Notes under the pieces: model-generated
What the model saw: the letters and a program-made list of their open reading frames with translations, nothing else
Database searches by the model: none
Told to the model about the DNA's origin: nothing
From: Cellvibrio sp. KY-YJ-3
GTDB lineage: Bacteria > Pseudomonadota > Gammaproteobacteria > Pseudomonadales > Cellvibrionaceae
DNA length: 64,000 nt
Assembly: GCF_008806955.1 (NCBI RefSeq)
Contig: NZ_CP031727.1
Span: forward strand, 3,114,001-3,178,000
Direction: 5' to 3'
Made by a program: the position numbers and the translations under genes
In this document: one piece after another, positions 1-64,000 of the stretch
Numbering within the stretch: the stretch's first letter is position 1
Layout: every line of letters begins with the position of its first letter

Positions 1-2253
1 TTTTTTGGTTTGAGTTTTTTAGTGAAGTACGCCGCGAACCAAGGCATGTTTCCGCTGGAATTACGCATGGCGATAGTGGCTGCCATTGCGCTGGTGTTAA
101 TTGGGCTCGGCTGGAAAACCCGTGACCGTGAGGGTGGTTACGGGCTGGTATTGCAGGGCGGTGGTATTGGTGCGCTGTACCTCACGATATTTGCGGCGGC
201 CAAAATGTATGCACTGATGCCTACTGGTGTTGCGCTGGTATTAATGCTGATTATTGTTGCGCTGGGTGTGCTACTCGCCGTTATCCAAAATGCACAAGTA
301 CTGGCGCTAATGGCCACCGCTGGTGGTTTTCTTGCGCCCATTCTCACCTCGGACGGTTCCGGGAATCATGTCGGGCTGTTTAGTTTTTATCTGCTACTTA
401 ACCTCGGCATTCTCGCCATTGCCTGGTTTAAAACCTGGCGCTTGCTCAATTGGGTCGGCTTTGTTTTTACCTTTGTCATTACCTCGCTCTGGGGCGTGCT
501 GAAATACGAGCCGCATTTATATGCCAGCACCCAACCGTTTTTGCTCGCATTTTTTGCGCTTTATTTAAGCGTATCGATTTTATTCTCACTCAAACAACCG
601 CCCAACTTAAAAGGTTTGGTGGATGGCAGTTTGGTGTTCGGTTTGCCGATTGTCGGTTTTGGTTTGCAAACCGCGCTGCTTAAACACACTGAATACGGCT
701 TGGCGATTAGTGCATTAATTCTGGCGATAATTTATATCACGCTGGCGCGCGTGCTCTGGGCAAAATACCAACAAACCCATCGTGTATTGATTGAATCATT
801 TATTGCCTTGGGTGTGACCTTTGCCACGCTCACCATTCCGCTGGCGTTAGACGCGCAGTGGACATCCGCCACTTGGGCCTTGGAAGCGGCAGGTTTAATT
901 TGGGTCGGCATGCGTCAGCAGCGATTGCTACCGCGCTGTGCCGGTTACTTGTTGTATATCGCAGCGGCGGTGTCATTACTGATTGACGGTATTAGTGCTG
1001 GTTCCTTGCCCATTATTCGCGGTGATTTTATCGGCTTGCTGATCCTGTCTGTCGCCGCGCTGGCGATTGCCTTCACTGCAGATCGTTTTATTTCCGTGCT
1101 GCGCTCAAGCGAAAAACACCTGGCATCCGTTGCGCAAATTATTGCGTGGCTCTGGTGGTTGCATGCGGGTTATATGGAGTTAAGTGCCCATGTGGCGGGC
1201 GAGCAGCATTTTGCCGCGCTGATTGGTTTTTTTGCCGTCTCCGTTGCCGGTGTAATCGGGTTAAGTAAAAAATTAAGTTGGCCGTCACTGGCGTCGCTCG
1301 GTTTTTGGTTATTGCCTTTAACGTCACTCTGGGCGCTGCGTAATTTTGGCGAAGGCTTATTTATCGGTTATGGCGTTTATCCGTCGCAGGGGTGGGGTTT
1401 ATTGGCGCTTGGTTTATTTATTGCGGTGCAATATCGCTTTTTATGGAGCCGCCGCGAATTGTCATCCGGCGGTTTATTAAGTGTGTGGCACATTTTAAGC
1501 GCGTGGTTTTTATTCACGCTGGTGTATTGGGAGGCAAGTCATTGGCAGGGTGTTATGCAATGGTATGGCACCAGTGCGGCGGTATTGTGGTTTGCGTGTT
1601 TGGTTGTGCCCTTGGTTGCGCTGTTGTATTTCACACCTAAATCCATTTGGCCGTTTGCGGCTTATCCGGCGGATTATAAAAATTATATTCCTGCGCCGTT
1701 GTTGCTGTTATTACTCGGTTGGTTTGTTGTTGCTTCACATTATTCCGGTATCACCAATCAATTTTATTTACCCATACTCAATCCGCTGGATTTAGCACAA
1801 GCCGCTGTATTGGCGATTGTTGCTTATGCTATTAAGCGCGGCTTTATTAATTTGCACACAGCACCCGCCGAGTTGCGCTACGGCTTGCTCGGTGGTTTGG
1901 GTTTTGTGTGGATTAACCTGGTGCTGCTACGTGCAATTCACCATTACGCGGCGGTGGATTATGTCGCCGCAGTCATGTGGGATTCTGCCATCGTACAAAT
2001 GTCGCTTTCCATTTTGTGGGCGATTTGCGCTTTGGTAGTTATGAACATTTCCCGCCGCCTGCAAGAACGCAAACTCTGGATGCTCGGTGCTGGTTTACTT
2101 GCCCTGATAGTCGCAAAACTATTCCTGAAGGATTTAAGCGGCGCAGGCACCTTGGCAGGTGTTGTGTCGTTTATGGCGGTAGGTGCATTGATGTTATTGA
2201 TTGGTTATTTATCGCCGATTCCGGCGAAAGCAAAAGCGGTAGAGCCTGAGTAA
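1..2253 (+). CDS. DUF2339 multispanning membrane protein (5' end outside window)
   Basis: The reading frame is open from base 1, so the true start lies upstream of the window; about 750 residues are visible. The product is almost entirely hydrophobic, with roughly twenty or more predicted membrane segments and short loops with single charged or aromatic residues. This fits the C-terminal part of DUF2339 proteins, large bacterial inner-membrane proteins of unknown function. Its tail (AKAKAVEPE) is short and polar. A DUF3999 gene follows about 160 bp downstream; I recall the two families being found together, which supports the call. Function is unknown. The family name rests on overall character and context, not on a single diagnostic motif. 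Confidence 0.7.
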   Translation, partial: FFGLSFLVKYAANQGMFPLELRMAIVAAIALVLIGLGWKTRDREGGYGLVLQGGGIGALYLTIFAAAKMYALMPTGVALVLMLIIVALGVLLAVIQNAQVLALMATAGGFLAPILTSDGSGNHVGLFSFYLLLNLGILAIAWFKTWRLLNWVGFVFTFVITSLWGVLKYEPHLYASTQPFLLAFFALYLSVSILFSLKQPPNLKGLVDGSLVFGLPIVGFGLQTALLKHTEYGLAISALILAIIYITLARVLWAKYQQTHRVLIESFIALGVTFATLTIPLALDAQWTSATWALEAAGLIWVGMRQQRLLPRCAGYLLYIAAAVSLLIDGISAGSLPIIRGDFIGLLILSVAALAIAFTADRFISVLRSSEKHLASVAQIIAWLWWLHAGYMELSAHVAGEQHFAALIGFFAVSVAGVIGLSKKLSWPSLASLGFWLLPLTSLWALRNFGEGLFIGYGVYPSQGWGLLALGLFIAVQYRFLWSRRELSSGGLLSVWHILSAWFLFTLVYWEASHWQGVMQWYGTSAAVLWFACLVVPLVALLYFTPKSIWPFAAYPADYKNYIPAPLLLLLLGWFVVASHYSGITNQFYLPILNPLDLAQAAVLAIVAYAIKRGFINLHTAPAELRYGLLGGLGFVWINLVLLRAIHHYAAVDYVAAVMWDSAIVQMSLSILWAICALVVMNISRRLQERKLWMLGAGLLALIVAKLFLKDLSGAGTLAGVVSFMAVGALMLLIGYLSPIPAKAKAVEPE

Positions 2254-2276
2254 ACGCACTCCGAAATCGTTTGCGA

Positions 2277-2366
2277 TTAGGGGCTTTGTTTCGAAAACGC
2301 ATGAATACATCCCTGTAGCTCCCTCAAGTCGTCCCTGACTTGAGGGTTTCGAAACAAAGCCCCTAA
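2277..2366. repeat. Compound palindromic intergenic element (20-bp terminal inverted repeats plus inner hairpin)
   Basis: Two perfect 20-base inverted repeats (2277-2296 and 2347-2366, starting TTAGGGGCTT and ending AAGCCCCTAA) enclose about 50 bp. Inside, next to the right arm, is a second perfect 10-bp hairpin (2321-2330 and 2337-2346) with a 6-nt loop. The whole unit is 90 bp and fills the gap between the DUF2339 and DUF3999 genes. No transposase is encoded. The form resembles a miniature inverted-repeat element or a dispersed intergenic palindrome. No second copy was seen in this window. It is not followed by a T-run, so it is not a typical terminator. Confidence 0.75.
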
Positions 2367-2414
2367 CAGCAAACTTATACTCTGCCAATGTGCGATTTGT
2401 ATAAGAGGTAAAAA

Positions 2415-3836
2415 ATGAATTCCCTTAAAAAGTATTTGACTACTATTGGAATGGCACTGGGTTTTAGTGCGGGATGTAGTGCTGAAATAATACCCGTTTA
2501 TAAAATTGACGCTGCCACTGGCAGCTATGTGCAAACTACCTTAACCCACGATATTTATCGCTACAGTGCCGATACACAATTAAAAGATTTAATCGTTACC
2601 GATCAACAAGGCAATAAGCTGCCGTACCGCATTAGCGCGCCGGATACAAAAATCAGCGTGCAAACGCAACAAACGCCTGTGCGTTATTTCCCGGTGCCCG
2701 TCGGTGCATCGCCAGAAACTTTGTTGATATTAAGCAGCGCCTCTATTCGTTTGGCGGATAACGAAATTTCCGTCAGTGTAGAGAAGGGCAACAACCCCTT
2801 AGCGGAAAACCAAACTGCCGCTACCGATTTTTATGTGGTGGATTTGAGCGATGTAAGAACCCGTGTTGACAGCTTGGCTATTCTTTGGCCGATTAACGAG
2901 GCGCATCAATATCTGGAAGTGGAGGTCAGTGGCACCAATGATATGACCAACTGGACACCTATCACCAACACCACACTGGTGCAATTGCAGAAAGAGGGCG
3001 AGTATTTAACGCGCAATAAAATCGCGCTAAACCTGAATGAAATGCAATATGCCTATTTGCGCTTAAAATTTACGCGCGGTGGCGACAATTTAAAACTCAC
3101 CAGCGTTCATATTGAAAATACCGATAAAATTGCCAACGCACCCACCGCTGACACCTGGGAAGTGCAGGGAGCCTTGGCAGAAAAACAAAGCTCTGCTTTA
3201 CACGCTGAACGCCACAACAATAATTCAGCCGTCGCCGCATGGGAATTTACCCGCGACGATATCGCTCCGGTTAGTCAAGTGAGCCTGAATTTAGGCAACA
3301 TTCAATACGGTGATCGCCTCAATGTTTTTTCCCGTCACAGCAGCAAACAACCGTGGCAATTAGTGCATCAAGGTATTTGGTTTAACGCCCAAGTCGGCAG
3401 CGAATGGCAGCGCAGCGACGCCATTAGTATTTACAGCAACAGCGATACGCAGTGGCGCGTTGAACTCAACGAATTAGTGCGCACCACGCTAACACCTGCG
3501 CTGGTATTTCACCGCACAGCACAGACCTTACAATTTATCGCCAACAACACCGCCCCCTATAACATCGCCATAGACAACCAAACCACCACCGACCACCAAG
3601 CCGTTAGCGCGCAAATATTTTCGCAACTTATGGCAGGGAAAGATGTGCAATGGGAATCCGTAACCGCAGAACCCCTGAACCCCAACCTCGGCTCCTTCGC
3701 TCGTCACCAAATAGATATCAATTGGAAAACCATTTTATTTTGGTTGGTGTTGATTAGTGCGGTGGGGGCGTTAGTGTGGGTGGCGGTTCGGTTGGTGGGG
3801 CAGATGGCTAATACAAAACCTCAGGAGCCTAAATAA
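2415..3836 (+). CDS. DUF3999 family exported protein with C-terminal membrane anchor
   Basis: 473 residues. An N-terminal hydrophobic stretch followed by CSAE looks like a signal peptide (cleavage near residue 23), and a single membrane segment near the C-terminus (ILFWLVLISAVGALVWVAV) is followed by a short polar tail, so the bulk should be periplasmic and anchored at the C-terminal end. The middle is rich in beta-type sequence. This architecture and the upstream DUF2339 gene fit DUF3999, a family of unknown function. A good Shine-Dalgarno sequence (AGAGGT) precedes the ATG. The stop codon overlaps the start of the KAP NTPase gene by one base (TAATG), so the two may be translationally coupled. 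Confidence 0.7.
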   Translation: MNSLKKYLTTIGMALGFSAGCSAEIIPVYKIDAATGSYVQTTLTHDIYRYSADTQLKDLIVTDQQGNKLPYRISAPDTKISVQTQQTPVRYFPVPVGASPETLLILSSASIRLADNEISVSVEKGNNPLAENQTAATDFYVVDLSDVRTRVDSLAILWPINEAHQYLEVEVSGTNDMTNWTPITNTTLVQLQKEGEYLTRNKIALNLNEMQYAYLRLKFTRGGDNLKLTSVHIENTDKIANAPTADTWEVQGALAEKQSSALHAERHNNNSAVAAWEFTRDDIAPVSQVSLNLGNIQYGDRLNVFSRHSSKQPWQLVHQGIWFNAQVGSEWQRSDAISIYSNSDTQWRVELNELVRTTLTPALVFHRTAQTLQFIANNTAPYNIAIDNQTTTDHQAVSAQIFSQLMAGKDVQWESVTAEPLNPNLGSFARHQIDINWKTILFWLVLISAVGALVWVAVRLVGQMANTKPQEPK

Positions 3837-5299
3837 TGTCGATTAAGGAAGATGATGATATATGGGCAGGAGATCTTCTCGGCAGAAAAGATGATGGCAT
3901 CTATTTACAACGTTTTATTGAAAATTCGTATCGAATGGACACTGCTCATCAAAATTCATTTGTTTTGAACATAAACTCGGAATGGGGTGCTGGTAAAACT
4001 TGGTTTCTTGAACGTTTTGCGAAACAGCTTAAGCAAAATCACCCAGTGATTTACTTTGATGCGTGGAAGAATGACTTTACTAAAGATCCACTCACTTCAC
4101 TAATTGCCGTCATATGTCAAGGCTTAGAGGAGCAATTTTCTGGCAATGCAACAGCTAGGAAAAAAGTGGCTTTAGTTAAAAAAAATGCACTCAAGTTTAT
4201 TAAACCATCGCTTCCTGTTGTTCTTGCCGCTCTGGCAAAGCATTACACGGGAATCGCTTTCATGGAAAGTCAAGATGAAGAGGATGTGGATACGGATAAA
4301 TCTTCAGCGCAAGATTTATCATCTTCGTTGACTAAAATAGCAGCATCAGAGGCAATGAACAGTTTTCATGAACAAAAGAAAGGTATCAACGATTTCATTA
4401 CAGCAATAAAAGTGTTTGTTGAGCATCTTCGCTCTGTCAAAGGTAAAGATTACTTACCTATTTGCATTTTTATAGATGAGCTTGACAGGTGTAGACCAAC
4501 ATATGCCATTGAATTACTTGAGGCGGTGAAGCATATATTCAGTATTGGAGGCTTGTTTTTTATAATTGCAAAAGATTCAAAACAACTTGCTCATTCAATA
4601 AATGCAGTTTATGGACAAGGTTTTAATTCGGCAGCATATCTAAAGCGATTTTTTTATACGGAATATTCGCTATCAACTGTTGACTACGACAAGATGGCTA
4701 TACATTTGGTTTCAGGATTTGACTTTAAAAATAGAATTTATTTACCTTCGGTCTATTTGGATAAAGTGGGGATTGATGGCTACTTTTCAATGAATTCAAG
4801 ATTTTTTCAACTAACCCCAAGAGAGCAAGAGCAGGTATTTGTAAATTTAAAAAACTGCATTTTGTCTTCGGATTTAGATACGCTCCATTACCCCTATTTG
4901 TTATTCCTTTTGTCTCTAAAATTGAAGCATGAGGATTTATATAAACTCTTAATGGAAGATAAAGACTCAAAAGAGTTTGCAGAATTCATGAAGGCTCGCG
5001 GAGGTATAGACAATATTTATGCTGGATTAACCCTTGGGCGCACTATAAATAGACCTCACAGAAAATCAAACCCGGAAAACCTAAATATTCCTAGTGTTAT
5101 CAATTTTTATATAAAATTGATAGATAAAAAACATGAAGAACTTGATGGTAGTAGCTCTAGTTATATGTTTCAGGATGAGGTGATGGAAGAGCTTTGGAAG
5201 GAGCGAAAAAATGAGAATCTTAAGGGGAATAACAAAACAAGTATATCTAGTTATTTTTTTCTGATAACTCAGGCGGGCAGATTGCTAAAGAGTCAGTAA
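3836..5299 (+). CDS. KAP-family P-loop NTPase
   Basis: 487 residues. The Walker A motif GAGKT is at residues 51-55 (within SEWGAGKTW) and a Walker B-type segment FIDELDRCRP lies near residues 210-220; the run of a conserved Asp, Glu and Asp followed by Arg-Cys-Arg-Pro is characteristic of KAP NTPases. The C-terminal 200 residues have no motif I recognise. KAP proteins are often membrane-associated and occur on mobile elements and in antiviral contexts; the role here is not evident. The gene overlaps the DUF3999 stop by one base and has its own ribosome site (AGGAG). It is clearly more AT-rich than its neighbours, which suggests horizontal acquisition. Confidence 0.8.
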   Translation: MSIKEDDDIWAGDLLGRKDDGIYLQRFIENSYRMDTAHQNSFVLNINSEWGAGKTWFLERFAKQLKQNHPVIYFDAWKNDFTKDPLTSLIAVICQGLEEQFSGNATARKKVALVKKNALKFIKPSLPVVLAALAKHYTGIAFMESQDEEDVDTDKSSAQDLSSSLTKIAASEAMNSFHEQKKGINDFITAIKVFVEHLRSVKGKDYLPICIFIDELDRCRPTYAIELLEAVKHIFSIGGLFFIIAKDSKQLAHSINAVYGQGFNSAAYLKRFFYTEYSLSTVDYDKMAIHLVSGFDFKNRIYLPSVYLDKVGIDGYFSMNSRFFQLTPREQEQVFVNLKNCILSSDLDTLHYPYLLFLLSLKLKHEDLYKLLMEDKDSKEFAEFMKARGGIDNIYAGLTLGRTINRPHRKSNPENLNIPSVINFYIKLIDKKHEELDGSSSSYMFQDEVMEELWKERKNENLKGNNKTSISSYFFLITQAGRLLKSQ

Positions 5300-5362
5300 C
5301 TAGAACTAGCATATTTGTTGTGAATTTTAATAAAACCCTGAAAATTAATTAAAGAGAGTGTA

Positions 5363-6115
5363 ATGGCTTCAAAATTTTATGTGGTATGGGCAGGGCGCGA
5401 GACGGGGATTTTTACGGATTGGGCTACGTGTAAAAAGCATATCGATGGTTTTACCGGTGCACGGTATAAATCGTTTTTAACTCGTGAAGAAGCCGAAGCA
5501 GCTTTTGGTGGTGCAAAACCGACGGCGGGAACGGGTGGGCGTGCAGCAACTGCTGCGAAGATCAAAACCTATAACGCGGCAGAAGTAAATGCCTTGCCGG
5601 TGGATGTGAAAATTTTTACTGACGGTGGTTGTGAACCAAACCCCGGTGAAGCGGGTTCGGGTTTGGCGTTGTATCGCGATAATAAAATCGCTGAGCTTTG
5701 GTATGGTTTGTATAACCCGAACGGTACCAATAACACCGCCGAATTAAATGCATTACACCAAGGTTTGCTACTGGCGAAAGAGGAAATCGCCAAAGGTAAA
5801 ACGGCGGCGGTTTTTTCTGACTCGCAGTATTCCATTCAGTGTGTTGTGCAATGGGCCGTAGGTTGGGAAAAAGCGGGCTGGAAAAAGAAGGGCGGGGAGA
5901 TTAAAAACCTGGAGCTAATTAAAGAAATTTATTCGCTACACCAAACCCTGAAAGACAAAGTACAAGTGCTGCATGTGAATGGCCACGTAGGTGTACAGGG
6001 CAATGAACTCGCCGACCGCATGTCGATCCTCGCCATCAAAACTGGCGAAACTGAATTTGCGCTGTACCGCGAACCGCTGGATATTGCGGCGATTCTGGCG
6101 ACGCGTGCGGGGTAA
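5363..6115 (+). CDS. rnhA: Ribonuclease HI with N-terminal viroplasmin domain
   Basis: 250 residues. The first ~50 residues (KFYVVWAGRETGIFTDW and a following KSFLTREEAEAAF) form a caulimovirus viroplasmin-like/hybrid-binding domain. RNase H follows from about residue 78, with the four expected acidic residues: Asp in FTDGGCEPNPG, Glu in NNTAELNAL, Asp in VFSDSQYS and Asp in GNELADRMS. It would degrade the RNA strand of RNA:DNA hybrids in the cytoplasm. This two-domain form is common in bacteria and resembles eukaryotic RNase H1. The start is chosen by an AAAGAGAG ribosome site. It stands alone, about 60 bp from each neighbour. Confidence 0.92.
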   Translation: MASKFYVVWAGRETGIFTDWATCKKHIDGFTGARYKSFLTREEAEAAFGGAKPTAGTGGRAATAAKIKTYNAAEVNALPVDVKIFTDGGCEPNPGEAGSGLALYRDNKIAELWYGLYNPNGTNNTAELNALHQGLLLAKEEIAKGKTAAVFSDSQYSIQCVVQWAVGWEKAGWKKKGGEIKNLELIKEIYSLHQTLKDKVQVLHVNGHVGVQGNELADRMSILAIKTGETEFALYREPLDIAAILATRAG

Positions 6116-6176
6116 TTACTGAACAGTAATTGGGGGCAATTACGGCCTCCAACAGTTTTAATACAAGGAAACAATA

Positions 6177-6749
6177 ATGAAATTAGGTACATGCCCTTGT
6201 TGCGGCTCACGCGATTTGCAAAAAGTACAAGGGGAAGAATTTGTTTGTCAGGCATGTAAAGCGCCATTGCGTTTTACTTGGAGCGCTGCTCACGGTATTG
6301 GTATTGTATTACCACTCACTTTGCCCAATTTGATGCAACAGTTTCCAGAGTTTATTCGCTATGGTGTTCCCGCCGTATTATTGGCGGTGTTATTGGTTTT
6401 GTATTTTAAGTATCGCCGCTTTCATTTAGATGAAATCCGCCTTAATGAATTGCTATTGGAATTGCAGCATGACCTACAGTTGGCTGGTAAATTTAGCGCA
6501 AGAAAAACTGGTGTGCTTGATTTTATCCAACAAATGAATGGACTAAAAAATACTTACGGTAAAGTGCCAGCAATACAAACGTTATTGCGGGAGCACTTTA
6601 ATCGGGTTGGTGGCTTTAATATTGAGGAGCAGAGCAGGGCTTTTTCCGGGCTTTATCCTGATATCGATCTAAACCAATTTTCGCAACAACAAATATCTTT
6701 TGCTCAAGCAGAAATAGAGCGTTTGCGAGCTTATAGCGTAAAGGCGTGA
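6177..6749 (+). CDS. Zinc-ribbon membrane protein of unknown function
   Basis: 190 residues. The N-terminus carries two Cys pairs (CPCCGS at residues 6-11 and CQAC about 20 residues later), a likely zinc ribbon. A moderately hydrophobic stretch (GIGIVLPLTLPNLM) and a strong membrane segment (YGVPAVLLAVLLVLYF) follow, then a KYRRFH positive cluster and a 100-residue charged, probably helical domain. The zinc ribbon and the helical tail may both be cytoplasmic. A Shine-Dalgarno (AAGGA) precedes the ATG. I do not recognise the family. It sits between rnhA and a SIR2-like gene on the same strand. Confidence 0.7.
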   Translation: MKLGTCPCCGSRDLQKVQGEEFVCQACKAPLRFTWSAAHGIGIVLPLTLPNLMQQFPEFIRYGVPAVLLAVLLVLYFKYRRFHLDEIRLNELLLELQHDLQLAGKFSARKTGVLDFIQQMNGLKNTYGKVPAIQTLLREHFNRVGGFNIEEQSRAFSGLYPDIDLNQFSQQQISFAQAEIERLRAYSVKA

Positions 6750-6781
6750 GCTATTGATATCCACTGTAGATAAAAATAACA

Positions 6782-7669
6782 ATGAACCTGAAAGCCCTGC
6801 TAAAAAATAATCACGCACACATGGCGTTAATCATCGGTAACGGTATTAATCGTTACAACAGCGATGCAGGGCTTAGCTCTTGGGATGCGATGCTGCTGGA
6901 GCTGTGGGAACGGCATACACACGACGAGCCTAAAGATATCCCGCTGGGTATTTCACTCACTGAATTTTATGACGCGCTGGATTTAAGCAGCAATGCGGTG
7001 AGTAAAAATCTGCAAAAAGAATTTTGTTGTTTTCTGGATGGTTGGCAAGCAAAAGAACATCACCTTCGCCTGATGCGCTGGGCGCAACAATATGCGGTGC
7101 CGGTATTAACCACGAATTTTGATGAAACCCTCTCTGATTGTGCCGGCCTTCAATTGCACCACACCGATGGTGTCCGCTTTACCGATTTTTATCCCTGGTC
7201 GAGTTACTTTGCAGCGCACGCGATTAATGACCCTGCACAAGAATTTGCGATTTGGCACATCAACGGTATTAAGCGTTACTCGCGCAGTATTCGTTTAGGC
7301 CTCAGCCATTACATGGGTTCTGTTGAGCGCGCACGCGCTTTAATTCATAAGGGCGGCGATAAGCGCTTGTACTCCGAAAAACCCCAAGGCCAATGGAACG
7401 GCTGCAACACCTGGCTGCAGTGTATTTTTAATAATGATCTGGTGTTTGTTGGGCTGGGGTTGGATACCTCGGAAATTTTTCTGCGCTGGCTGCTGATCGA
7501 GCGGGCTAAATACTTCAAAACCTATCCCATGCGGCGACGCGCCGCTTATTACCTGCACGCCGGGCGGGATTTGTCGCAAGGGCAGGTGATGTTCCTCAAA
7601 AGCGTTGGCTGCGACATTGTAAAACTGCCCAGTTACGATCAGCTCTATGGCGATGCATGGCTTGTGTAG
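6782..7669 (+). CDS. SIR2-like domain protein
   Basis: 295 residues. Segments typical of the SIR2_2/SIR2-like superfamily are visible in order: LIIGNGINR near residues 17-25 (nucleotide-binding loop), VLTTNFDETL near 110, IWHINGIKR near 160, and LVFVGLGLDTSEIFLRWLL near 220. Such domains bind or cleave NAD+ and occur in several bacterial antiphage systems, but also in stand-alone proteins. No membrane segment or second effector domain is seen. The ATG has only a weak ribosome site. It lies 30 bp behind the zinc-ribbon gene. Activity cannot be judged from motifs alone. Confidence 0.7.
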   Translation: MNLKALLKNNHAHMALIIGNGINRYNSDAGLSSWDAMLLELWERHTHDEPKDIPLGISLTEFYDALDLSSNAVSKNLQKEFCCFLDGWQAKEHHLRLMRWAQQYAVPVLTTNFDETLSDCAGLQLHHTDGVRFTDFYPWSSYFAAHAINDPAQEFAIWHINGIKRYSRSIRLGLSHYMGSVERARALIHKGGDKRLYSEKPQGQWNGCNTWLQCIFNNDLVFVGLGLDTSEIFLRWLLIERAKYFKTYPMRRRAAYYLHAGRDLSQGQVMFLKSVGCDIVKLPSYDQLYGDAWLV

Positions 7670-7824
7670 CGGGCTTGTGTGTTGGATTTGTATGGCTGGT
7701 CTCTGTGGTTAGTTTGGTTTTGTAAATCTCCTGCCATTTATCCGATAATTGGTTTAGATTTCTGCTCTCAGTGTTAATAAGCATATTAATAACAATATCC
7801 ATCACAGCAGAAAGAGAGCTATTT

Positions 7825-8676
7825 ATGACAATCCAAGGATTCAAACAACACCTGCTGGCAGCTATGTTGCTGTGTGCAGTGGCAAGCTCGGTACAAGCCG
7901 CCCCCGCAAAAACCACCGTAAATGACCCGGACAAAGAAGAATGGATTGAGATGTTCAACGGTAAGGATTTAAGCAACTGGAGCGTGAAAATCAGTGGCTT
8001 TGAGTTGAACGACAATGCGTTTAATACCTTTCGCGTCGAAGACGGCATTATGAAAATGCGCTACGACCAGTACAAAGAATTCAATAATCACTTCGGTCAT
8101 ATTTTTTACAACGGCGGCCCATACTCCCATTACCGTATGAAAGTGGAGTACCGTTTTGTGGGGGATCAGGTTAAAAATGGCCCGGCATGGGCGTACCGCA
8201 ACAACGGCATCATGTATCACACGCAAGACCCCAAAACTATGGGCGTTAAGCAGGATTTCCCCGGCAGCATGGAATACCAATTGTTGGGTGGCGATGGCGT
8301 AAACCCGCGCACTACCGGCAACCTGTGTACCCCTGGTACCCATGTGGTCTACAACGGAAAATTTACCGAAGATCACATCATCAACTCCAATAGCGACACC
8401 TTCCACGGCGAGCAATGGGTAACTGCCGAGTTGTTAGTACATGGCAGCGAAAAAGCCGAACACTTTATTAACGGCAAAAAAGTATTGGAATACACCGGTT
8501 TGCAATGGGACGACCGCACACCCAACAGCGGTGGTTTTATCGCCCTGCAAGCAGAGAGTCACCCTACAGATTTTCGCCGCGTAAGCTTGTTGAATTTGGA
8601 AGGTTGTATGGATAAGACCGCGAAGAATTTCAAAAGCTATTTTGTGAAGAATAAACAGGAAGCGTGTGTTTATTAA
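7825..8676 (+). CDS. Secreted DUF1080 (3-keto-disaccharide hydrolase-type) protein
   Basis: 283 residues from the chosen ATG, which gives a clean signal peptide (QHLLAAMLLCAVASSVQAA); an in-frame ATG 54 bases upstream would add 18 residues in front of it. The mature protein has the DUF1080 concanavalin-like fold signature: EWIEMFNGKDLSNWSV, RVEDGIMKMRY, GFIALQAESHPTDFRRVSLLNLEGC near the end. Some family members hydrolyse 3-keto-glucosides or bind sugars. It precedes the GH5 gene by about 190 bp and likely belongs to the polysaccharide region. Four Cys may form disulfides. One ATAACAA half-site lies 30 bp upstream (7789-7795), with no partner 21 bp away. Confidence 0.8.
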   Translation: MTIQGFKQHLLAAMLLCAVASSVQAAPAKTTVNDPDKEEWIEMFNGKDLSNWSVKISGFELNDNAFNTFRVEDGIMKMRYDQYKEFNNHFGHIFYNGGPYSHYRMKVEYRFVGDQVKNGPAWAYRNNGIMYHTQDPKTMGVKQDFPGSMEYQLLGGDGVNPRTTGNLCTPGTHVVYNGKFTEDHIINSNSDTFHGEQWVTAELLVHGSEKAEHFINGKKVLEYTGLQWDDRTPNSGGFIALQAESHPTDFRRVSLLNLEGCMDKTAKNFKSYFVKNKQEACVY

Positions 8677-8796
8677 TCGGAGGCAGCATCGCCCCCTTGT
8701 CAAACTACCACTAACGTTAAAAAAACTTCCACTTTTTGTTTTTTGGTAACCTTTTTCCGAAAAGCGATATCAGTATTACCAGGGGTTTCAATAGGC

Positions 8797-8831
8797 TGCG
8801 ATCAACCGTACTTGCTGTACGGTTGATCGCA
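8797..8831 (+). promoter_or_regulatory. Perfect 15-bp inverted repeat in the GH5 leader
   Basis: Two 15-base arms (8797-8811 and 8817-8831) are exact reverse complements with a 5-base loop TTGCT. It lies 34 bp upstream of the GH5 start. No T-run follows, so a normal terminator for the DUF1080 gene is unlikely. It could be a leader hairpin controlling mRNA stability or translation, or an operator. Confidence 0.6.
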
Positions 8832-8864
8832 CATCTATTAATAATAAGTATTGAGATCCCTGTT

Positions 8865-10928
8865 ATGAAAACAATAAATGCATTGTTAGTGCTAAGTATT
8901 GCCTCGCTGCTTTCTGCTTGTGGCGGTTCAGGATCAGGCTCGGGTGCCAGTTCGAGTAGTGTCTCGTCAATGGTTGAGTCGGTATCCAGTCAGTCGAGCG
9001 CAGTTAGTGTTGATGCTTCATCGGTCGACGCCAGTTCGTCTAGTCTTGCCTCTTCAGTCGCTGATGTCAGTTCGTCTGGTCTTGCCTCTTCAGTAGCTGA
9101 TGTCAGTTCGTCTGGTCTTGCCTCTTCAGTAGCTGATGTCAGTTCATCAAGCCTTGCAGCTTCCTCGATTGTGGCAAGCTCTTCTAGTCTCGCAAGTTCC
9201 TCCAGTCTTGCCGTTTCATCAGCCAGCGCTGCGCTTTATCCGAGCTACAACACCAATCCTATCGCCCCGGATATGACGGGAATGGAAAGTAACGCTATAC
9301 AGTTGGCGGCCAAAATGACGCTGGGGATTAACGTTGGAAACCAAATGGAAGCGACTGGGTGCAAACCTGCGGCCGAGACCTGCTGGGGTCACCCGAAGGT
9401 TTCTGAAGCTTATGTCAAATTGATCAAGGACAGCGGTTTTGACGCGATTCGGCTTCCGGTGTCCTGGGATCAGTATGCTGATCAAGCCACTGGAAAAATC
9501 AGTGATGTTTGGCTTAACCGCGTGAAGGAAGTGGTGCAGTATGCGGTGGATAATGGGCTCTACGTGATGGTTAACATCCATTGGGATGGTGGCTGGTTGG
9601 AGAGAAGTTTTCACGAAGCCGCTGAATCTGAAACCAAGAAAGAAGCGGTAAAAGCCAAACAAAAAGCTTATTGGGAACAAATTGCCACACATCTGCGCGA
9701 ATTCGATGAACATGTCATGTTTGCGAGCGCCAACGAGCCTGATACATCTAATGACAACGAGTCAGCCTCTGTGATTGCATCAAGAGTTGCTGTTCTTGAT
9801 GAGTATCACCAAACATTTGTCGATGCGGTTCGTTCCACCGGCGGTAAAAACGCTTATCGCGTGTTGATAATCCAAGCCCCAAAAACCGACATTGATCTGG
9901 CAACCAATAATTGGTTTGTTATGCCATCCGACACTGCAACGGGTCGCCAAATGGCTGAGGTGCATTTTTACCCATTTAGTTTTACCAACCAGGACGCAGA
10001 TATAGTGGCTGACTGGGGAACCTTACAGTTTTTTTGTTACTGGGGTGAAGGCAACCATTCGGAAACTGATACTTTTCGCAACTCGACTCGCGAGGAAGAG
10101 GGGTTTGTTGACGCGAAATTTGCCCAAATGAAAACAAAATTTGCGGACCAAGGCATCCCCGTTGTGTTAGGAGAGTTCGCTGCAAGGCCGCGCTCTGACG
10201 AAGCTTGCTCTGACTATCCCAAGCATCTCGCGTCGCGCGCTTATTACGCTCAATATGTCACCCAAGCGTCAATTGAAAATGGCATGCTGCCATTCTTTTG
10301 GGATACAGGCGAGGTGTTTGAGCGCGGTACTCCGGCTGTCAATAATCAACAAGTGCTTGATGGGCTATTAATAGGCTCTGGTAAATTGAACGGTAGTTCA
10401 TCGAGTTCTTCGGCCCAGTCATCAGCTGGAACTTCGAGTTCAGCGATGAGCTCTTCTGTTCAAGCTTCAAGCGTGCCCAGCAGTTCTTCATCCAGCGTGA
10501 GTAATCTGGTTGTACTTGATACCAGTCCCGCTAACTGGAATGTGGATAGCGGCGTAGTAAAAAATGAATCGGCTAGCCATATTGAGTTCACTGTAAACGC
10601 CAGTAATCAAGGCGCTTCTTATGAATCAGCCACGCCCGTCAATATGACCAATGCCACAATGAGTGTTGTATTTAATTTTGATGAGGCTTTTGTAACTAAT
10701 CGCAGCGGCGGGATGGATAGCATTATGCAGTTCTATGCCTATTCACCGTCCTGGGCCGACAGTCAATTTACCTGCTGGACCGGTTGGACTGCGCTGGTAG
10801 CAAATCAGGACGTTACCTTCACCTGCTCGGATATTAGTTTGGTTGATGCGGTTGGGTTCGGGTTTCAATTCTTCGCAACGGCAGGAACAGTTACGATTAA
10901 AAGTGCCACTATTACCTTGGCAGAATAA
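8865..10928 (+). CDS. GH5 endoglucanase/xyloglucanase lipoprotein with two polyserine linkers and a C-terminal beta domain
   Basis: 687 residues from the ATG at 8865; this start gives a lipoprotein signal with lipobox LLSAC, whereas the longer frame from 8736 would bury it. Order: lipidated Cys at about 19, Ser-rich linker to ~123, GH5 catalytic domain ~124-510, second Ser-rich linker ~511-555, C-terminal domain ~556-687. The general acid/base is Glu291 (SANEPD) and the nucleophile Glu437 (VLGEFAA). GINVGN near the start of the domain and EVHFYPF fit clan A GH5, probably subfamily 4, which includes endo-xyloglucanases. The C-terminal ~130 residues look like a beta-sandwich and match no carbohydrate-binding module I know. 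The residue after the lipidated Cys is Gly, so outer-membrane sorting is expected. Confidence 0.85.
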   Translation: MKTINALLVLSIASLLSACGGSGSGSGASSSSVSSMVESVSSQSSAVSVDASSVDASSSSLASSVADVSSSGLASSVADVSSSGLASSVADVSSSSLAASSIVASSSSLASSSSLAVSSASAALYPSYNTNPIAPDMTGMESNAIQLAAKMTLGINVGNQMEATGCKPAAETCWGHPKVSEAYVKLIKDSGFDAIRLPVSWDQYADQATGKISDVWLNRVKEVVQYAVDNGLYVMVNIHWDGGWLERSFHEAAESETKKEAVKAKQKAYWEQIATHLREFDEHVMFASANEPDTSNDNESASVIASRVAVLDEYHQTFVDAVRSTGGKNAYRVLIIQAPKTDIDLATNNWFVMPSDTATGRQMAEVHFYPFSFTNQDADIVADWGTLQFFCYWGEGNHSETDTFRNSTREEEGFVDAKFAQMKTKFADQGIPVVLGEFAARPRSDEACSDYPKHLASRAYYAQYVTQASIENGMLPFFWDTGEVFERGTPAVNNQQVLDGLLIGSGKLNGSSSSSSAQSSAGTSSSAMSSSVQASSVPSSSSSSVSNLVVLDTSPANWNVDSGVVKNESASHIEFTVNASNQGASYESATPVNMTNATMSVVFNFDEAFVTNRSGGMDSIMQFYAYSPSWADSQFTCWTGWTALVANQDVTFTCSDISLVDAVGFGFQFFATAGTVTIKSATITLAE
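9033..9140 (+). repeat. Three 36-bp tandem repeats encoding a Ser-rich linker
   Basis: Units begin at 9033, 9069 and 9105, and a fourth degenerate start is at 9141. Each encodes 12 residues of the form SSxLASSVADVS. They are part of the GH5 linker and likely expand or contract by slippage. Confidence 0.85.
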
Positions 10929-10942
10929 TTAGTGGTTACTAC

Positions 10943-10978
10943 AGGCCGACTTCATGCATGAAGTCGGCCTTTTTCTTT
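10943..10978 (+). terminator. Rho-independent terminator after GH5
   Basis: A fully self-complementary 28-base palindrome (10943-10970, core GACTTCATGCATGAAGTC) is followed by a T-rich tail. It lies 15 bp after the GH5 stop. Confidence 0.9.
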
Positions 10979-11020
10979 TGGGTTGCATAATAAAACTGGC
11001 ATGCTAATTCTGTGAACTCA

Positions 11021-11191
11021 CGCTACACCGTGCATCTCACGCCCACTTCCATAAGTATGGAACCCAGCGTGCACCGGCTTCAGGTGTTTTGCCTTTCTTG
11101 TGGAGCAGAGCTATGACCCTTTCCAATTGTTTAATCGCAGCCCAGTGGCAATCACAAAACCACAATTGTTAGAGGCTTTATTGATTGGGGT
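11021..11191 (+). pseudogene. Decayed remnant of a second GH5 catalytic domain (3' end)
   Basis: Reading the frame that includes 11083-11103 gives KYGTQRAPASGVLPFLW, which aligns with QYVTQASIENGMLPFFW near the C-terminal end of the intact GH5 upstream. After a frameshift near 11104-11112, the next frame reads LFNRSPVAITKPQLLEALLIGVGK, which aligns with VFERGTPAVNNQQVLDGLLIGSGK of the intact gene; LFNR is also the usual form in other GH5 enzymes. No start, no catalytic residues and no upstream part of the domain remain. A terminator with the same GGCC...GCCTTTTTCTTTTG ending as the GH5 terminator follows. This looks like a tandem GH5 copy lost by deletion. Confidence 0.7.
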
Positions 11192-11209
11192 TGGAAAAGC
11201 CGTTGTAAC

Positions 11210-11246
11210 AGGCCCACTTTATAAACAAAGCGGGCCTTTTTCTTTT
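11210..11246 (+). terminator. Terminator behind the GH5 remnant
   Basis: Stem AGGCCCACTTT paired with AAAGCGGGCCT (one mismatch), loop ATAAA C, then a TTTTTCTTTT tail. The 3' half resembles the terminator of the intact GH5 gene. Confidence 0.75.
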
Positions 11247-11408
11247 GAACAGATTATTTTGGAGCTAAATCAATTGTTGAGTTGATAGGGTTATCGAGAA
11301 ATCCAGTTATGAATCAAGCGATGCCGAATGTGCGATTAAGGGCAGGGTTTGTGCAGCTTGCTGGAAAATGATGAGGTATGGAATCTCCAACCAAAACCGC
11401 TTATCACG

Positions 11409-11436
11409 ATAACAATATTTTTTATTTTTATAACAA
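11409..11436 (+). promoter_or_regulatory. Candidate AraC-type operator: two ATAACAATA half-sites 21 bp apart
   Basis: ATAACAA occurs at 11409-11415 and 11430-11436, in the same orientation, exactly two helical turns apart. The same arrangement lies upstream of GH29, GH74-1 and GH74-2. AraC-family proteins commonly bind two direct half-sites with this spacing. It is about 380 bp upstream of the receptor start. Confidence 0.6.
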
Positions 11437-11709
11437 TAAATAAAAAATGAATTAAATAGACAATTTTCCGCATTCTCTGTACGCGATGAATTTGGTCGGC
11501 TTTTCAACCTCTGCTGTTTATTTGTAACTTTTATTCTCACAAGTTTGGGTTGGAAGTGCAGAATCGACTGTAAAAATAGCAAATTTTGAAATTTTTATTC
11601 ATATATTTGAAATTAAAAAAAAATTAAGAAAACACGCTATTCAGGATTTATATAAAACCCGCCTAATTGTGTAGAAGGGCAAAAGAAGTTTTAAGCGCCC
11701 TTTGGTTTC

Positions 11710-11767
11710 CCAGGTATGGCAAAAACCTTCTGCAAGGTCGAGAACCTTGCTTGAGGTCTTGCCCTGG
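11710..11767 (+). promoter_or_regulatory. Nested hairpin in the leader of the TonB-dependent receptor gene
   Basis: Four consecutive helices can form: 11710-11713 with 11764-11767, 11718-11722 with 11759-11763, 11725-11728 with 11754-11757, and a 7-bp stem GCAAGGT/ACCTTGC (11732-11738 with 11744-11750, loop CGAGA). It ends 50 nt before the receptor start. No known riboswitch class is recognised. Confidence 0.5.
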
Positions 11768-11817
11768 ACTTGGAGAGCGACAAAACCATATAAACATAAA
11801 TTAGGTGGTATTTAGAG

Positions 11818-14800
11818 ATGTCGAATAACAATAGTTATAACTATGGTCGGTTCAAGAAAACACTACTTGCAGCAAGTATTATGGCGATTGGTTCTGCGGC
11901 TTATGCGGCTGACGATTCCAAAACTACGGGCGCCAAAGATGATGATATTGAGGAGATCGTTGTTTCTGGTATTCGCCGGAATATTGAATCTGCCCAGGAG
12001 TTAAAGAGAAATGCTAATACTGTAATCGATTCCATTACAGCAGATGAGTTGGGAGACTTCCCGGACAAATCGGTTGCCGAAGCATTGATGCGTGTTCCTG
12101 GTGTAATGATTGAGCGCTTTGCTACGCGAACAGATACAGGCGCATTCTCCGTGGAGCCATCTGGCGTCATCATCCGCGGTCTACCATTTGTGCGCAGTGA
12201 ATTTAATGGGCGCGATACTTTTAGTGCAGATTCAAGTCGCGGTTTGAGTTGGGGTGATGTATCCCCAGAGCTTATGGGTGGTGTGGATATTTATAAAAAC
12301 CAAACCGCGGAACTGATCGAAGGTGGTATTTCTGGTCTTGTAAATCTCAAAACCCGCCTGCCTTTTGATAGCGATAGCAGCGTAAATGTTGTCACCTTAG
12401 GCGCTAACTACAGTGACTTGTCAAAATCCAGCACCCCGGAGCTTTCAGGTATACATACCAGTCGTTTTGATACAGACGTCGGTGAATTTGGTGTGATGGC
12501 TAACTTTGCCTATTCCGATGTGGATGCTACATCGCAAAGCTCCAGAATGGCTCGCGTCAACCGCTTCCGGGATGTCTACGCTGAAGACTCGCTTTATTTT
12601 ATTCCCCAAGGTGTTTCCTTTGGCGATAGCCAATACAGCCGTGAGCGCAATGGCGCCGCCTTAGCTTTCCAGTGGCAGGATAACGAAGGCCGTTACCTCG
12701 CAACGCTACAATACAACCGCTCCCAATATGAGAATACATCTGAAGGGCGTGGTATCGGCGTGGGTTGGGCTGGTCTTGGTGGCGGCGACAGCTTGTTCCT
12801 CGAGATTAAAGAGGGTGGCACTGGTTCTGGTGCAATTATTCGACCTGCTCCGGGTACTGACGCATTTACTTTTGCTGAAGATGGTTTGTTTTCCCACGGC
12901 ACTGTTGTGCAAAACCACGGTTGGTGGGGCGCTAACAATAATGATTCAAAACTGGTTGCGGCCAATGCAAACGGTGAAGCCTTGGTTGAGACTTGCGCTA
13001 GTCTGGATTCATGGGCTGGTTGTGGTGAAGGCGCAGTTGTAACGGATTTTATTGGTGGCAACCTCAGCACCAATGCGGATGTGAGCGATTCCAAAAGTGT
13101 TACCGAAGATATTAGTTTGAATTTTAAATGGAATGTGACTGATAAATTCCGTGCAAATTTTGATGTGCAGCATGTAAATTCCGATTTGGATGAGTATCGG
13201 GTCAATACCGGTTTCAATACCTGGGCAAATCCAGAAGTTGACTTGCGTCATGACCTCAACAGGGTCGTTTTGAACGCGCCTACCAACGTTAACCTTCTGG
13301 ACGCTGGGCAGGGCATATTTGCCAATCCTAATAGTTATTATCCCACCAGTGTGCTGGAGTTTCTTGGCGATAATCACGGTGAAGAATTTGCCACAAAAGT
13401 AGATTTAATTTACGACGTAGATTCCGGTTTTGTTGAGCGTATTAAAACTGGTGTGCGATACGCTGATCGTGATCAACAAGTGAATCAGGCCGGCAACTGG
13501 CAAGCTATGTCCACCTCCTGGAATCAGAATGCAGGCTGGTTCAACATCGACAGCCCAGCACATACTGGAATTTATGACGGCGAGGAATACACTTTTAACG
13601 GATACAAAGATGCTTTTGTTGTGGATACCTGGAAGTCTAACTACGGCAGTATAAGCATTGCTGATGGTGGTAACTTTTTTGTATTCCCTAACACCAGCAC
13701 TATGCGCGATTGGAAATACACTAACAGCGCTATGACGACTGGCCAACCGGTTAATGGTTTTTATCCGATCTGTTCTAATTTGGGTGGTCGCTTAACAGAA
13801 GTAGAGGGGACTTGTTTCCGTCCGAACGAGTCACTAAACGTATCGGAGGAGACTGAAGCATTTTATGTTCAGATCGATTTTGGTGGAAATGACCTCACAC
13901 TCTTTGATCGCCCTGTAAGTGGCAACATTGGTGCTCGTTACGTTAAAACCGAAATCGCAAGTGCGGGTGGAGAGCAATTCCCTGAGTACGATCTTGCAAG
14001 CCGTCCATGTGAAGAGACTACTCCAACCGATCCAGACGCTCCAGAGACCCGTCCCCCGGTTCCATTTACGGTTACCTGTTATTTAGGCGCTGATGAGATT
14101 GCGTTTATGAACAATGGCGGTAACTTGGGAACTTCCAAAGCAACTCATCACAATGTGTTGCCGAGCTTTAACATCAAATATGATGTGACCGATAATTTTG
14201 TTACACGCTTCGCTCTTTCACGAGCCATGTCTCGACCAGATATTGGTAGCTTGAGAAATTACATTACCGTTAGTTCGAATTTACCCAGCGTGGATGACGA
14301 AACAGGATCTTTGTGGGTTAAGGACGCTAGTGGAGAAATTGTGGGTGCCAATGTCGCCTACACCGCGAGTGCTGCCAATCCCTACTTGAAACCGACTATT
14401 GCTGATCAAGCAGACATCAGTTTCGAATACTATTCAGGGCCTAACAGCATTTCTTTTGCTTTGTATAAAAAGTCATTTGAAGATTACATCCAAACAGGAA
14501 CCTATTTCCGCAAAATGACCAATAACGGCGTCACGAAAGATGTTGTAGTTACTGGTCCAATTAATGGCGATGGTGCAGAGGTTCAAGGGTTTGAAGTTCA
14601 AGGAACGCATTTGTTCCACTATTTGCCAAGTTTCTGGAGTGGCTTTGGTATTCAGGCGAACTACACCTATGTTGAAAATAAGGGCATCGAGAATACCGGT
14701 GTAAATAGTTCCTCTGAAAATGGTTCGAGCGGCTCCAGTGGTGCATCTGATCGTGTGCAAGTCGATCAGTTAGAAGGCATGTCTAAAGATGCTTATAACC

Positions 14801-15114
14801 TCGGTGTTTTCTATGAGCGTAATAAGTTTTCTGCTCGTTTATCCTATAACTGGCGCGCTGAATATCTCGTTACCGTTCAGGATTGTTGTATAGGCACACC
14901 TGTTTGGCAGGATGATTACGGCCAACTGGATGCTTCATTGCGTTATCGCATCAATGATATGTTTGAGCTGAGTTTATCCGGTAGTAACTTGACGGATCAA
15001 AAAGCAGTACTGACACAACAAATGGAAAATAGCGAAGATGGTGGAAAGCGTCTGAAATATTCCATCAATCAAAGTGATATTCGCTACACCTTGGGTCTCC
15101 GGGCGCAATTCTAG
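11818..15114 (+). CDS. TonB-dependent receptor for oligosaccharide uptake
   Basis: 1098 residues. A signal peptide (KKTLLAASIMAIGSAAYA) is followed by DDIEEIVVSGIRRN, a TonB-box-like start, and the plug domain (FPDKSVAEALMRVPGV, VIIRGLPFVRSEFNGR). The remaining ~850 residues form the 22-strand beta-barrel, ending in the aromatic residue of GLRAQF as outer-membrane proteins do. There is no STN signalling domain. It belongs to the large TonB-dependent receptor subfamily of Caulobacter, Xanthomonas and Cellvibrio often linked to glycan uptake, and is first in an operon with two halogenase-like genes and GH97. The specific ligand (xyloglucan oligosaccharides) is inferred from the neighbouring GH74 and GH29 genes. 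Confidence 0.92.
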   Translation: MSNNNSYNYGRFKKTLLAASIMAIGSAAYAADDSKTTGAKDDDIEEIVVSGIRRNIESAQELKRNANTVIDSITADELGDFPDKSVAEALMRVPGVMIERFATRTDTGAFSVEPSGVIIRGLPFVRSEFNGRDTFSADSSRGLSWGDVSPELMGGVDIYKNQTAELIEGGISGLVNLKTRLPFDSDSSVNVVTLGANYSDLSKSSTPELSGIHTSRFDTDVGEFGVMANFAYSDVDATSQSSRMARVNRFRDVYAEDSLYFIPQGVSFGDSQYSRERNGAALAFQWQDNEGRYLATLQYNRSQYENTSEGRGIGVGWAGLGGGDSLFLEIKEGGTGSGAIIRPAPGTDAFTFAEDGLFSHGTVVQNHGWWGANNNDSKLVAANANGEALVETCASLDSWAGCGEGAVVTDFIGGNLSTNADVSDSKSVTEDISLNFKWNVTDKFRANFDVQHVNSDLDEYRVNTGFNTWANPEVDLRHDLNRVVLNAPTNVNLLDAGQGIFANPNSYYPTSVLEFLGDNHGEEFATKVDLIYDVDSGFVERIKTGVRYADRDQQVNQAGNWQAMSTSWNQNAGWFNIDSPAHTGIYDGEEYTFNGYKDAFVVDTWKSNYGSISIADGGNFFVFPNTSTMRDWKYTNSAMTTGQPVNGFYPICSNLGGRLTEVEGTCFRPNESLNVSEETEAFYVQIDFGGNDLTLFDRPVSGNIGARYVKTEIASAGGEQFPEYDLASRPCEETTPTDPDAPETRPPVPFTVTCYLGADEIAFMNNGGNLGTSKATHHNVLPSFNIKYDVTDNFVTRFALSRAMSRPDIGSLRNYITVSSNLPSVDDETGSLWVKDASGEIVGANVAYTASAANPYLKPTIADQADISFEYYSGPNSISFALYKKSFEDYIQTGTYFRKMTNNGVTKDVVVTGPINGDGAEVQGFEVQGTHLFHYLPSFWSGFGIQANYTYVENKGIENTGVNSSSENGSSGSSGASDRVQVDQLEGMSKDAYNLGVFYERNKFSARLSYNWRAEYLVTVQDCCIGTPVWQDDYGQLDASLRYRINDMFELSLSGSNLTDQKAVLTQQMENSEDGGKRLKYSINQSDIRYTLGLRAQF

Positions 15115-15127
15115 GTTAGTTGTCCAT

Positions 15128-15162
15128 GGAGCTACCGTTTGTAACGGTAGCTCCAGTTTTTT
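15128..15162 (+). terminator. Intra-operon terminator between receptor and halogenase genes
   Basis: A perfect 12-bp stem (15128-15139 with 15143-15154) with a 3-nt loop is followed by AGTTTTTT. It sits 13 bp after the receptor stop and 14 bp before the next start. Partial read-through would give high receptor and lower downstream expression. Confidence 0.85.
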
Positions 15163-15176
15163 CTGGAGCACGAGCG

Positions 15177-16688
15177 ATGCAACAACCTTTTAGAATAATA
15201 ATTGTGGGCGGCGGTACGGCAGGCTGGATGACAGCGGCTGCTATTTCCTCACTTTATAAAGATCGATCACGTTTTCAAATAACGCTGGTTGAGTCGGAAG
15301 AGATTGGCAGTATTGGTGTAGGTGAGGCTACTTTGCCCTCTATAAAAAGCTTCAATGACCAGCTAGGTATTGATGAAGTTGAAATGATGAGGCGCACCCA
15401 GGCGACCTTTAAGCTCGGTATTCAATTTAATGATTGGGGCAGGTTAGGGGCTAGTTATATTCACCCATTTGGTTTGTATGGCAGCTTGAAAAACTCTTCG
15501 GATTTTTACCAGTATTGGTCTCATGTGGCTTCAAAAAAAACCATCCCCGATATATCAAAGTATTCCTTTGCTGTGCAATTGTGCGAGCGCAACCAGTTTA
15601 CATTTCCTTCCAAAGATTCGGGCCAGATTGAAAGTACTTTTTCTTATGCTTACCATTTTGATGCCGCGCTCTACGCTGCCTATTTGCGCGAGATAAGTGA
15701 ACGCGCTGGTGTATTGCGTGTGAATGGCATAGTTGAAGCAATTAACAATGACCCTGATACAGGCAACATTACTGCTGTTTTTCTTCGTGATGGAAAAACG
15801 TTGAGTGGCGACTTTTTTATCGATTGCTCGGGTTTTCGCTCACTGTTATTACATAAAAATCTACAATCCGAATTTGAAGATTGGTCTCATTGGCTCTTGT
15901 GCGACAGAGCAGTCGCTATGCAGTCTGAGCAGCCAAAAGACATTCCTCCTTACACTATGTCAACTGCAAAAGAAGCTGGCTGGCAGTGGCGAATCCCTCT
16001 ACAGCACAGAGCTGGTAATGGTTATGTATATTGTAGCAATCTAATCAGCGATGATCAGGCTCATGATTCTTTGCTTAAAGGGCTTGCTGGAAAACCCTTG
16101 ACCGATCCTAGATTTATTAAATTCAAAGCGGGACGGTATAAAAAATCCTGGCAAAAAAATTGTGTTGCTATTGGTTTATCAAGTGGATTTCTAGAGCCGC
16201 TAGAGTCAACCAGTATTTATCTAATACATATAGCGATTATTTGTTTATTGCGTGTCTTTTCCTTCCAGTCAAATAAAAACCTATCTATCTTATCCGATGA
16301 ATATAATCGGTTGATTGATAATGAGTACGAGCGGATACGGGATTTTCTTATTCTGCATTACCGTTTAAATGATCGCACTGATTCAGAATTGTGGCGGCAT
16401 TGTCAATCTATGAAAGTGCCAGACAGCCTTATGCAAAAAATGGATTTGTTCAAGCGTCGCGGTTATTCAGAAAGCTTCAAGTATGGCTTATTCAGTACGC
16501 CCAGTTGGCTCGCTGTTTTTCACGGTCAAGGACTTTTCCAGCAGGGCATTGATCCGTTTATCTCATCTATTCCAACAGAAAAGATCGAGCCGATACTCGC
16601 AGAGGTTAGCGGTATGATTGATAAAGGGCTGCAGGCTGCTTCAACTCATGAGCATTTCATCAAACAACACTGTAACGCCGCCACATGA
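15177..16688 (+). CDS. Flavin-dependent tryptophan halogenase-family protein (motifs intact)
   Basis: 503 residues from the ATG at 15177, placed after the terminator hairpin and preceded by GGAGC; a TTG start at 15120 would read through the hairpin. The FAD motif GGGTAGW is at residues 11-17, and GVGEATLPS follows at 47-55. The lysine of TFKLG falls at position 79, the same number as the catalytic Lys79 of PrnA and RebH. The GWxWxIP motif (GWQWRIP) and EPLEST (holding the PrnA Glu346 equivalent) are both present. No signal peptide is seen, so it is cytoplasmic. Family members chlorinate tryptophan with FADH2; the proteins that accompany polysaccharide TonB-dependent receptors have no established substrate to my knowledge. 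Confidence 0.88.
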   Translation: MQQPFRIIIVGGGTAGWMTAAAISSLYKDRSRFQITLVESEEIGSIGVGEATLPSIKSFNDQLGIDEVEMMRRTQATFKLGIQFNDWGRLGASYIHPFGLYGSLKNSSDFYQYWSHVASKKTIPDISKYSFAVQLCERNQFTFPSKDSGQIESTFSYAYHFDAALYAAYLREISERAGVLRVNGIVEAINNDPDTGNITAVFLRDGKTLSGDFFIDCSGFRSLLLHKNLQSEFEDWSHWLLCDRAVAMQSEQPKDIPPYTMSTAKEAGWQWRIPLQHRAGNGYVYCSNLISDDQAHDSLLKGLAGKPLTDPRFIKFKAGRYKKSWQKNCVAIGLSSGFLEPLESTSIYLIHIAIICLLRVFSFQSNKNLSILSDEYNRLIDNEYERIRDFLILHYRLNDRTDSELWRHCQSMKVPDSLMQKMDLFKRRGYSESFKYGLFSTPSWLAVFHGQGLFQQGIDPFISSIPTEKIEPILAEVSGMIDKGLQAASTHEHFIKQHCNAAT

Positions 16689-16700
16689 CGGGTAATTTTT

Positions 16701-18158
16701 ATGAACGATGGAATTAAAAAAATTGTAATCGTTGGGCGGGACTTGGATGCGTGGATAACAGCCTTTTTCCTTAAGTCTGTACTCGATAAGTCCAGAGACT
16801 CATACGAAGTTACTTTAGTGGAGCTAGGGACGCTGTTAACAGAGCATGACATTTTTGCAGTTCTCCCTAGCTACAAAATGTTACACAAAACGCTAGGCGC
16901 TAATGAAGATAAATTACGCCAAACCGCAAAAGCTCGCCCTTTTTTTGGTCAGAGATTTACGGGTTGGAACCCGGAATTGCCAGAATTTTTCCATGCCTAC
17001 GATCGACTGGGTATAAATTTTAATGGTGTAGATTTCTTTCAGTATTGGATGAAAGCTGTTAACAATGGGCTGAAACTTCCTTTGGAGGATTTTTCTCTGG
17101 GGGTTGCGGCTGCCAAGCATGGCCGCTTTGTGGCTAGCACTGGGCAGGCCGACTTCTCTCATCTAGCGTATGGCTACCACCTAAGCGCTATTGAATATGT
17201 CAATGCAATCGCCCGGGCGGCGATGGAAGTAGGGGTAAAACGAGAGAATGGAAATATCATAACGATTAATAGAAACAATGATGTGATTGATTCTTTAAGC
17301 TTGGATGACGGAACGGTTCTTAAGGCTGATTTTTTTATTGATGCATCAGGTGCGGACGCATTATTGATAAATTCGTTAACGGATAATAATTTTGAAAGTT
17401 GGGAAGATTGGTTCCTGTGTGATCGAATCATTACTGCATCCAGCGCTCCTTTATCTCCTGCTCCAGCATTTAGTCAGGTCACTGCGTTTTCAAGTGGCTG
17501 GTGTGGTCTATATCCGTTAAACAACAGAACGGCCATTCAAACACTCTATTCTTCCCGTCATACAGATTTTTCCGGTGTTGTGGCAGAAATGAAAATGCGT
17601 GTAGGTGTGAATATTTCACAGGGAGTCGAGCGACCTATTAAATGCGGCATGCTAAGCCGACCATGGATTGGGAACTGTTTAGCTGTGGGAACTGCGGCAG
17701 CAAATATGGAGCCTTTGGATGCACTGCAAGAGCACTCGTTAGTTATAAGTATGGTTATGCTCAAACAGCTATTTCCAAACAGTAACGAATATCAAAATGA
17801 AAGGGATGTTTATAACAAAAAAATGCATTCTTTTATAGAGAACTTGAGGGATTTTCAGATTGTTCATTATGCGCTTAATTCCAGAGATGAGTTGTTTTGG
17901 GAGGCCTGTAAAAACCTTGAATTACCTCATGTTTTAAAAGAAAAGATTGATATTTTTAAGTGCTGTGGTTACGCCTCGGTCCGCGAGGATGAAACATTTC
18001 AAGAGGAGAATTGGATAAGTGTTTTCAATGGTCATGGGTTAGCTCCCGAGTTTTACAGCCCTTTGGTGGATAATATGAGTGATGATGAAATGATACAAAA
18101 CTTTCAAAAAATCTTGAGGATGATTAAAGAACGAATTAATTCTTCGCCGTTAGTGTAA
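16701..18158 (+). CDS. Degenerate tryptophan halogenase-like protein (catalytic motifs lost)
   Basis: 485 residues, clearly a paralogue of the preceding gene along its full length (similar segments around KADFFIDASGADALLINS, FESWEDWFLCDR and HYALNSRDELFWEAC). Each diagnostic motif is changed: GGGTAGW is GRDLDAW (residues 12-18), the GEATLP segment is FAVLPSY, the catalytic Lys79 position is Phe81, GWxWxIP is GWCGLYP, and EPLEST is EPLDAL. The frame is intact and 12 bp behind its partner, so it is kept by selection rather than decayed. It may bind a ligand or form a heterodimer with the first protein; enzymatic halogenation seems unlikely. Confidence 0.8.
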   Translation: MNDGIKKIVIVGRDLDAWITAFFLKSVLDKSRDSYEVTLVELGTLLTEHDIFAVLPSYKMLHKTLGANEDKLRQTAKARPFFGQRFTGWNPELPEFFHAYDRLGINFNGVDFFQYWMKAVNNGLKLPLEDFSLGVAAAKHGRFVASTGQADFSHLAYGYHLSAIEYVNAIARAAMEVGVKRENGNIITINRNNDVIDSLSLDDGTVLKADFFIDASGADALLINSLTDNNFESWEDWFLCDRIITASSAPLSPAPAFSQVTAFSSGWCGLYPLNNRTAIQTLYSSRHTDFSGVVAEMKMRVGVNISQGVERPIKCGMLSRPWIGNCLAVGTAAANMEPLDALQEHSLVISMVMLKQLFPNSNEYQNERDVYNKKMHSFIENLRDFQIVHYALNSRDELFWEACKNLELPHVLKEKIDIFKCCGYASVREDETFQEENWISVFNGHGLAPEFYSPLVDNMSDDEMIQNFQKILRMIKERINSSPLV

Positions 18159-18187
18159 ACCTGAAATTTACTTTTATTTGAGAATAA

Positions 18188-20215
18188 ATGATGTTGAAAA
18201 AATTATTATTGTTGGTGATATCTACAATTCCTATGTTGGCTTTTGCCGATACCTATAACCTAAGCTCACCTAATGGCAGGATTTCCGTTGCTCTTGAAAA
18301 TGGCGAAAAAGGGTTAAGCTACAGCGTTAAAGTCGATAATAAGTCCATTATTGAAGATTCTGCCCTTGGGCTGATAATTGATGATGCACCGCTGGGCGGT
18401 GCCAAAATGAATTTCCTGGGAGAGACGCGAGGTGAAGTTCGTGACTCGTTTGAATTGTTTGCCGGGCGCGCCAAACAAGTGAAGGATTTCTATAATTCTG
18501 GTCTGTTTCAATTTGCTTCTGCGAGCGAGAAAAAATTGAAATTGAATCTGGCTGTAAGGATTTATGACGAGGGCGTTGCTATTCGTTACATACTGCCGAA
18601 TCAAGCGGGTTTAAAAACATTCACCATCCAAAATGAACTCACTCGTTTTTCATTTGCTGCCGATTACACCTGTTACGGTTTAAATCTGGGTAAGTTTGCA
18701 AATAGTCACGAAGGTGAGTTTGATCCAATAAAGTCATCATTTATTCGTGAACACAACCTTTACGATAATCCGTTGGTGTGTAAAACGGGAATAGGGCAAG
18801 GCGTTTTTGCGCTGGCGGAATCTGATGTGCGTGATTATCCCGGCAGTTGGTTTATGGGCCGCGGTGACGGCGGTTGGGGAGTTGATATCAAACTGACGCC
18901 GCGTTTTGATTCCCGTCCAGATGGACTTGAAAAAGCGGCAGTGCGCGCGACTATGTCTGCTGCTGGTGTGCAGTCACCCTGGCGGGTAATTATGCTTGGC
19001 GATACGCCCGGCAGTTTGACTGAATCTTCCTTAATTGCTGCGCTTGGCGCTCCTTCCGAAGTAAAAGACACCAGTTGGATCAAGCCAGGCAAGGTAGCCT
19101 GGGATTGGTGGAACGATAATCAGGTGGTGCTTGAAGGTACAGATGTCAAACCGGGAATGAATACCGAAACTTATAAGGCCTATATCGATTTTGCGGCAAC
19201 TCTCGGGCTTGAATACATTCTTATCGATTCCGGGTGGCATGAAGGCGCCGCTTGGACCAGCTCTCCCGGTGCAGACTTGATAAAACCCATTCCAGCGATG
19301 GATATGCCCGAGATTTTTCGTTATGCCAAAAGTAAAAATGTTGGCGTTTGGCTGTGGGTTCAATGGCAGCAATTGGATTGGCAAATGGAAGAGGCGCTAA
19401 GCACTTACAACAAATGGGGTGTGAAAGGCATTAAAGTGGATTTTATGGATCGTTCAGATCAGGAAATGGTTGCCTATTACCATAAGCTGCTACAAATGAC
19501 GGCCAAGTACAAAATTATGGTTAATTTACACGGTGCCTATCCACCCAATGGATTGGTTAGAACCTATCCTCACTTTTTAACGCAGGAAGGTGTAATGGGC
19601 GCGGAATACAACAAGTGGAGCGCGCGCGTGACAGCGACACACAACGTTACACTTCCATTTACTCGAATGATCCTTGGGCCAATTGATTACACGCCGGGCG
19701 GATTCCGCCACACCACACCGGAGGAGTTTCCAGCGCTTCGTCGCAATACTTTGCCTTACGTAAAAACAACACGTGGACATGGCTTGGCAATGTTTGTTGT
19801 TTATGACAGCCCGTTACAAATGTTGGCAGATTCGCCAATTACCTATAGCAAGACGGATGGCAAATGGCCGCAACCTGAAAACGAGTGGGCTGATGGTTTG
19901 GAATTCATAAAGGATGTACCCGTAACTTGGGATGAAACCAAAATTATTCAGGGGGATATTGGGCAATACATTATTTCTGCTCGTCGGAAAGGAAGTGATT
20001 GGTATATAGGTGCCATGACTAACGAGATGGAGCGCAATGTGAAAGTGCCGCTGGACTTTCTGGGGGAAGGACTTTACACAGCAGTCATTTGGGAGGATGG
20101 AAAGAACCCCTCCTCAGTTGTTAAAAAACAGGTAAATGCGCGTTCGCATAAACACAGCCTTAAATTGTCCTTGGCTCCTTCAGGAGGTGCGGTAGTTCAA
20201 CTGAAAAAGCAGTAG
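18188..20215 (+). CDS. GH97 alpha-glycosidase (retaining, alpha-galactosidase-like)
   Basis: 675 residues with signal peptide (KKLLLLVISTIPMLAFA). GH97 has an N-terminal beta-supersandwich (here ~25-290), a TIM barrel (from KVAWDWWNDNQV to ~560) and a C-terminal beta domain. The barrel holds LIDSGW, VWLWVQWQQLDWQ, GVKGIKVDFMDRSDQE and the conserved TQEGVMGAEYNKW. Asp418 in KVDFMD takes the place of the Asp nucleophile of retaining GH97 enzymes such as Bacteroides BtGH97b, whereas SusB-type inverting enzymes lack it. So alpha-galactosidase or a related retaining activity is the best guess. It closes the receptor operon, 29 bp after the second halogenase-like gene. Two adjacent ATGs are possible starts. 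Confidence 0.88.
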   Translation: MMLKKLLLLVISTIPMLAFADTYNLSSPNGRISVALENGEKGLSYSVKVDNKSIIEDSALGLIIDDAPLGGAKMNFLGETRGEVRDSFELFAGRAKQVKDFYNSGLFQFASASEKKLKLNLAVRIYDEGVAIRYILPNQAGLKTFTIQNELTRFSFAADYTCYGLNLGKFANSHEGEFDPIKSSFIREHNLYDNPLVCKTGIGQGVFALAESDVRDYPGSWFMGRGDGGWGVDIKLTPRFDSRPDGLEKAAVRATMSAAGVQSPWRVIMLGDTPGSLTESSLIAALGAPSEVKDTSWIKPGKVAWDWWNDNQVVLEGTDVKPGMNTETYKAYIDFAATLGLEYILIDSGWHEGAAWTSSPGADLIKPIPAMDMPEIFRYAKSKNVGVWLWVQWQQLDWQMEEALSTYNKWGVKGIKVDFMDRSDQEMVAYYHKLLQMTAKYKIMVNLHGAYPPNGLVRTYPHFLTQEGVMGAEYNKWSARVTATHNVTLPFTRMILGPIDYTPGGFRHTTPEEFPALRRNTLPYVKTTRGHGLAMFVVYDSPLQMLADSPITYSKTDGKWPQPENEWADGLEFIKDVPVTWDETKIIQGDIGQYIISARRKGSDWYIGAMTNEMERNVKVPLDFLGEGLYTAVIWEDGKNPSSVVKKQVNARSHKHSLKLSLAPSGGAVVQLKKQ

Positions 20216-20227
20216 CTTCTCTACCTC

Positions 20228-20267
20228 GCCACAACCGTAACTATTGATACGGTTGTGGCTTATTTTT
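20228..20267 (+). terminator. Terminator of the receptor-GH97 operon
   Basis: A perfect 12-bp stem GCCACAACCGTA/TACGGTTGTGGC with an 8-nt loop is followed by TTATTTTT. Confidence 0.88.
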
Positions 20268-20542
20268 AGGGTTATTCGCATCTTTTAATTCCCAACCTAT
20301 AATTACTTAGATCCTTAATCAGGGTTGACGGCACGGTCTGTGATGAAACGGGTTGGGTTTAGATTGGTTTAGATTAGTATATTTTTCTATATGCCAATTT
20401 GGCTTGTGCGGGTTTTCATATAATATAAAATTATAAACCTGTTCTGGATCGCCGATTCCCGGTTTTTCATCTATGAATAATATTAATAAAAGTATAGGCG
20501 GCGCTTGTTTTCTACTTCACAAGCTTCTCGTAGAGGTGAAAC
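20268..20542 (+). other. AT-rich intergenic region upstream of the AraC regulator
   Basis: 275 bp with several AT-rich hexamers (for example around 20410-20440) suitable for a promoter. No ATAACAA pair and no gene were found, so the regulator may not control itself through the same sites. Confidence 0.5.
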
Positions 20543-21676
20543 TTGGCAAGTAATAAGTGGTTACAATCAAAAATCTTATCTTTTTATGTTGTTCTGCTAT
20601 TGGTCAGCGTGATCGGATTCTTTATTTGTTATCAATATTCATACTCAACGTTAACAATTTTTCCGGAAAAAAACTCTCCGTATAAATGGTCATTAACCTC
20701 ATGGAATGATGAGTATTCAGTGATTTCACACGAGAATAATTCCTCGTCGTTAATCGCAAATTTCAAATTATCCAAAAAATCCCAGTGGTTTGGCGCGGGC
20801 ATTGCTATCAACTTTGACCAAAATGTTGGTCGCGTCGTAGATTTTTCAGAATTTACAAAAGCGCGAGTGTTATTAAAGTGCTCTCCATCGAATACTTTGT
20901 ATTTTGGTCTATCGATGGAGGATGAAAAAGTTACCGAGAAAGGAATCCCGCTAACCTACAGAAATGCAGGTGCGCATATAAATTGCGATAGTGAATGGAG
21001 TGAAGTTGAAATTAACCTCGACTCGCTGGAGGTTCAAGTATGGTGGTTGCATAGGTTTGGTTTTAAGGCATCTGAAAAAGCCTATGACTTGAGGAAAGTC
21101 ATTCGAATTTACCTTGAGGCAGCTTATGAGAGTCCTGTGGATATAGAATCCAATCTTTATGTTTCAGGGATATCTTTTGTCGGCAGAAAAGAGGGGATAT
21201 TACTAAATTTTACTTTAGTCATGCTTGCAATATGGGTGCTGAGTGGCGCTTGGATCATAAGATCACAATTAAAGCCCAAGCCGCTGGAACAGGAAATCTC
21301 ACCGCAGTTGCAATATGAACCACTTGATTTTAACCCGGCAAGAGAGCGTGATAAACAAGCTATTTTTGAATACATCGCGAAAAATTTTGCTAACCCGGAG
21401 ATTGATATTGAGTCTGTTACCAAGGCGGCAGGAGTAAGTCGCACCAAAGTAAATGATATTTTGAAGGCGGAATATGGAACTACTTTTACCAATCACATTA
21501 ACAAACTGAGGTTGGTTGAGGCATCAAGGTTACTGGCTGAAAAACCGGATGCACACATCACTGAAATTGCCTATTTAGTCGGTTTTAAAAATATCTCGTA
21601 TTTCAATAAGCTATTTAAAGAGCAGTTTGGTTCAACCCCTAAAGAAGTCAGGGGAAAAGCTGCGAAAGAAAATTAG
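20543..21676 (+). CDS. Membrane-spanning AraC-family transcriptional regulator
   Basis: 377 residues. The start is TTG at 20543 with a strong ribosome site (AGAGGTG, 5-6 bases away); no ATG lies nearby. Order: membrane segment ~11-30, extracytoplasmic domain ~31-215 with a carbohydrate-binding-like flavour (NNSSSLIANFKLSKKSQWFG, FSEFTKARVLLKC, LYFGLSMED), second membrane segment (LLNFTLVMLAIWVLSGAWII), a linker, and the AraC double helix-turn-helix ~270-370, ending with the signature IAYLVGFKNISYFNKLFKEQFGSTPKEVR. It would sense a periplasmic sugar signal and regulate transcription directly at the membrane. It lies between the receptor operon and the GH29/GH74 genes, which carry candidate operators. 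Confidence 0.85.
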   Translation: MASNKWLQSKILSFYVVLLLVSVIGFFICYQYSYSTLTIFPEKNSPYKWSLTSWNDEYSVISHENNSSSLIANFKLSKKSQWFGAGIAINFDQNVGRVVDFSEFTKARVLLKCSPSNTLYFGLSMEDEKVTEKGIPLTYRNAGAHINCDSEWSEVEINLDSLEVQVWWLHRFGFKASEKAYDLRKVIRIYLEAAYESPVDIESNLYVSGISFVGRKEGILLNFTLVMLAIWVLSGAWIIRSQLKPKPLEQEISPQLQYEPLDFNPARERDKQAIFEYIAKNFANPEIDIESVTKAAGVSRTKVNDILKAEYGTTFTNHINKLRLVEASRLLAEKPDAHITEIAYLVGFKNISYFNKLFKEQFGSTPKEVRGKAAKEN

Positions 21677-22020
21677 CTGCATTGTTTATATTCTGATCTC
21701 CTTATCTTTCATCGTCTGGCCTACCTCTGTAGGCCGTGACGGTTATAAACTCCCTCCATTATTTATCCAGTAATAGACGTAAGCCATCGACACAAAAAAT
21801 ATTTTGTTGATTAACGTATGTTTTGTCTTTTTTTAATAACAAAAGATCTAATAAAAATAACAAAATAAAATTTTTCAAAAAAATTCTGCTGTTTTCGTTT
21901 AAATTTTAATATTAATTGCATTAAAGTCGGCGATTGATTCGATGATTGCGTCATTCGCTGTGCAGCAGCAGATGATTCCTATTATCCGTTTGTATCGCCG
22001 TTTGTAGTTTGGGGTTTTCC
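21677..22020 (+). other. Intergenic regulatory region upstream of GH29
   Basis: 344 bp. A short hairpin GGCCTAC-CTCT-GTAGGCC (21718-21735) follows the AraC gene but has no T-run. The 21-bp operator pair lies at 21836-21863, in a very AT-rich stretch (21820-21930). No gene is seen. Confidence 0.6.
21836..21863 (+). promoter_or_regulatory. Candidate AraC-type operator upstream of GH29
   Basis: Two identical ATAACAAAA half-sites begin at 21836 and 21857, 21 bp apart in direct orientation, about 160 bp upstream of the GH29 start. This is the cleanest copy of the motif in the window. Confidence 0.65.
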
Positions 22021-23532
22021 ATGAAAAATAGATTAATAACCACCTTGGCATTAATTTCCACGGTTCTTTGTGCATCAACGAGTGTCGCTAATGACCATAA
22101 ACTTCCTTCTGCTGTGGCATTTACGCCTGACACTCTGGAGAAATATGAAACGCCGTTATGGTTTAAAGATGCCAAGCTGGGTATTTGGTCGCATTGGGGG
22201 CCTCAGGCGGTTCCTCGGATTGGAGATTGGTATGCACGCTTTATGTATGTCCCCGGCACGCCTCAGTACGACCATCATGTTAAAAATTACGGCCACCCAT
22301 CCAAGGTTGGCTACAAAGACATAATTCCGCTCTGGAAAGCCGAGAAATTTGAACCCGATGCTTTGATGAAGCTTTATAAAGAAGCTGGCGCAAAATATTT
22401 TGTCAGCATGGCGGTGCATCACGACAATTTTGATTTATGGAACTCCAAACACCACAAATGGAATTCGGTGAATATGGGTCCTAAACGGGACATAGTGGGT
22501 GACTGGAAAAAGGCGGCAAAAAAACAGGGCTTGCATTTTGGTGTGTCAGAGCACTTGGGTGCCAGCTACAGTTGGTTTGCGCCTAGCCACGGTTACGATC
22601 AATTCTGGCCTTTGAATGGTGTAGGTTATGACGGCGAGAACCCGGAGTACGCTGATTTGTACCACTCTGGTAAAGACAAGCCTTATCGCGATTCCAGAAC
22701 CTGGTATACCGATAATCCTGAATCACAAAAGAACTGGCTGTTAAGGGTTACCGATCTTATTGATCAATATAATCCGGATTTGCTCTATACCGACGGGGGA
22801 ATTCCTTTCGGTGAAGTAGGGCGCTCGCTTGTCGCCGATTATTATAATAAAAACATAAAAAAGAACGGTGGTCGCTTGGAGGCTGTCTATAACCATAAAA
22901 ATATAGGCTCGGGAGAATTTATTTTAAAAGCCGGCGTTCAGGATATAGAGCGTGGTGTTATGGACGGAATTAGTCCCTATCCATGGCAGACAGATACCTC
23001 GAATGGAGATTGGTACTACAACGATAATCATGGCTACAAGAGCAGTGCCCAAGTCATCCATATGCTCACAGATATCGTTAGTAAAAACGGAAACTTGTTG
23101 CTCAATATTGTTCAGTATCCGGATGGAAGTTTGCCGCCTGAATCGCAACTTTTACTCAAAGAAATGGCGGCTTGGATTAAGGTTAACGGTGAGGCAATTT
23201 ATGCAACCAGACCTTGGAAGATCTACGGTGAAGGGCCAACAGCTGCCGCTGCTGGGCATTTTAAAGAGGAAGATAACTATACGGCCCAAGATATTCGTTT
23301 TACCACCAAAAACAATGTGCTTTATGCAACCACTCTTGCAGAACCTTCTGGGCAAATAAAAATCCTTTCTTTGGGCACGAGCAGCAAACTTCTGGATAAG
23401 AAAATTAAGGATGTTCGCATGCTTGGGTACAATAAGAAGCTTGAGTGGCGTCAGGAGAGTGATCATTTATTGGTAATTCTGCCAGAAAAACTACCTACGC
23501 CTTTTGGATCAAGCTTAAAAATAAGCTTTTAA
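22021..23532 (+). CDS. GH29 alpha-L-fucosidase, exported
   Basis: 503 residues from the ATG at 22021 (a TTG 12 bases earlier is less likely). Signal peptide: TTLALISTVLCASTSVA. GH29 signatures follow in order: LGIWSHWGPQAVP, the substrate-binding HHDNFDLWNSKHHKWNSV, SEHLGASYSW, and NPDLLYTDGG with the nucleophile Asp258. The C-terminal ~90 residues (from about 400) form the usual beta-sandwich. It removes terminal alpha-L-fucose, for example from fucogalactoxyloglucan, probably in the periplasm. It has its own operator pair upstream and its own terminator, so it is likely monocistronic. Confidence 0.92.
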   Translation: MKNRLITTLALISTVLCASTSVANDHKLPSAVAFTPDTLEKYETPLWFKDAKLGIWSHWGPQAVPRIGDWYARFMYVPGTPQYDHHVKNYGHPSKVGYKDIIPLWKAEKFEPDALMKLYKEAGAKYFVSMAVHHDNFDLWNSKHHKWNSVNMGPKRDIVGDWKKAAKKQGLHFGVSEHLGASYSWFAPSHGYDQFWPLNGVGYDGENPEYADLYHSGKDKPYRDSRTWYTDNPESQKNWLLRVTDLIDQYNPDLLYTDGGIPFGEVGRSLVADYYNKNIKKNGGRLEAVYNHKNIGSGEFILKAGVQDIERGVMDGISPYPWQTDTSNGDWYYNDNHGYKSSAQVIHMLTDIVSKNGNLLLNIVQYPDGSLPPESQLLLKEMAAWIKVNGEAIYATRPWKIYGEGPTAAAAGHFKEEDNYTAQDIRFTTKNNVLYATTLAEPSGQIKILSLGTSSKLLDKKIKDVRMLGYNKKLEWRQESDHLLVILPEKLPTPFGSSLKISF

Positions 23533-23583
23533 AAATTTGCGTAAATCCGAATATTAACAATAACCCCTATGTTTGACTGTTTG

Positions 23584-23617
23584 GGCCTGCCGGAAATATC
23601 CGGTAGGCCTTTTTTTT
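23584..23617 (+). terminator. Terminator after GH29
   Basis: Stem GGCCTGCCGGA/TCCGGTAGGCC (one G-U pair), loop AATA, followed by eight T residues. Confidence 0.9.
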
Positions 23618-23618
23618 A

Positions 23619-23646
23619 GTAACAAGTTTTAGAAAAATTCTAATAA
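23619..23646 (+). promoter_or_regulatory. Candidate AraC-type operator upstream of GH74-1 (degenerate)
   Basis: GTAACAA (23619-23625) and CTAATAA (23640-23646) are 21 bp apart, in the same orientation as the better pairs upstream of GH29 and GH74-2. It directly follows the GH29 terminator. Confidence 0.45.
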
Positions 23647-23891
23647 TAATTTTTAGTTGTAGTTATTTTTACTTGTTTTTAATTCCGGTTGGTTTCAGTG
23701 AGGTAGCATCCTAACGTCGTTTACTGCGTAAGCGACTGGAACGATTTTCTCCCCTTAGCAGGGAAGCTGTTTTATCAGGTGTAGTTCGGATAGGTATCTA
23801 TGATTTTGCTTGCTGACTACATCTGCTTTTTCTTCTGGATGTTCTGTATTTCCAAAAACGATTTGCGTTACTGAATCCAAGGATACTAATA
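23647..23891 (+). other. Leader region of GH74-1
   Basis: 245 bp without a gene. A small stem GTCGTTTAC-TGC-GTAAGCGAC (23716-23736, one T-G pair) is present. No T-run and no recognised RNA family. Confidence 0.45.
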
Positions 23892-26351
23892 ATGAAAATG
23901 CTACAGCGACTAGTCTCTTCAATATCGATATTGGCCATCTGCACTTTTATCGCCTACAGCCACGCCGATAACTATCAGTGGGATGCGGTTTCTATGGGCG
24001 GTGGTGGCTTTGTCAATGCCGTAATTCCCAGTAAAACAGAGCAGGGCTTGTTTTACGCGCGTACCGATGTAGGTGGCGCCTATCGTTGGGATAAAACCCA
24101 ATCGCGTTGGATAGCTTTAACAGATTGGGTTTCGCAAGATCAGGTTGGCTACCTTGGTGTTGAATCCCTTGCACTTGACCCTAAGGACTCCGCGAAGCTC
24201 TATATGCTCGTGGGTATTTCCTATTTTAATGGCGGCAAGTCCGCGATATTAAAATCCAATGATTATGGAAATACTTTTCAAGTTATTGATATCTCCAACC
24301 AATTCAAGGCCCATGGAAATGGAATGGGAAGGCAAACCGGCGAAAAATTGGTTGTCGATCCTATTGATAGCAACATCCTTTATACCGGTACTCGTTGGAA
24401 TGGTTTATTTAAATCTACTGATGCGGGCATTACCTGGTCCAGGTTAAGTGGCTTGAACCTTACTACTACGCCTAATGAGAACGGGATCAGTTTTGTTGTG
24501 CTGGACAGTTCCACTGAGCAAGGTAGTGCAGCAAAAAATATATTTGTTGGTGTTTCCCGCTTCCCTTCAGTGGGTGCTAATTTTTACCGTTCCACCGATT
24601 CAGGCCAAACATTCACTGCCATCAGTGGAGGCCCCGCCGGGTTGATGCCTCAGCGTGCCATTTTTGATAAGCGCGGGGACTTGTTAATTACCTATGCTAA
24701 TGGTGCCGGCCCCCATGGGAACAATTCCCAGCCTGAACCTATGGATCAGGGGCAAGTTTGGAAATATTCTCCGGCCGCGAATACCTGGACCAATATCACA
24801 CCTGCGAATTTCTCCCGCGCTTTTGGTGGCATCACGGTAGATCCAAATGATGCTGACCGCATTATCGTTTCCAGTTGTAATACCTATATGTTTCAGTATG
24901 AAATGGATGGCCGTAGCGCTTGGGGCGATCAAATATTTTCTACTCGCGATGGTGGGAAAAATTGGACGAATTTAATTGCCAATGGGGTTTCACTCGACAC
25001 CCAAGGTGTTGATTGGGTTGCTGGCCATTCTATTCACTGGGCGGGCTCCTTGGAGTTTGATCCGTTTGATACTAAAAATGTTTATGTCACCTCGGGCAAC
25101 GGTATTTTTAAAGCGCAGGATGTTGATGCATCACCAATTGTCTGGTCGTTTTGGGTGAAAGGTATTGAGGAAACTGTGCCGCTGGATTTGGTAAGCATAA
25201 CTGGTGGCCCAGCGGTTTCGGTGATTGGTGATTACGATGGTTTTGTCCACACCGATGTAGCCCAGTATGCGCCGATTCATAAGCCTGGCATGGGAACTTC
25301 ATCCAGTATTACTTTTGCATTTAATGATCCACGCTTAATGGTTCGTGTGGGGAATTCTTTGTATTACTCCACCGATACGGCTGCAACCTGGATCCAAATA
25401 AATTTTTCAACCGGTATTCGCGGTCACGCCACACTCACTGCCGATGGCGAAACCCTGATTTATAGCCCGGGATCTACGACGGATAACAAGGAAATATTAT
25501 CGAGTTATTACACTAAAGATTGGGGGCAAACCTGGACTGCGGTTCAAGGCTTATCTATGACTCACGCCAGAGTTGTTGCAGATACTGTCAACAGTCAAAA
25601 ACTCTATGCACTCAATGGCAATAAAATGATGGTCAGCATGAATGCTGGTGTATCGTTCCAGCAAATGGGAACCCTACCATCGTCAAACGGTTCCAAAATT
25701 ATTCGGGCGGTTCCCGGCATTGAGGGCGGCGTGTGGGTAGCGCTGGGAAATAATGGATTGGCGAAGTCTACAGATTCTGGTGCTAATTTCACAATCGTTA
25801 ATGGTGTCAGTGCTGCGCAGGCAGTGGGTTTTGGAAAGGCTGCTCCGGGTAATAATTTTCCCACGATTTATATTTGGGGAACTATTAATAACGTTTCCGG
25901 CATATTCCGCTCCATTGATGGAGGAACCAGTTGGGTGAGAATTAATGATTCAACTCACCAATTTGGTGGCCCCGGCAATGGTAATTTTATACTGGGCGAT
26001 ATGAATACCTTTGGTACTGTGTACATGAGCACAGCGGGCAGGGGAATTATTTATGGAAAATTGGTAACCGATGGTTCTAATGATAATTCAAGCTCTTCAT
26101 CGGTAGACATCAGCAGCAGTTCGTCCTCCAGCGTAGCGACAACCGGTTCATCCAGCGCTGTTTCGAGCCTTGCTGAGACAAGTTCATCCAGCTCTGCAGC
26201 GAGTACTCCTCTCAGCTCTTCCAGCTCGTCATCTCATTCAAGTACCGCTCCTGCGTCTACATCAAAATCGGGCGGGGGTTCCGTTGGTATATATTTTCTA
26301 ATACTCCTTTTTACTTTTTTTGTTTCAAGAGTTTTCTTGTTAAAACAATAA
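23892..26351 (+). CDS. GH74 xyloglucanase 1 with Ser-rich linker and GlyGly-CTERM-type tail
   Basis: 819 residues. Signal peptide SISILAICTFIAYSHA, then the double seven-bladed propeller of GH74 (~26-735). The two catalytic Asp are expected at Asp59 (ARTDVGGAYRW) and Asp447 (GDYDGFVHTD). Repeated sialidase-type STDxGxTW blades are visible (KSTDAGITW, STDSGQTF, SIDGGTSW). A Ser-rich linker of ~60 residues leads to KSGGGSVGIYFLILLFTFF and a short basic end, which fits the GlyGly-CTERM sorting signal recognised by rhombosortase, so the enzyme is probably surface-attached. It would cut xyloglucan outside the cell. It probably shares a transcript with GH62, 60 bp downstream. It is much more distant from GH74-2 and GH74-3 than those are from each other. 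Confidence 0.92.
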   Translation: MKMLQRLVSSISILAICTFIAYSHADNYQWDAVSMGGGGFVNAVIPSKTEQGLFYARTDVGGAYRWDKTQSRWIALTDWVSQDQVGYLGVESLALDPKDSAKLYMLVGISYFNGGKSAILKSNDYGNTFQVIDISNQFKAHGNGMGRQTGEKLVVDPIDSNILYTGTRWNGLFKSTDAGITWSRLSGLNLTTTPNENGISFVVLDSSTEQGSAAKNIFVGVSRFPSVGANFYRSTDSGQTFTAISGGPAGLMPQRAIFDKRGDLLITYANGAGPHGNNSQPEPMDQGQVWKYSPAANTWTNITPANFSRAFGGITVDPNDADRIIVSSCNTYMFQYEMDGRSAWGDQIFSTRDGGKNWTNLIANGVSLDTQGVDWVAGHSIHWAGSLEFDPFDTKNVYVTSGNGIFKAQDVDASPIVWSFWVKGIEETVPLDLVSITGGPAVSVIGDYDGFVHTDVAQYAPIHKPGMGTSSSITFAFNDPRLMVRVGNSLYYSTDTAATWIQINFSTGIRGHATLTADGETLIYSPGSTTDNKEILSSYYTKDWGQTWTAVQGLSMTHARVVADTVNSQKLYALNGNKMMVSMNAGVSFQQMGTLPSSNGSKIIRAVPGIEGGVWVALGNNGLAKSTDSGANFTIVNGVSAAQAVGFGKAAPGNNFPTIYIWGTINNVSGIFRSIDGGTSWVRINDSTHQFGGPGNGNFILGDMNTFGTVYMSTAGRGIIYGKLVTDGSNDNSSSSSVDISSSSSSSVATTGSSSAVSSLAETSSSSSAASTPLSSSSSSSHSSTAPASTSKSGGGSVGIYFLILLFTFFVSRVFLLKQ

Positions 26352-26374
26352 TTATTGAGGTCGTAGTAAATATT

Positions 26375-26408
26375 GGCTTCTCATTTAAATCATGGGGAGC
26401 CTTATTTT
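26375..26408 (+). terminator. Weak terminator-like hairpin between GH74-1 and GH62
   Basis: GGCTTCTC pairs with GGGGAGCC (two G-T pairs) around an 11-nt loop and is followed by TTATTTT. It lies immediately before the GH62 start and may attenuate rather than stop transcription. Confidence 0.5.
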
Positions 26409-26410
26409 AT

Positions 26411-27574
26411 ATGTTGTTAAGTGAGAGATATCTAGTGAATATTAAACATTCATTTCCAAAAAAATCCTTGTCTAGTTATTGTTCTTTTATTAAGCCGAGT
26501 GCCTGTGTACTCATATCAATAGCCTCATTTTTAAGTGGGTGTGGGGAAGATGGGGGCGCCAGTTTTACAAGTTCCTCAAGCTCTTTAGGTTCAGGAGCGG
26601 TTGGCACTGTATCGAGCAATGCGACGAGTAAATCCTCCTCCAGTCTCTCCAGCCAGTCTCTTACAGCAAACTGTGATTTACCAAGTGAGTTTTCCTGGGT
26701 TTCTTCCGGGCCCTTGATTCAGCCCCAGTCCGCTGACCATATTTCCATTAAAGATCCAACCATCGTTTTTTACGATAACAAATACCATGTTTTTGCAACT
26801 GTGTTTGATATCAGTCGCAAAGGTTGGGGTTCGGTTTATTTGAATTTTAACGATTTTTCCAACGCTGGCTCTGCTACGCAAATATCGCTGCAAGATAAAC
26901 CTACCGGCAATGCTGTTGCCCCGCAGGTATTCTTCTTTCGCCCTCACAACAAGTGGTACCTCATTTATCAATGGGGCGCCAAATATTCTACTAATACAGA
27001 TATAAGCAATCCGGACACGTGGACAACTCCACAACCGCTATTGGCTAACGGCTTGAATATCGGTTTGGATTACTGGGTGATTTGTGATGAGGCCAATTGC
27101 CATTTATTTTTCTCTGGCGATGATGGCAATCTCTATCGCTCAAAAACACCTATCGATAATTTCCCTAATTTCTCTGGCTATGAAATTGTCATGTCAGACG
27201 AGGTGGGAAAATTATTCGAGGCAAGCAATGTTTATAAGGTAGAAGGCAAAGACCTTTATTTGCTGTTGGTAGAGGCCTACGGCCCTCGTTACTTTAGATC
27301 TTGGACGGCAACCAGTTTGGATGGCCCATGGACTCCCTTGGCGGATAGCCAATCAGCTCCTTTTGCCGGCGAGGCTAACGTGAGTTTTGAAGGGGAGAAG
27401 TGGACCAGGGATATCAGCCATGGCGAAATGATTCGCTCCGGTTACGACGAAACACTCACGATTAATCCTTGCAATATGCAGTTTCTTTATCAGGGTGTAG
27501 ATCCAAACTCCAACGTGACCTACACGGATTTGCCTTATCGCTTGGGTTTAATCAAGCAAACTGGTAATCGCTAG
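26411..27574 (+). CDS. GH62 alpha-L-arabinofuranosidase lipoprotein
   Basis: 387 residues from the ATG; a GTG at 26435 with GAGAGA before it is an equally good start. A lipobox (ASFLSGC) follows a long basic N-region, then a Ser-rich linker (~50-85) and the GH62 five-bladed propeller (~88-387). Expected catalytic positions are visible: Asp in HISIKDPTIVFYD (base), Asp in LDYWVICDEANCHLFFSGDDG, and Glu in LFEASNVYKV (acid). GH62 enzymes release arabinofuranose from arabinoxylan; here the setting suggests arabinosylated xyloglucan or arabinoxylan. The residue after the lipidated Cys is Gly, so outer-membrane location is expected. No separate promoter is obvious. Confidence 0.9.
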   Translation: MLLSERYLVNIKHSFPKKSLSSYCSFIKPSACVLISIASFLSGCGEDGGASFTSSSSSLGSGAVGTVSSNATSKSSSSLSSQSLTANCDLPSEFSWVSSGPLIQPQSADHISIKDPTIVFYDNKYHVFATVFDISRKGWGSVYLNFNDFSNAGSATQISLQDKPTGNAVAPQVFFFRPHNKWYLIYQWGAKYSTNTDISNPDTWTTPQPLLANGLNIGLDYWVICDEANCHLFFSGDDGNLYRSKTPIDNFPNFSGYEIVMSDEVGKLFEASNVYKVEGKDLYLLLVEAYGPRYFRSWTATSLDGPWTPLADSQSAPFAGEANVSFEGEKWTRDISHGEMIRSGYDETLTINPCNMQFLYQGVDPNSNVTYTDLPYRLGLIKQTGNR

Positions 27575-27923
27575 GCAACCGCACGGCCCTCTAAAAGAGT
27601 CTTTTACCGGGAGGAGTTTATAACGCAAGTCCTCCTGGTAATTAGCCCCTCACAGTCAGTTAACAAGCCTTTCAACTAACAAAACTTCTAAAAAAAATAA
27701 CAAGAATTTGTTAGTGCTATTAAATCATCCTGCTTGAGATACCTAAGCTGCCTTCCTTTTCTAAATCATATTGATTCGCCGTGGATGGCCCTAGCCGCAT
27801 TCTCGTTGTGGGCGCGCGCGCATGAATACAACTAATGCAATGGAAGGTTTATGTCGTGATAACACGCCTAAGTGTTCAGTGCACTTCAGATGTTTACAAA
27901 TAACCAATAATGAATGGTGTTTT
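27575..27923 (+). other. Regulatory region upstream of GH74-2
   Basis: 349 bp. A 10-bp stem (27606-27615 with 27630-27639) follows GH62 but lacks a T-run. The operator pair is at 27676-27703. An upstream in-frame extension of GH74-2 to 27822 is open but lacks a ribosome site and would spoil the lipoprotein signal. Confidence 0.6.
27676..27703 (+). promoter_or_regulatory. Candidate AraC-type operator upstream of GH74-2
   Basis: CTAACAA (27676-27682) and ATAACAA (27697-27703) are 21 bp apart in direct orientation, about 220 bp before the start. A further TTAACAA lies at 27660. Confidence 0.6.
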
Positions 27924-30404
27924 ATGATTCAAACAAAATTAAGCCTGTATTTGTGCCTGGCCATGTCAGGTGGAATGCTGATTGGATGTGGTGGCGGTTC
28001 GTCAGGCTCTTCCCAAACCAGTGCCCCTTCTGTATCGAGTTCATCCGTGTCCAGCTTGCCTGAATCCAGTTCAGCTGTTTCCAGTTCGTCTGTATCCAGT
28101 AGTTCAGCGGTGGTGTCCTCTGCAAGCTCAAGCAGCTTAATGACCGCCTCAAGTGAGAGCAGCGCTTCGAGCCTTTCAAGCAGTGCGTCAAGCTCCGAGG
28201 ATGCCGGATGGACCAACGTGAAATACGGTGGTGGTGGTTATGTTCCCGGTTTGGTATTTCATCCAACCACGCCTGACCTTCTTTATGCACGTACCGATAT
28301 TGGCGGTTCCTATCGTTGGGATGCAGCGGCAGCCATTTGGGCACCGCTGACCGACGGTTTTGGGATAAGGGATAGTTCCCATCAGGGCGCAGAGAGTATT
28401 GCGCTGGATCCAACTGATGACAGACGTGTGTACATGACCACGGGTGTGACTGTAAGCCTGTCTGATCTTGGGCGTTTGTATATTTCTACGGATCGCGGCG
28501 ATAACTGGCAGCGGGTAGATCTGCCATTTCCTGTGGGATCTAATAACAGGGGCCGGGCAATTGGCGAGCGCATGATGGTTGACCCTAATAACCCAGCCAT
28601 TCTGTTCTACGGTTCTCGCACCGCCGGTTTGTGGAAGAGTTCTGATCGTGGCCAAAACTGGCAGCAAGTGCAGTCTTTAGCCTCGCTCCAGATGAACCAG
28701 TCCCAGATTGACAACAATTCAGGCGGCACCCCAATTGGTGTGCAACAAGTTATTTTTGATACGGCCACTAGCGGAAGCGGTAGTGCGACCCAAACCATTT
28801 ATACCTCCGTCGCTCCGGATTATGTCGCCCTGGCTGGCTTGAGCCACAGTGTGTACAAATCAACCGACGGCGGCGCAACCTGGACTGGTGTAAACACTCC
28901 GGTGCAGGGTTACCACATTCCCCATTGGGTGCGCGCCAAAGATGGGATGATGTACGTGGTCTTTACCAAAACTACCGGCCCAGGTGCAGAAGGGCCTGCG
29001 ACGCTTTACAAATTTGATGGTACTAACTGGACCCCGCTCAAAAGCTATGAAAAAACCGAATGGACCAGCTTTGGTATAGGCGGTGTGGCAGTTTCTGGTA
29101 GTGGTTCATCCACTCGAATCGTGCTGGGTATTACCAATTCCTGGGGTGATTGGGAAGGTAAGCCAACCGTACAAATCTCCGATGACGCGGGCCTGAATTG
29201 GCGCGAAATTGGCTCAATGACGCCGCGCATTCCTGCGACTGGTTCATTTACCGGCTGGCTAGACGATATAGAGATTAACCCGGGTAACCCCGAACACGTT
29301 CTGGTGGTTCATGGAGGTGGTGTATGGGAAACCAAAAATGCCTCTGCAACCAAACCTACCTGGAGTGAAATGGTCAATGGCATTGAAGAGACGGCCACTC
29401 TATCACTCATGGCCCCACCTTCAGGTGCTTCCTATAGTTTGTTGAACAGCTCCGGGGATATAGGTGTACATGTTCATACCGATTTGTCGACCAAGCCTAC
29501 TCATAGTACAGGTCACGTTTTTGCTAACGGTATCGCTACTGATATGGCGTGGGATACGCCTTCCTACATTGCGACAATCGGCAGTGCCCACTGGGGTGGC
29601 GAAAACAAAGGGGCACTTTATTCCACTGATTCGGGTGCGACCTGGACCGCCTTTCCATCGCTTCATCCGAAAGGGCTGACTAATCAAGCCGATTTTTCCA
29701 GCTTGGCCGTCTTGAAAGCCAACCATGTGATCTGGGCACCCAATAATTCAGTTCCTGCTTATACAACTAACAACGGTGCAAGTTGGACAAATTCAAACTT
29801 GCCGGCCTTGCCGGATGGTTGGGGGCGCAGCTATCGCCTTGCGGCTGATCGCAAAAATTCAAACAAGGTCTATGCCTATGATTCCGGTGGCGGTTGGTGG
29901 GGGCCTACACCCAAGTTCTTCACTTCAACCGATGGTGGTAGCAAGTTTACTGTTAGCAGTCAGTTCACCAGCCTCAATGCTCGCCCCGAGTTTTTTGGTA
30001 CGGCTTCCATGGCGGTCAATCCATATGTTGAAGGTGATGTGTGGTTGGTGGATGGGCACAGTATTTATCACTCGCTCGACTCGGGTGTTACCTGGACCAA
30101 ACTCAACGTTGCAGCCTCCATCTGGGGTTCCAATACCAATTCACCGGAGGTGTTTGGCGCAACCTCAATCGCACTGGGTAAAGCACCGGCTGCTTCTGCT
30201 TACTCGGCATGGATTTATCTAGTGGGTGTGATTGATGGCGTCTGGGGGCTGCATCGTTCCGAGGATGGAGGCAACACTTGGACACGTATCAACGACGACA
30301 AGCACCAGTATGCCGGTATGGGGAACCTGGCGGCGGATCACAATGTGGTTGGTCGTGTGTTTTTCAGCGGTAATGGCCGCGGCATCTTTTCACTAACTAA
30401 ATAA
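27924..30404 (+). CDS. GH74 xyloglucanase 2, lipoprotein
   Basis: 826 residues from the ATG at 27924, which yields a lipobox (GGMLIGC followed by Gly). A Ser-rich linker runs to about residue 93, then the GH74 propellers fill the rest. Catalytic Asp candidates lie in ARTDIGGSYRW and in SSGDIGVHVHTD. Blade motifs STDRGDNW, SSDRGQNW, STDGGATW and SEDGGNTW are clear. The catalytic part is nearly the same as that of the next gene. It is expected on the outer membrane, cutting xyloglucan at the surface. Own operator pair upstream and terminator downstream suggest a single-gene transcript. Confidence 0.93.
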   Translation: MIQTKLSLYLCLAMSGGMLIGCGGGSSGSSQTSAPSVSSSSVSSLPESSSAVSSSSVSSSSAVVSSASSSSLMTASSESSASSLSSSASSSEDAGWTNVKYGGGGYVPGLVFHPTTPDLLYARTDIGGSYRWDAAAAIWAPLTDGFGIRDSSHQGAESIALDPTDDRRVYMTTGVTVSLSDLGRLYISTDRGDNWQRVDLPFPVGSNNRGRAIGERMMVDPNNPAILFYGSRTAGLWKSSDRGQNWQQVQSLASLQMNQSQIDNNSGGTPIGVQQVIFDTATSGSGSATQTIYTSVAPDYVALAGLSHSVYKSTDGGATWTGVNTPVQGYHIPHWVRAKDGMMYVVFTKTTGPGAEGPATLYKFDGTNWTPLKSYEKTEWTSFGIGGVAVSGSGSSTRIVLGITNSWGDWEGKPTVQISDDAGLNWREIGSMTPRIPATGSFTGWLDDIEINPGNPEHVLVVHGGGVWETKNASATKPTWSEMVNGIEETATLSLMAPPSGASYSLLNSSGDIGVHVHTDLSTKPTHSTGHVFANGIATDMAWDTPSYIATIGSAHWGGENKGALYSTDSGATWTAFPSLHPKGLTNQADFSSLAVLKANHVIWAPNNSVPAYTTNNGASWTNSNLPALPDGWGRSYRLAADRKNSNKVYAYDSGGGWWGPTPKFFTSTDGGSKFTVSSQFTSLNARPEFFGTASMAVNPYVEGDVWLVDGHSIYHSLDSGVTWTKLNVAASIWGSNTNSPEVFGATSIALGKAPAASAYSAWIYLVGVIDGVWGLHRSEDGGNTWTRINDDKHQYAGMGNLAADHNVVGRVFFSGNGRGIFSLTK

Positions 30405-30409
30405 ATGGT

Positions 30410-30457
30410 CCCTACCTGTGTTCACTTTTGTGGTGGACACAGGTAGGGATTTTTATT
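30410..30457 (+). terminator. Terminator after GH74-2
   Basis: Stem CCCTACCTGTGT/ACACAGGTAGGG with a partly paired loop, then ATTTTTATT. It is homologous in layout to the terminator after GH74-3, including the shared AAATAAATGGT before it. Confidence 0.88.
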
Positions 30458-30759
30458 AGTACATCTTGTTTTTGTAAAAAAGATTTAACTATTTTTCCCT
30501 TCATAAACTAAGAAAAAATTAAATTTTTATTGCTATGAAAAAATGTTGGTACTTATTTTCTATTTATTGCTAATGAATAGGCGAAATTCCGGGTTAACTT
30601 CAGAATGCCTGCATCTATTTCTAATAAAGACATCAGGCGTATCACCATGAGCCCTGGGAAACGCGGTCGGCGTGAATAAGAGTTTTTGCAGAAAAATAAC
30701 AATAACTGTACCTCTCCAACTCATGGATATTAATCCCACTACACCTTTTCGGAGGCTAC
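30458..30759 (+). other. Regulatory region upstream of GH74-3
   Basis: 302 bp, AT-rich in its first half. Contains the weaker half-site pair at 30676-30702. No gene seen. Unlike the catalytic domain and terminator, this region shows no obvious similarity to the GH74-2 upstream region apart from the half-sites. Confidence 0.5.
30676..30702 (+). promoter_or_regulatory. Possible AraC-type operator upstream of GH74-3 (weak)
   Basis: ATAACAA at 30696-30702 with ATAAGAG at 30676-30682; spacing is 20 rather than 21 bp. It lies only 58 bp before the start. Confidence 0.3.
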
Positions 30760-33645
30760 ATGCGGTTCATTTCCAAACGTTTGATTAATAAGCTTGCCAT
30801 TAACAAGCGCTCCATCAGCAATTTGTCTTTTTTATTTGTTTTTTTCACATCAATACCTGTCGCTTTCGCCCAGAGTAATTGTGGGACTGGTGGCGGTACT
30901 ACGGTTTGCCTTTCTGCGACTGGATCAACGAGCAGTATTGATCTCTCCTGGACGGTAAGCGGATCTGTTAGTCGCATTGAATTGTATCGGGATACCGACA
31001 GTAATCCGGCGGGCCGCACCAGAATTGCAGTTCCTGCCACGTCGGCCCGGAGTTATTCCGATACAGCAGCAGTTACCGGAACCCAGTACTGGTATTGGGT
31101 TAAATTTAACGCTACTGGCGGCCAATATAATTCTGGCGCAGCGACAGCAACTCGTTTGGCTGTTGTCAGTTGTCCAACACCCAGTGTCGTTCCTTATGTG
31201 CAAGTGGGGGGAACCTGGAGCCAAACCGGTTCTGCGACTGTGGCATCCGGGACCTCGATTGGTTTGGGGCCTCAACCTATCGCGGGTGGTAATTGGGCAA
31301 CGGGAACCTGGAGTTGGAGCGGCTGCGGTACCAGCGGCAGCTCACGTGAGCAGTACTTTGCGCCATCTGCAAGCTGTACCGCCTCTGCAGTATTCACCGA
31401 TACCTGTGGCCAAATGGCCAGCTACAATTTTGCAATCAACACCACCGCCAAATGGACCAATGTGAAATACGGTGGTGGTGGTTATGTTCCCGGTTTGGTA
31501 TTTCATCCAACTACGCCTGATCTTCTCTATGCACGTACCGATATCGGCGGCTCCTATCGTTGGGATGCAGCGGCAGCCATTTGGGCACCGCTGACCGACG
31601 GTTTTGGTGTAAGAGATGGCTCTCATCAAGGCGCGGAAAGTATCGCGTTAGACCCAACCGATGATCGTCGTGTGTACATGACCACCGGCGTCACCGTGAA
31701 CTTATCTGACCTTGGGCGTTTGTATATTTCTACGGATCGCGGTGATAACTGGCAGTACATCACTCTGCCGTTCCCCGTGGGTTCCAACAATAGAGGGCGC
31801 GCGATTGGGGAGCGCCTGATGGTTGACCCCAACAACCCGGCGATCCTGTTCTACGGCTCACGCACTGCCGGTTTATGGAAGAGTTCAGATCGCGGCCAAA
31901 ACTGGCAGCAAGTGCAGTCTTTAGCCTCGCTGCAGATGAACCAGTCCCAAATTGACAACAATTCGGGCGGCACCCCAATTGGTGTGCAACAAGTCATTTT
32001 TGATACGGCTACCAGCGGAAGCGGTAGTGCGACCCAAACCATTTATACCGCCATTGCGCCGGATTATGCCGCTTTGGCTGGCTTGAGTCACAGCGTTTTC
32101 AAGTCAACCAATGGTGGCGCAAGTTGGACTGGCATAAATACTCCCTTACAGGGCTATCACATTCCGCACTGGGTACGCGCCCAAGACGGCATGATGTACG
32201 TGGTCTTTACCAAAACCACCGGCCCGGGTGCAGACGGCCCAGCGACACTTTATAAATTTGACGGAACCAACTGGACCCCACTCAAGAGTTATACGCAGAC
32301 CGAATGGACCAACTATGGCATAGGTGGTGTTACGGTTTCTGGCACAGGTTCATCTACCCGAATTGTGCTGGGCATCACCAATTCCTGGGGCGATTGGGAG
32401 GGTAAACCAACCGTACAAATCTCTGACGACGCAGGCCTTAACTGGCGTGAGATTGGCTCGGCTACGCCACGTATACCCGCTAATGAGGGCTTTACTGGCT
32501 GGCTGGACGACATTGAGATTAACCCATTCAACTCCGAACACATTCTGGTTGTACACGGCGGCGGCGTATGGGAAACCAAAAATGCTTCCGCAACCAAACC
32601 TACCTGGAATGAAAAGGTTAACGGCATCGAAGAGGTTGCTACCCTGGCACTTATGACACCACCGCCCGGTGCGTCTTACAGCTTGTTGAATAGCTCCGGC
32701 GACGTAGGCACCCTGGTTCATACTGACTTCTCCGTTAAACCAACCCGCAATACAGGTTCAAACTTCAAGAATGGTCTTGCTACTGATATGGCATGGGAAA
32801 ACCCCTCTTACATAGCCACTATCGGCAGCGCCCATTGGGGTGGTGCGAATCCCGGCGCGTTTTATTCCACTGATTCAGGCGCGACCTGGAATACCTTCCC
32901 AACGCTTCATCCCCAAGGTCTGACTAACCAACAGGATTTTTCCAGCCTGGCGGTAATGAAAGCCAACCATGTGATCTGGGCTCCCAGCAATTCAGTGCCT
33001 GCCTATACCACCAATAACGGCGCCAGCTGGACTTACTCCAACCTGCCAGCCCTGCCAGAGGGATGGGGGCGCAGTTATCGTGTCGTGGCAGATCGCAAAA
33101 ACTCCAACAAGGTGTATGCCTATGATTCCGGTGGCGGTTGGTGGGGGCCTGCACCCAAGTTCTTCACCTCAACCGATGGCGGCAGCACGTTCACTGCTAG
33201 CAGCCAGTTCGCCAGCCTCAATGCGCGCCCTGAGTTTTTTGGTTATGCGTCGATGGCCGTGAACCCGAATGCAGAAGGTCATATCTGGTTGGTGGATGGC
33301 CACAGCATTTTCCGTTCAGTCGACTCAGGTGTTACCTGGACCAAACTCAGCGCCGCCGCCTCCATTTGGGGTTCCAATACCAATACGCCGGAAGTCTACG
33401 GCGCAACCTCCATCGCATTGGGTAAAGCACCGGCTGGTTCTGCTTACTCGGCGTGGGTTTATGTGGTGGGTGTGATTGATGGTGTCTGGGGCCTGCATCG
33501 TTCCGAGGATGGTGGCAATACCTGGACACGTATCAACGACGACAAACACCAGTATGCCGGTATGGGTAACTTGGCGGCGGATCACAATGTGGTTGGTCGG
33601 GTGTTCTTCAGCGGTAATGGCCGCGGCATCTTTTTCACTAACTAA
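30760..33645 (+). CDS. GH74 xyloglucanase 3, secreted, with N-terminal accessory modules
   Basis: 961 residues; the ATG is preceded by CGGAGG. Signal peptide LSFLFVFFTSIPVAFA. Residues ~40-130 look like a fibronectin type III-type module (SIDLSWTVSGSVSRIELYRD, YWYWVKF). Residues ~135-225 form a second beta module with two Cys pairs and LGPQPIAGGNWATGTWSW; I have no family name for it. GH74 follows from ~229 (KWTNVKYGGGGYVPG) to the end, with catalytic Asp candidates in ARTDIGGSYRW and SSGDVGTLVHTD. There is no polyserine linker, lipobox or C-terminal anchor, so it should be freely secreted. The catalytic domain is a recent duplicate of GH74-2. Confidence 0.92.
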   Translation: MRFISKRLINKLAINKRSISNLSFLFVFFTSIPVAFAQSNCGTGGGTTVCLSATGSTSSIDLSWTVSGSVSRIELYRDTDSNPAGRTRIAVPATSARSYSDTAAVTGTQYWYWVKFNATGGQYNSGAATATRLAVVSCPTPSVVPYVQVGGTWSQTGSATVASGTSIGLGPQPIAGGNWATGTWSWSGCGTSGSSREQYFAPSASCTASAVFTDTCGQMASYNFAINTTAKWTNVKYGGGGYVPGLVFHPTTPDLLYARTDIGGSYRWDAAAAIWAPLTDGFGVRDGSHQGAESIALDPTDDRRVYMTTGVTVNLSDLGRLYISTDRGDNWQYITLPFPVGSNNRGRAIGERLMVDPNNPAILFYGSRTAGLWKSSDRGQNWQQVQSLASLQMNQSQIDNNSGGTPIGVQQVIFDTATSGSGSATQTIYTAIAPDYAALAGLSHSVFKSTNGGASWTGINTPLQGYHIPHWVRAQDGMMYVVFTKTTGPGADGPATLYKFDGTNWTPLKSYTQTEWTNYGIGGVTVSGTGSSTRIVLGITNSWGDWEGKPTVQISDDAGLNWREIGSATPRIPANEGFTGWLDDIEINPFNSEHILVVHGGGVWETKNASATKPTWNEKVNGIEEVATLALMTPPPGASYSLLNSSGDVGTLVHTDFSVKPTRNTGSNFKNGLATDMAWENPSYIATIGSAHWGGANPGAFYSTDSGATWNTFPTLHPQGLTNQQDFSSLAVMKANHVIWAPSNSVPAYTTNNGASWTYSNLPALPEGWGRSYRVVADRKNSNKVYAYDSGGGWWGPAPKFFTSTDGGSTFTASSQFASLNARPEFFGYASMAVNPNAEGHIWLVDGHSIFRSVDSGVTWTKLSAAASIWGSNTNTPEVYGATSIALGKAPAGSAYSAWVYVVGVIDGVWGLHRSEDGGNTWTRINDDKHQYAGMGNLAADHNVVGRVFFSGNGRGIFFTN

Positions 33646-33655
33646 ATAAATGGTT

Positions 33656-33697
33656 CCTGCCTGTGCGCCCTTAATGGTGCACAGGCAGGCTTTTTTA
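33656..33697 (+). terminator. Terminator after GH74-3
   Basis: Stem CCTGCCTGTGC/GCACAGGCAGG followed by CTTTTTTAT; homologous to the terminator after GH74-2. Confidence 0.9.
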
Positions 33698-33757
33698 TAA
33701 ACGGCAACATCGAGTTTTACCCAGTGTTATCAACCAAAAGGAGCGTCACAGTTATTT

Positions 33758-35095
33758 ATGCAATACCTTTATCAGAAAAAAAACAGCAAACAACAGATGA
33801 AAAACATCAAACAGTTAGGCAGTGCTTTTTTATTCGCCAGCGTCGCGTTATCAATGAGTGCAAACGCGGCGGACGTTATATCCATTTACAAAGATAAGCC
33901 GCTTAAAGATTCACAAATATTTCTAGAAAGCTCAGGCCAGCAACTGAAATTTAATGGCACTAATTTGGTTACGCCAAAAGGTGATGTCCAGTTACAAGCC
34001 AGCAGTAAAAAAAATGCGTCTGATGCCCTGAGATTTAGCTGGAAGGATACCTGGTACTCCAGCATGACATTGGAAGCGGCTGCGCCTTTGAATTTGGCGG
34101 GAATGATGCAAACCGGCGTATTGGCGCTGGATGTGAAAATCGATGAGCTCGATAAAGGCGGTATTTCCTTTAAAATGAAATGCAAATCCGATAACTGTAA
34201 TCGCGTGGTACCTTTCACCATGGCGGCGCGAGAGTTGCGCGGTAAAGGTTGGAGCAAAGCTTACGTTCCCTTGAATTGCTTTGTGCAAGAGCAAGACGAC
34301 TTTAGCGCAACGACTACCCCGTTTGCCTTGGACGTGGGCGGGCAGGGCGGTGTATCTATTGCGAATGTGGAGTTGCTCGCCAACGCACCTAAAAATGTTT
34401 CTTTGCTTGAATGCCCTGATTACAAAACTGCTTCGACTACCCCTGACATGTTGAATGAGTGGTGGTCTATTGACTGGTGGTTGCCACGTCACGAGCAAAA
34501 ACGAATGGAAGCCAAAACCATTGCTGAAAAAGGCGGAAAAATAGATTTATTATTTATTGGTGACTCCATTACTCAAGGTTGGGAGGGCGATGGTGCACCC
34601 GTGTGGCAAAAAAATTATGCCAACAGAAATGCCTTTGCCATTGGCTTTGGTGGCGACCGCACAGAAAATGTATTGTGGCGCTTACAGCACGGCGCGGTTG
34701 AAAACATGTCGCCCAAGGTGGTTGTGTTGATGATTGGCACCAACAATACCGGCCATCGCTATGAAAATCCCATCTACACTGCAGCAGGTATTAAAAAAAT
34801 ACTGGAGGAACTGCAAGTGCGTCTGCCTAATTCCAAAGTGCTGATGCTGGCCATTTTTCCCCGTGATGAACAGCCCAACGGCGGGTTACGCCTAATTAAC
34901 AAAGGTGTGAATGCGATTATTAAAGATTACGCCGATAACAAGCGGGTGTTTTTTACAGACATTAATTCCGTTTTCTTAACCAATGAGGGCGTGCTGCCAA
35001 AAGAAATTATGCCTGACCTGCTGCACCCCAATGAAAAAGGTTACAGCCTCTGGGCGGAAGCCTTGGAGCCACATTTACAGAAGCTGATGAAATAG
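33758..35095 (+). CDS. SGNH/GDSL-type esterase with N-terminal ExoP-like sugar-binding domain
   Basis: 445 residues; an alternative start at 33797 gives a tighter signal peptide (QLGSAFLFASVALSMSANA), but the ribosome site AAGGAG lies before the first ATG. Residues ~28-215 resemble the galactose-binding-like domain found at the C-terminus of ExoP-type glucanases (MKCKSDNCNRVVPF, GKGWSKAYVPLNCF). The SGNH hydrolase occupies ~255-445: LFIGDSITQGWEGDG with the Ser nucleophile, GFGGDRTENVLWRL with Gly, LMIGTNNTG with Asn, and DLLHPNEKGY with the Asp-His pair. It is probably an acetylesterase acting on decorated plant polysaccharide in the periplasm; acetylated xyloglucan is a reasonable but untested substrate. 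Confidence 0.85.
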   Translation: MQYLYQKKNSKQQMKNIKQLGSAFLFASVALSMSANAADVISIYKDKPLKDSQIFLESSGQQLKFNGTNLVTPKGDVQLQASSKKNASDALRFSWKDTWYSSMTLEAAAPLNLAGMMQTGVLALDVKIDELDKGGISFKMKCKSDNCNRVVPFTMAARELRGKGWSKAYVPLNCFVQEQDDFSATTTPFALDVGGQGGVSIANVELLANAPKNVSLLECPDYKTASTTPDMLNEWWSIDWWLPRHEQKRMEAKTIAEKGGKIDLLFIGDSITQGWEGDGAPVWQKNYANRNAFAIGFGGDRTENVLWRLQHGAVENMSPKVVVLMIGTNNTGHRYENPIYTAAGIKKILEELQVRLPNSKVLMLAIFPRDEQPNGGLRLINKGVNAIIKDYADNKRVFFTDINSVFLTNEGVLPKEIMPDLLHPNEKGYSLWAEALEPHLQKLMK

Positions 35096-35104
35096 TGGTT
35101 ACAG

Positions 35105-35127
35105 CGGCGCCCTTGGGCGCCGTTTTT
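35105..35127 (+). terminator. Terminator after the SGNH esterase
   Basis: Stem CGGCGCCC/GGGCGCCG with a minimal loop, followed by TTTTT. Confidence 0.85.
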
Positions 35128-35170
35128 CTGTTGTAAAAAAGATATCTATAGCGTTCGAGAGGGAGTAGTT

Positions 35171-36130
35171 ATGAATGAGGCTTATTGTATTAATTTAGCA
35201 AGAATGTCTGCAACTTACGTAAAAATAATCTTTCAGATTGTATTCATGGGGATCTTAGCGGCAACTTCACTTTGTCACGCTAAAGAGTTAGCCATCACCT
35301 TTGATGATGCTCCTACGCCAGATTCGGCTTTAATGAGTGGTAATGAGCGCACCCAGAAAATAATTGCCGCTTTGCAAAAGGCAAAAGTACCGGATGCTCT
35401 GTTTTTTGTGCAGGCCGACAGATTAAATAAATCCACCCAGATGCGTTTGGATCAATATGCGGCAGCCGGATTTCACATAGCAAACCATAGTTACAGCCAC
35501 CAATCAGCCAGTGCGTTAGGGAAAAAAAATTATATTGCTGATGCCAAGAGCGCTCACTTGCTGCTCAAAAACCAAAATAATTTTTTACCTTTTCACCGCT
35601 TTCCCTATTTGGATTGCGGTAAGGATAAATCCTCCATTCTTGCAATTCGGGATTCTTTATCGGAGCTTGGCTATAAAGACGGTTATATAACTATCGCCAA
35701 CTACGACTGGCACATCAGCAACCTACTTGCGAAGGCGTCGGAAAATAAAAAGAATATCAATTATGAAAATGCCAAAAAGTTTTACGTGGATACCTTGTTC
35801 AGCGCTATTGAGTTCTACGACGAAGTTGCCCGAAAAGCGTTAGGGAAGTCACCAAAGCATGTATTGTTATTGCACGAGAATGACGCAGCGGCTTTGTTTT
35901 TGGGAGATTTAATTGCGCATTTGCGAAGTAAGGGGTGGAAAATTATTTCACCGCAAAAAGCCTATGAAGATCCTATTTCTCGCGATCTAAGCAATATTTC
36001 CTACCATCATCAAAATAGAGTGGCAGCCATAGCACGGCGATCAGGTATTCCTGAGGATAAGTTGTACCATGTATCGGAGAATGTTGATTATTTGGATAAG
36101 GCTTTTGTCGAGGCAGGTGTTGTTTATTAA
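35171..36130 (+). CDS. NodB-type polysaccharide deacetylase (CE4-like), exported
   Basis: 319 residues. A GAGGGAG ribosome site fixes the start; a signal peptide ends near CHAKEL. The NodB motifs are present: AITFDDAPTP (catalytic base and metal Asp), IANHSYSHQS (metal-binding HxxxH), RFPYLDCG (motif 3) and LLLHENDAAAL (motif 5 His). The metal-dependent enzyme would remove acetyl groups from an amino sugar or other polysaccharide. The role in this locus is not clear; cell-wall or chitin-related substrates are as likely as xyloglucan. A bidirectional terminator separates it from the pectate lyase gene. Confidence 0.85.
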   Translation: MNEAYCINLARMSATYVKIIFQIVFMGILAATSLCHAKELAITFDDAPTPDSALMSGNERTQKIIAALQKAKVPDALFFVQADRLNKSTQMRLDQYAAAGFHIANHSYSHQSASALGKKNYIADAKSAHLLLKNQNNFLPFHRFPYLDCGKDKSSILAIRDSLSELGYKDGYITIANYDWHISNLLAKASENKKNINYENAKKFYVDTLFSAIEFYDEVARKALGKSPKHVLLLHENDAAALFLGDLIAHLRSKGWKIISPQKAYEDPISRDLSNISYHHQNRVAAIARRSGIPEDKLYHVSENVDYLDKAFVEAGVVY

Positions 36131-36193
36131 TCGTGTAAAGGGGGAGTGCTTTTTCTTACTTTAGTCTTACCTTAGTCAATTCAAAACCAGCAT

Positions 36194-36232
36194 AAAAATC
36201 ACCCTCCACCTAAAAAACGGAGGGTGATTTTT
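36194..36232. terminator. Bidirectional terminator between converging deacetylase and PL10 genes
   Basis: A-rich stem AAAAATCACCCTCC pairs with GGAGGGTGATTTTT around an 11-nt loop, giving a T-run in both directions. Confidence 0.9.
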
Positions 36233-36234
36233 TA

Positions 36235-38223
36235 TTAAAGGTAACCGACTTTTTGGGCGAAACTAATTATCGATGTACCGTAAGAGCCGCCCCAGCTATA
36301 ACCGGTGCGACGCTCCAGTGACATTTGGGTGATGTCATAAAATTTACTGCCATCGCGGTCACTGAAGAAACCCCTGTTGGTATTTAAATCATAAAAGCGA
36401 TACCACATTTTGCTGCCAGCTTTGGGCACTATGGGGTTAGTTTCCGCTTGCGATGAATCGTAGGTATAACCTTCAAGATAAGTGTTGGGGCTATTAAACC
36501 AGGCAACACCCGCACGTACGGCTTTTTCTATCTCGGCGGTTTGTGGTTGTGTCATCAGAAACGCAAGTACACCAACGGATTCACTACCGCTCAATGATTC
36601 CAACTCATACGCGCGCGCTTTTTTCGGTAAATAATCGGTCGCACCGTGTTGTGCGCACCACGCGGTTAATACCCCATTTTGTTTCCACTGGGCCTTCAAA
36701 ATATATTCTGTGCCTTTGGTTACTGCGGTTTTAAAACGTGCGCGATCTGCATCGGAAAATACATCGGTATCAAACGGCGCGCGTTTATTCGCAGCGAAAT
36801 CCAATACTGTCAGTGCGTATGCCATGCCGTTATCGTTAAAGGTTGCGTGGTCTGCATAGCCACCTTTTAATGGATAAAACTGCGGCAGGGCGCCAGTGCT
36901 GTATTGTGAGCTCACCAAAAAATTTGCTGCTTTGCGCACTGCATCGCGATATTTGGTAATACCACCTTGTTTGTAAACATCCGCGAGGTAAACCATTTCG
37001 GTGATGGTTGCGCCGTTGTCGATAGTACCGCTTTCACTGCCGCCACTACCGCTGCCCACACTGTTGTAATCCAGATTTTTCGGCCAGCCGCCGTTGGTTT
37101 GCTGATAAGACAAAACTACATCAGCGCGGGAGACCGCCCATTTGGTGCGAGATTTGGTTAACCAACTGGCAGCCGGATTACCATCCAATGTAAGCATTCT
37201 TGCTGTGCCAACTGAACTTGCTACCGAACTGGTTGATGCGCTGGAGCTGGATTTCACCGACGAAGAACTACTGCCAACACCCGTACCACAAACGCCTGCT
37301 GCAGTCAGTGCACCTGCTACTGTGAGTGAATCTATATTTGCTAAACCGTCAGCAGTCAGCGATGTGAGTTTTAACAGGTTGTTACCCTGCACCAAATCAA
37401 TTTCGATGCTCGCTGTTTGCCAATTTGTCCAGCCACCGGTTGGGGGCAATTGCAGTGTGTAATTGCCATTGCTGCCGCCATTAATTAACAAAGAGCCGTT
37501 GCGATTAGCGGTTCCACCATTTGCAAAGCGGAAAGTTAAGGTGTGGCGACTGCTTGAGGTAGCGTTAACAGCCCACTCGATAGCAGCGCCTTGCAGGTTG
37601 TTGCTATTGGTGTAGCCGTTACCGCTATAACCAGCATTGGTGCTCTCGGTGGCTATGCCATCCACACGGCAAAAACCAGCTTGTTCTTCTTGAATTACCA
37701 GCGACGAAATTGTCGTACTGGAACTAGCTGCTAAAGAGCTTGCGGGGCGACTACTACTGGATAGCGCAACACTGGACCTTACTGAACCCACCGCGCTGGA
37801 CTGCGCAATGCTGCTGGGTGCAGATGACGCGTTGGTGCTGCCACATAAAGTGCCATTCACTTTGGGTGCGCCCGCGGTGCCATTTGCTTGAAACCCAAAA
37901 CTGGCGGATGCACCCGCTGCAAGTGTTGCATTCCAACTTAAACCGGTTGCGCTATAGGGGTTGGAGCCACTGAGTGTGGCGTTCCAGGCATTGGTAATTG
38001 TTGCATTCGGTTCTTGCCAAGACACAGACCAATTATTTGCAGTTTGAGCCGTGTCGTTAGTTACTTTTATTTCGCCGGTAAACCCGCTGCCCCAGTTGTT
38101 GGTGACGGTGTAGGTGCAAGCCGCCCAGGATGCAGGTGATAGTGCAATGAGTGCCGCACTAATCAGCAGCCGCTGTTTGCTTCGAGTGGAAAGTTGTAGT
38201 GGTTTGAAAAATTTATTATTCAT
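36235..38223 (-). CDS. pel10A: Pectate lyase PL10 with CBM2 and CBM35
   Basis: 662 residues. Signal peptide ending SPASWAA; CBM2 ~35-130 (ACTYTVTNNWGSGFTGEIKV, NNWSVSWQ, FGFQANG); Ser linker ~135-175; CBM35 ~178-310 (CRVDGIATESTNAGYSG, HTLTFRFANGG, ANIDSLTV); Ser linker ~315-340; PL10 lyase ~345-662 with TKWAVSRADVVLSYQQTNGG, GTIDNGATITEMVYLA and RFYDLNTNRGFFSDRDGS, ending with SLERRTGYSWGG, where the catalytic Arg of PL10 is expected. It cleaves homogalacturonan by beta-elimination in the presence of calcium. Module order matches that described for Cellvibrio japonicus Pel10A. It is monocistronic on the minus strand, converging on the deacetylase gene. Confidence 0.92.
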   Translation of the reverse strand: MNNKFFKPLQLSTRSKQRLLISAALIALSPASWAACTYTVTNNWGSGFTGEIKVTNDTAQTANNWSVSWQEPNATITNAWNATLSGSNPYSATGLSWNATLAAGASASFGFQANGTAGAPKVNGTLCGSTNASSAPSSIAQSSAVGSVRSSVALSSSSRPASSLAASSSTTISSLVIQEEQAGFCRVDGIATESTNAGYSGNGYTNSNNLQGAAIEWAVNATSSSRHTLTFRFANGGTANRNGSLLINGGSNGNYTLQLPPTGGWTNWQTASIEIDLVQGNNLLKLTSLTADGLANIDSLTVAGALTAAGVCGTGVGSSSSSVKSSSSASTSSVASSVGTARMLTLDGNPAASWLTKSRTKWAVSRADVVLSYQQTNGGWPKNLDYNSVGSGSGGSESGTIDNGATITEMVYLADVYKQGGITKYRDAVRKAANFLVSSQYSTGALPQFYPLKGGYADHATFNDNGMAYALTVLDFAANKRAPFDTDVFSDADRARFKTAVTKGTEYILKAQWKQNGVLTAWCAQHGATDYLPKKARAYELESLSGSESVGVLAFLMTQPQTAEIEKAVRAGVAWFNSPNTYLEGYTYDSSQAETNPIVPKAGSKMWYRFYDLNTNRGFFSDRDGSKFYDITQMSLERRTGYSWGGSYGTSIISFAQKVGYL

Positions 38224-38432
38224 AGCTGTTCCCTATCATTTTTTGGATAAATGTTGTGACACAGCACCGGAAGGTGCTAGATAGGTAATGACCGAATCGT
38301 ACAACTTATTATTATTCGCGCGAGTCTACGCGCGCCTTAACAAACATAAAAGTAATAACTCTGACTTTGAGATTTATTGGCGCGCTATGTTGTATTCAGT
38401 CTAATTAATCTGGATGGCAAAATTTCACAGAT

Positions 38433-38460
38433 AAAAAAATCCCCCGGTTTAGCCGAGGGA
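38433..38460 (-). terminator. Terminator of the heme/HEAT dehydrogenase-like gene
   Basis: On the minus strand TCCCTCGG pairs with CCGGGGGA around CTAAA-type loop, followed by TTTTTT; it lies 30 bp past the stop. Confidence 0.8.
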
Positions 38461-38490
38461 TAAAAATAAATAACGAGAGTTAGTGTGAAA

Positions 38491-41400
38491 TTAGTGACCT
38501 TCTTGTACTTCCTCAGTGAGTGTAGACAGGTAGGCCACCACATCGCGAATCTCATCTGCTTTTAACAACATACCCATGGGCGGCATACCGGATACCGGGC
38601 CGAAGCCTGGTGCTACACGTGCCCCCGGGTCAACCAACGCTTGTAGTAATTGTTCGCGTGACAGGGTTTTGGCAATGGTCGTTAAGTTCGGGCCGACATT
38701 GGCGCCGCGAGTTCCCACCATATGGCAGCGCACACATTGTGCGGTATTGCTGTAGCGGAAAATATTCATGCCTTTTTCTGCATCACCGCCGTACAAAGAT
38801 TCACGGAACATATCCAGTGGGTTGGTTTTGTCTTTGCTGTTTTGGTAAGTGGTGAGCAGTTCGGTTAATTCCGGTGCTTTAATTTTTTCCACAGCCGTAA
38901 TTAATTCCAGCTGCACTTCCGGTGCAATTTTTCCGGCGATCAGTTGGGTCATTTGATCTTTAAATACCGCAACTGCTTCCGGTGCCTCTACATTGACCAG
39001 CGACAGGAGTGCTGCTTGCTGTTCACCGGTGGTGCCGTTTTTCAACAACAGGCTGTGCATTTCCACCACTTGTTGTACCGGTAAATCCAACTCGGGAACC
39101 ATGGCCAGTGCCGCCATGCGTACACTTTGGTCTTTATCTTTCATGGCGACAAAAACCAGATCCCCGATATTATCGACCGAGAATTTTTTCAGTGTGTGTA
39201 GCGCGGCGATACGTGCTTCAGGTGCAGGATCTTTGCTTAGCTGGGTAACCAAATTATTTTTGGCTGCGCGGATATTTAAACCGGCAATTGCATGCACAGT
39301 GGCTTCGCGCACCTCTGCGTCACTGTCCGCCAGGAGATTGTTGTAGTTAGCACTCAGTGCTGCAATTGCTTCACTTTCCGGGTGTTTTACGGCGCCGCGA
39401 TAAGCACCGGTCACACGGTCATAGGCGGAGGTTTCACCCCAGCTTGCCAAGGCATGGATCGCTTCGGCGCGCAGAACACCGGCCATTTTTTGCTGTGACG
39501 CAAAACGAATTAAACGTTCAGCATTGTCGGCGGTAGTGTTGGTTGCACTTTTGGCATAAACGTTCGCGTTGATGACACGACGTAATAATTGCTCGTTGGT
39601 AAACGTGGGTTTATCCAAATAAGCTGCCAGGGCGGGCAGGGCGTCGGTCACTAAAGTGTCATCGCTAATGGCGCGGGCGGCATTAGTCACGACGTATTCG
39701 CTCTTGTCATTAAGAAAAGCGGCGAGGGTAGGGCTGGCCATTTGTTTTAAAGCAACCACGGCAGCAATACGTACAGCTTCCGATGAGTGTGTTGCCAATT
39801 CACCAAGCGCGGCATCATCACCAATACGTGCCAGGGCGATGGCACCGGCTTGTCGCAAATACACATCTTCATCCTTATTGGCGGCGAGCATAGCAACTAT
39901 AGGCGCGATAGCAGTTTTATCGCCAATGCGACCCAAGGCTTGTGCCGCATAAAGTTGCGCGCGTGGATTTTCATCGCTCAACAACGGCAATAATGATTCA
40001 GTGGCCGGTGCGTGATTGGCATCGCCCAATACTTTGGCGGCTTGCGCACGCATTTCACTGTTGGCATCTTTTAATAAAGCAATCAACACGGCATCGACAC
40101 TGGCATCTTTACGCAATAATTGCCCAAGGCCCCAAATGGCATGGATGCGCGCAAATTCGTCTGTTGCACTTTGCGCCTGGGTTTCCAACACGCTGCGCTC
40201 GTTTTTATCGACCAACACAAATTGCGCTTTTTGACGCACGCGCATGTCTACATGGCTTAACAATGTTGCTAAATCGTCGGCGCTACGTTGGCGTAAATCT
40301 TCTGCCAGCAGTGCCTGGGTTTCGGTGCGGATTGCATTGCCTGCGGTGTCCGGTGTATCCAATTTCCATACACGGCCTTTTTGTTTTAAACCCCAGCCTT
40401 CAATCCAGTCGCTCATGTACATGGCGCCATCCGGGCCGAAATCCAAACCGGTCGCGAGTACACCGCGGAAAATATTTTCATCCTTATCCAATTCAAAACT
40501 GGCGCCTTTGGGTTTCAGGGTGAAGGCGTTAATACCCGCACGTGCCGCTGAACCGACAAACTCCACCACAAAGAAGTGATCTTTCCACTTATCGTTAAAC
40601 GCGGTGCCGGGGTTATAGGTCATACCGGTGGGGCCAGCATAATAAGGCGCGACTGGTGGAAGAATATGCGCGGCCTGGTCTTTAAAGCGCGGGGTGTAAT
40701 AGTTTTCATCCATCCAGGGTTTGTAGCTGTTGTTTTTAGGGTCTTTGTATTTACCCAGCTGCCAGTTAATGCGCCAGCCGGTGTCGGACCCTTCAATCAA
40801 ATGCACTACACGCTCGTATTCACCGACGTGATCGCCGTCGTTATCCACGCTGATAAAGTTGCCGTATTTATCGAACGAAAATTCATAAATATTGCGCAGA
40901 CCGTGGGCAAAGACTTCGAAATTACTGCCGTCCGGTTCGCTGCGCACAATCACGCCTTGATCCTGATAATCCCAGGTTTTACCTGTAGCATCGGTAACAA
41001 CCGTACCGACATCGCCCATGCTGTAATACATTTTTCCGTCTGGCCCCATCATCGCGCCGGACATACCATGGCCACTAAAACCAATGTGCACGGCAAAACC
41101 ATGGGCGAGGGATTTTTTCTCGTCCATCTGGCCATCGCCATTGGTGTCTTTCAGCTTCCAGAAATCAGGTGCGATGTTGACAAATAATTCATCCAACAAA
41201 TCGCTGTAATACATACCACCGATCACATCGGTGACTTCCGTATTAAAACCTTCCACCACGGTTTGCGCAAAATCGGCTTTGCCACTGCCGGACGTATCTT
41301 CCAGGCGAATAACCGACTCTTTCATGACCGTCAAGTCGCGCCAGTCATGGCTGCCATCTTTGTTGCGATCAGGAATGCGTTTGTTTTGTGCGCTTTTTTC

Positions 41401-41886
41401 CGGTGCCAATTCTGCTTTGAGGAATGCACGGCGGTCTTCAATATTTCTAAACGCAACGGAAGGGTGCTCCCAGTCGGCATAGCCACGAATATCAAATTCA
41501 GAATTATTGCTGCGTTGGGTGATACCCGCCCAAATGCGGCCTTTGTCATCCACATGGATGGCCACGGTATCGCCCATTAATTTTTCAGAGGCCCAGAGTT
41601 CGCCAGTAATGCCATCTGCAAGTTTTAATTCCACTTGCGACTCAATGGTCGCGGCGTTTTTTTTGGCGTCTTCGGGGGTGATACGGGTAATGTTCAACGC
41701 AACACTGCTAACGGCGCTGCTGCTGTGCGCGCTCGTCTCTGTGGTGGTGTTGGTTGTTTTGTCGCCGCAGCCGGTTAGTAACACCAGTGCTGCTATGGAG
41801 GTTGTGAACCAGACGGCTGGTTTCATTGAGCTTTGTGACCGATAAAGATAATGCGAAAAAGGAATACCGAGTGGGCGTTTTTTCAT
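38491..41886 (-). CDS. Large lipoprotein: PVC-type dehydrogenase propeller, HEAT repeats and cytochrome c
   Basis: 1131 residues. The start at 41886 has a GAGAGA ribosome site; an internal Met21 gives a shorter lipoprotein signal; the lipobox is LVLLTGC. Residues ~75-500 form a glucose-dehydrogenase-like beta-propeller (GHGMSGAMMGPDGKMYYSMGD, SEPDGSNFEVFAHGLRN, LDFGPDGAMYMSDW). Residues ~540-1010 are HEAT-like helical repeats. A cytochrome c domain follows with heme motif CVRCH (TAQCVRCHMVG) and a Met-rich segment (SGMPPMGMLLK) for the axial ligand. Proteins of this make-up oxidise sugars or alcohols or pass electrons in the periplasm; the substrate is unknown. It lies alone between terminators. 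Confidence 0.82.
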   Translation of the reverse strand: MKKRPLGIPFSHYLYRSQSSMKPAVWFTTSIAALVLLTGCGDKTTNTTTETSAHSSSAVSSVALNITRITPEDAKKNAATIESQVELKLADGITGELWASEKLMGDTVAIHVDDKGRIWAGITQRSNNSEFDIRGYADWEHPSVAFRNIEDRRAFLKAELAPEKSAQNKRIPDRNKDGSHDWRDLTVMKESVIRLEDTSGSGKADFAQTVVEGFNTEVTDVIGGMYYSDLLDELFVNIAPDFWKLKDTNGDGQMDEKKSLAHGFAVHIGFSGHGMSGAMMGPDGKMYYSMGDVGTVVTDATGKTWDYQDQGVIVRSEPDGSNFEVFAHGLRNIYEFSFDKYGNFISVDNDGDHVGEYERVVHLIEGSDTGWRINWQLGKYKDPKNNSYKPWMDENYYTPRFKDQAAHILPPVAPYYAGPTGMTYNPGTAFNDKWKDHFFVVEFVGSAARAGINAFTLKPKGASFELDKDENIFRGVLATGLDFGPDGAMYMSDWIEGWGLKQKGRVWKLDTPDTAGNAIRTETQALLAEDLRQRSADDLATLLSHVDMRVRQKAQFVLVDKNERSVLETQAQSATDEFARIHAIWGLGQLLRKDASVDAVLIALLKDANSEMRAQAAKVLGDANHAPATESLLPLLSDENPRAQLYAAQALGRIGDKTAIAPIVAMLAANKDEDVYLRQAGAIALARIGDDAALGELATHSSEAVRIAAVVALKQMASPTLAAFLNDKSEYVVTNAARAISDDTLVTDALPALAAYLDKPTFTNEQLLRRVINANVYAKSATNTTADNAERLIRFASQQKMAGVLRAEAIHALASWGETSAYDRVTGAYRGAVKHPESEAIAALSANYNNLLADSDAEVREATVHAIAGLNIRAAKNNLVTQLSKDPAPEARIAALHTLKKFSVDNIGDLVFVAMKDKDQSVRMAALAMVPELDLPVQQVVEMHSLLLKNGTTGEQQAALLSLVNVEAPEAVAVFKDQMTQLIAGKIAPEVQLELITAVEKIKAPELTELLTTYQNSKDKTNPLDMFRESLYGGDAEKGMNIFRYSNTAQCVRCHMVGTRGANVGPNLTTIAKTLSREQLLQALVDPGARVAPGFGPVSGMPPMGMLLKADEIRDVVAYLSTLTEEVQEGH

Positions 41887-42046
41887 GAGTCTCTCACGCT
41901 GGTTCTGATTATGAAAAAGGGTTAAGTGTATTGGATCGACGTTCGTCTATTTGTAGTTATAGTCATGTCGGATTATAGGTGAGTGACGCCCCGAAGGCAG
42001 TCTGAATTGACGTATGTAGACATTTATTAACACTTCACCAGCAAAT

Positions 42047-42084
42047 AAAAAAACCTCTGTGTCACCAGCGGTGACACAGAGGTT
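42047..42084 (-). terminator. Terminator of the copper-resistance operon
   Basis: A perfect 15-bp stem (42052-42066 with 42070-42084), loop AGC; on the minus strand it is followed by a T-run (A-run 42047-42053 on the plus strand). Confidence 0.9.
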
Positions 42085-42107
42085 CGGTAATACGCGTTGA
42101 TAAGTTT

Positions 42108-43472
42108 TTAAGTGGGAATGTCGCTGGGCACCTTATCCACTTTTTTGGCTTGGGTGCCTGCAGGTGGCAGGTACATATCCGCTTGCTCACCTAGTGCGTC
42201 GCGCACGCGAATCATGGAAAACATACCGCCCATTTCCAGTTTGCCGTAGAGGCCTTCGCCCATCATCATCGGCAAGGTATTTTCCGGGCCGGGCATATGC
42301 CCCATGTCCACATGTTCCTGATGCTCAGCCATGCCATGCTCGCCCATCGCCATATAACCCGGCAGCACTTTATTAATTTGTGCGCTGGGTTGTTTTACGC
42401 CGAGCATATTGGGCACTTCATGGCCCATGGCATTCATGGTGTGATGGCTCATATGGCAGTGAAACGCCCAATCACCAGGCACGCCCACAAATTCAATATC
42501 GCGGGTTTGACCCACGCCGATAATTTCGGTCACTTCACTGCGCCATTGGTTTTCTGGCCAGCGGCCACCGTCAGAACCAGTCACGAAAAATTGCACGCCG
42601 TGTAAATGAATCGGGTGATTCCACATAGATAAATTACCGATGCGAATACGAATGCGTTCACCGGTTTGGCCGACCATGGATTCAATCGCCGGAAACACTT
42701 TGCTGTTCATCGTCCACAAATTAAATTCCGTCATGACGCTTGGGTCGGGTCTATAGGTGCCCGGATGAACTGCCCAGTTATGCAACAGCACGACATAATC
42801 GCGATCCACTTCGGGCTTGGTGATTTCTTTGGGGTGAATAATAAACATGCCCATCATGCCGGTGGCGAGCTGCACCATTTCGTCCGCATGCGGGTGATAC
42901 ATGTGGGTGCCGTGTTGTTGCAGAGTAAATTCATAGACAAATGTTTCGCCCGGTTTAATCGGCGCTTGGGTTAAACCACTTACCCCATCCATGCCCCAGG
43001 GCAATAAAATACCGTGCCAGTGGATGCTGGTATGCTCGGGCAATTTATTGGTGACATAAATTCGCACATGGTCGCCTTCAACTGCTTCAATCGTTGGCCC
43101 TGGTGTGCTGCCGTTGTAACCCCAAGCTTTGATTTTTGAACCCGGCGCAAATTCGTGCTCAATTTCTTCGGCGATTAAATGAAATTCTTTTACGCCATTG
43201 TTCATGCGATAGGGTAAGGTGCGGCCATTAGGCGTAATTACCGGGCGATAGCCCTGTGCCGTTAATTCCGGTTTTTTTGTGCTGACGGCAGGAATATCTT
43301 TGGTGCTTTTGCGCACCACTTTTTTTGTAGATTGATGCTGTGAGTGGTCCACTTTGGGCTCTGCCGGTGTTGGCATTTGATGTTGGGAGTGATCCACTTG
43401 CGCCTGTAAGGGCAAACTCGCGGCCACCAAACCGGCGGCGCTGCCGAGCAGTAAATTGCGGCGATTAATCAT
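42108..43472 (-). CDS. copA: Periplasmic multicopper oxidase (CopA-type copper resistance), Tat-exported
   Basis: 454 residues from the ATG at 43472; this start puts a twin-arginine signal (INRRNLLLGSAAGLVAASLPLQA) at the N-terminus, while a start further upstream at 43553 would bury it. A Met/His-rich segment (DHSQHQMPTPAEPKVDHSQHQ) precedes the cupredoxin domains. Copper ligand motifs: SIHWHGILL, HMYHPHADEM, HPIHLHGVQF and FHCHMSHHTMNAMGHEV. A second Met/His cluster follows. It would oxidise Cu(I) to the less toxic Cu(II) in the periplasm. It overlaps the upstream TolC-type gene by 8 bp, implying translational coupling, and is the last gene of the copper operon. Confidence 0.9.
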   Translation of the reverse strand: MINRRNLLLGSAAGLVAASLPLQAQVDHSQHQMPTPAEPKVDHSQHQSTKKVVRKSTKDIPAVSTKKPELTAQGYRPVITPNGRTLPYRMNNGVKEFHLIAEEIEHEFAPGSKIKAWGYNGSTPGPTIEAVEGDHVRIYVTNKLPEHTSIHWHGILLPWGMDGVSGLTQAPIKPGETFVYEFTLQQHGTHMYHPHADEMVQLATGMMGMFIIHPKEITKPEVDRDYVVLLHNWAVHPGTYRPDPSVMTEFNLWTMNSKVFPAIESMVGQTGERIRIRIGNLSMWNHPIHLHGVQFFVTGSDGGRWPENQWRSEVTEIIGVGQTRDIEFVGVPGDWAFHCHMSHHTMNAMGHEVPNMLGVKQPSAQINKVLPGYMAMGEHGMAEHQEHVDMGHMPGPENTLPMMMGEGLYGKLEMGGMFSMIRVRDALGEQADMYLPPAGTQAKKVDKVPSDIPT

Positions 43473-45039
43473 GTTGATGCTCCTGCTCTTCGCTGGTGTT
43501 TTTATCTGAGTGGTCGCTGTGAGATTGATGACTGGAATGATCCATTTCTGCATGGTCCATTGTTGAGTGATCCATTTTGGAATGATCCATCTCTGAATGG
43601 TTCATCTTTGAATGATCCATTTTGGAATGATCCATTTTGGAATGATCCATTTTGGAATGATCCATTTTGGAATGATTCATTTGCGAGTGATCTGGTTTTC
43701 CAGTGGAAATAGGCAATGTTTTGCCGATGGATAATTCCAATTGGCTGCGCGCCAGCCAATAATTTTTTAACTCTTTGGTGTAGTCGTGGGCCAATTGGAT
43801 TTCATTGCGTTTAATCTCCAATAGTTCAAACGGGCTGGTGAGCATAAAATTGACTTCGCGCTGAGCGAGCGCGGTACGTTTTTCCGCTACCTGTAAACTC
43901 TGTGTGATTAACGCCAGCTGTGTTTGTGCAGTTTCAAGGGCCAGCAGCGCTTGTGCTATTTCCACATCCACCGCCAATTCATGTTGTTGTAGTTTGGCTT
44001 GCAGTTGTGTGACTTGCGCATCCAAAGCCGCCAATTTTCCTTGATTGCGATTAAAAATTGGCAATGCAAATTCCACTTCCGGTCCGATATTGTTTGCGCC
44101 ATCCGCTTCTCGCTCCGCATTAATACCCACACTAATATCGCGCCAGCCATTTTCTCTTGCTAGCAATGTACGACGTTTGCTGGCCAGCGTTAATTGTTGC
44201 TGAATAATTTTATTATCCAACCTATGGCTATTGGCCTCAGCCATTAACTGGTCTCGGTCAAATGTTTCCGGTTGCAGTGCAGGCAATTGCGTAGGCAAGG
44301 TGAGTGTGGTGCTGCTGGGTAGGCCGATAAAGTTAAGCAATGTTAGTCGTGCATTTTTTGACGCTAATCGGCGCTGATTAAATTGTTGTTGCACGCGGCG
44401 CAATTCATTGTCGTAATACAAAAATTGGTTTTCTGCCATATTGCCCGCGCGATAGAGACTGAGCGCCAGTTGCATTTGCGCTTTGGCTGCGTCTAATACT
44501 TGGGTTTGGATCTGTAAATGCTGGGCGGCAGCGAGAGCGCTGTAATAGTGCGATTGGGTTTGCACTATTAATTCCTGCAACTCAGCTTGCAGTTGCAATT
44601 GTGCACGCAGCAGATTGTCTTGCGCTAATTGACGGCGCAGCGGCCGAGTAAATAGTTCCAATAGTGGCTGGCTTAAACCCGTTTCTAATTGCCAGCGCCC
44701 ACCACCTTCCGGGCGCATGGCACCGATGGAAATATGTGGGTTGCTAATTAATTCGGCTTGGAGTTGTTGCGCATCGGCAATACCTAATTGTGCAAGCTGC
44801 ATACGCACCTGCGGCGAATGGCTTAACAATAGTTGTATGGCATCGGTTAGTTGCAGGGGTTCTTTTATTGTAGAGCTCACTGCGTGATCCGCATCTACAC
44901 TAGCACCGGGAAAGTTTTGCTCAAGTGCTGTTTGCACGGGCATCAATGAATTTTTGGGGGCTGTGCTGCTACAGGCGGTGATTAGCAAACTGCTAGCCAG
45001 CATTAATAGCAGTGCGATTTTTTTTAAGTTTGGATTCAT
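43465..45039 (-). CDS. TolC-family outer-membrane lipoprotein with Met/His-rich copper-binding tail
   Basis: 524 residues, AGGTG ribosome site. Lipobox (LLITACS) followed by the long helical repeats of outer-membrane efflux proteins (CusC/CzcC type; for example QLLLSHSPQVRMQLAQLGIADAQ and LETAQTQLALITQSLQVAEKR). The last ~75 residues consist of about ten units of MDHSK or a close variant and then HSDHSDKNT...EHQHD, a clear metal-binding tail. In CusC-like systems the protein works with an RND pump and adaptor; none is encoded here. With CopA oxidase downstream it may play the role of CopB in copper sequestration at the outer membrane. Confidence 0.8.
   Translation of the reverse strand: MNPNLKKIALLLMLASSLLITACSSTAPKNSLMPVQTALEQNFPGASVDADHAVSSTIKEPLQLTDAIQLLLSHSPQVRMQLAQLGIADAQQLQAELISNPHISIGAMRPEGGGRWQLETGLSQPLLELFTRPLRRQLAQDNLLRAQLQLQAELQELIVQTQSHYYSALAAAQHLQIQTQVLDAAKAQMQLALSLYRAGNMAENQFLYYDNELRRVQQQFNQRRLASKNARLTLLNFIGLPSSTTLTLPTQLPALQPETFDRDQLMAEANSHRLDNKIIQQQLTLASKRRTLLARENGWRDISVGINAEREADGANNIGPEVEFALPIFNRNQGKLAALDAQVTQLQAKLQQHELAVDVEIAQALLALETAQTQLALITQSLQVAEKRTALAQREVNFMLTSPFELLEIKRNEIQLAHDYTKELKNYWLARSQLELSIGKTLPISTGKPDHSQMNHSKMDHSKMDHSKMDHSKMDHSKMNHSEMDHSKMDHSTMDHAEMDHSSHQSHSDHSDKNTSEEQEHQHD
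43531..43680 (-). repeat. Ten 15-bp tandem repeats encoding MDHSK units
   Basis: The unit (ATGGATCATTCCAAA with small changes) is repeated from 43680 down to 43531. Because 15 is a multiple of 3 a second frame is open across it, which is a shadow. Copy number is likely to vary. Confidence 0.88.
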
Positions 45040-45074
45040 CTTTTCACCTTATGAATTTCTCATTTTATAGCACG

Positions 45075-45545
45075 TTACTGTTGCTGTTGCGCCTGTTGAT
45101 GGCAACAAGAAAGGCCATCTAAAATTGGGCAGTCGGGACGGTCATCGCCCTGGCACCGATTCGCTAAATCGCTCAGCGCTTTACGCATTTGTTGCAGCGC
45201 GTGAATACGTTCATCCATTTCATCAATATGTTCCATCGCCAATTTTTTTACATCGGCACTGCTACGTGCTTCGTCTTTCCACAGGCTAGACAGCTGGGCG
45301 ATTTGTTTCATGGAGAAGCCTAAATCCCGCGCGCTTTTAATAAAACGCAGCAGGTGAATTTCCCGCGTTTGATAGACACGGTAATTCGCCTGAGTGCGAT
45401 CGGTGGGTGTAATTAAGCCGAGCGTTTCATAATGACGAATCATTTTTGCACTGACACCAGTCAGTTTTGCGGCATCGCCAATGGTATGCAAACCCTGCGC
45501 GTGTGCACTTGCCAATTCCAGGTTTGATGAATTGATTTGATACAT
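45075..45545 (-). CDS. cueR: CueR-type MerR copper-responsive regulator
   Basis: 156 residues. The N-terminal winged helix has the MerR signature (TIGDAAKLTGVSAKMIRHYE, RVYQTREIHLLRFI), followed by the dimerisation helix. The metal loop CQGDDRPDCPILDGL carries the two Cys spaced as Cys112 and Cys120 of Escherichia coli CueR, specific for monovalent copper, silver or gold. A short N-terminal extension (~18 residues) and a Cys/Gln-rich tail are unusual. The start lies 2 bases behind the copA ATPase stop, so the gene is cotranscribed with its target and feeds back on it. Confidence 0.93.
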   Translation of the reverse strand: MYQINSSNLELASAHAQGLHTIGDAAKLTGVSAKMIRHYETLGLITPTDRTQANYRVYQTREIHLLRFIKSARDLGFSMKQIAQLSSLWKDEARSSADVKKLAMEHIDEMDERIHALQQMRKALSDLANRCQGDDRPDCPILDGLSCCHQQAQQQQ

Positions 45546-45547
45546 AG

Positions 45548-47818
45548 TTATTTGCCCTTTTGGTGGCCGCTAATCGGTGCTTGCCAATTGCGCAAACGCA
45601 AGGCGTTAGTCACTACAAATACACTGGACAGCGCCATAGCGCCCGCTGCAAGCATGGGCGATAACAGCACTCCAAATGCAGGGTAGGCAATACCGGCGGC
45701 GAGTGGAATTAACGCCACATTGTAAGCAAAAGCCCAAAATAAATTTTGCTTAATGTTACGCATAGTGGCACGCGCCAGCGCAATACTTTTGGGTACGCCT
45801 TCAATATCGCCGCTCACCAAAATCAGATCGGCGCTTTCAATGGCGATGTCGGTTCCGGTACCAATCGCCAGCCCCAGGTCCGCTTCGGCAAGCGCTGGCG
45901 CATCGTTAATACCATCGCCCACATAGGCGATAGCGCCATGCTCGCTGCGCAATTGTTTTACCGCGGAAACTTTTTGATCGGGCAATACTTCGGCGATCAC
46001 CACATCTATATTTAATTGTTTGGCAATCACTTCAGCGGTACGGCGGTTGTCGCCGGTAATCATCGCCACTTTAAAACCGAGTGAGTGCAATGCGCTTAAC
46101 GCCGAAGCGGTGCCGGGTTTAATGGTGTCGGCCAGCGCCATCACGGCGGCAATCTGATTATTAACGGCAACATAAATGGGTGTTTTTCCCTCACTGGCTA
46201 ATTGTTGGGCCTTGGTGCTGAATACCGCCAGATCAATCCCGAGTTTTTCAAACAAGCGATCAGCACCAATATAAATTTCATTGCCAGACACTTGTGCTTT
46301 TAATCCGTAACCGGCCATCGCCTCAAAGGATTCCAACGTGCCAAGCGTTACTTTTTCGGCCGCTGCGGCGGTGACTAACGCTGTTGCAATCGGGTGTTCC
46401 GAGTGTTGCTCTGCCGCTGCAACCAGCGCCAGTACGGCATTTTTTTCAAACCCGGAAGCGACGATAAAATCCGTCAATTGTGGTTGACCCAACGTGAGGG
46501 TGCCGGTTTTATCAAAGGCGATGGTTTTCACTTCGGCGAGGGATTGCAGTGCCGCACCGCGGCGAAATAATAAACCAAGGCTCGCGGCGCGGCCGGTGCC
46601 CACCATAATCGAAGTGGGCGTGGCCAAACCCATAGCACAGGGGCAGGCGATAATCAGTACCGCCACGGCATTCACCAGTGCAAAACCCAGCGCAGGCTCG
46701 GGGCCAAAAAACATCCAAACGATAAACGTGAGCAGCGCCACTAGCATCACCGCCGGCACAAACCAGCGAGTGATCTGATCCACCAATGCTTGAATTGGCA
46801 GTTTTGAACCCTGTGCCGCTTCCACCAGCTGGATAATTTGCGCCAGCATGGTGTCCTTACCAGTTTTGGTGACGCGGTACTGGAAGGCGCCGGTGCTATT
46901 GAGTGTGCCGCCGACTACCTCAGCGCCCGCACTTTTACTCACCGGCATAGGTTCACCGGTCATCATAGATTCATCCACAAAGGAACTGCCTTCGGTGACT
47001 ATGCCATCCAGCGGGATACGTTCGCCGGGGCGTACCAGCAAATGATCGCCGGGTTGGATGAGATCTATCGCCAAGGTTTGTTGCTCGCCATCCACCATAC
47101 GTGTTGCGGTGTGCGGTTGAAGTTTTACCAGTTGGGCAATGGCATCGCTGGTGCGGCCACGAGCGCGGGCCTCCAATAATCGCCCCAGCAAAATCAGGGT
47201 GACAATCACGGCGGCGGCTTCAAAGTAAACATTCACCGTACCGGCGGGCAGGGCGGCTGGAATAAAGGTGGCAACCAACGAGTAACCCCACGCGGCCAAG
47301 CTGCCTACGGCGACCAGCGAGTTCATATCTGGCGCCATGCGTATCAACGCAGGTAAACCTTTGAGGTAAAACACACGGCCGGGGCCGAACATCACCAAGG
47401 TGGTTAAAACGGCCTGGATTATCCAACTCCACTGCCCAAGGTTGCCCATTAGCCAGTGGTGCAAAGCGGGAATGAGATGGCTGCCCATTTCCATCACAAA
47501 TACCGGCAAGGTGAGCAAGAGCGCCAGCTGGAACTGGTGGGTTAATTGCTGGTGTTCCTGCTCACGGCGGTCGGCACTGTCGCCGGCATCTTCATCTTGC
47601 GCCAGTTTTGCGTTGTATCCAGCCTGTTCTACTTTCTCCACCAGGGTGTTTAGCGCCACTGGGTGGGTAAGTGTAAGGTGCGCTCGTTCGGTGGCGAGGT
47701 TGACACTGACGCTGTTCACCCCTTCAACTTTACTCAGTGCGCGCTCAACGTGGGCAACACAGGAGGCACAGGTCATACCTTCAATTGCCAGATCTAACTC
47801 GCTTGATGAGTTACTCAT
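45548..47818 (-). CDS. copA: Cu(+)-exporting P1B-type ATPase
   Basis: 756 residues. One N-terminal heavy-metal domain ([14 protein letters not shown]), the membrane CPC motif ([13 protein letters not shown]), the phosphorylation site (AFDKTGTLT), TGEPMPVSK in the actuator domain (EPMPV form), and the hinge [16 protein letters not shown] are all visible. Eight membrane segments are expected. It pumps Cu(I) from cytoplasm to periplasm. It lies between copZ and cueR in a tight operon. Codon use is like its neighbours. The name copA is used for both this pump and the multicopper oxidase; they are unrelated. Confidence 0.95.
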
Positions 47819-47829
47819 GATAGGCCTCT

Positions 47830-48036
47830 CTATTTTTCGCTAAAGGGTTGAGCCGGATAACCGGCCTCCGCAAAAATCCCGAGTAATTGCTCATTACTCA
47901 ATGTTGATTCGACCCGCAGCTGACGAATCGGCGGGAACGTTTTAACGACGGCATTGGCATCAACTGCTTGTAAGGCACGCGTAATCGCGTTAGCGCAGCC
48001 TTGGCAAGTCATGTTTTCTACGTGAAATAACTGCAT
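47830..48036 (-). CDS. copZ: CopZ-like copper chaperone
   Basis: 68 residues from the ATG at 48036 (ribosome site GGAGA); a longer frame to 48087 would overlap the promoter. A single HMA domain with [11 protein letters not shown] carries the CxxC Cu(I) site. It delivers copper to the CopA ATPase and CueR. It is the first gene of the copper operon, 11 bp before copA. Confidence 0.88.
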
Positions 48037-48067
48037 GATGGTCTCCTGATAATCTGTTAGTGAGATC

Positions 48068-48098
48068 AGGTTAAGGCTTACCATCATGGGAAGGTCAA
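48068..48098 (-). promoter_or_regulatory. CueR-type promoter/operator of the copper operon
   Basis: Reading the minus strand: -35 TTGACC (48098-48093), a 19-bp spacer with an imperfect dyad (CCTTCCC...GGTAAGC), and -10 TAACCT (48073-48068). The 19-bp spacing and both hexamers are the same as in the E. coli copA promoter activated by CueR through DNA distortion. It lies 32 bp upstream of copZ. Confidence 0.88.
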
Positions 48099-48183
48099 GT
48101 ATTCTATTGAGTCTAGGCTTATTTGCAGTTAGCGCTATAAACCTCTAGCATCATGCGCTTTTCTGGTGCATGGAGTATCCCCT

Positions 48184-49164
48184 GTGAGTATCAAACACTG
48201 GTTGCATGAAGCCCGCTTACTGCTCGGTATAGAGCGCAGTACCACCCGTCACGGCGAAAAACTGATTTCCGGGTTGGGGGCTTTTCTCGGGATTCTGGCG
48301 GTTTACTGGGGTACACGCTGGTGTTTCCCGGATGGTTTTATGCACACCGCGGGTACCCTGATTATGGTGACCTCTATGGGTGCGACCGCCGTGCTGCTGT
48401 TTGCTGTGCCGCAGGGTGCCTTGTCCCAGCCTTGGGCCGTGATTGGTGGCCATCTGCTGTCGGCCTTGGTGGGAGTTACTTGTCAGCAGCTAGTGCCGGA
48501 TCAAACCTGGACACCGGCTTTAGCTGTGGGCTTGGCGGTAGCGGTAATGCACTATGCGCGCTGTATGCATCCTCCCGGCGGCGCCACGGCACTGGCCGCC
48601 GTTATTGGCGGGGCAGAAATCTACAAGCTCGAATATTTTTATCTAGTGGCACCCATCCTGATCAATGTGGTCAGCATCATGGCAATGGCTATTGCATTTA
48701 ATGCTTTTTTCCCTTGGCGTCGCTATCCGGCCCATTTAACCCGTCGGCAAATTGCCAAACCCACAGTTACTGCTGAGCGTCAGTTCGAACTGACCCAGGA
48801 AGATTTTTCTGCAGCGATGGAACAGCTGAACTCCTACGTGGATATCACCGCTGAAAATCTCACTCAGTTACTGGAGCTGGCAAAGCAACACGCAGAAAAA
48901 AACATCACCCACCCGGAGCAAATTATTCCCGGGCATTTTTACAGCAATGGCAAACTGGGGAACTTATGGAGCGTGCGTCAGGTCGTAGACGCCGCCAACC
49001 ATGCCAACGCCAATAAAGACCAAGTGATTTTTAAAGTGGTGGCGGGGGCGGGCGGTTATGCCACCGGGATTTGCTTGCGCAGCGAATTTCGCCAATGGGC
49101 GCGCTATGAAGTTATTCCTCAGCCTAATGGCCACTGGAAAAAGCTGACCGATGACGATGTATAA
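48184..49164 (+). CDS. HPP-family integral membrane protein with C-terminal soluble domain
   Basis: 326 residues from the GTG at 48184, chosen because GGAG lies 8 bases upstream; a GTG at 48166 is possible. The first ~180 residues hold four or five membrane segments with the HPP-family core (MVTSMGATAVLLFAVPQGALSQPWAVIGGH and CMHPPGGATALAAVIGG, with the His-Pro-Pro that names the family). Some members transport nitrite. The C-terminal ~130 residues are soluble and mostly helical, with no motif I recognise. It diverges from the copper operon and may share its control region. Confidence 0.85.
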   Translation: MSIKHWLHEARLLLGIERSTTRHGEKLISGLGAFLGILAVYWGTRWCFPDGFMHTAGTLIMVTSMGATAVLLFAVPQGALSQPWAVIGGHLLSALVGVTCQQLVPDQTWTPALAVGLAVAVMHYARCMHPPGGATALAAVIGGAEIYKLEYFYLVAPILINVVSIMAMAIAFNAFFPWRRYPAHLTRRQIAKPTVTAERQFELTQEDFSAAMEQLNSYVDITAENLTQLLELAKQHAEKNITHPEQIIPGHFYSNGKLGNLWSVRQVVDAANHANANKDQVIFKVVAGAGGYATGICLRSEFRQWARYEVIPQPNGHWKKLTDDDV

Positions 49165-49342
49165 ATCCCATCAAACACATGAAGAGTCTGCGTTAACTAT
49201 TACAATTTCCAACAAATTTAGGGTGTGTACCCAGAGTAGTACAGGATAAGATGCCGTCATCCTAACTGGGTGTAACCACGTCCACTTAGCTATAAAAATT
49301 AATTATTTTCATTATTTATTTTGTCATCGAGGTTTATCGACC

Positions 49343-50146
49343 ATGCGTTTCAATTCCATTGCAGTTGCACCTTCCACCTTGCTTAAACACACCATTGCCG
49401 CTGTTTGCCTGAGCGCTGGTGTATTGATGAGTCAATTAGCAGCCGCTACTACGGTTCAATTTCAAACTGTGATGGGTGATTTTGAAGTTAACCTTTATGA
49501 CAAAACCACACCTAAAACCGTCGCTAACTTTTTGGCCTATGTGAATGCTAATGCCTATGCAAATACGGTTATTCATCGCTCAGTAAGCGGGTTTATTGTG
49601 CAGGGTGGTGGTTTTAAATATGTCACCACAGATAAGTTGGAAGCAATCACAAAAAACGCTGCAGTGGAAAATGAACCTGTGTATTCCAACGTGCGTGCGA
49701 CCATTTCTATGGCAAAAACGCCTAACAACGCTAACAGTGCGACAAACCAATGGTTTATCAACCTGGCCGACAATTCATCCAATCTTGACAGACAAAATGG
49801 TGGCTTTACTGCATTCGGCGAAGTGACCAGTGGCATGGATGTCGTGCTCGCCATCGCAGGTGTAACTCGTTTCAACTTTAATTCCGACTTTACTGAGCTT
49901 CCTTTGCGTAATTATTCTGCTGATGATTACAAAGCGAAAAAACCGGTAAGCGACCAAAATTTTGTAATGATCGAAAATGTCGTCGTGTTAAATGCGGACC
50001 CGGATACTGCAACCAGCCTTAATCCACCTAAAAACACCCTCATAACCGAAAAGGATGATGGCGGTAGCGGCAGCTTGGGTTTACTTTCCCTGCTTGCACT
50101 GGGTTTGCTTGCGCTGGGCCGTAAAACCCTGTTGAATAAGGCCTAA
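49343..50146 (+). CDS. Exported cyclophilin-type peptidyl-prolyl isomerase with GlyGly-CTERM-type tail
   Basis: 267 residues. Signal peptide TIAAVCLSAGVLMSQLAAA. The cyclophilin domain (~38-215) has YDKTTPKTVANFLAYV, VIHRSVSGFIVQGGG (catalytic Arg region), ISMAKTPNNANSATNQWFIN and FTAFGEVTSGMDVV. The end, DDGGSGSLGLLSLLALGLLAL followed by GRK, fits a GlyGly-CTERM signal (Gly-rich stretch, hydrophobic helix, basic tail), suggesting rhombosortase processing after type II secretion. It would fold secreted proteins at or near the cell surface. No rhombosortase gene is in the window. Confidence 0.88.
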   Translation: MRFNSIAVAPSTLLKHTIAAVCLSAGVLMSQLAAATTVQFQTVMGDFEVNLYDKTTPKTVANFLAYVNANAYANTVIHRSVSGFIVQGGGFKYVTTDKLEAITKNAAVENEPVYSNVRATISMAKTPNNANSATNQWFINLADNSSNLDRQNGGFTAFGEVTSGMDVVLAIAGVTRFNFNSDFTELPLRNYSADDYKAKKPVSDQNFVMIENVVVLNADPDTATSLNPPKNTLITEKDDGGSGSLGLLSLLALGLLALGRKTLLNKA

Positions 50147-50169
50147 CTTATCAACAAGAGGGATGCAGT

Positions 50170-50550
50170 GTGATTACATACTTGTATTGGATAACGGTTA
50201 TCGCCGTTGCTGTTTTTGTTTTCTGGGGAATCGGCCGCTACTTTAAATGGAAAGCGGGCGCCATCGGCGGGCTGACAATACTGATCATCGGCTGGGGGAT
50301 GTATTTCTTCCACTATGAGCAGCACTTTGTAAAGAACTTTGGTGGCGTGATGTCGATTGACGTTCCCAAGGGTCAAATGCACATGGCGGCAACCTGGAAA
50401 GACGATAACCTGTGGATCGAAAACTACGACCCGGCAACTAATACCTGTATTTTTAGTGAATATTCAAAGGGTAGTTTGTTGGAAGGTCGGGTAACGATTA
50501 AAAACTGTAATCCACTGATGCCAAAAGCAGAGGCACCTGCCGCTGAGTAA
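50170..50550 (+). CDS. Small membrane protein of unknown function
   Basis: 126 residues from a GTG with GAGGGA before it. Two membrane segments (YWITVIAVAVFVFWGI and GLTILIIGWGMYFF) precede an ~80-residue soluble domain (QMHMAATWKDDNLWIENYDPATNTCIFSEY). No family recognised. It follows the cyclophilin gene by 23 bp and may be cotranscribed with it; a terminator hairpin follows. Confidence 0.65.
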   Translation: MITYLYWITVIAVAVFVFWGIGRYFKWKAGAIGGLTILIIGWGMYFFHYEQHFVKNFGGVMSIDVPKGQMHMAATWKDDNLWIENYDPATNTCIFSEYSKGSLLEGRVTIKNCNPLMPKAEAPAAE

Positions 50551-50571
50551 TTCACTGCGCTAATAAATGAA

Positions 50572-50602
50572 ACACAAAAGGGGCCTTGCGCCCCTTTTGT
50601 GT
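50572..50602 (+). terminator. Hairpin terminator after the small membrane protein gene
   Basis: Perfect 12-bp stem ACACAAAAGGGG/CCCCTTTTGTGT around a 7-nt loop. The T-run is inside the stem, so efficiency is uncertain; the stem may act in both directions. Confidence 0.65.
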
Positions 50603-50759
50603 TTCCAGAATACACAGTCTTATCACCGATGAACTGGGCGCCAAGCATAATTAGATTTTTTTAAAATATAAGCCACAGTTTTTCTTGCGAGAGAGTGTTT
50701 TAGCACTAGCCTTCAAGCATGAGGAGTGTAAATTCTCCTGTTGTTATAGAGGGTAAACT

Positions 50760-51764
50760 ATGAGTTTTATTCATAGCATGCGGCAGTCTCTGATCTTGTT
50801 TTTATTGATTCTTGCAAACAGTGCTCCAGCAGCATTTGCAGCGCAAACGGTCACTGAAAAAACCTGCACGGCAATCCAAAATGCAATCAATAAATTGCCT
50901 TCGGCTGGCGGTGAAGTGTTGTTGACCAGCGGCACTTATACCTGCACCCATCCCATCGTGCTCGATAAAAGTCACGTCACCTTACGTGGTCGTGGTACCG
51001 CAACAGTACTACGCCTGGCTGATGGAATTAACGCACCTGTCATTGTGATGGGGCAAACTGAAAACGTTCCGAGCAGATCAATTCATTTTGTGAGCGTTAG
51101 CGATTTAATGATTGATGGTAATAGAGCAAACCAATCATCAGAATGTATGGGTGGCCCCTGCAGTGACCAGTTTCCTTTGCGCAATAACGGCATAAGTATT
51201 CGCCGCTGTATTGATTGCAGTGTGCAGTCGGTAGTCGTTTTTGGTGCTATGTCGGGCGGCTTGGTGACAGAACTCGGTTGTCGCCGTTTGCGAATTCGCG
51301 ATTACACCTCTTATGACAATGAATTTGATGGCTTGGCAGGCTACGAAACCGAAGACAGTAGTTTTTCCGGTATTTACCTTTACAACAATCAAGCTGCTGG
51401 GATATCTACCGATATCAAATTCAACAATAATAAATTTTTTGATGTCACTATCACTAACAATAAAACGGTCGGCATTTTTATGCGTGATTCATTGGATAAT
51501 TCGTTTACCAATTTGCATATAAGCGACAGTGTGCAGCATGGAATTTTTCTGGCACAAGTAAACCATGACCCGACGACAGGTGCGACTGGCAATACATTTA
51601 CCGGTGTAGTGATTAGTCGCTCCGGAGGGGCTGGCATGATCGCGAACGATGCATCCTGTGTAAATAATATGATGGTTGGTGCGCAGTTTATTAATAATCG
51701 CCACGGCTGTATCAGTGAGGCATCGTCGGGATTGGTGGAAAACGTTGGAACTATTTGTCGTTAG
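50760..51764 (+). CDS. Secreted right-handed parallel beta-helix protein
   Basis: 334 residues with a signal peptide (SLILFLLILANSAPAAFAA) and a GAGGG ribosome site. The sequence has the pectate-lyase-superfamily opening (CTAIQNAINKLPSAGGEVLLTSGTYTC) and then many short beta-coils ending in Asn or Asp ladders (VTLRGRGTATVLRL, NNQAAGISTDIKFNNNKFFDVTITNNKTVGIFMRD). Several Cys pairs are present. It may be a lyase, hydrolase or epimerase of acidic polysaccharides; catalytic residues cannot be placed. Own terminator downstream. Confidence 0.75.
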   Translation: MSFIHSMRQSLILFLLILANSAPAAFAAQTVTEKTCTAIQNAINKLPSAGGEVLLTSGTYTCTHPIVLDKSHVTLRGRGTATVLRLADGINAPVIVMGQTENVPSRSIHFVSVSDLMIDGNRANQSSECMGGPCSDQFPLRNNGISIRRCIDCSVQSVVVFGAMSGGLVTELGCRRLRIRDYTSYDNEFDGLAGYETEDSSFSGIYLYNNQAAGISTDIKFNNNKFFDVTITNNKTVGIFMRDSLDNSFTNLHISDSVQHGIFLAQVNHDPTTGATGNTFTGVVISRSGGAGMIANDASCVNNMMVGAQFINNRHGCISEASSGLVENVGTICR

Positions 51765-51862
51765 TAGAAAACTAACAGTAGATTAAAAATTATTTTTGCA
51801 AGCTATGGCTTAGCCATCAACGCAATCGCCCTGTGTGTGTAAATGGATGTACGTTGAGTCAG

Positions 51863-51892
51863 CGCGCGACCCTATTGGTCGCGCGTTTTTTT
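51863..51892 (+). terminator. Terminator after the beta-helix gene
   Basis: CGCGCGACC pairs with GGTCGCGCG around CTATT, followed by seven T. Confidence 0.92.
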
Positions 51893-51947
51893 GCAGAAAT
51901 TGAGCAAATGAAATTATCTTTTGGGGATTATTTGAATCAACGGGGGC

Positions 51948-52637
51948 TTAGTTTTCTACGCTAGGGAGAAAACGATAGCCAACACCGGGTTCTGTTTCGA
52001 TATAGCGGGGGTTGGATGGGTCATCACCGAGTTTGGTGCGCAAGCGAGCGATAAAAATACGCAGGTAATGGGTGTCTTCCACATGAGTGCCGCCCCATAT
52101 TTCGCGCAGCAATTGTTGTTGGGTTACCAAACGTCCAGCGTTATTAATCAAGCGCTTTAATAATTCAAATTCTTTGCGCGATAGCTTGGTAGCCTCACCA
52201 TCCACCGTTAATTTACGCTCTTGTAAATCGATCACTACCCGCTCATCCTGAAATGTATGCACACTTTCTACGCTTGGGCCAAAGGCTTTAATCAACCCGC
52301 GAATACGGGCCAGCAATTCCTGAATGCCAAAGGGTTTCACTACGTAATCATTGGCGCCAGTATCAAGCGCCTGCACAATTTCAGATTCGCGGTTACGTAC
52401 AGAGAGCACAATAATTGGCTGGTGGAAAAAGTCGCGCAATTTTTTCAGCACTACCTGACCATCCAGATCGGGCAACCCCATATCCAGAATAATCAAATCC
52501 GGGCCAATTTCAGCCGCCAATGCCAAACCTTGGCGCCCCGTATCGGCCTCAAGAATAGTATAGCCTTGGGCGGTGAGGCCGATTTGTAAAAAGCGACGAA
52601 TTTGCGGTTCATCGTCGATAATCAATATTTTACTCAT
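51948..52637 (-). CDS. kdpE: KdpE-like response regulator (OmpR family)
   Basis: 229 residues from the ATG at 52637, which is preceded by GGAG; the longer frame to 52661 lacks this. Receiver domain with acidic pair in LIIDDEPQIRRFL, phospho-acceptor Asp in LIILDMGLPDLDG and Lys in VVKPFG. The C-terminal winged helix (LSRKEFELLKRLINNAGRLVT, DTHYLRIFIARLRTKLG, GVGYRF) binds DNA. The closest well-known family member is KdpE, controlling potassium uptake. The partner sensor and TrkH are encoded upstream on the same strand; no kdpFABC is in the window. Confidence 0.9.
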   Translation of the reverse strand: MSKILIIDDEPQIRRFLQIGLTAQGYTILEADTGRQGLALAAEIGPDLIILDMGLPDLDGQVVLKKLRDFFHQPIIVLSVRNRESEIVQALDTGANDYVVKPFGIQELLARIRGLIKAFGPSVESVHTFQDERVVIDLQERKLTVDGEATKLSRKEFELLKRLINNAGRLVTQQQLLREIWGGTHVEDTHYLRIFIARLRTKLGDDPSNPRYIETEPGVGYRFLPSVEN

Positions 52638-52715
52638 GATGGCTCCATTGCAGTGAGGCAAAGTATAAACAGCACTGCGCTGAATCAGTGTTATATCGCT
52701 GTTAAATTTAGCGGT

Positions 52716-54239
52716 TTAATGCTCTTGTTGATCTTTTTTGTCTTCGCTTTCAGTGATGGGCAGTTCGATTCTAACGCAGCAGCCTGGATTTTTTTTATCG
52801 GCCAATCGGCGTGGGTTAGCATGAATACTGACTTTGCCACCGTGAGCCATGATCATACCCTGGCATATCGTTAAGCCCAAGCCGCTGCCAGATCTACGTC
52901 TGTCACCTTTTTCGGCCGTATGGAAACGCTCAAATACCTTTTCACGTTCATCCTCGGGAATGCCTGTTCCCTGATCGCAAATCGTAATAATTATTTTGTC
53001 TTGTTCTTTAAAGCAATCTACATCAATGCTGGCGCCCTTGGGTGAGAATTTGATTGCATTATCGATAACATTGAAGATTGCCTGTTCAAGGAAGGCAGTG
53101 TGCACATACAGCGGTGGCAGGTTAGGGCTGATGTCGTACTTTAAATCATTGTGTATTAGCAAAGGTTTCAAGCGTTTTTTAACAACACTGATGATCTCTT
53201 CAACACTAACCCAGTCACATTCCAGTTGGAGATGACCAAAACCAAGCTTGGTCATATCCAATAAATTTTGTGTGTATCGGTTGAGCCGCTGCGCTTCTTC
53301 CAAAACTGTTTTTAGCAGCTCTGTTGTCTCTTCTTTATTCAAATGATCGCCAAACTCAATTACCGTAGAGGTGGCGCCAATCATGGTTGTTAGTGGAGTA
53401 CGAAAGTCGTGTGATACCGAGGATAATAGCGCAGAGCGCAGTAATTCATTTTCTTTGGCAATTTTTTCCTTTTCCAAATCGGCGGCAAGTCGTGTTCGCT
53501 CCAAGGATATATTTACTTGATGCAGAAGTAGCAGAAAAATATCTTTGGGTAAATATTGAATATTCTCGATAGAAATTTTTAACAGCCCGATAACTTGTCG
53601 GGTGTTATAGAGAAAGTACACATCATGCTCTTGTTCCAGCTCAGGGATTTTTTTAATCATCTCTGGCGTTAAGCGTAGCTCTAACAATTCCTCAAGATAA
53701 GTTTTGCGCAGGTTGGTCATACGCCGGATCATTGGGTGGGTAGCCCAATTATCACCATGAATAATCAGTACACAATTTTCTTTCCACGGTTGCAATGCCT
53801 CGCGCATTGCATTGACAACATCGTCGGTATTCAGGGCTTTTGGCAGTTTTTCGAGCAATTCCAATTCAATGTCTGTCATAAATTCGCGCATACGAATTTT
53901 TTGCACATTTTTTTTGTGTTTGGTGGCCATGTAACCAACAAGCACTGAAGTAAGCAAAAATAACAGAATCGTTAATAGATCCTCATCCTGATGGATCATT
54001 ATTGATCTATGAGGAGGCGCAAAGAAAAAACTAAACGCAAAGAAACTTGATAGGGCATTAATAATTGCCAATTCCACCGTTACATTGATGGCAATAAAGA
54101 CCACCATCACAATGTACAGCAAGGGCACATTAGTTTTTGGTAGGTAATCGGTAATAAGAAATGCGAGCGGTGTTAATAACCAGGGAAATAAAATCCCAAT
54201 GGGGTATGCAAAGCGGCGTAGGGTTTTTTCAATGATCAT
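52716..54239 (-). CDS. KdpD-like sensor histidine kinase lacking the N-terminal KdpD/USP region
   Basis: 507 residues from the ATG at 54239, whose A is the last base of the trkH stop (TAATG). Four N-terminal membrane segments (~10-105) form a DUF4118 KdpD-type sensor module. A GAF-like region follows (~110-260), then the kinase: H-box SSVSHDFRTPLTTMIG, N-box FNVIDNAIKFSPKG, G-boxes CDQGTGIPEDE and RSGSGLGLTICQGM. Full KdpD carries ~390 residues of KdpD and universal-stress domains before DUF4118; these are absent. It likely signals to the KdpE-like regulator downstream. Confidence 0.88.
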   Translation of the reverse strand: MIIEKTLRRFAYPIGILFPWLLTPLAFLITDYLPKTNVPLLYIVMVVFIAINVTVELAIINALSSFFAFSFFFAPPHRSIMIHQDEDLLTILLFLLTSVLVGYMATKHKKNVQKIRMREFMTDIELELLEKLPKALNTDDVVNAMREALQPWKENCVLIIHGDNWATHPMIRRMTNLRKTYLEELLELRLTPEMIKKIPELEQEHDVYFLYNTRQVIGLLKISIENIQYLPKDIFLLLLHQVNISLERTRLAADLEKEKIAKENELLRSALLSSVSHDFRTPLTTMIGATSTVIEFGDHLNKEETTELLKTVLEEAQRLNRYTQNLLDMTKLGFGHLQLECDWVSVEEIISVVKKRLKPLLIHNDLKYDISPNLPPLYVHTAFLEQAIFNVIDNAIKFSPKGASIDVDCFKEQDKIIITICDQGTGIPEDEREKVFERFHTAEKGDRRRSGSGLGLTICQGMIMAHGGKVSIHANPRRLADKKNPGCCVRIELPITESEDKKDQQEH

Positions 54240-55690
54240 TATGCCCGCCAAAATGCAGGGGTGAACAATACAATTATCGTCAAGAACTCAAGACGCCCGA
54301 GCAGCATTCCGGCAGACAAGGCCCACTTTGCGGTATCGCTCAGGCTGGAGAAGTTGCCCGCAGGCCCAATTATGTCGCCCATGCCGGGGCCAACGTTCAT
54401 GACTGCCGTAGCAGCGCCTGAAATACTTGTCACCATATCCAATCCGGTAAATGCGAGAATCACAGCAATAACGACCAGGCAGGCCGCCATTAAGCACATG
54501 TATGAAATGGAGGAGGCGATAATTTCCGAGCTAATTAATCGGCCGTTATAACGTCGGCTGATAATTGCTCGGGGGTGAATGGCGGTAATGATTTGCTCTT
54601 TTACCAGCCCGGCAAAAATCTGCAAGCGGAAAACCTTAATACCACCGCTGGTTGACCCGGAACAGCCGCCAACAAACATTGCAAAATAAAATACTACGAA
54701 TGCAATTGGCCCCCAGAGTTGATAATCACCTGAAGCAAAACCTGTTGTGGTGACAATAGATACCAAGTTGAAACCTGCCATAGTCAGTGCCTGAAATGGC
54801 GACATCTGCTCAGTAATAATCAATTGGATGGTAAGCAGCAGTGTCATGATGACCACAATCAATAACAGGCCGCGCACTTGAGTGTCTTCCAGCACGATAA
54901 AGCGGTGATTAATTAACATGCGTACAAAAAGCACAAAAGGAAATGCACCGGCGAGCATAAAAATAATGGCGATCCAGTGCAGTATCAAGCTATCAAATTG
55001 GGCAAAGGACGAATCCGATGTGGAGAATCCGCCAGTCGATACAGTTGCCATTGAATGGTTGATAGCGTTAAAAAAATCCATTCCAGCTAACCAATAAGCG
55101 AGGCAGCAGAGAATAGAGAGGCCAATATAACAATAGATGATCATCGCCATTAAGCTGCGTGCACGGGGCATGGCTTTGTCAGACCAGTCTGAGGATTCGG
55201 TTTTAAACAAGCGCATCCCGCCCACTCGCAAAAAAGGTAAGACGGCAATCGCCATACCAATAATACCTACACCACCAATCCAGTTGAGTAGGGAGCGCCA
55301 GAGCAATATGTCTTTGGGTAATTGATCCAGTCCCACCATTACCGAGGAGCCTGTAGAGGTAACACCGGATACCGCTTCAAAAACAGCATCAGCCAATGTC
55401 AGTGGGTGATCGATCATAATAAAGGGTAGTGCGCTAAACAGTGAGACACCAGTCCACGCGGCGCTAGTAATTAAAAACACCTGGCGTGGCTGCATAAAAT
55501 CCAGGCGCGATTTTTTACCGATCAGAAGAAAAACAATACCGACAAGGCTGGTAATGGTCGCCGAAGAGAAAAAAGCCAGTTGGTTGTCGCTATTGTAGGC
55601 AATGGAGAGCGCCAGAGGCACCAGCATGAACAGCGCAAGAATATTAAGGATTGCACCCAGAATAAGTAGTGTTGGCCCCAGTAATTTCAT
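54239..55690 (-). CDS. trkH: TrkH/KtrB-type potassium uptake channel subunit
   Basis: 483 residues from the ATG at 55690; a longer frame to 55723 is open. About ten to twelve membrane segments with four pore loops: TSTGSSVMVGLDQ, STGGFSTSDSSF, TTTGFASGDY and the last around AVMNVGPGMGD, each centred on the selectivity Gly. It also has GGCSGSTSGGIKVFR, typical of TrkH. It takes up potassium together with TrkA, which is not in the window. It heads an operon with the KdpD/KdpE-like pair. Confidence 0.93.
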   Translation of the reverse strand: MKLLGPTLLILGAILNILALFMLVPLALSIAYNSDNQLAFFSSATITSLVGIVFLLIGKKSRLDFMQPRQVFLITSAAWTGVSLFSALPFIMIDHPLTLADAVFEAVSGVTSTGSSVMVGLDQLPKDILLWRSLLNWIGGVGIIGMAIAVLPFLRVGGMRLFKTESSDWSDKAMPRARSLMAMIIYCYIGLSILCCLAYWLAGMDFFNAINHSMATVSTGGFSTSDSSFAQFDSLILHWIAIIFMLAGAFPFVLFVRMLINHRFIVLEDTQVRGLLLIVVIMTLLLTIQLIITEQMSPFQALTMAGFNLVSIVTTTGFASGDYQLWGPIAFVVFYFAMFVGGCSGSTSGGIKVFRLQIFAGLVKEQIITAIHPRAIISRRYNGRLISSEIIASSISYMCLMAACLVVIAVILAFTGLDMVTSISGAATAVMNVGPGMGDIIGPAGNFSSLSDTAKWALSAGMLLGRLEFLTIIVLFTPAFWRA

Positions 55691-55841
55691 AGTTCTCAAC
55701 TTTAGCAAAGTGAAGTGCCACAAGACGGCGCATTCTAAACGCTATGTTGTCGGGAGCCTATGGCCGGTTACTATATATTTCGTAAAAACCGCGTCTTAGA
55801 AAATACAAAGTAAATACCGGCACAGGGCTTCTGGATATAGA

Positions 55842-58800
55842 TTAGTAGGGTTGGGTAATCTCCGCAAAAATCAGCGTGACATAAAGGTTAACAATGTGGG
55901 GGGATTGCTCAAGGAAGATCATCAGGTCGCTGTCCACACCACGGTTATGTACAGGTGCCCTACGATCACGTATATAGCGCTCAGCAGCTAGCTCTAATAC
56001 TTCAAGGAACACCACCGGTTCACGAAAGCGCACCTGTGGGTTGGTAATACAGAATTGGGTATAGGCATAGAGCGCCTCTATTACTGCACATTTATAGAAA
56101 GCAGGGTAGAGCTGATGGGTGAGTTGATCGATATGGTGGGCAAAACTTTCTTCGCCGGGCGTCATAGAACGGCGAATGGTTTTACAGTCCAAATAAAAAC
56201 AACTGCCATCCGGGTTACAAAATACCAGCTGTTCGGCAAACATAAGGCTGTGCCATATGTCTTTCAGGAAGTTATCGTCAAAATGGGTGATCAAGCCACG
56301 TGCGGTACGCCACTCTTGCCAATCATTGTCTACCGCATCAGAAAGTATTGAGTTTTCATCATTGGGATCTGCCAAATGATGGATAGGGTAAGGTGTAATA
56401 TGGTTAATTTCTTGCGAGAATACTTTTTTACGCGATGTCAGAATCGCACGGATTTTTTTATAGAGCCGCGCCGGGGACTGAAGCCCTAACCACTCCACCA
56501 TGCTCACATCTTCAGCATCACCTTTATCCATACCGCAGAGCAGCATAAAGTTCCGTAATTGCACAGAGTGCAAACCATCAAATAATTTTGGCTCGGCGCG
56601 AATTAACGAGCCAATACCGGAAATTAATTCTTGCACCAAGGTGCGCTCTAATAAATCTGGAAAAAGTTCACGTACACTTTCAAAATAAGTTGCATTTGAA
56701 AATGATTGGTCAACTTTAATTTCCGTATGATCATTGTCACCCACAGAGATAATCAGGTTGCGCGCTGCCAGTAAAGTAAGGCTATCGGCAAGGTCAATCA
56801 GCGTATAACTTAATTGTGAAAAGCAAAAACGCGATAACAGCCAATAGTTCATTTTTTGAGAGCGATAGAAAAAGTCACGAATCAACTCTTTTAGTGTAAT
56901 TACAGTGCCACTTGCGCCCACGTTGTCGGTTAATTTTTTGGTGCTCACATAGGCCGAAAACTTTCTAAAAGTAATAATGTCGCTTTCGGTATAGAAATGT
57001 TCGAGCAATGCGGCGGCAACCGGCTCAAGCTGTGATGGCTGCAGCGCATCATCTGTTGAGTAGCTGGCCAAAACCTGTTGGCTCATGGATGGAATATGAA
57101 AGTGCGGGATGGTTAGTGTATTTACGCGCGATGCACGATAAGCCAAATTGGCAGATGCATATCCAACATATTCTTGTTCATTCCGCAATTGATAATTGCG
57201 CAAGGTTTGAAATAATAATTCACTGTTTGGCACCTTATTCAGACGGTGATCTACCAACAAAGTAAAAACAGCAACTTCCGAACTCAACCAGTTCTTGTGA
57301 ATAAATGCAATTTCTTGTGTGAGTGTTTCAATAATCCACTCGGCATCGTACCGACGATAATCTTCACGTTCACTTTGCAGCCATGACAGGCTCAAATAAA
57401 CCTTGTTATTAATTTCATAGGTCTGCGATGAGGCCAAGCTTTGCACACGTCTACGTGGCCTGCCGGTCAAGCCCAAAGCTTTGTTTTCACCGACATGTGC
57501 ATAAGCCTCCATCAAGCTCGATGCAGATACCACTCCCATAGGTTTAATATCCTGCAGGCTTTCAGCAATAACACCGTGCTTGGATAAGTTTTGTTTAATT
57601 GCCTCATTTTCTGTGAGCACAACCAAAGCAATATTGGATTTAATAAAGCGGGTAGAGCGACGACGCATTTTTAACGGATCAAGATCATCCGGGCTCACTA
57701 AACCTTCATCAAGCATTAACCCGGTCAAAAATAAACTTTGGGCCCAGACCAAAGGGATATTTTCGTTAGGGACCCGTGTTTGTGAGCGTGGATTACGTTT
57801 TTCCGCCTCAACATTTTCCAATGGTAAGTAATAAAGTTCAGGCAATAGACCTATACCATTTACATCCACCATGAGCGATTCAAGTTTTTTACGATAATAT
57901 TTTGCTGTCGCTTCACTGCCATCAAACAACGCGGTGATATACAGATAGGTAAAAAACAACGGCCATTCGGATTCTACATGGGCAAAATTTCCCAGCTCGT
58001 CGTGTTCGTAATAAATACGTGAGCTTTCTTCCAGCACAGTTTGGTGGCCGTCCCATAAAAAACGCTTGCAACCGTAGTTTCCGCCGAGCTTGGTTAAAAT
58101 CGAATCGCGGGTTTGGGTCGCCAGGGTTTCTTTACCAACGGCAAATGCTGGAAACCCGATAATGCTGAGCAGTGCACTGTCAGTTTCCTTGGATAAGGAC
58201 TCGCGAGGCAAAAGGGAGGTGAGGGTGGTTCTGGCAAGTGAAATTGCATCTGCAATTACATGAATAGTTGCACGCGGATCGCCATGCTTGCCAAACAGAT
58301 TAAATTTATCCAGCGCCTGTAGCGCCGCTTTGGCCATTCCCACAGAACTGGCATTGATTTCAGTTTTACCATTATTAACTTTGTTGCCGCGCTCCCAAAT
58401 CCCATAGTCGGGTGTTCGATAAGCACTGGCGATGTAATAAACAAGATTTTGGACAAAATCCACTTCATCGTAGGTGCAGACAATCCGTAAACCGGACGCA
58501 CTCATTTGTGCCAACATCAATAGAAAAACAGAGGTTGCATCTATCTGCAAATGTCCCCATGCGTCATCTGCTACAACGGGTAAACCCGTGGCGGTATCAT
58601 ATTTCGCGTGTAATGCATCACCGTTATCTAACGAGTGCTTGAAGGCCTCAACTTTATTGGCCTGGCGCATCATGGACTGCAATAGTCCACGCATCAGTTT
58701 TATGGTGGATTGCTCGAGCAGATCGCTTTTATAGGTTTCGCCTTGGTGTTTGAAGGCCATCGCTAGCGACCAGACGCTGATAATGGAGTACACGTTATCG

Positions 58801-58940
58801 CGCACCCAGGCGTCGGTGTAATCGCCGTGGCTGGTAATTGCCGTACTGGCAGGTAAGAGTCCGGTAACCGGGTGCTGCTTACTCAAGATGACTGTTTCGA
58901 CCTCAGCGTACAAACGCTCTAACAGTTGTTTATGCTTCAT
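55842..58940 (-). CDS. Phosphorylase-kinase alpha/beta-like protein (GH15-type fold)
   Basis: 1032 residues from Met at 58940 (KQLLERLYAEVETVIL...); the longer frame to 59042 has no better ribosome site. The N-terminal ~450 residues have the glucoamylase-like (alpha/alpha)6 signature of phosphorylase b kinase regulatory subunits: HPVTGLLPAST, HGDYTDAWVRDNVYSI, DAWGHLQIDATSVFLLML, YGIWERG and RNPRSQTRVPNENIPLVWAQ. The rest continues the homology to the alpha/beta subunits. In animals these subunits regulate glycogen phosphorylase kinase; bacterial forms are uncharacterised or treated as GH15-like. It lies in a glycogen-metabolism cluster. Confidence 0.8.
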   Translation of the reverse strand: MKHKQLLERLYAEVETVILSKQHPVTGLLPASTAITSHGDYTDAWVRDNVYSIISVWSLAMAFKHQGETYKSDLLEQSTIKLMRGLLQSMMRQANKVEAFKHSLDNGDALHAKYDTATGLPVVADDAWGHLQIDATSVFLLMLAQMSASGLRIVCTYDEVDFVQNLVYYIASAYRTPDYGIWERGNKVNNGKTEINASSVGMAKAALQALDKFNLFGKHGDPRATIHVIADAISLARTTLTSLLPRESLSKETDSALLSIIGFPAFAVGKETLATQTRDSILTKLGGNYGCKRFLWDGHQTVLEESSRIYYEHDELGNFAHVESEWPLFFTYLYITALFDGSEATAKYYRKKLESLMVDVNGIGLLPELYYLPLENVEAEKRNPRSQTRVPNENIPLVWAQSLFLTGLMLDEGLVSPDDLDPLKMRRRSTRFIKSNIALVVLTENEAIKQNLSKHGVIAESLQDIKPMGVVSASSLMEAYAHVGENKALGLTGRPRRRVQSLASSQTYEINNKVYLSLSWLQSEREDYRRYDAEWIIETLTQEIAFIHKNWLSSEVAVFTLLVDHRLNKVPNSELLFQTLRNYQLRNEQEYVGYASANLAYRASRVNTLTIPHFHIPSMSQQVLASYSTDDALQPSQLEPVAAALLEHFYTESDIITFRKFSAYVSTKKLTDNVGASGTVITLKELIRDFFYRSQKMNYWLLSRFCFSQLSYTLIDLADSLTLLAARNLIISVGDNDHTEIKVDQSFSNATYFESVRELFPDLLERTLVQELISGIGSLIRAEPKLFDGLHSVQLRNFMLLCGMDKGDAEDVSMVEWLGLQSPARLYKKIRAILTSRKKVFSQEINHITPYPIHHLADPNDENSILSDAVDNDWQEWRTARGLITHFDDNFLKDIWHSLMFAEQLVFCNPDGSCFYLDCKTIRRSMTPGEESFAHHIDQLTHQLYPAFYKCAVIEALYAYTQFCITNPQVRFREPVVFLEVLELAAERYIRDRRAPVHNRGVDSDLMIFLEQSPHIVNLYVTLIFAEITQPY

Positions 58941-59144
58941 AGAAACGCAGTGCCATCGCAAAAAGTATAACCATGAGAAATGGCCACATTTCCCGCGTGT
59001 AAACCTCACAGGAGTGCACGCGGTTGTTGATACCCCATCCATTTTTACGATTTAACATAATATACATTATGCGCAATCATGTGTAGGGTAACTGTGGCCA
59101 TCGATAAGATGCTTGAACGGCTTTAAAGCTCTGCCGTGCTTGTC

Positions 59145-59507
59145 TCAAGCATTGGCTACCATAGCAAATAACTCGTCCGCTTGGGGAGTTGCTGGCTCCG
59201 CCAGCAGCATTTCTATGAGTTGATTGCCGGCCTCTTCATTGGAGGAATCAATCTCGACACCGAATCCGCGTCCATTTTTGTGTGCAACTATGGATTCAAA
59301 CTTGTAGCGCTGGAGTTTTTGCGTCGTGCGATAAACCAGAACCTCAATGCCTAGCTGTTGTAACGGATGCACATCCGCCAAGTCTGACTCGATAAATAAA
59401 CCGTATCTGTTTCCATTTTTGATACGGCCTATAGCGACCGGAATACCGTAGCGATAAATGAGGATTTTAATATCGGCTGTATAACGATCGCTGCATCTGT
59501 GTTCCAT
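59145..59507 (-). CDS. PilZ-domain protein, putative c-di-GMP binding
   Basis: 120 residues from the ATG at 59507, chosen for GCAGGAA upstream; a longer frame to 59549 is open. Near the N-terminus is RCSDRY, a variant of the RxxxR motif, and about 30 residues later NGNRYGLF in place of the D/NxSxxG motif. The second motif lacks the Ser, so binding strength is uncertain. It sits between malQ and the phosphorylase-kinase-like gene on the same strand, which suggests a link between second messenger and glycogen turnover. Confidence 0.6.
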   Translation of the reverse strand: MEHRCSDRYTADIKILIYRYGIPVAIGRIKNGNRYGLFIESDLADVHPLQQLGIEVLVYRTTQKLQRYKFESIVAHKNGRGFGVEIDSSNEEAGNQLIEMLLAEPATPQADELFAMVANA

Positions 59508-59566
59508 AATGATTCCTGCGTTGGTTGAGTGATAATGTGCCATCACCAATTCTGGCTATTCATTCT

Positions 59567-61081
59567 TTAGCCAAGACGATGATAGATTGTTAACAGCTGC
59601 CGGACACGCCCAGCCAATGTTGGATCAACCTGATCCCACAAAAACGTCCACACCCAATTTTTATCCGTTGTACCGGGCATATTCATCCTGTGCCCTCCAT
59701 CCAGTTCCAAAAGGTCTTGCATCGGAATAATCGCCATACTTCCGACAGATGCCAGCGCCGCCTCAACTACCAGCCAAGGCATTGGCTCCGATGAATTAAA
59801 GAAATACTGTTTTAATTGTTGGCGATTTTGATCAGCCAATGTTTCATACCAACCCAGCGTTGTGTCGTTGTCGTGGGTTCCGGTATAGATAACCTCATCG
59901 CGACTGTGGTTGTGTGGTAAGTGCGGGTTATTGGTGTTGCCATCAAAGCCGAACTGCAATACCAACATACCCGGTAGATTGAATTGCCGACGCAGTGTTT
60001 CAACCTCGTCGGTTATCACACCAAGGTTTTCAGCAACCAACGGCAATTCAGGGTACGCGTTAAAACAAGCCTGTAAAAATTCTTCGCCTGGTGCTTTTAC
60101 CCATCTGCCAGAGCGAGCATCTTCACCATCAGCAGGGATTTCCCAAAAAGCCTCAAACCCACGGAAATGATCAATCCGAATCAAATCAAATAAATATAGT
60201 TGGGTTTTCAATCGTGCGAGCCACCATTGAAAACCATCTTCACGCATTTTTTCCCAGTTGTAATGAGGGTTTCCCCAATGTTGTCCCGTCTCGGAAAAAT
60301 AATCAGGTGGTACGCCAGCAACGGTTAACGGATGTCCCTTGTTATCTAGATTAAAATAATGCTGTTGGGCCCAAACATCGGCGCTGTCGTGACCAACAAA
60401 AATAGGCATGTCGCCAAATAAATAAATACCCTTTTCATTCGCATATTTTTTCAGCGCGTGCCATTGACTAAAAAATGAAAATTGCTCAAATAATATTTGA
60501 TCAATTTCTTTTTTTAACTGCTGGCGAACCTCGCTCAATGCTATTGGATCGCGCGTGCGAATTGCTTCTGGCCAATCCACCCAGGATGCATTTTTTGTAC
60601 TGGTGCGCAACGCACTAAACAGTGAAAAATCATCCAGCCAATAATTTTGCTCAGCGCAAAAATTTAAAAAAGCTTGGTTTAACGCTGCCCCGGACTCACT
60701 TGAACATTGTTCATAAAATTGCACTGCCGCAGCTATGCGTAACTCCTGTACTGTCTGGTAATTGTGAGGGCTCACCTGCCCCCCATTAATCCAATTGTTC
60801 TCCACCAACCAATCCAAACTGATTAAATCCGGATTACCTGCATGTGCAGAAATAGATTGATACGGCGACATATCTGCTTGTGTTGGCCCTGTTGGCAACA
60901 TTTGCCAAATCGAGAAGCCTGCATCCGCCATAAAATCTACAAACGCATAGGCATCTTTGCCCAGAGTGCCAAATACTTTTTTTGTATCATCACACCGATA
61001 AGATTCAGTACATGGTAGTGACGTAGGATGTAACAAAACACCAGCTGTACGACGTTGGAACAATGGTGATTTGTTAACCAT
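59567..61081 (-). CDS. malQ: 4-alpha-glucanotransferase (amylomaltase, GH77)
   Basis: 504 residues, the usual length for bacterial amylomaltase. Conserved parts: RRTAGVLLHPTSLP at the start, SIWQMLPTGPTQ, PYQSISAHAGNPDLISLD, then the GH77 catalytic residues: the Asp nucleophile in IRIDHFRGFEAFWEIP, the Glu acid in LVAENLGVITDEV and the Asp in YTGTHDNDTTLGWY. It disproportionates malto-oligosaccharides in the cytoplasm. It follows the GH57 gene by 39 bp in the glycogen cluster. Confidence 0.95.
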   Translation of the reverse strand: MVNKSPLFQRRTAGVLLHPTSLPCTESYRCDDTKKVFGTLGKDAYAFVDFMADAGFSIWQMLPTGPTQADMSPYQSISAHAGNPDLISLDWLVENNWINGGQVSPHNYQTVQELRIAAAVQFYEQCSSESGAALNQAFLNFCAEQNYWLDDFSLFSALRTSTKNASWVDWPEAIRTRDPIALSEVRQQLKKEIDQILFEQFSFFSQWHALKKYANEKGIYLFGDMPIFVGHDSADVWAQQHYFNLDNKGHPLTVAGVPPDYFSETGQHWGNPHYNWEKMREDGFQWWLARLKTQLYLFDLIRIDHFRGFEAFWEIPADGEDARSGRWVKAPGEEFLQACFNAYPELPLVAENLGVITDEVETLRRQFNLPGMLVLQFGFDGNTNNPHLPHNHSRDEVIYTGTHDNDTTLGWYETLADQNRQQLKQYFFNSSEPMPWLVVEAALASVGSMAIIPMQDLLELDGGHRMNMPGTTDKNWVWTFLWDQVDPTLAGRVRQLLTIYHRLG

Positions 61082-61120
61082 CAGTAAGTGCCCTTCCCTT
61101 TAATACAATATTTTTGAGTG

Positions 61121-62848
61121 TTAATTGGCATGACCTTGTCGCATCACTCCACCTGTTGCAGGATCACCGCCGCCCACGCTGATTACTTGATGTAAATAAG
61201 CTGGCGCCGGTTGATCGATCAGCGCGTACAGATTAATCAGGTGACGACGGAATAGGTATTCAAAATCACTCACACTTTGTGCAGGGTTATAATCGCCGAA
61301 CCACCAGAACCAATCTGACCCTTCACACAGCGCTAATTGCTTTTCAATTTGTGCTAATTGTGCCGCCGTAAAACTTCGTTTGCTAAGCGCAGCATCGACT
61401 TGTTGTTTTGCATCGCACAACATATCCCAACCGCGATTTTTATCTTTGTCACCAATCCAGGTGGAAAAAGTACCATACACCCAGCTACCCGCCACTAAGT
61501 GTGGCATAGCAACCGGTATTGGTTTTTGTTGATCTAATAAGTTGCTATAAGTGGTTAGTTCCAATTGTGGATGGTTACTTAAACGTTCATAGAGCGTGTG
61601 CAAAAAATGATAGGCATTTTCAGGGAAATATTCCCACGCATTTTCGCCATCCATAATGACCGAAATTACGGTGTTTTTAGTGTCTTTACCATGTTGTGCA
61701 ATATTCACCATATGGCTAATCAAATCACCTACGGCATCGTCTGAATGCCATGTTGCATATTTAAATCCAATCAAGTCAGACAGCCCGTCATCGCGAAAAA
61801 ACGTATTGATACGTGTGTTGTGAAAGTTGTAAGCGCGATGTAAGGATTGATGTGTGGCATGCAGGTGACTGGCAGCGGCATGATTTTCAGGGGCACGTAA
61901 ACTATTGTGTAAAACTGAGTCGCCGGTAGCGGCCCAATCAAATTTTTCTGCATCGAGTAGCTGCAGTGTTTCATCGCTCAGCGCGCCTTCAGATGCCCAA
62001 CAGCCGCGGGGCCTTACCCCAAAATAATGCTCAAAAACCTTGAGCCCTTCATGCAAATGCCAACGTGCTCGATTGCGGCCATCGGGATAAAAGTCGGCAT
62101 TCGGCAAAGGGACATTGGGCATTGCTTGCTTCGCGCTATTGAGGTCAAGCAACAAGGGGACAATAGGATGTGCATAAGGGCTCATGCACAGTTCAATCTG
62201 CCCTGCTTCCGCTAATTTTCGGTAACGCGGGCCAATAGATGCGACCAATTCCCCGATGATTGTTAGTAGCTCTCGCCTATCTGCCATTGAATAATTGCGT
62301 TCTTTTTCTTGCAGTTTCTGAATGCGAGAATCGGTACGGCGTGGAATTTCTGCGAGCCAACTGATGTGATACCAAACGCATAAATCAATAATAAATTGCT
62401 CATTGAGGTAGCGACTAATAAATGGCTTCTCATCAAAGGTTCCAACAACATCGGCAAGTTCTTTATAAACAGGAAAGCGCTCAATCATTCGCTCGCGATT
62501 TGCGCGCAAATATTTTCGTGCGAGATCGGAAAACGCCATAGTGCCTGGCGCTGGTAAGTTAGGTTCTACCAATGAGGCAAGAACGGCATCTTTTATTTTT
62601 TCTCCGCGCGACAAATGCGCAGTAATTTGCTGCACATAGTCGTCGAGTTGTTCAAGCAAGATGGGGGCAAAGTTAACCACTGCTTTTGCAGCAGGCTGCG
62701 CCTCAATATGCGCAGCCATGTCTACATAATCTTTAATGGCGTGAAGGTATGTCCATGGAAAATAATATTCTCCTGTCACTATGTCGCGATAATCCGGTTG
62801 GTGCATGTGCCAGAGAAAAACAACCTTCGTTTTGCCATGATTAACCAT
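61121..62848 (-). CDS. GH57 alpha-amylase/glucanotransferase-type enzyme
   Basis: 575 residues from the ATG at 62848; another ATG at 62857 is equally supported. GH57 regions: [10 protein letters not shown] (region 1), [14 protein letters not shown] with the Glu nucleophile, and [21 protein letters not shown] with the Asp acid/base. Cytoplasmic, with no signal peptide. Such enzymes cut or transfer alpha-1,4-glucan chains and accompany glycogen genes. The start overlaps the glgC stop by 8 bp (ATGGTTAA), so the two are translationally coupled. Confidence 0.9.
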
Positions 62849-64000
62849 TGACTTCATCCTGTCCTAACATGTCGGGAGTAACCAAGACGACACCTTTGGG
62901 CGATACGTGGAAGCGCTTTCTATCTTCTTCCAGGTCGTATCCAATAATAGTGCCATCCGGAATTTTGCAGCGGCGGTCGATTAATGCTTTGCGAATTTTG
63001 CAGTTTCGACCTACGTCTACACTTGGGAATAAAACGGAATCCTCAATTTCGCAATAAGAATGTACACGAACACGCGGGAACAACAGTGAATGCTTTACGG
63101 CAGAGCCTGAGATAATACAGCCGCCTGCAATTAATGAATCAACTGCATAACCACGGCGCCCTTCGTCGTTGAAAACAAATTTTGCGGGAGCCACTTGTTC
63201 TTGATAAGTCCAGATTGGCCATTCGGCGTCGTACAAATCCAGCTCGGGCGATATGCCGGTTAATTCCAAATTTGCTTCCCACAATGAATCAACGGTACCT
63301 ACGTCACGCCAATAAGCATCGCCACCGGAAACTGGATCGCGGAATGGAAATGCGGTCACGCGATGGGTTTTGATCATTGAGGGAATAATATCTTTACCAA
63401 AATCATGTGATGAGTTTGGGTCATCACGGTCTTTCAGCAGTTCGCGAAATAACACTTTGGTACTAAAAACATAAATACCCATGGACGCCAATGCTTTGTC
63501 TGGTTTGCCATGAATAGGTTCTGGATTTTTCGGCTTTTCAGTAAATTTCACAATTCGAAAATCCTTATCGACATCCATCACTCCAAATGCATGGGCAATT
63601 TCTAATGGAACTTCGATACAACCTACGGTGATATCGGCGCCGCGTTCAACGTGGGCGGCAATCATGGTGCCATAATCCATTTTGTAAACGTGATCGCCGG
63701 CAAGAATGAGTACATATTCGGGGTTATGGCGGCGAATAATATCGATGTTCTGTACCACAGCATCAGCAGTACCCACGTACCAGGATTCACTCAAACGCTG
63801 CTGTGCAGGTAAGAGTTCTACGAATTCACCAAGCTCACCACCAAGAAAGCCCCAGCCGCGCTGCACATGTCGATCCAGAGAGTGCGACTTATATTGAGTG
63901 AGAACGCTAATACGACGAATACCCGAGTTGACACAGTTAGACAGAGGGAAGTCGATAATGCGAAATTTTCCGCCAAAATGAACCGCTGGTTTTGCTCGCC
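62841..64000 (-). CDS. glgC: Glucose-1-phosphate adenylyltransferase (5' end outside window)
   Basis: The frame stays open to base 64000, where it reads [22 protein letters not shown], the conserved start region of GlgC, so only a few dozen residues are missing. About 386 residues are visible. Conserved parts: [22 protein letters not shown], [31 protein letters not shown] (metal/substrate site), FTEKP with the sugar-phosphate Lys, ASMGIYVF and DYFW-like DAYWRDVGT, then the left-handed beta-helix domain. It makes ADP-glucose, the committed step of glycogen synthesis. Confidence 0.95.

Follow-up and report, generated by a model that had tools for sequence, protein, structure and literature searches.

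The paired TAACAA sites of the window, by which we mean the whole stretch of 64,000 nucleotides of Cellvibrio DNA analyzed here, are very probably operators of an AraC-family membrane regulator encoded within the same locus (20543-21676), which would sense hemicellulose and activate the genes of the locus. In the mechanism we propose, hemicellulose oligosaccharides, most likely of xyloglucan, would be brought in by the TonB receptor and sensed by the periplasmic domain of the regulator, whose predicted fold resembles that of CBM11, a beta-glucan-binding module. The signal would pass the membrane via its second helix (TM2), and two cytoplasmic AraC domains would occupy two direct half-sites with a TAACAA core, spaced 21 bp so that both face the same side of the helix. 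The outcome would be activation of the receptor operon, GH29, GH74-1, GH74-2 and perhaps GH74-3, and also GH62 if it is co-transcribed with GH74-1. The sequence itself shows the sites, their spacing and orientation, their conservation in one relative and their recurrence across a regulator family; the fold of the sensor and its membrane topology are predictions. We infer the binding of the regulator to these sites, its binding as a pair, the ligand and the activating effect.

To our knowledge, hemicellulose sensing in saprophytic Proteobacteria such as Cellvibrio is largely open. The candidate sensor and its operators offer a testable pair with exact bases to mutate, and an operator common to a whole regulator family would allow regulon prediction for many uncharacterized hemicellulose loci.

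Paired TAACAA sites in the window

Three exact TAACAA-N15-TAACAA pairs precede the receptor operon, GH29 and GH74-2 (Table 1), as an earlier note on this DNA had described, with half-sites 21 bp or two helical turns apart. The degenerate pair it had placed before GH74-1 was also found, with a single mismatch, and all four pairs point towards their downstream gene, in agreement with the orientation claimed. The form TAACAA-N14-TAACAA (spacing 20) gave 0 matches, N15 being the correct form.

Table 1. Candidate operators and genes of the locus (positions in the window)
Feature	Position	Strand	Basis or remark
Candidate operator, TonB-receptor operon	11410..11436	+	exact TAACAA-N15-TAACAA (11410/11431)
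Second 21-bp direct repeat, receptor-operon leader	11585..11613	+	TTTGAAAT at 11585 and 11606
TonB-dependent receptor	11818..15114	+	Pfam
AraC-family regulator, predicted to be membrane-spanning	20543..21676	+	Pfam HTH_18; TTG start assumed
Candidate operator, GH29	21837..21863	+	exact pair (21837/21858)
GH29 alpha-L-fucosidase	22009..23532	+	Pfam PF01120, 1.7e-88
Candidate operator, GH74-1	23620..23646	+	TAACAA-N15-TAATAA, one mismatch (23620/23641)
GH74-1, then GH62 at 26411	23892..26351	+	Pfam PF15902 Sortilin-type propeller; PF03664
Candidate operator, GH74-2	27677..27703	+	exact pair (27677/27698), then TGnTATTAAAT
GH74-2	27822..30404	+	Pfam PF15902
Possible operator, GH74-3	30546..30572	-	TAGCAA-N15-TACCAA, two mismatches, reversed orientation
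GH74-3	30760..33645	+	Pfam PF15902

The label GH74 is taken from the earlier note, the Pfam match itself being to the Sortilin-type propeller. Two Trp-halogenase-like flavoproteins and a GH97 protein (Pfam) are encoded close behind the receptor gene and are presumably co-transcribed with it. The true start codon of GH74-2 may be 27924, where the protein of a relative (see below) starts; the N-terminus compares with that of the relative over 20 residues (65%). The host of the window is a soil bacterium with plant-fibre-digesting genes.

The own genome (4,489,528 bases) contains 4 exact TAACAA-N15-TAACAA pairs, of which 3 lie in the window and the fourth is antisense within a 721-aa ORF. TAACAA at a spacing of 21 is common to 3 of the 23 upstream regions of the window (5,571 bp). 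We shuffled these regions 400 times with dinucleotides preserved, allowing any 6-mer with at least three different letters and any spacing from 8 to 45. The best shared combination occurred in one region in 392 shuffles, in two regions in 8 and never in three, which supports the earlier statement that the arrangement is hard to explain by chance. As a genome-wide signal the result was contrary: in the scan that the note had suggested, the bare spaced motif was not enriched, neither in the own genome with one mismatch allowed (62 matches vs 96 for the reversed control) nor as an exact motif across 21 genomes of the genus (53 vs 99). N15 is not special among the spacings N5-N35 in the own genome either (4 matches, compared with 6 for N9 and 5 for N6). 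The unusual feature is the clustering of pairs before the genes of one locus. The 52 TAACAA pairs at N5-N35 in the genome would suit a chance cluster chosen from many scanned words and spacings, but we regard this explanation as extremely improbable, since none of the shuffles, though open to every word and spacing, reached three regions, and a previously unseen matching site was found before the receptor operon of the relative.

For GH74-3, the pair proposed earlier at 30676/30696 found no support: its left half reads ATAAGAG, and the TAACAA of its right half is TAATCA in the relative. A partly conserved minus-strand pair (30546-30572) may stand in for it. It is the fifth-best pair in the window in a scan with a matrix built from the window and L061 sites, the latter from the relative. 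A similar minus-strand pair is present in the relative between two divergent GH74-type genes (L225 19100-19126), with an identity of 0.78 to the window pair, third of 334 windows.

Conservation in one relative

Conservation of the TAACAA form rests on one relative, a Cellvibrio MAG (completeness 85%, contamination 6%), which is the only congener with a close regulator homologue (58%). Pairs occur there at matching places, before the receptor operon, exact before GH74-2 and weaker before GH74-1, which supports the reading as AraC operators. The receptor-operon pair was predicted in the relative before it was seen there (G010:C243), upstream of a receptor that is 51% identical to that of the window. 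The pair keeps 25 of 27 bases and is the best of 464 27-bp windows in the alignment, and the DNA just upstream of it aligns poorly. The relative also encodes, on C250, a receptor of nearly equal similarity (50%) that lacks a pair of this kind, the highest matrix score being 11.0; we took C243 as the counterpart because of its neighbors. The exact pair before GH74-2 (L061 13417) is followed by the same TGnTATTAAAT, and its identity of 0.74 ranks 17th of 175 windows. The earlier expectation of conservation before orthologous genes thus held for the receptor operon and GH74-2. Conservation was weaker at the other two genes: the relative's GH74-1, 79% identical, is preceded by TAACAA-N15-TACGAA, with an identity (0.70, rank 68 of 295 windows) no better than that of the surroundings, and GH29 keeps only the distal half-site, the proximal one being absent.

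When the matrix was derived from the window sites only, a scan at 21-bp spacing gave 6 pairs scoring at least 21 in 86.8 kb of the relative (5 distinct places, two of the six being both strands of one place; maximum 31.7), compared with none in 445 kb from 23 other stretches of the genus (maximum 18.4). One of the high pairs (L222 1485) is directed away from the nearby start of a GH74-type gene, and other spacings also score high in the relative (5 pairs at spacing 15, maximum 24.5; maximum 27.0 at spacing 27). In G002, which we take to be C. japonicus, no clear pair precedes the receptor or the GH95-type gene; the latter has a weak AATAACG/AATAATG repeat 21 bp apart upstream, scoring -0.2 with the window matrix.

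These data also bear on the view that the pairs are merely AT-rich promoter DNA (UP element, -35/-10) sharing ATAACAA words, bound by no specific regulator. We consider this very unlikely: dinucleotide shuffles of the same regions never gave three, 25 of 27 bases are kept before the receptor operon next to poorly aligning DNA, and the 21-bp spacing recurs beside regulator genes across the family described below. The AT-richness of the regions, the lack of genome-wide enrichment of the bare word pair and the conserved TGnTATTAAAT behind the GH74-2 pair are the points in its favor. This last sequence was considered as a fixed -10 element and rejected, as it fits GH74-2 in both genomes, yet the window promoters disagree. 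Many members of the family, as read by eye, have a TAnnCT some 64 bp downstream of the proximal half-site. Since the window promoters agree on neither sequence, no promoter is claimed. An Rfam scan of the window at gathering cut-offs gave no match. The receptor leader of the relative keeps the first TTTGAAAT copy of the second direct repeat, the other copy reading ATTAAAAT.

The predicted membrane regulator and its family

A membrane-spanning AraC protein encoded in the locus, as the earlier note had it, is supported by the HTH_18 match (3.4e-21; HTH_AraC 8.6e-11) and two predicted membrane helices. The best NCBIfam matches are RhaS (5.8e-15) and AraC (5e-12), both far below cut-offs, and the best profile match to an AraC-type domain of solved structure is 6swi (1.5e-16). 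By these matches the regulator is a member of the AraC/XylS family, with two helix-turn-helix motifs in its C-terminal domain. The predicted layout comprises TM1 (~2-32), a periplasmic beta-sandwich (33-214), TM2 (216-242) and the AraC HTH (~288-375), numbered after a 376-residue AlphaFold2 model that lacks the first residue (pLDDT 89.2, pTM 0.60). The sensor lies between two long hydrophobic helices both in the sequence and in the model. Its predicted fold matches CBM11, CBM30 and CBM4 in Foldseek (CBM11 6r31_A, E 2.3e-9, TMt 0.76, 14% identity), and the model thus predicts a CBM11-like periplasmic domain. At the sequence level, CBM_11 is not among the Pfam families listed, CIA30 was matched in 1 of 60 family members (E 0.17), and neither Pfam nor NCBIfam has a name for the sensor domain. 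No kinase or receiver domain is among the Pfam matches; the layout is sensor-TM-linker-HTH only.

All 60 aligned family members match both HTH_18 and HTH_AraC, W166, W167, C112 and C147 are invariant among them, and hemicellulase genes lie alongside. The invariant residues and these neighbors are hints of binding of beta-glucan or related oligosaccharides.

An EM motif search without spacing assumption called one element behind the regulator gene in 49 of 100 members, from Cellvibrio to Massilia; it was not called behind the other 51, including the window's own regulator and the 58% relative. The stretch 21 bp upstream of the element matches its core with an identity of 0.565, compared with 0.204-0.293 at offsets 14-20 and 22-24, 13 of the 15 compared columns lying outside the EM model. 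Within 200 bp behind the regulator, 17 of 100 members have exact 7-mer repeats at 21 bp, vs 3.1% of 902 other ORFs of the same loci; the corresponding 6-mer control is 10.5%, coding DNA raising the spacing 21 as a multiple of 3. ACTTCAA-N14-ACTTCAA has 13 exact matches in 21 genomes, 10 of which fall within ~150 bp behind a family member; its reversed control has 6 matches. Other members of the family thus carry 21-bp direct repeats just behind the regulator, with half-sites apparently of one class (a T-x-x-x-A core, ranging from TTCAAC to TAACA). In a further count, exact 7-mer repeats spaced 21 bp were present in 13 of the 162 regions from Cellvibrio and in 22 of the 311 from elsewhere; the 22 were discounted, as most are rich in GC or resemble coding DNA and do not represent the element.

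Operators diverge more closely in step with the DNA-binding domain than with the sensor: with sensor distance controlled for, operator and HTH distances have a partial correlation of 0.376 (0 of 2000 permutations), compared with 0.108 (36 of 2000) for operator and sensor distances. This test lessens the effect of shared phylogeny without removing it. The reading of the pairs as AraC operators appears well supported because of the relative, the family element and this tracking of the HTH.

We consider it unlikely that the sites are bound by another regulator and that the AraC protein of the locus is incidental. Candidates would be an unlinked activator or one of the at least three full-length paralogues in the own genome (1796796, 1886979, 3863388), and the half-site class common to the whole family as well as the different 21-bp repeat in the receptor leader would fit them. 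However, paralogue 1796796 has its own, different pair directly behind the gene, the other two are likewise followed by called elements of a different form, the 445 kb devoid of high-scoring pairs included 20 kb around each paralogue, and the only congener with a close homologue of the locus AraC does have strong pairs.

With the locus AraC as the preferred regulator, we lean slightly towards a broader view. Kinase-free membrane hemicellulose sensors (CBM11-like domain, two TM helices, AraC domain) would be widespread, ranging from Cellvibrio and Alteromonadales to Massilia and Duganella. Each would read an operator next to its own gene, built as a 21-bp direct repeat with half-sites of a single class, and the window member would drive at least four, perhaps five, promoters as the missing type of Cellvibrio xyloglucan sensor. 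If true, the whole sensor-operator code would be readable from genomes, and a membrane-fixed regulator would have to activate scattered promoters, raising the question of how an AraC pair reaches several.

Comparison with known systems

AraC proteins with half-sites spaced 21 bp are known. Cytoplasmic activators of the AraC/RhaS type have two HTH motifs and bind direct half-sites (araI, rhaI) upstream of the promoter, separated by about two turns; the regulator described here shares the two motifs, and the geometry of its candidate half-sites agrees in sequence. Their ligand-binding part is a cytoplasmic cupin, whereas here a beta-sandwich in the periplasm, flanked by a membrane helix on either side, presumably has this role. 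ToxR and CadC combine a periplasmic sensor and a cytoplasmic DNA-binding domain in one protein without phosphorelay, a one-component layout also predicted here, but with a winged helix at the N-terminus and a single membrane helix, in place of the C-terminal AraC domain and the two predicted helices of the present regulator.

In the excerpt of PMC4285296, the xyloglucan locus of C. japonicus is apparently without sensor or regulator, and xyloglucan-sensing proteins were unknown as of 2014. That locus belongs to the same genus and likewise includes a TonB receptor and an alpha-L-fucosidase for fucogalacto-xyloglucan (PMC4285296). Our literature search, with most subscription journals outside its scope, found no paper on the regulator family or its operator. 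New, in our view, are the family of sensors and its operator, together with a candidate xyloglucan sensor of the type reported there as unknown (PMC4285296).

The hybrid two-component systems (HTCS) of Bacteroides polysaccharide loci, as far as the excerpt of PMC3878776 describes them, also combine a periplasmic glycan sensor with an AraC-type DNA-binding domain and are encoded inside the glycan locus. Their predicted motifs are direct repeats with tandem sites on average 21 bp apart (PMC3878776), the layout seen in the window and the family. Unlike the window regulator, with only HTH_18 and HTH_AraC, HTCS contain histidine kinase and receiver domains, and their sensor is a COG3292 domain (PMC3878776) instead of the predicted CBM11-like one; the present family is found in Proteobacteria. 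Since both architectures share the 21-bp layout despite different sensors, the comparison suggests that the AraC domain, and not upstream signaling, fixes this geometry.

Paired half-sites and their clustering in the window

The earlier note proposed AraC operators in the form of ATAACAA-type words spaced at 21 bp upstream of the receptor operon, GH29 and GH74-2, and of a degenerate pair upstream of GH74-1, the first of three genes for Sortilin-type propeller proteins that it called GH74-1, -2 and -3. Exact TAACAA-N15-TAACAA pairs are indeed present at 11410, 21837 and 27677, and the pair at 23620 carries one mismatch (TAATAA); all four run in the same direction as their gene. A weaker pair put forward for GH74-3 at 30676/30696 reads ATAAGAG/ATAACAA and is not retained in the relative G010, a Cellvibrio MAG (UBA8526). 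Given its left half and this lack of conservation, we rejected it as the GH74-3 operator.

Features of the locus (window positions)
Feature	Position	Source
TonB receptor	11818	Pfam
Two Trp-halogenase-like proteins	after TonB receptor	Pfam
GH97	after Trp-halogenase-like pair	Pfam
AraC regulator	20543	Pfam
GH29	22009	Pfam
Sortilin-type propeller protein (GH74-1)	23892	Pfam
GH62	26411	Pfam
Two further Sortilin-type propeller proteins	27822 and 30760	Pfam

The genome (4,489,528 bases, one contig) contains four exact pairs, three inside the window and the fourth antisense within a 721-aa ORF. The combination of TAACAA and a 21-bp spacing is common to three of the 23 upstream regions of the window (5,571 bp). 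In 400 dinucleotide shuffles of these regions, the best shared pair, with every 6-mer and all spacings from 8 to 45 allowed, reached one region in 392 cases and two regions in eight. Genome-wide, the bare motif showed no enrichment: with one mismatch allowed, the genome yielded 62 matches versus 96 for the reversed pattern, exact matches in the 21 genus genomes numbered 53 versus 99, and two other spacings exceeded N15 in exact counts for the own genome. Since the bare motif is not enriched, yet clustered, the evidence lies in its clustering in one locus and its conservation, not in genome-wide frequency.

The receptor-operon leader contains another direct repeat with 21-bp spacing, TTTGAAAT twice (11585-11613), closer to the receptor gene than the TAACAA pair and in a block well conserved in G010; it is perhaps a candidate site of a paralogous regulator. 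The two tryptophan-halogenase-like flavoproteins (15120-18158) have no obvious role in glycan use. Another odd neighbour for a hemicellulose region is a 1131-aa protein (38491-41886) combining DUF7133, HEAT repeats and cytochrome c.

Conservation in a related Cellvibrio genome

AraC-domain relatives of the regulator are present in all 21 genus genomes searched. A close homologue was found only in G010 (58%), the next best among the matches listed being an own-genome paralogue (41%). On the G010 contig C148 (DQHS01000336.1), the end of a GH74-type gene is followed by an ORF without Pfam match, AraC, GH29, GH5, a GH74-1 homologue (79% identity), two GH62 genes and a last gene of only 79 codons. 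The first 20 residues of the latter align with GH74-2 from residue 35 (65%), and from this N-terminal match and the upstream similarity it was taken as GH74-2.

Conservation before orthologous genes was borne out in part. An exact pair precedes the last gene (13417), and the one upstream of the GH74-1 homologue (7952) has two mismatches, but GH29 retains the distal half-site alone (4375). The receptor gene is absent from C148 and was therefore sought elsewhere in G010, where two near-equal receptors are encoded on contigs C243 (51%) and C250 (50%). At 387-413 bp upstream of the C243 receptor start stands TGACAATATTTTTTATTTTTATAACAC, identical to the window operator in 25 of 27 bases, and this operator is the best conserved of 464 27-bp windows in the alignment; no such pair precedes the C250 receptor. 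The C243 receptor is followed by a Trp-halogenase-like gene and, further on, a GH74 fragment (69% to GH74-1). The GH74-2 operator ranks 17th of 175 windows, the best of which begin at its proximal half-site, and that of GH74-1 only 68th of 295.

A matrix built from the eight window half-sites alone found six pairs scoring at least 21 at spacing 21 in G010 (86,848 bases; maximum 31.7), and none in 23 other genus stretches including the own genome (445,409 bases; maximum 18.4). Other spacings in G010 gave 0 to 5 such pairs (maximum 27.0). Two of the six are readings of a single place on opposite strands, which leaves five places: the C243 receptor, GH74-2, GH74-1, a site near the C243 GH74 fragment, from which the pair points away, and contig C141 at 39100-39126. 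This last pair separates two divergent genes, a GH74 with a GH74-2-like start and an ORF resembling GH74-3 residues 17-145 (68%). It aligns with a minus-strand pair before GH74-3 at window 30546-30572, in a block ranking third of 334 in conservation, which on sequence grounds is a possible fifth operator.

Several further features emerged from the comparison. The G010 GH29 gene (4501-5987 of L061, the C148 stretch) is split across two overlapping frames and its operator lacks the proximal half-site, reflecting either real decay or a MAG assembly error. The G010 flavoprotein gene directly after the receptor (4865-6370 of L222, the C243 stretch) is single. The G010 GH74-2 protein begins at the place matching 27924 with a lipoprotein-like signal, so that the window start codon is probably 27924 rather than 27822. 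Between operator and start, the GH74-1 leader contains a hairpin followed by a T-run (window 23776-23831; L061 ~8106-8160), with substitutions between the genomes in both arms of the stem (two sequences, by eye). This could be an attenuator; the fold z-score is only -1.07 in the window and -3.68 in G010, the leader DNA is matched in two of 21 genus genomes, own genome counted, and Rfam gave zero matches for it.

Direct repeats behind regulator genes of the family

Homologues of the regulator were collected from the genus genomes and from Marinimicrobium, Glaciecola, Aestuariibacter, Massilia, Duganella, Pseudoduganella, Rugamonas, Telluria and others (in this second set, the best 80 of 143 matches); merging and length-filtering 145 tblastn segments left 100 distinct proteins. 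In 17 of the 100 members, the 200 bp that follow the regulator gene contain an exact 7-mer repeated at 21 bp, versus 3.1% of 902 other ORFs; other spacings occur in six members at most. For 6-mers at 21 bp, the values are 26% versus 10.5%. EM without a spacing assumption recovered AAAAAAACTTCAACTTTTTGCAnTTTGATAGAAATTTT...AAGCGTTAcC in 49 members; it was not called in 51, among them the window regulator and the 58% homologue in G010. Across 15 core columns, the sequence 21 bp upstream of this element matches it at 0.565, compared with 0.204-0.293 at offsets 14-20 and 22-24.

Distal half-sites include ACTTCAAC, CTTGCACT, CTAACACT, ACTAACAAT and TTAACAAT, and a Glaciecola member uncalled by the EM model carries TTCAAC and TAACAA 21 bp apart. 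This range indicates that the TAACAA of the window is one form of the same class. The 21 genomes contain 13 copies of ACTTCAA-N14-ACTTCAA, versus six for the reversed control. Ten of the 13 lie at most ~150 bp behind a family gene, the own paralogue 1796796 among them; the other three adjoin no family gene among the matches listed.

In the 49 members, operator distance correlates with HTH distance once sensor distance is removed (0.376; 0/2000 permutations), and less strongly with sensor distance once HTH distance is removed (0.108; 36/2000). The first gene downstream of the regulator, scanned in 12 of 14 listed loci, encodes GH5 in six, GH43 in two, GH10 in one, an XylR-type regulator in two and a sulfatase-type protein in one; at one family locus (L082) it was taken past a 164-aa ORF. 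In Cellvibrio and Massilia members, TTGATAG, AGCGTTACC and, judged by eye, TAnnCT recur at near-fixed distances ~17-75 bp behind the proximal half-site. TAnnCT may be a -10 element.

A putative membrane-spanning sensor

In the simplest account, the membrane AraC protein would sense xyloglucan fragments outside the cell, its paired DNA-binding domains would occupy the two direct half-sites, two turns apart, of each putative operator, and occupancy would activate the genes for the receptor and the hydrolases; we infer binding, ligand and direction of control. Direct repeats with a spacing of ~21 bp are a textbook feature of AraC. For Bacteroides HTCS, PMC3878776 gives predicted direct repeats averaging 21 bp, the spacing also seen in the window pairs. 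For the C. japonicus xyloglucan locus, PMC4285296 reports no sensor. The openly licensed literature yielded no paper on a kinase-free CBM-like membrane sensor family or its operator.

Pfam recognized the HTH alone in the family. AlphaFold2 modeling on 60 members (pLDDT 89.2, pTM 0.60) predicted a helix (2-32), a beta-sandwich (33-214), a second helix (216-242), a disordered linker and the AraC domain. The top solved Foldseek match to this model was CBM11 of Clostridium thermocellum (E 2.3e-9, TMt 0.76), followed by a complex I assembly factor, CBM30 and then AraC domains among CBMs. Within the sensor, C112, C147, W166 and W167 are invariant over the 60 members.
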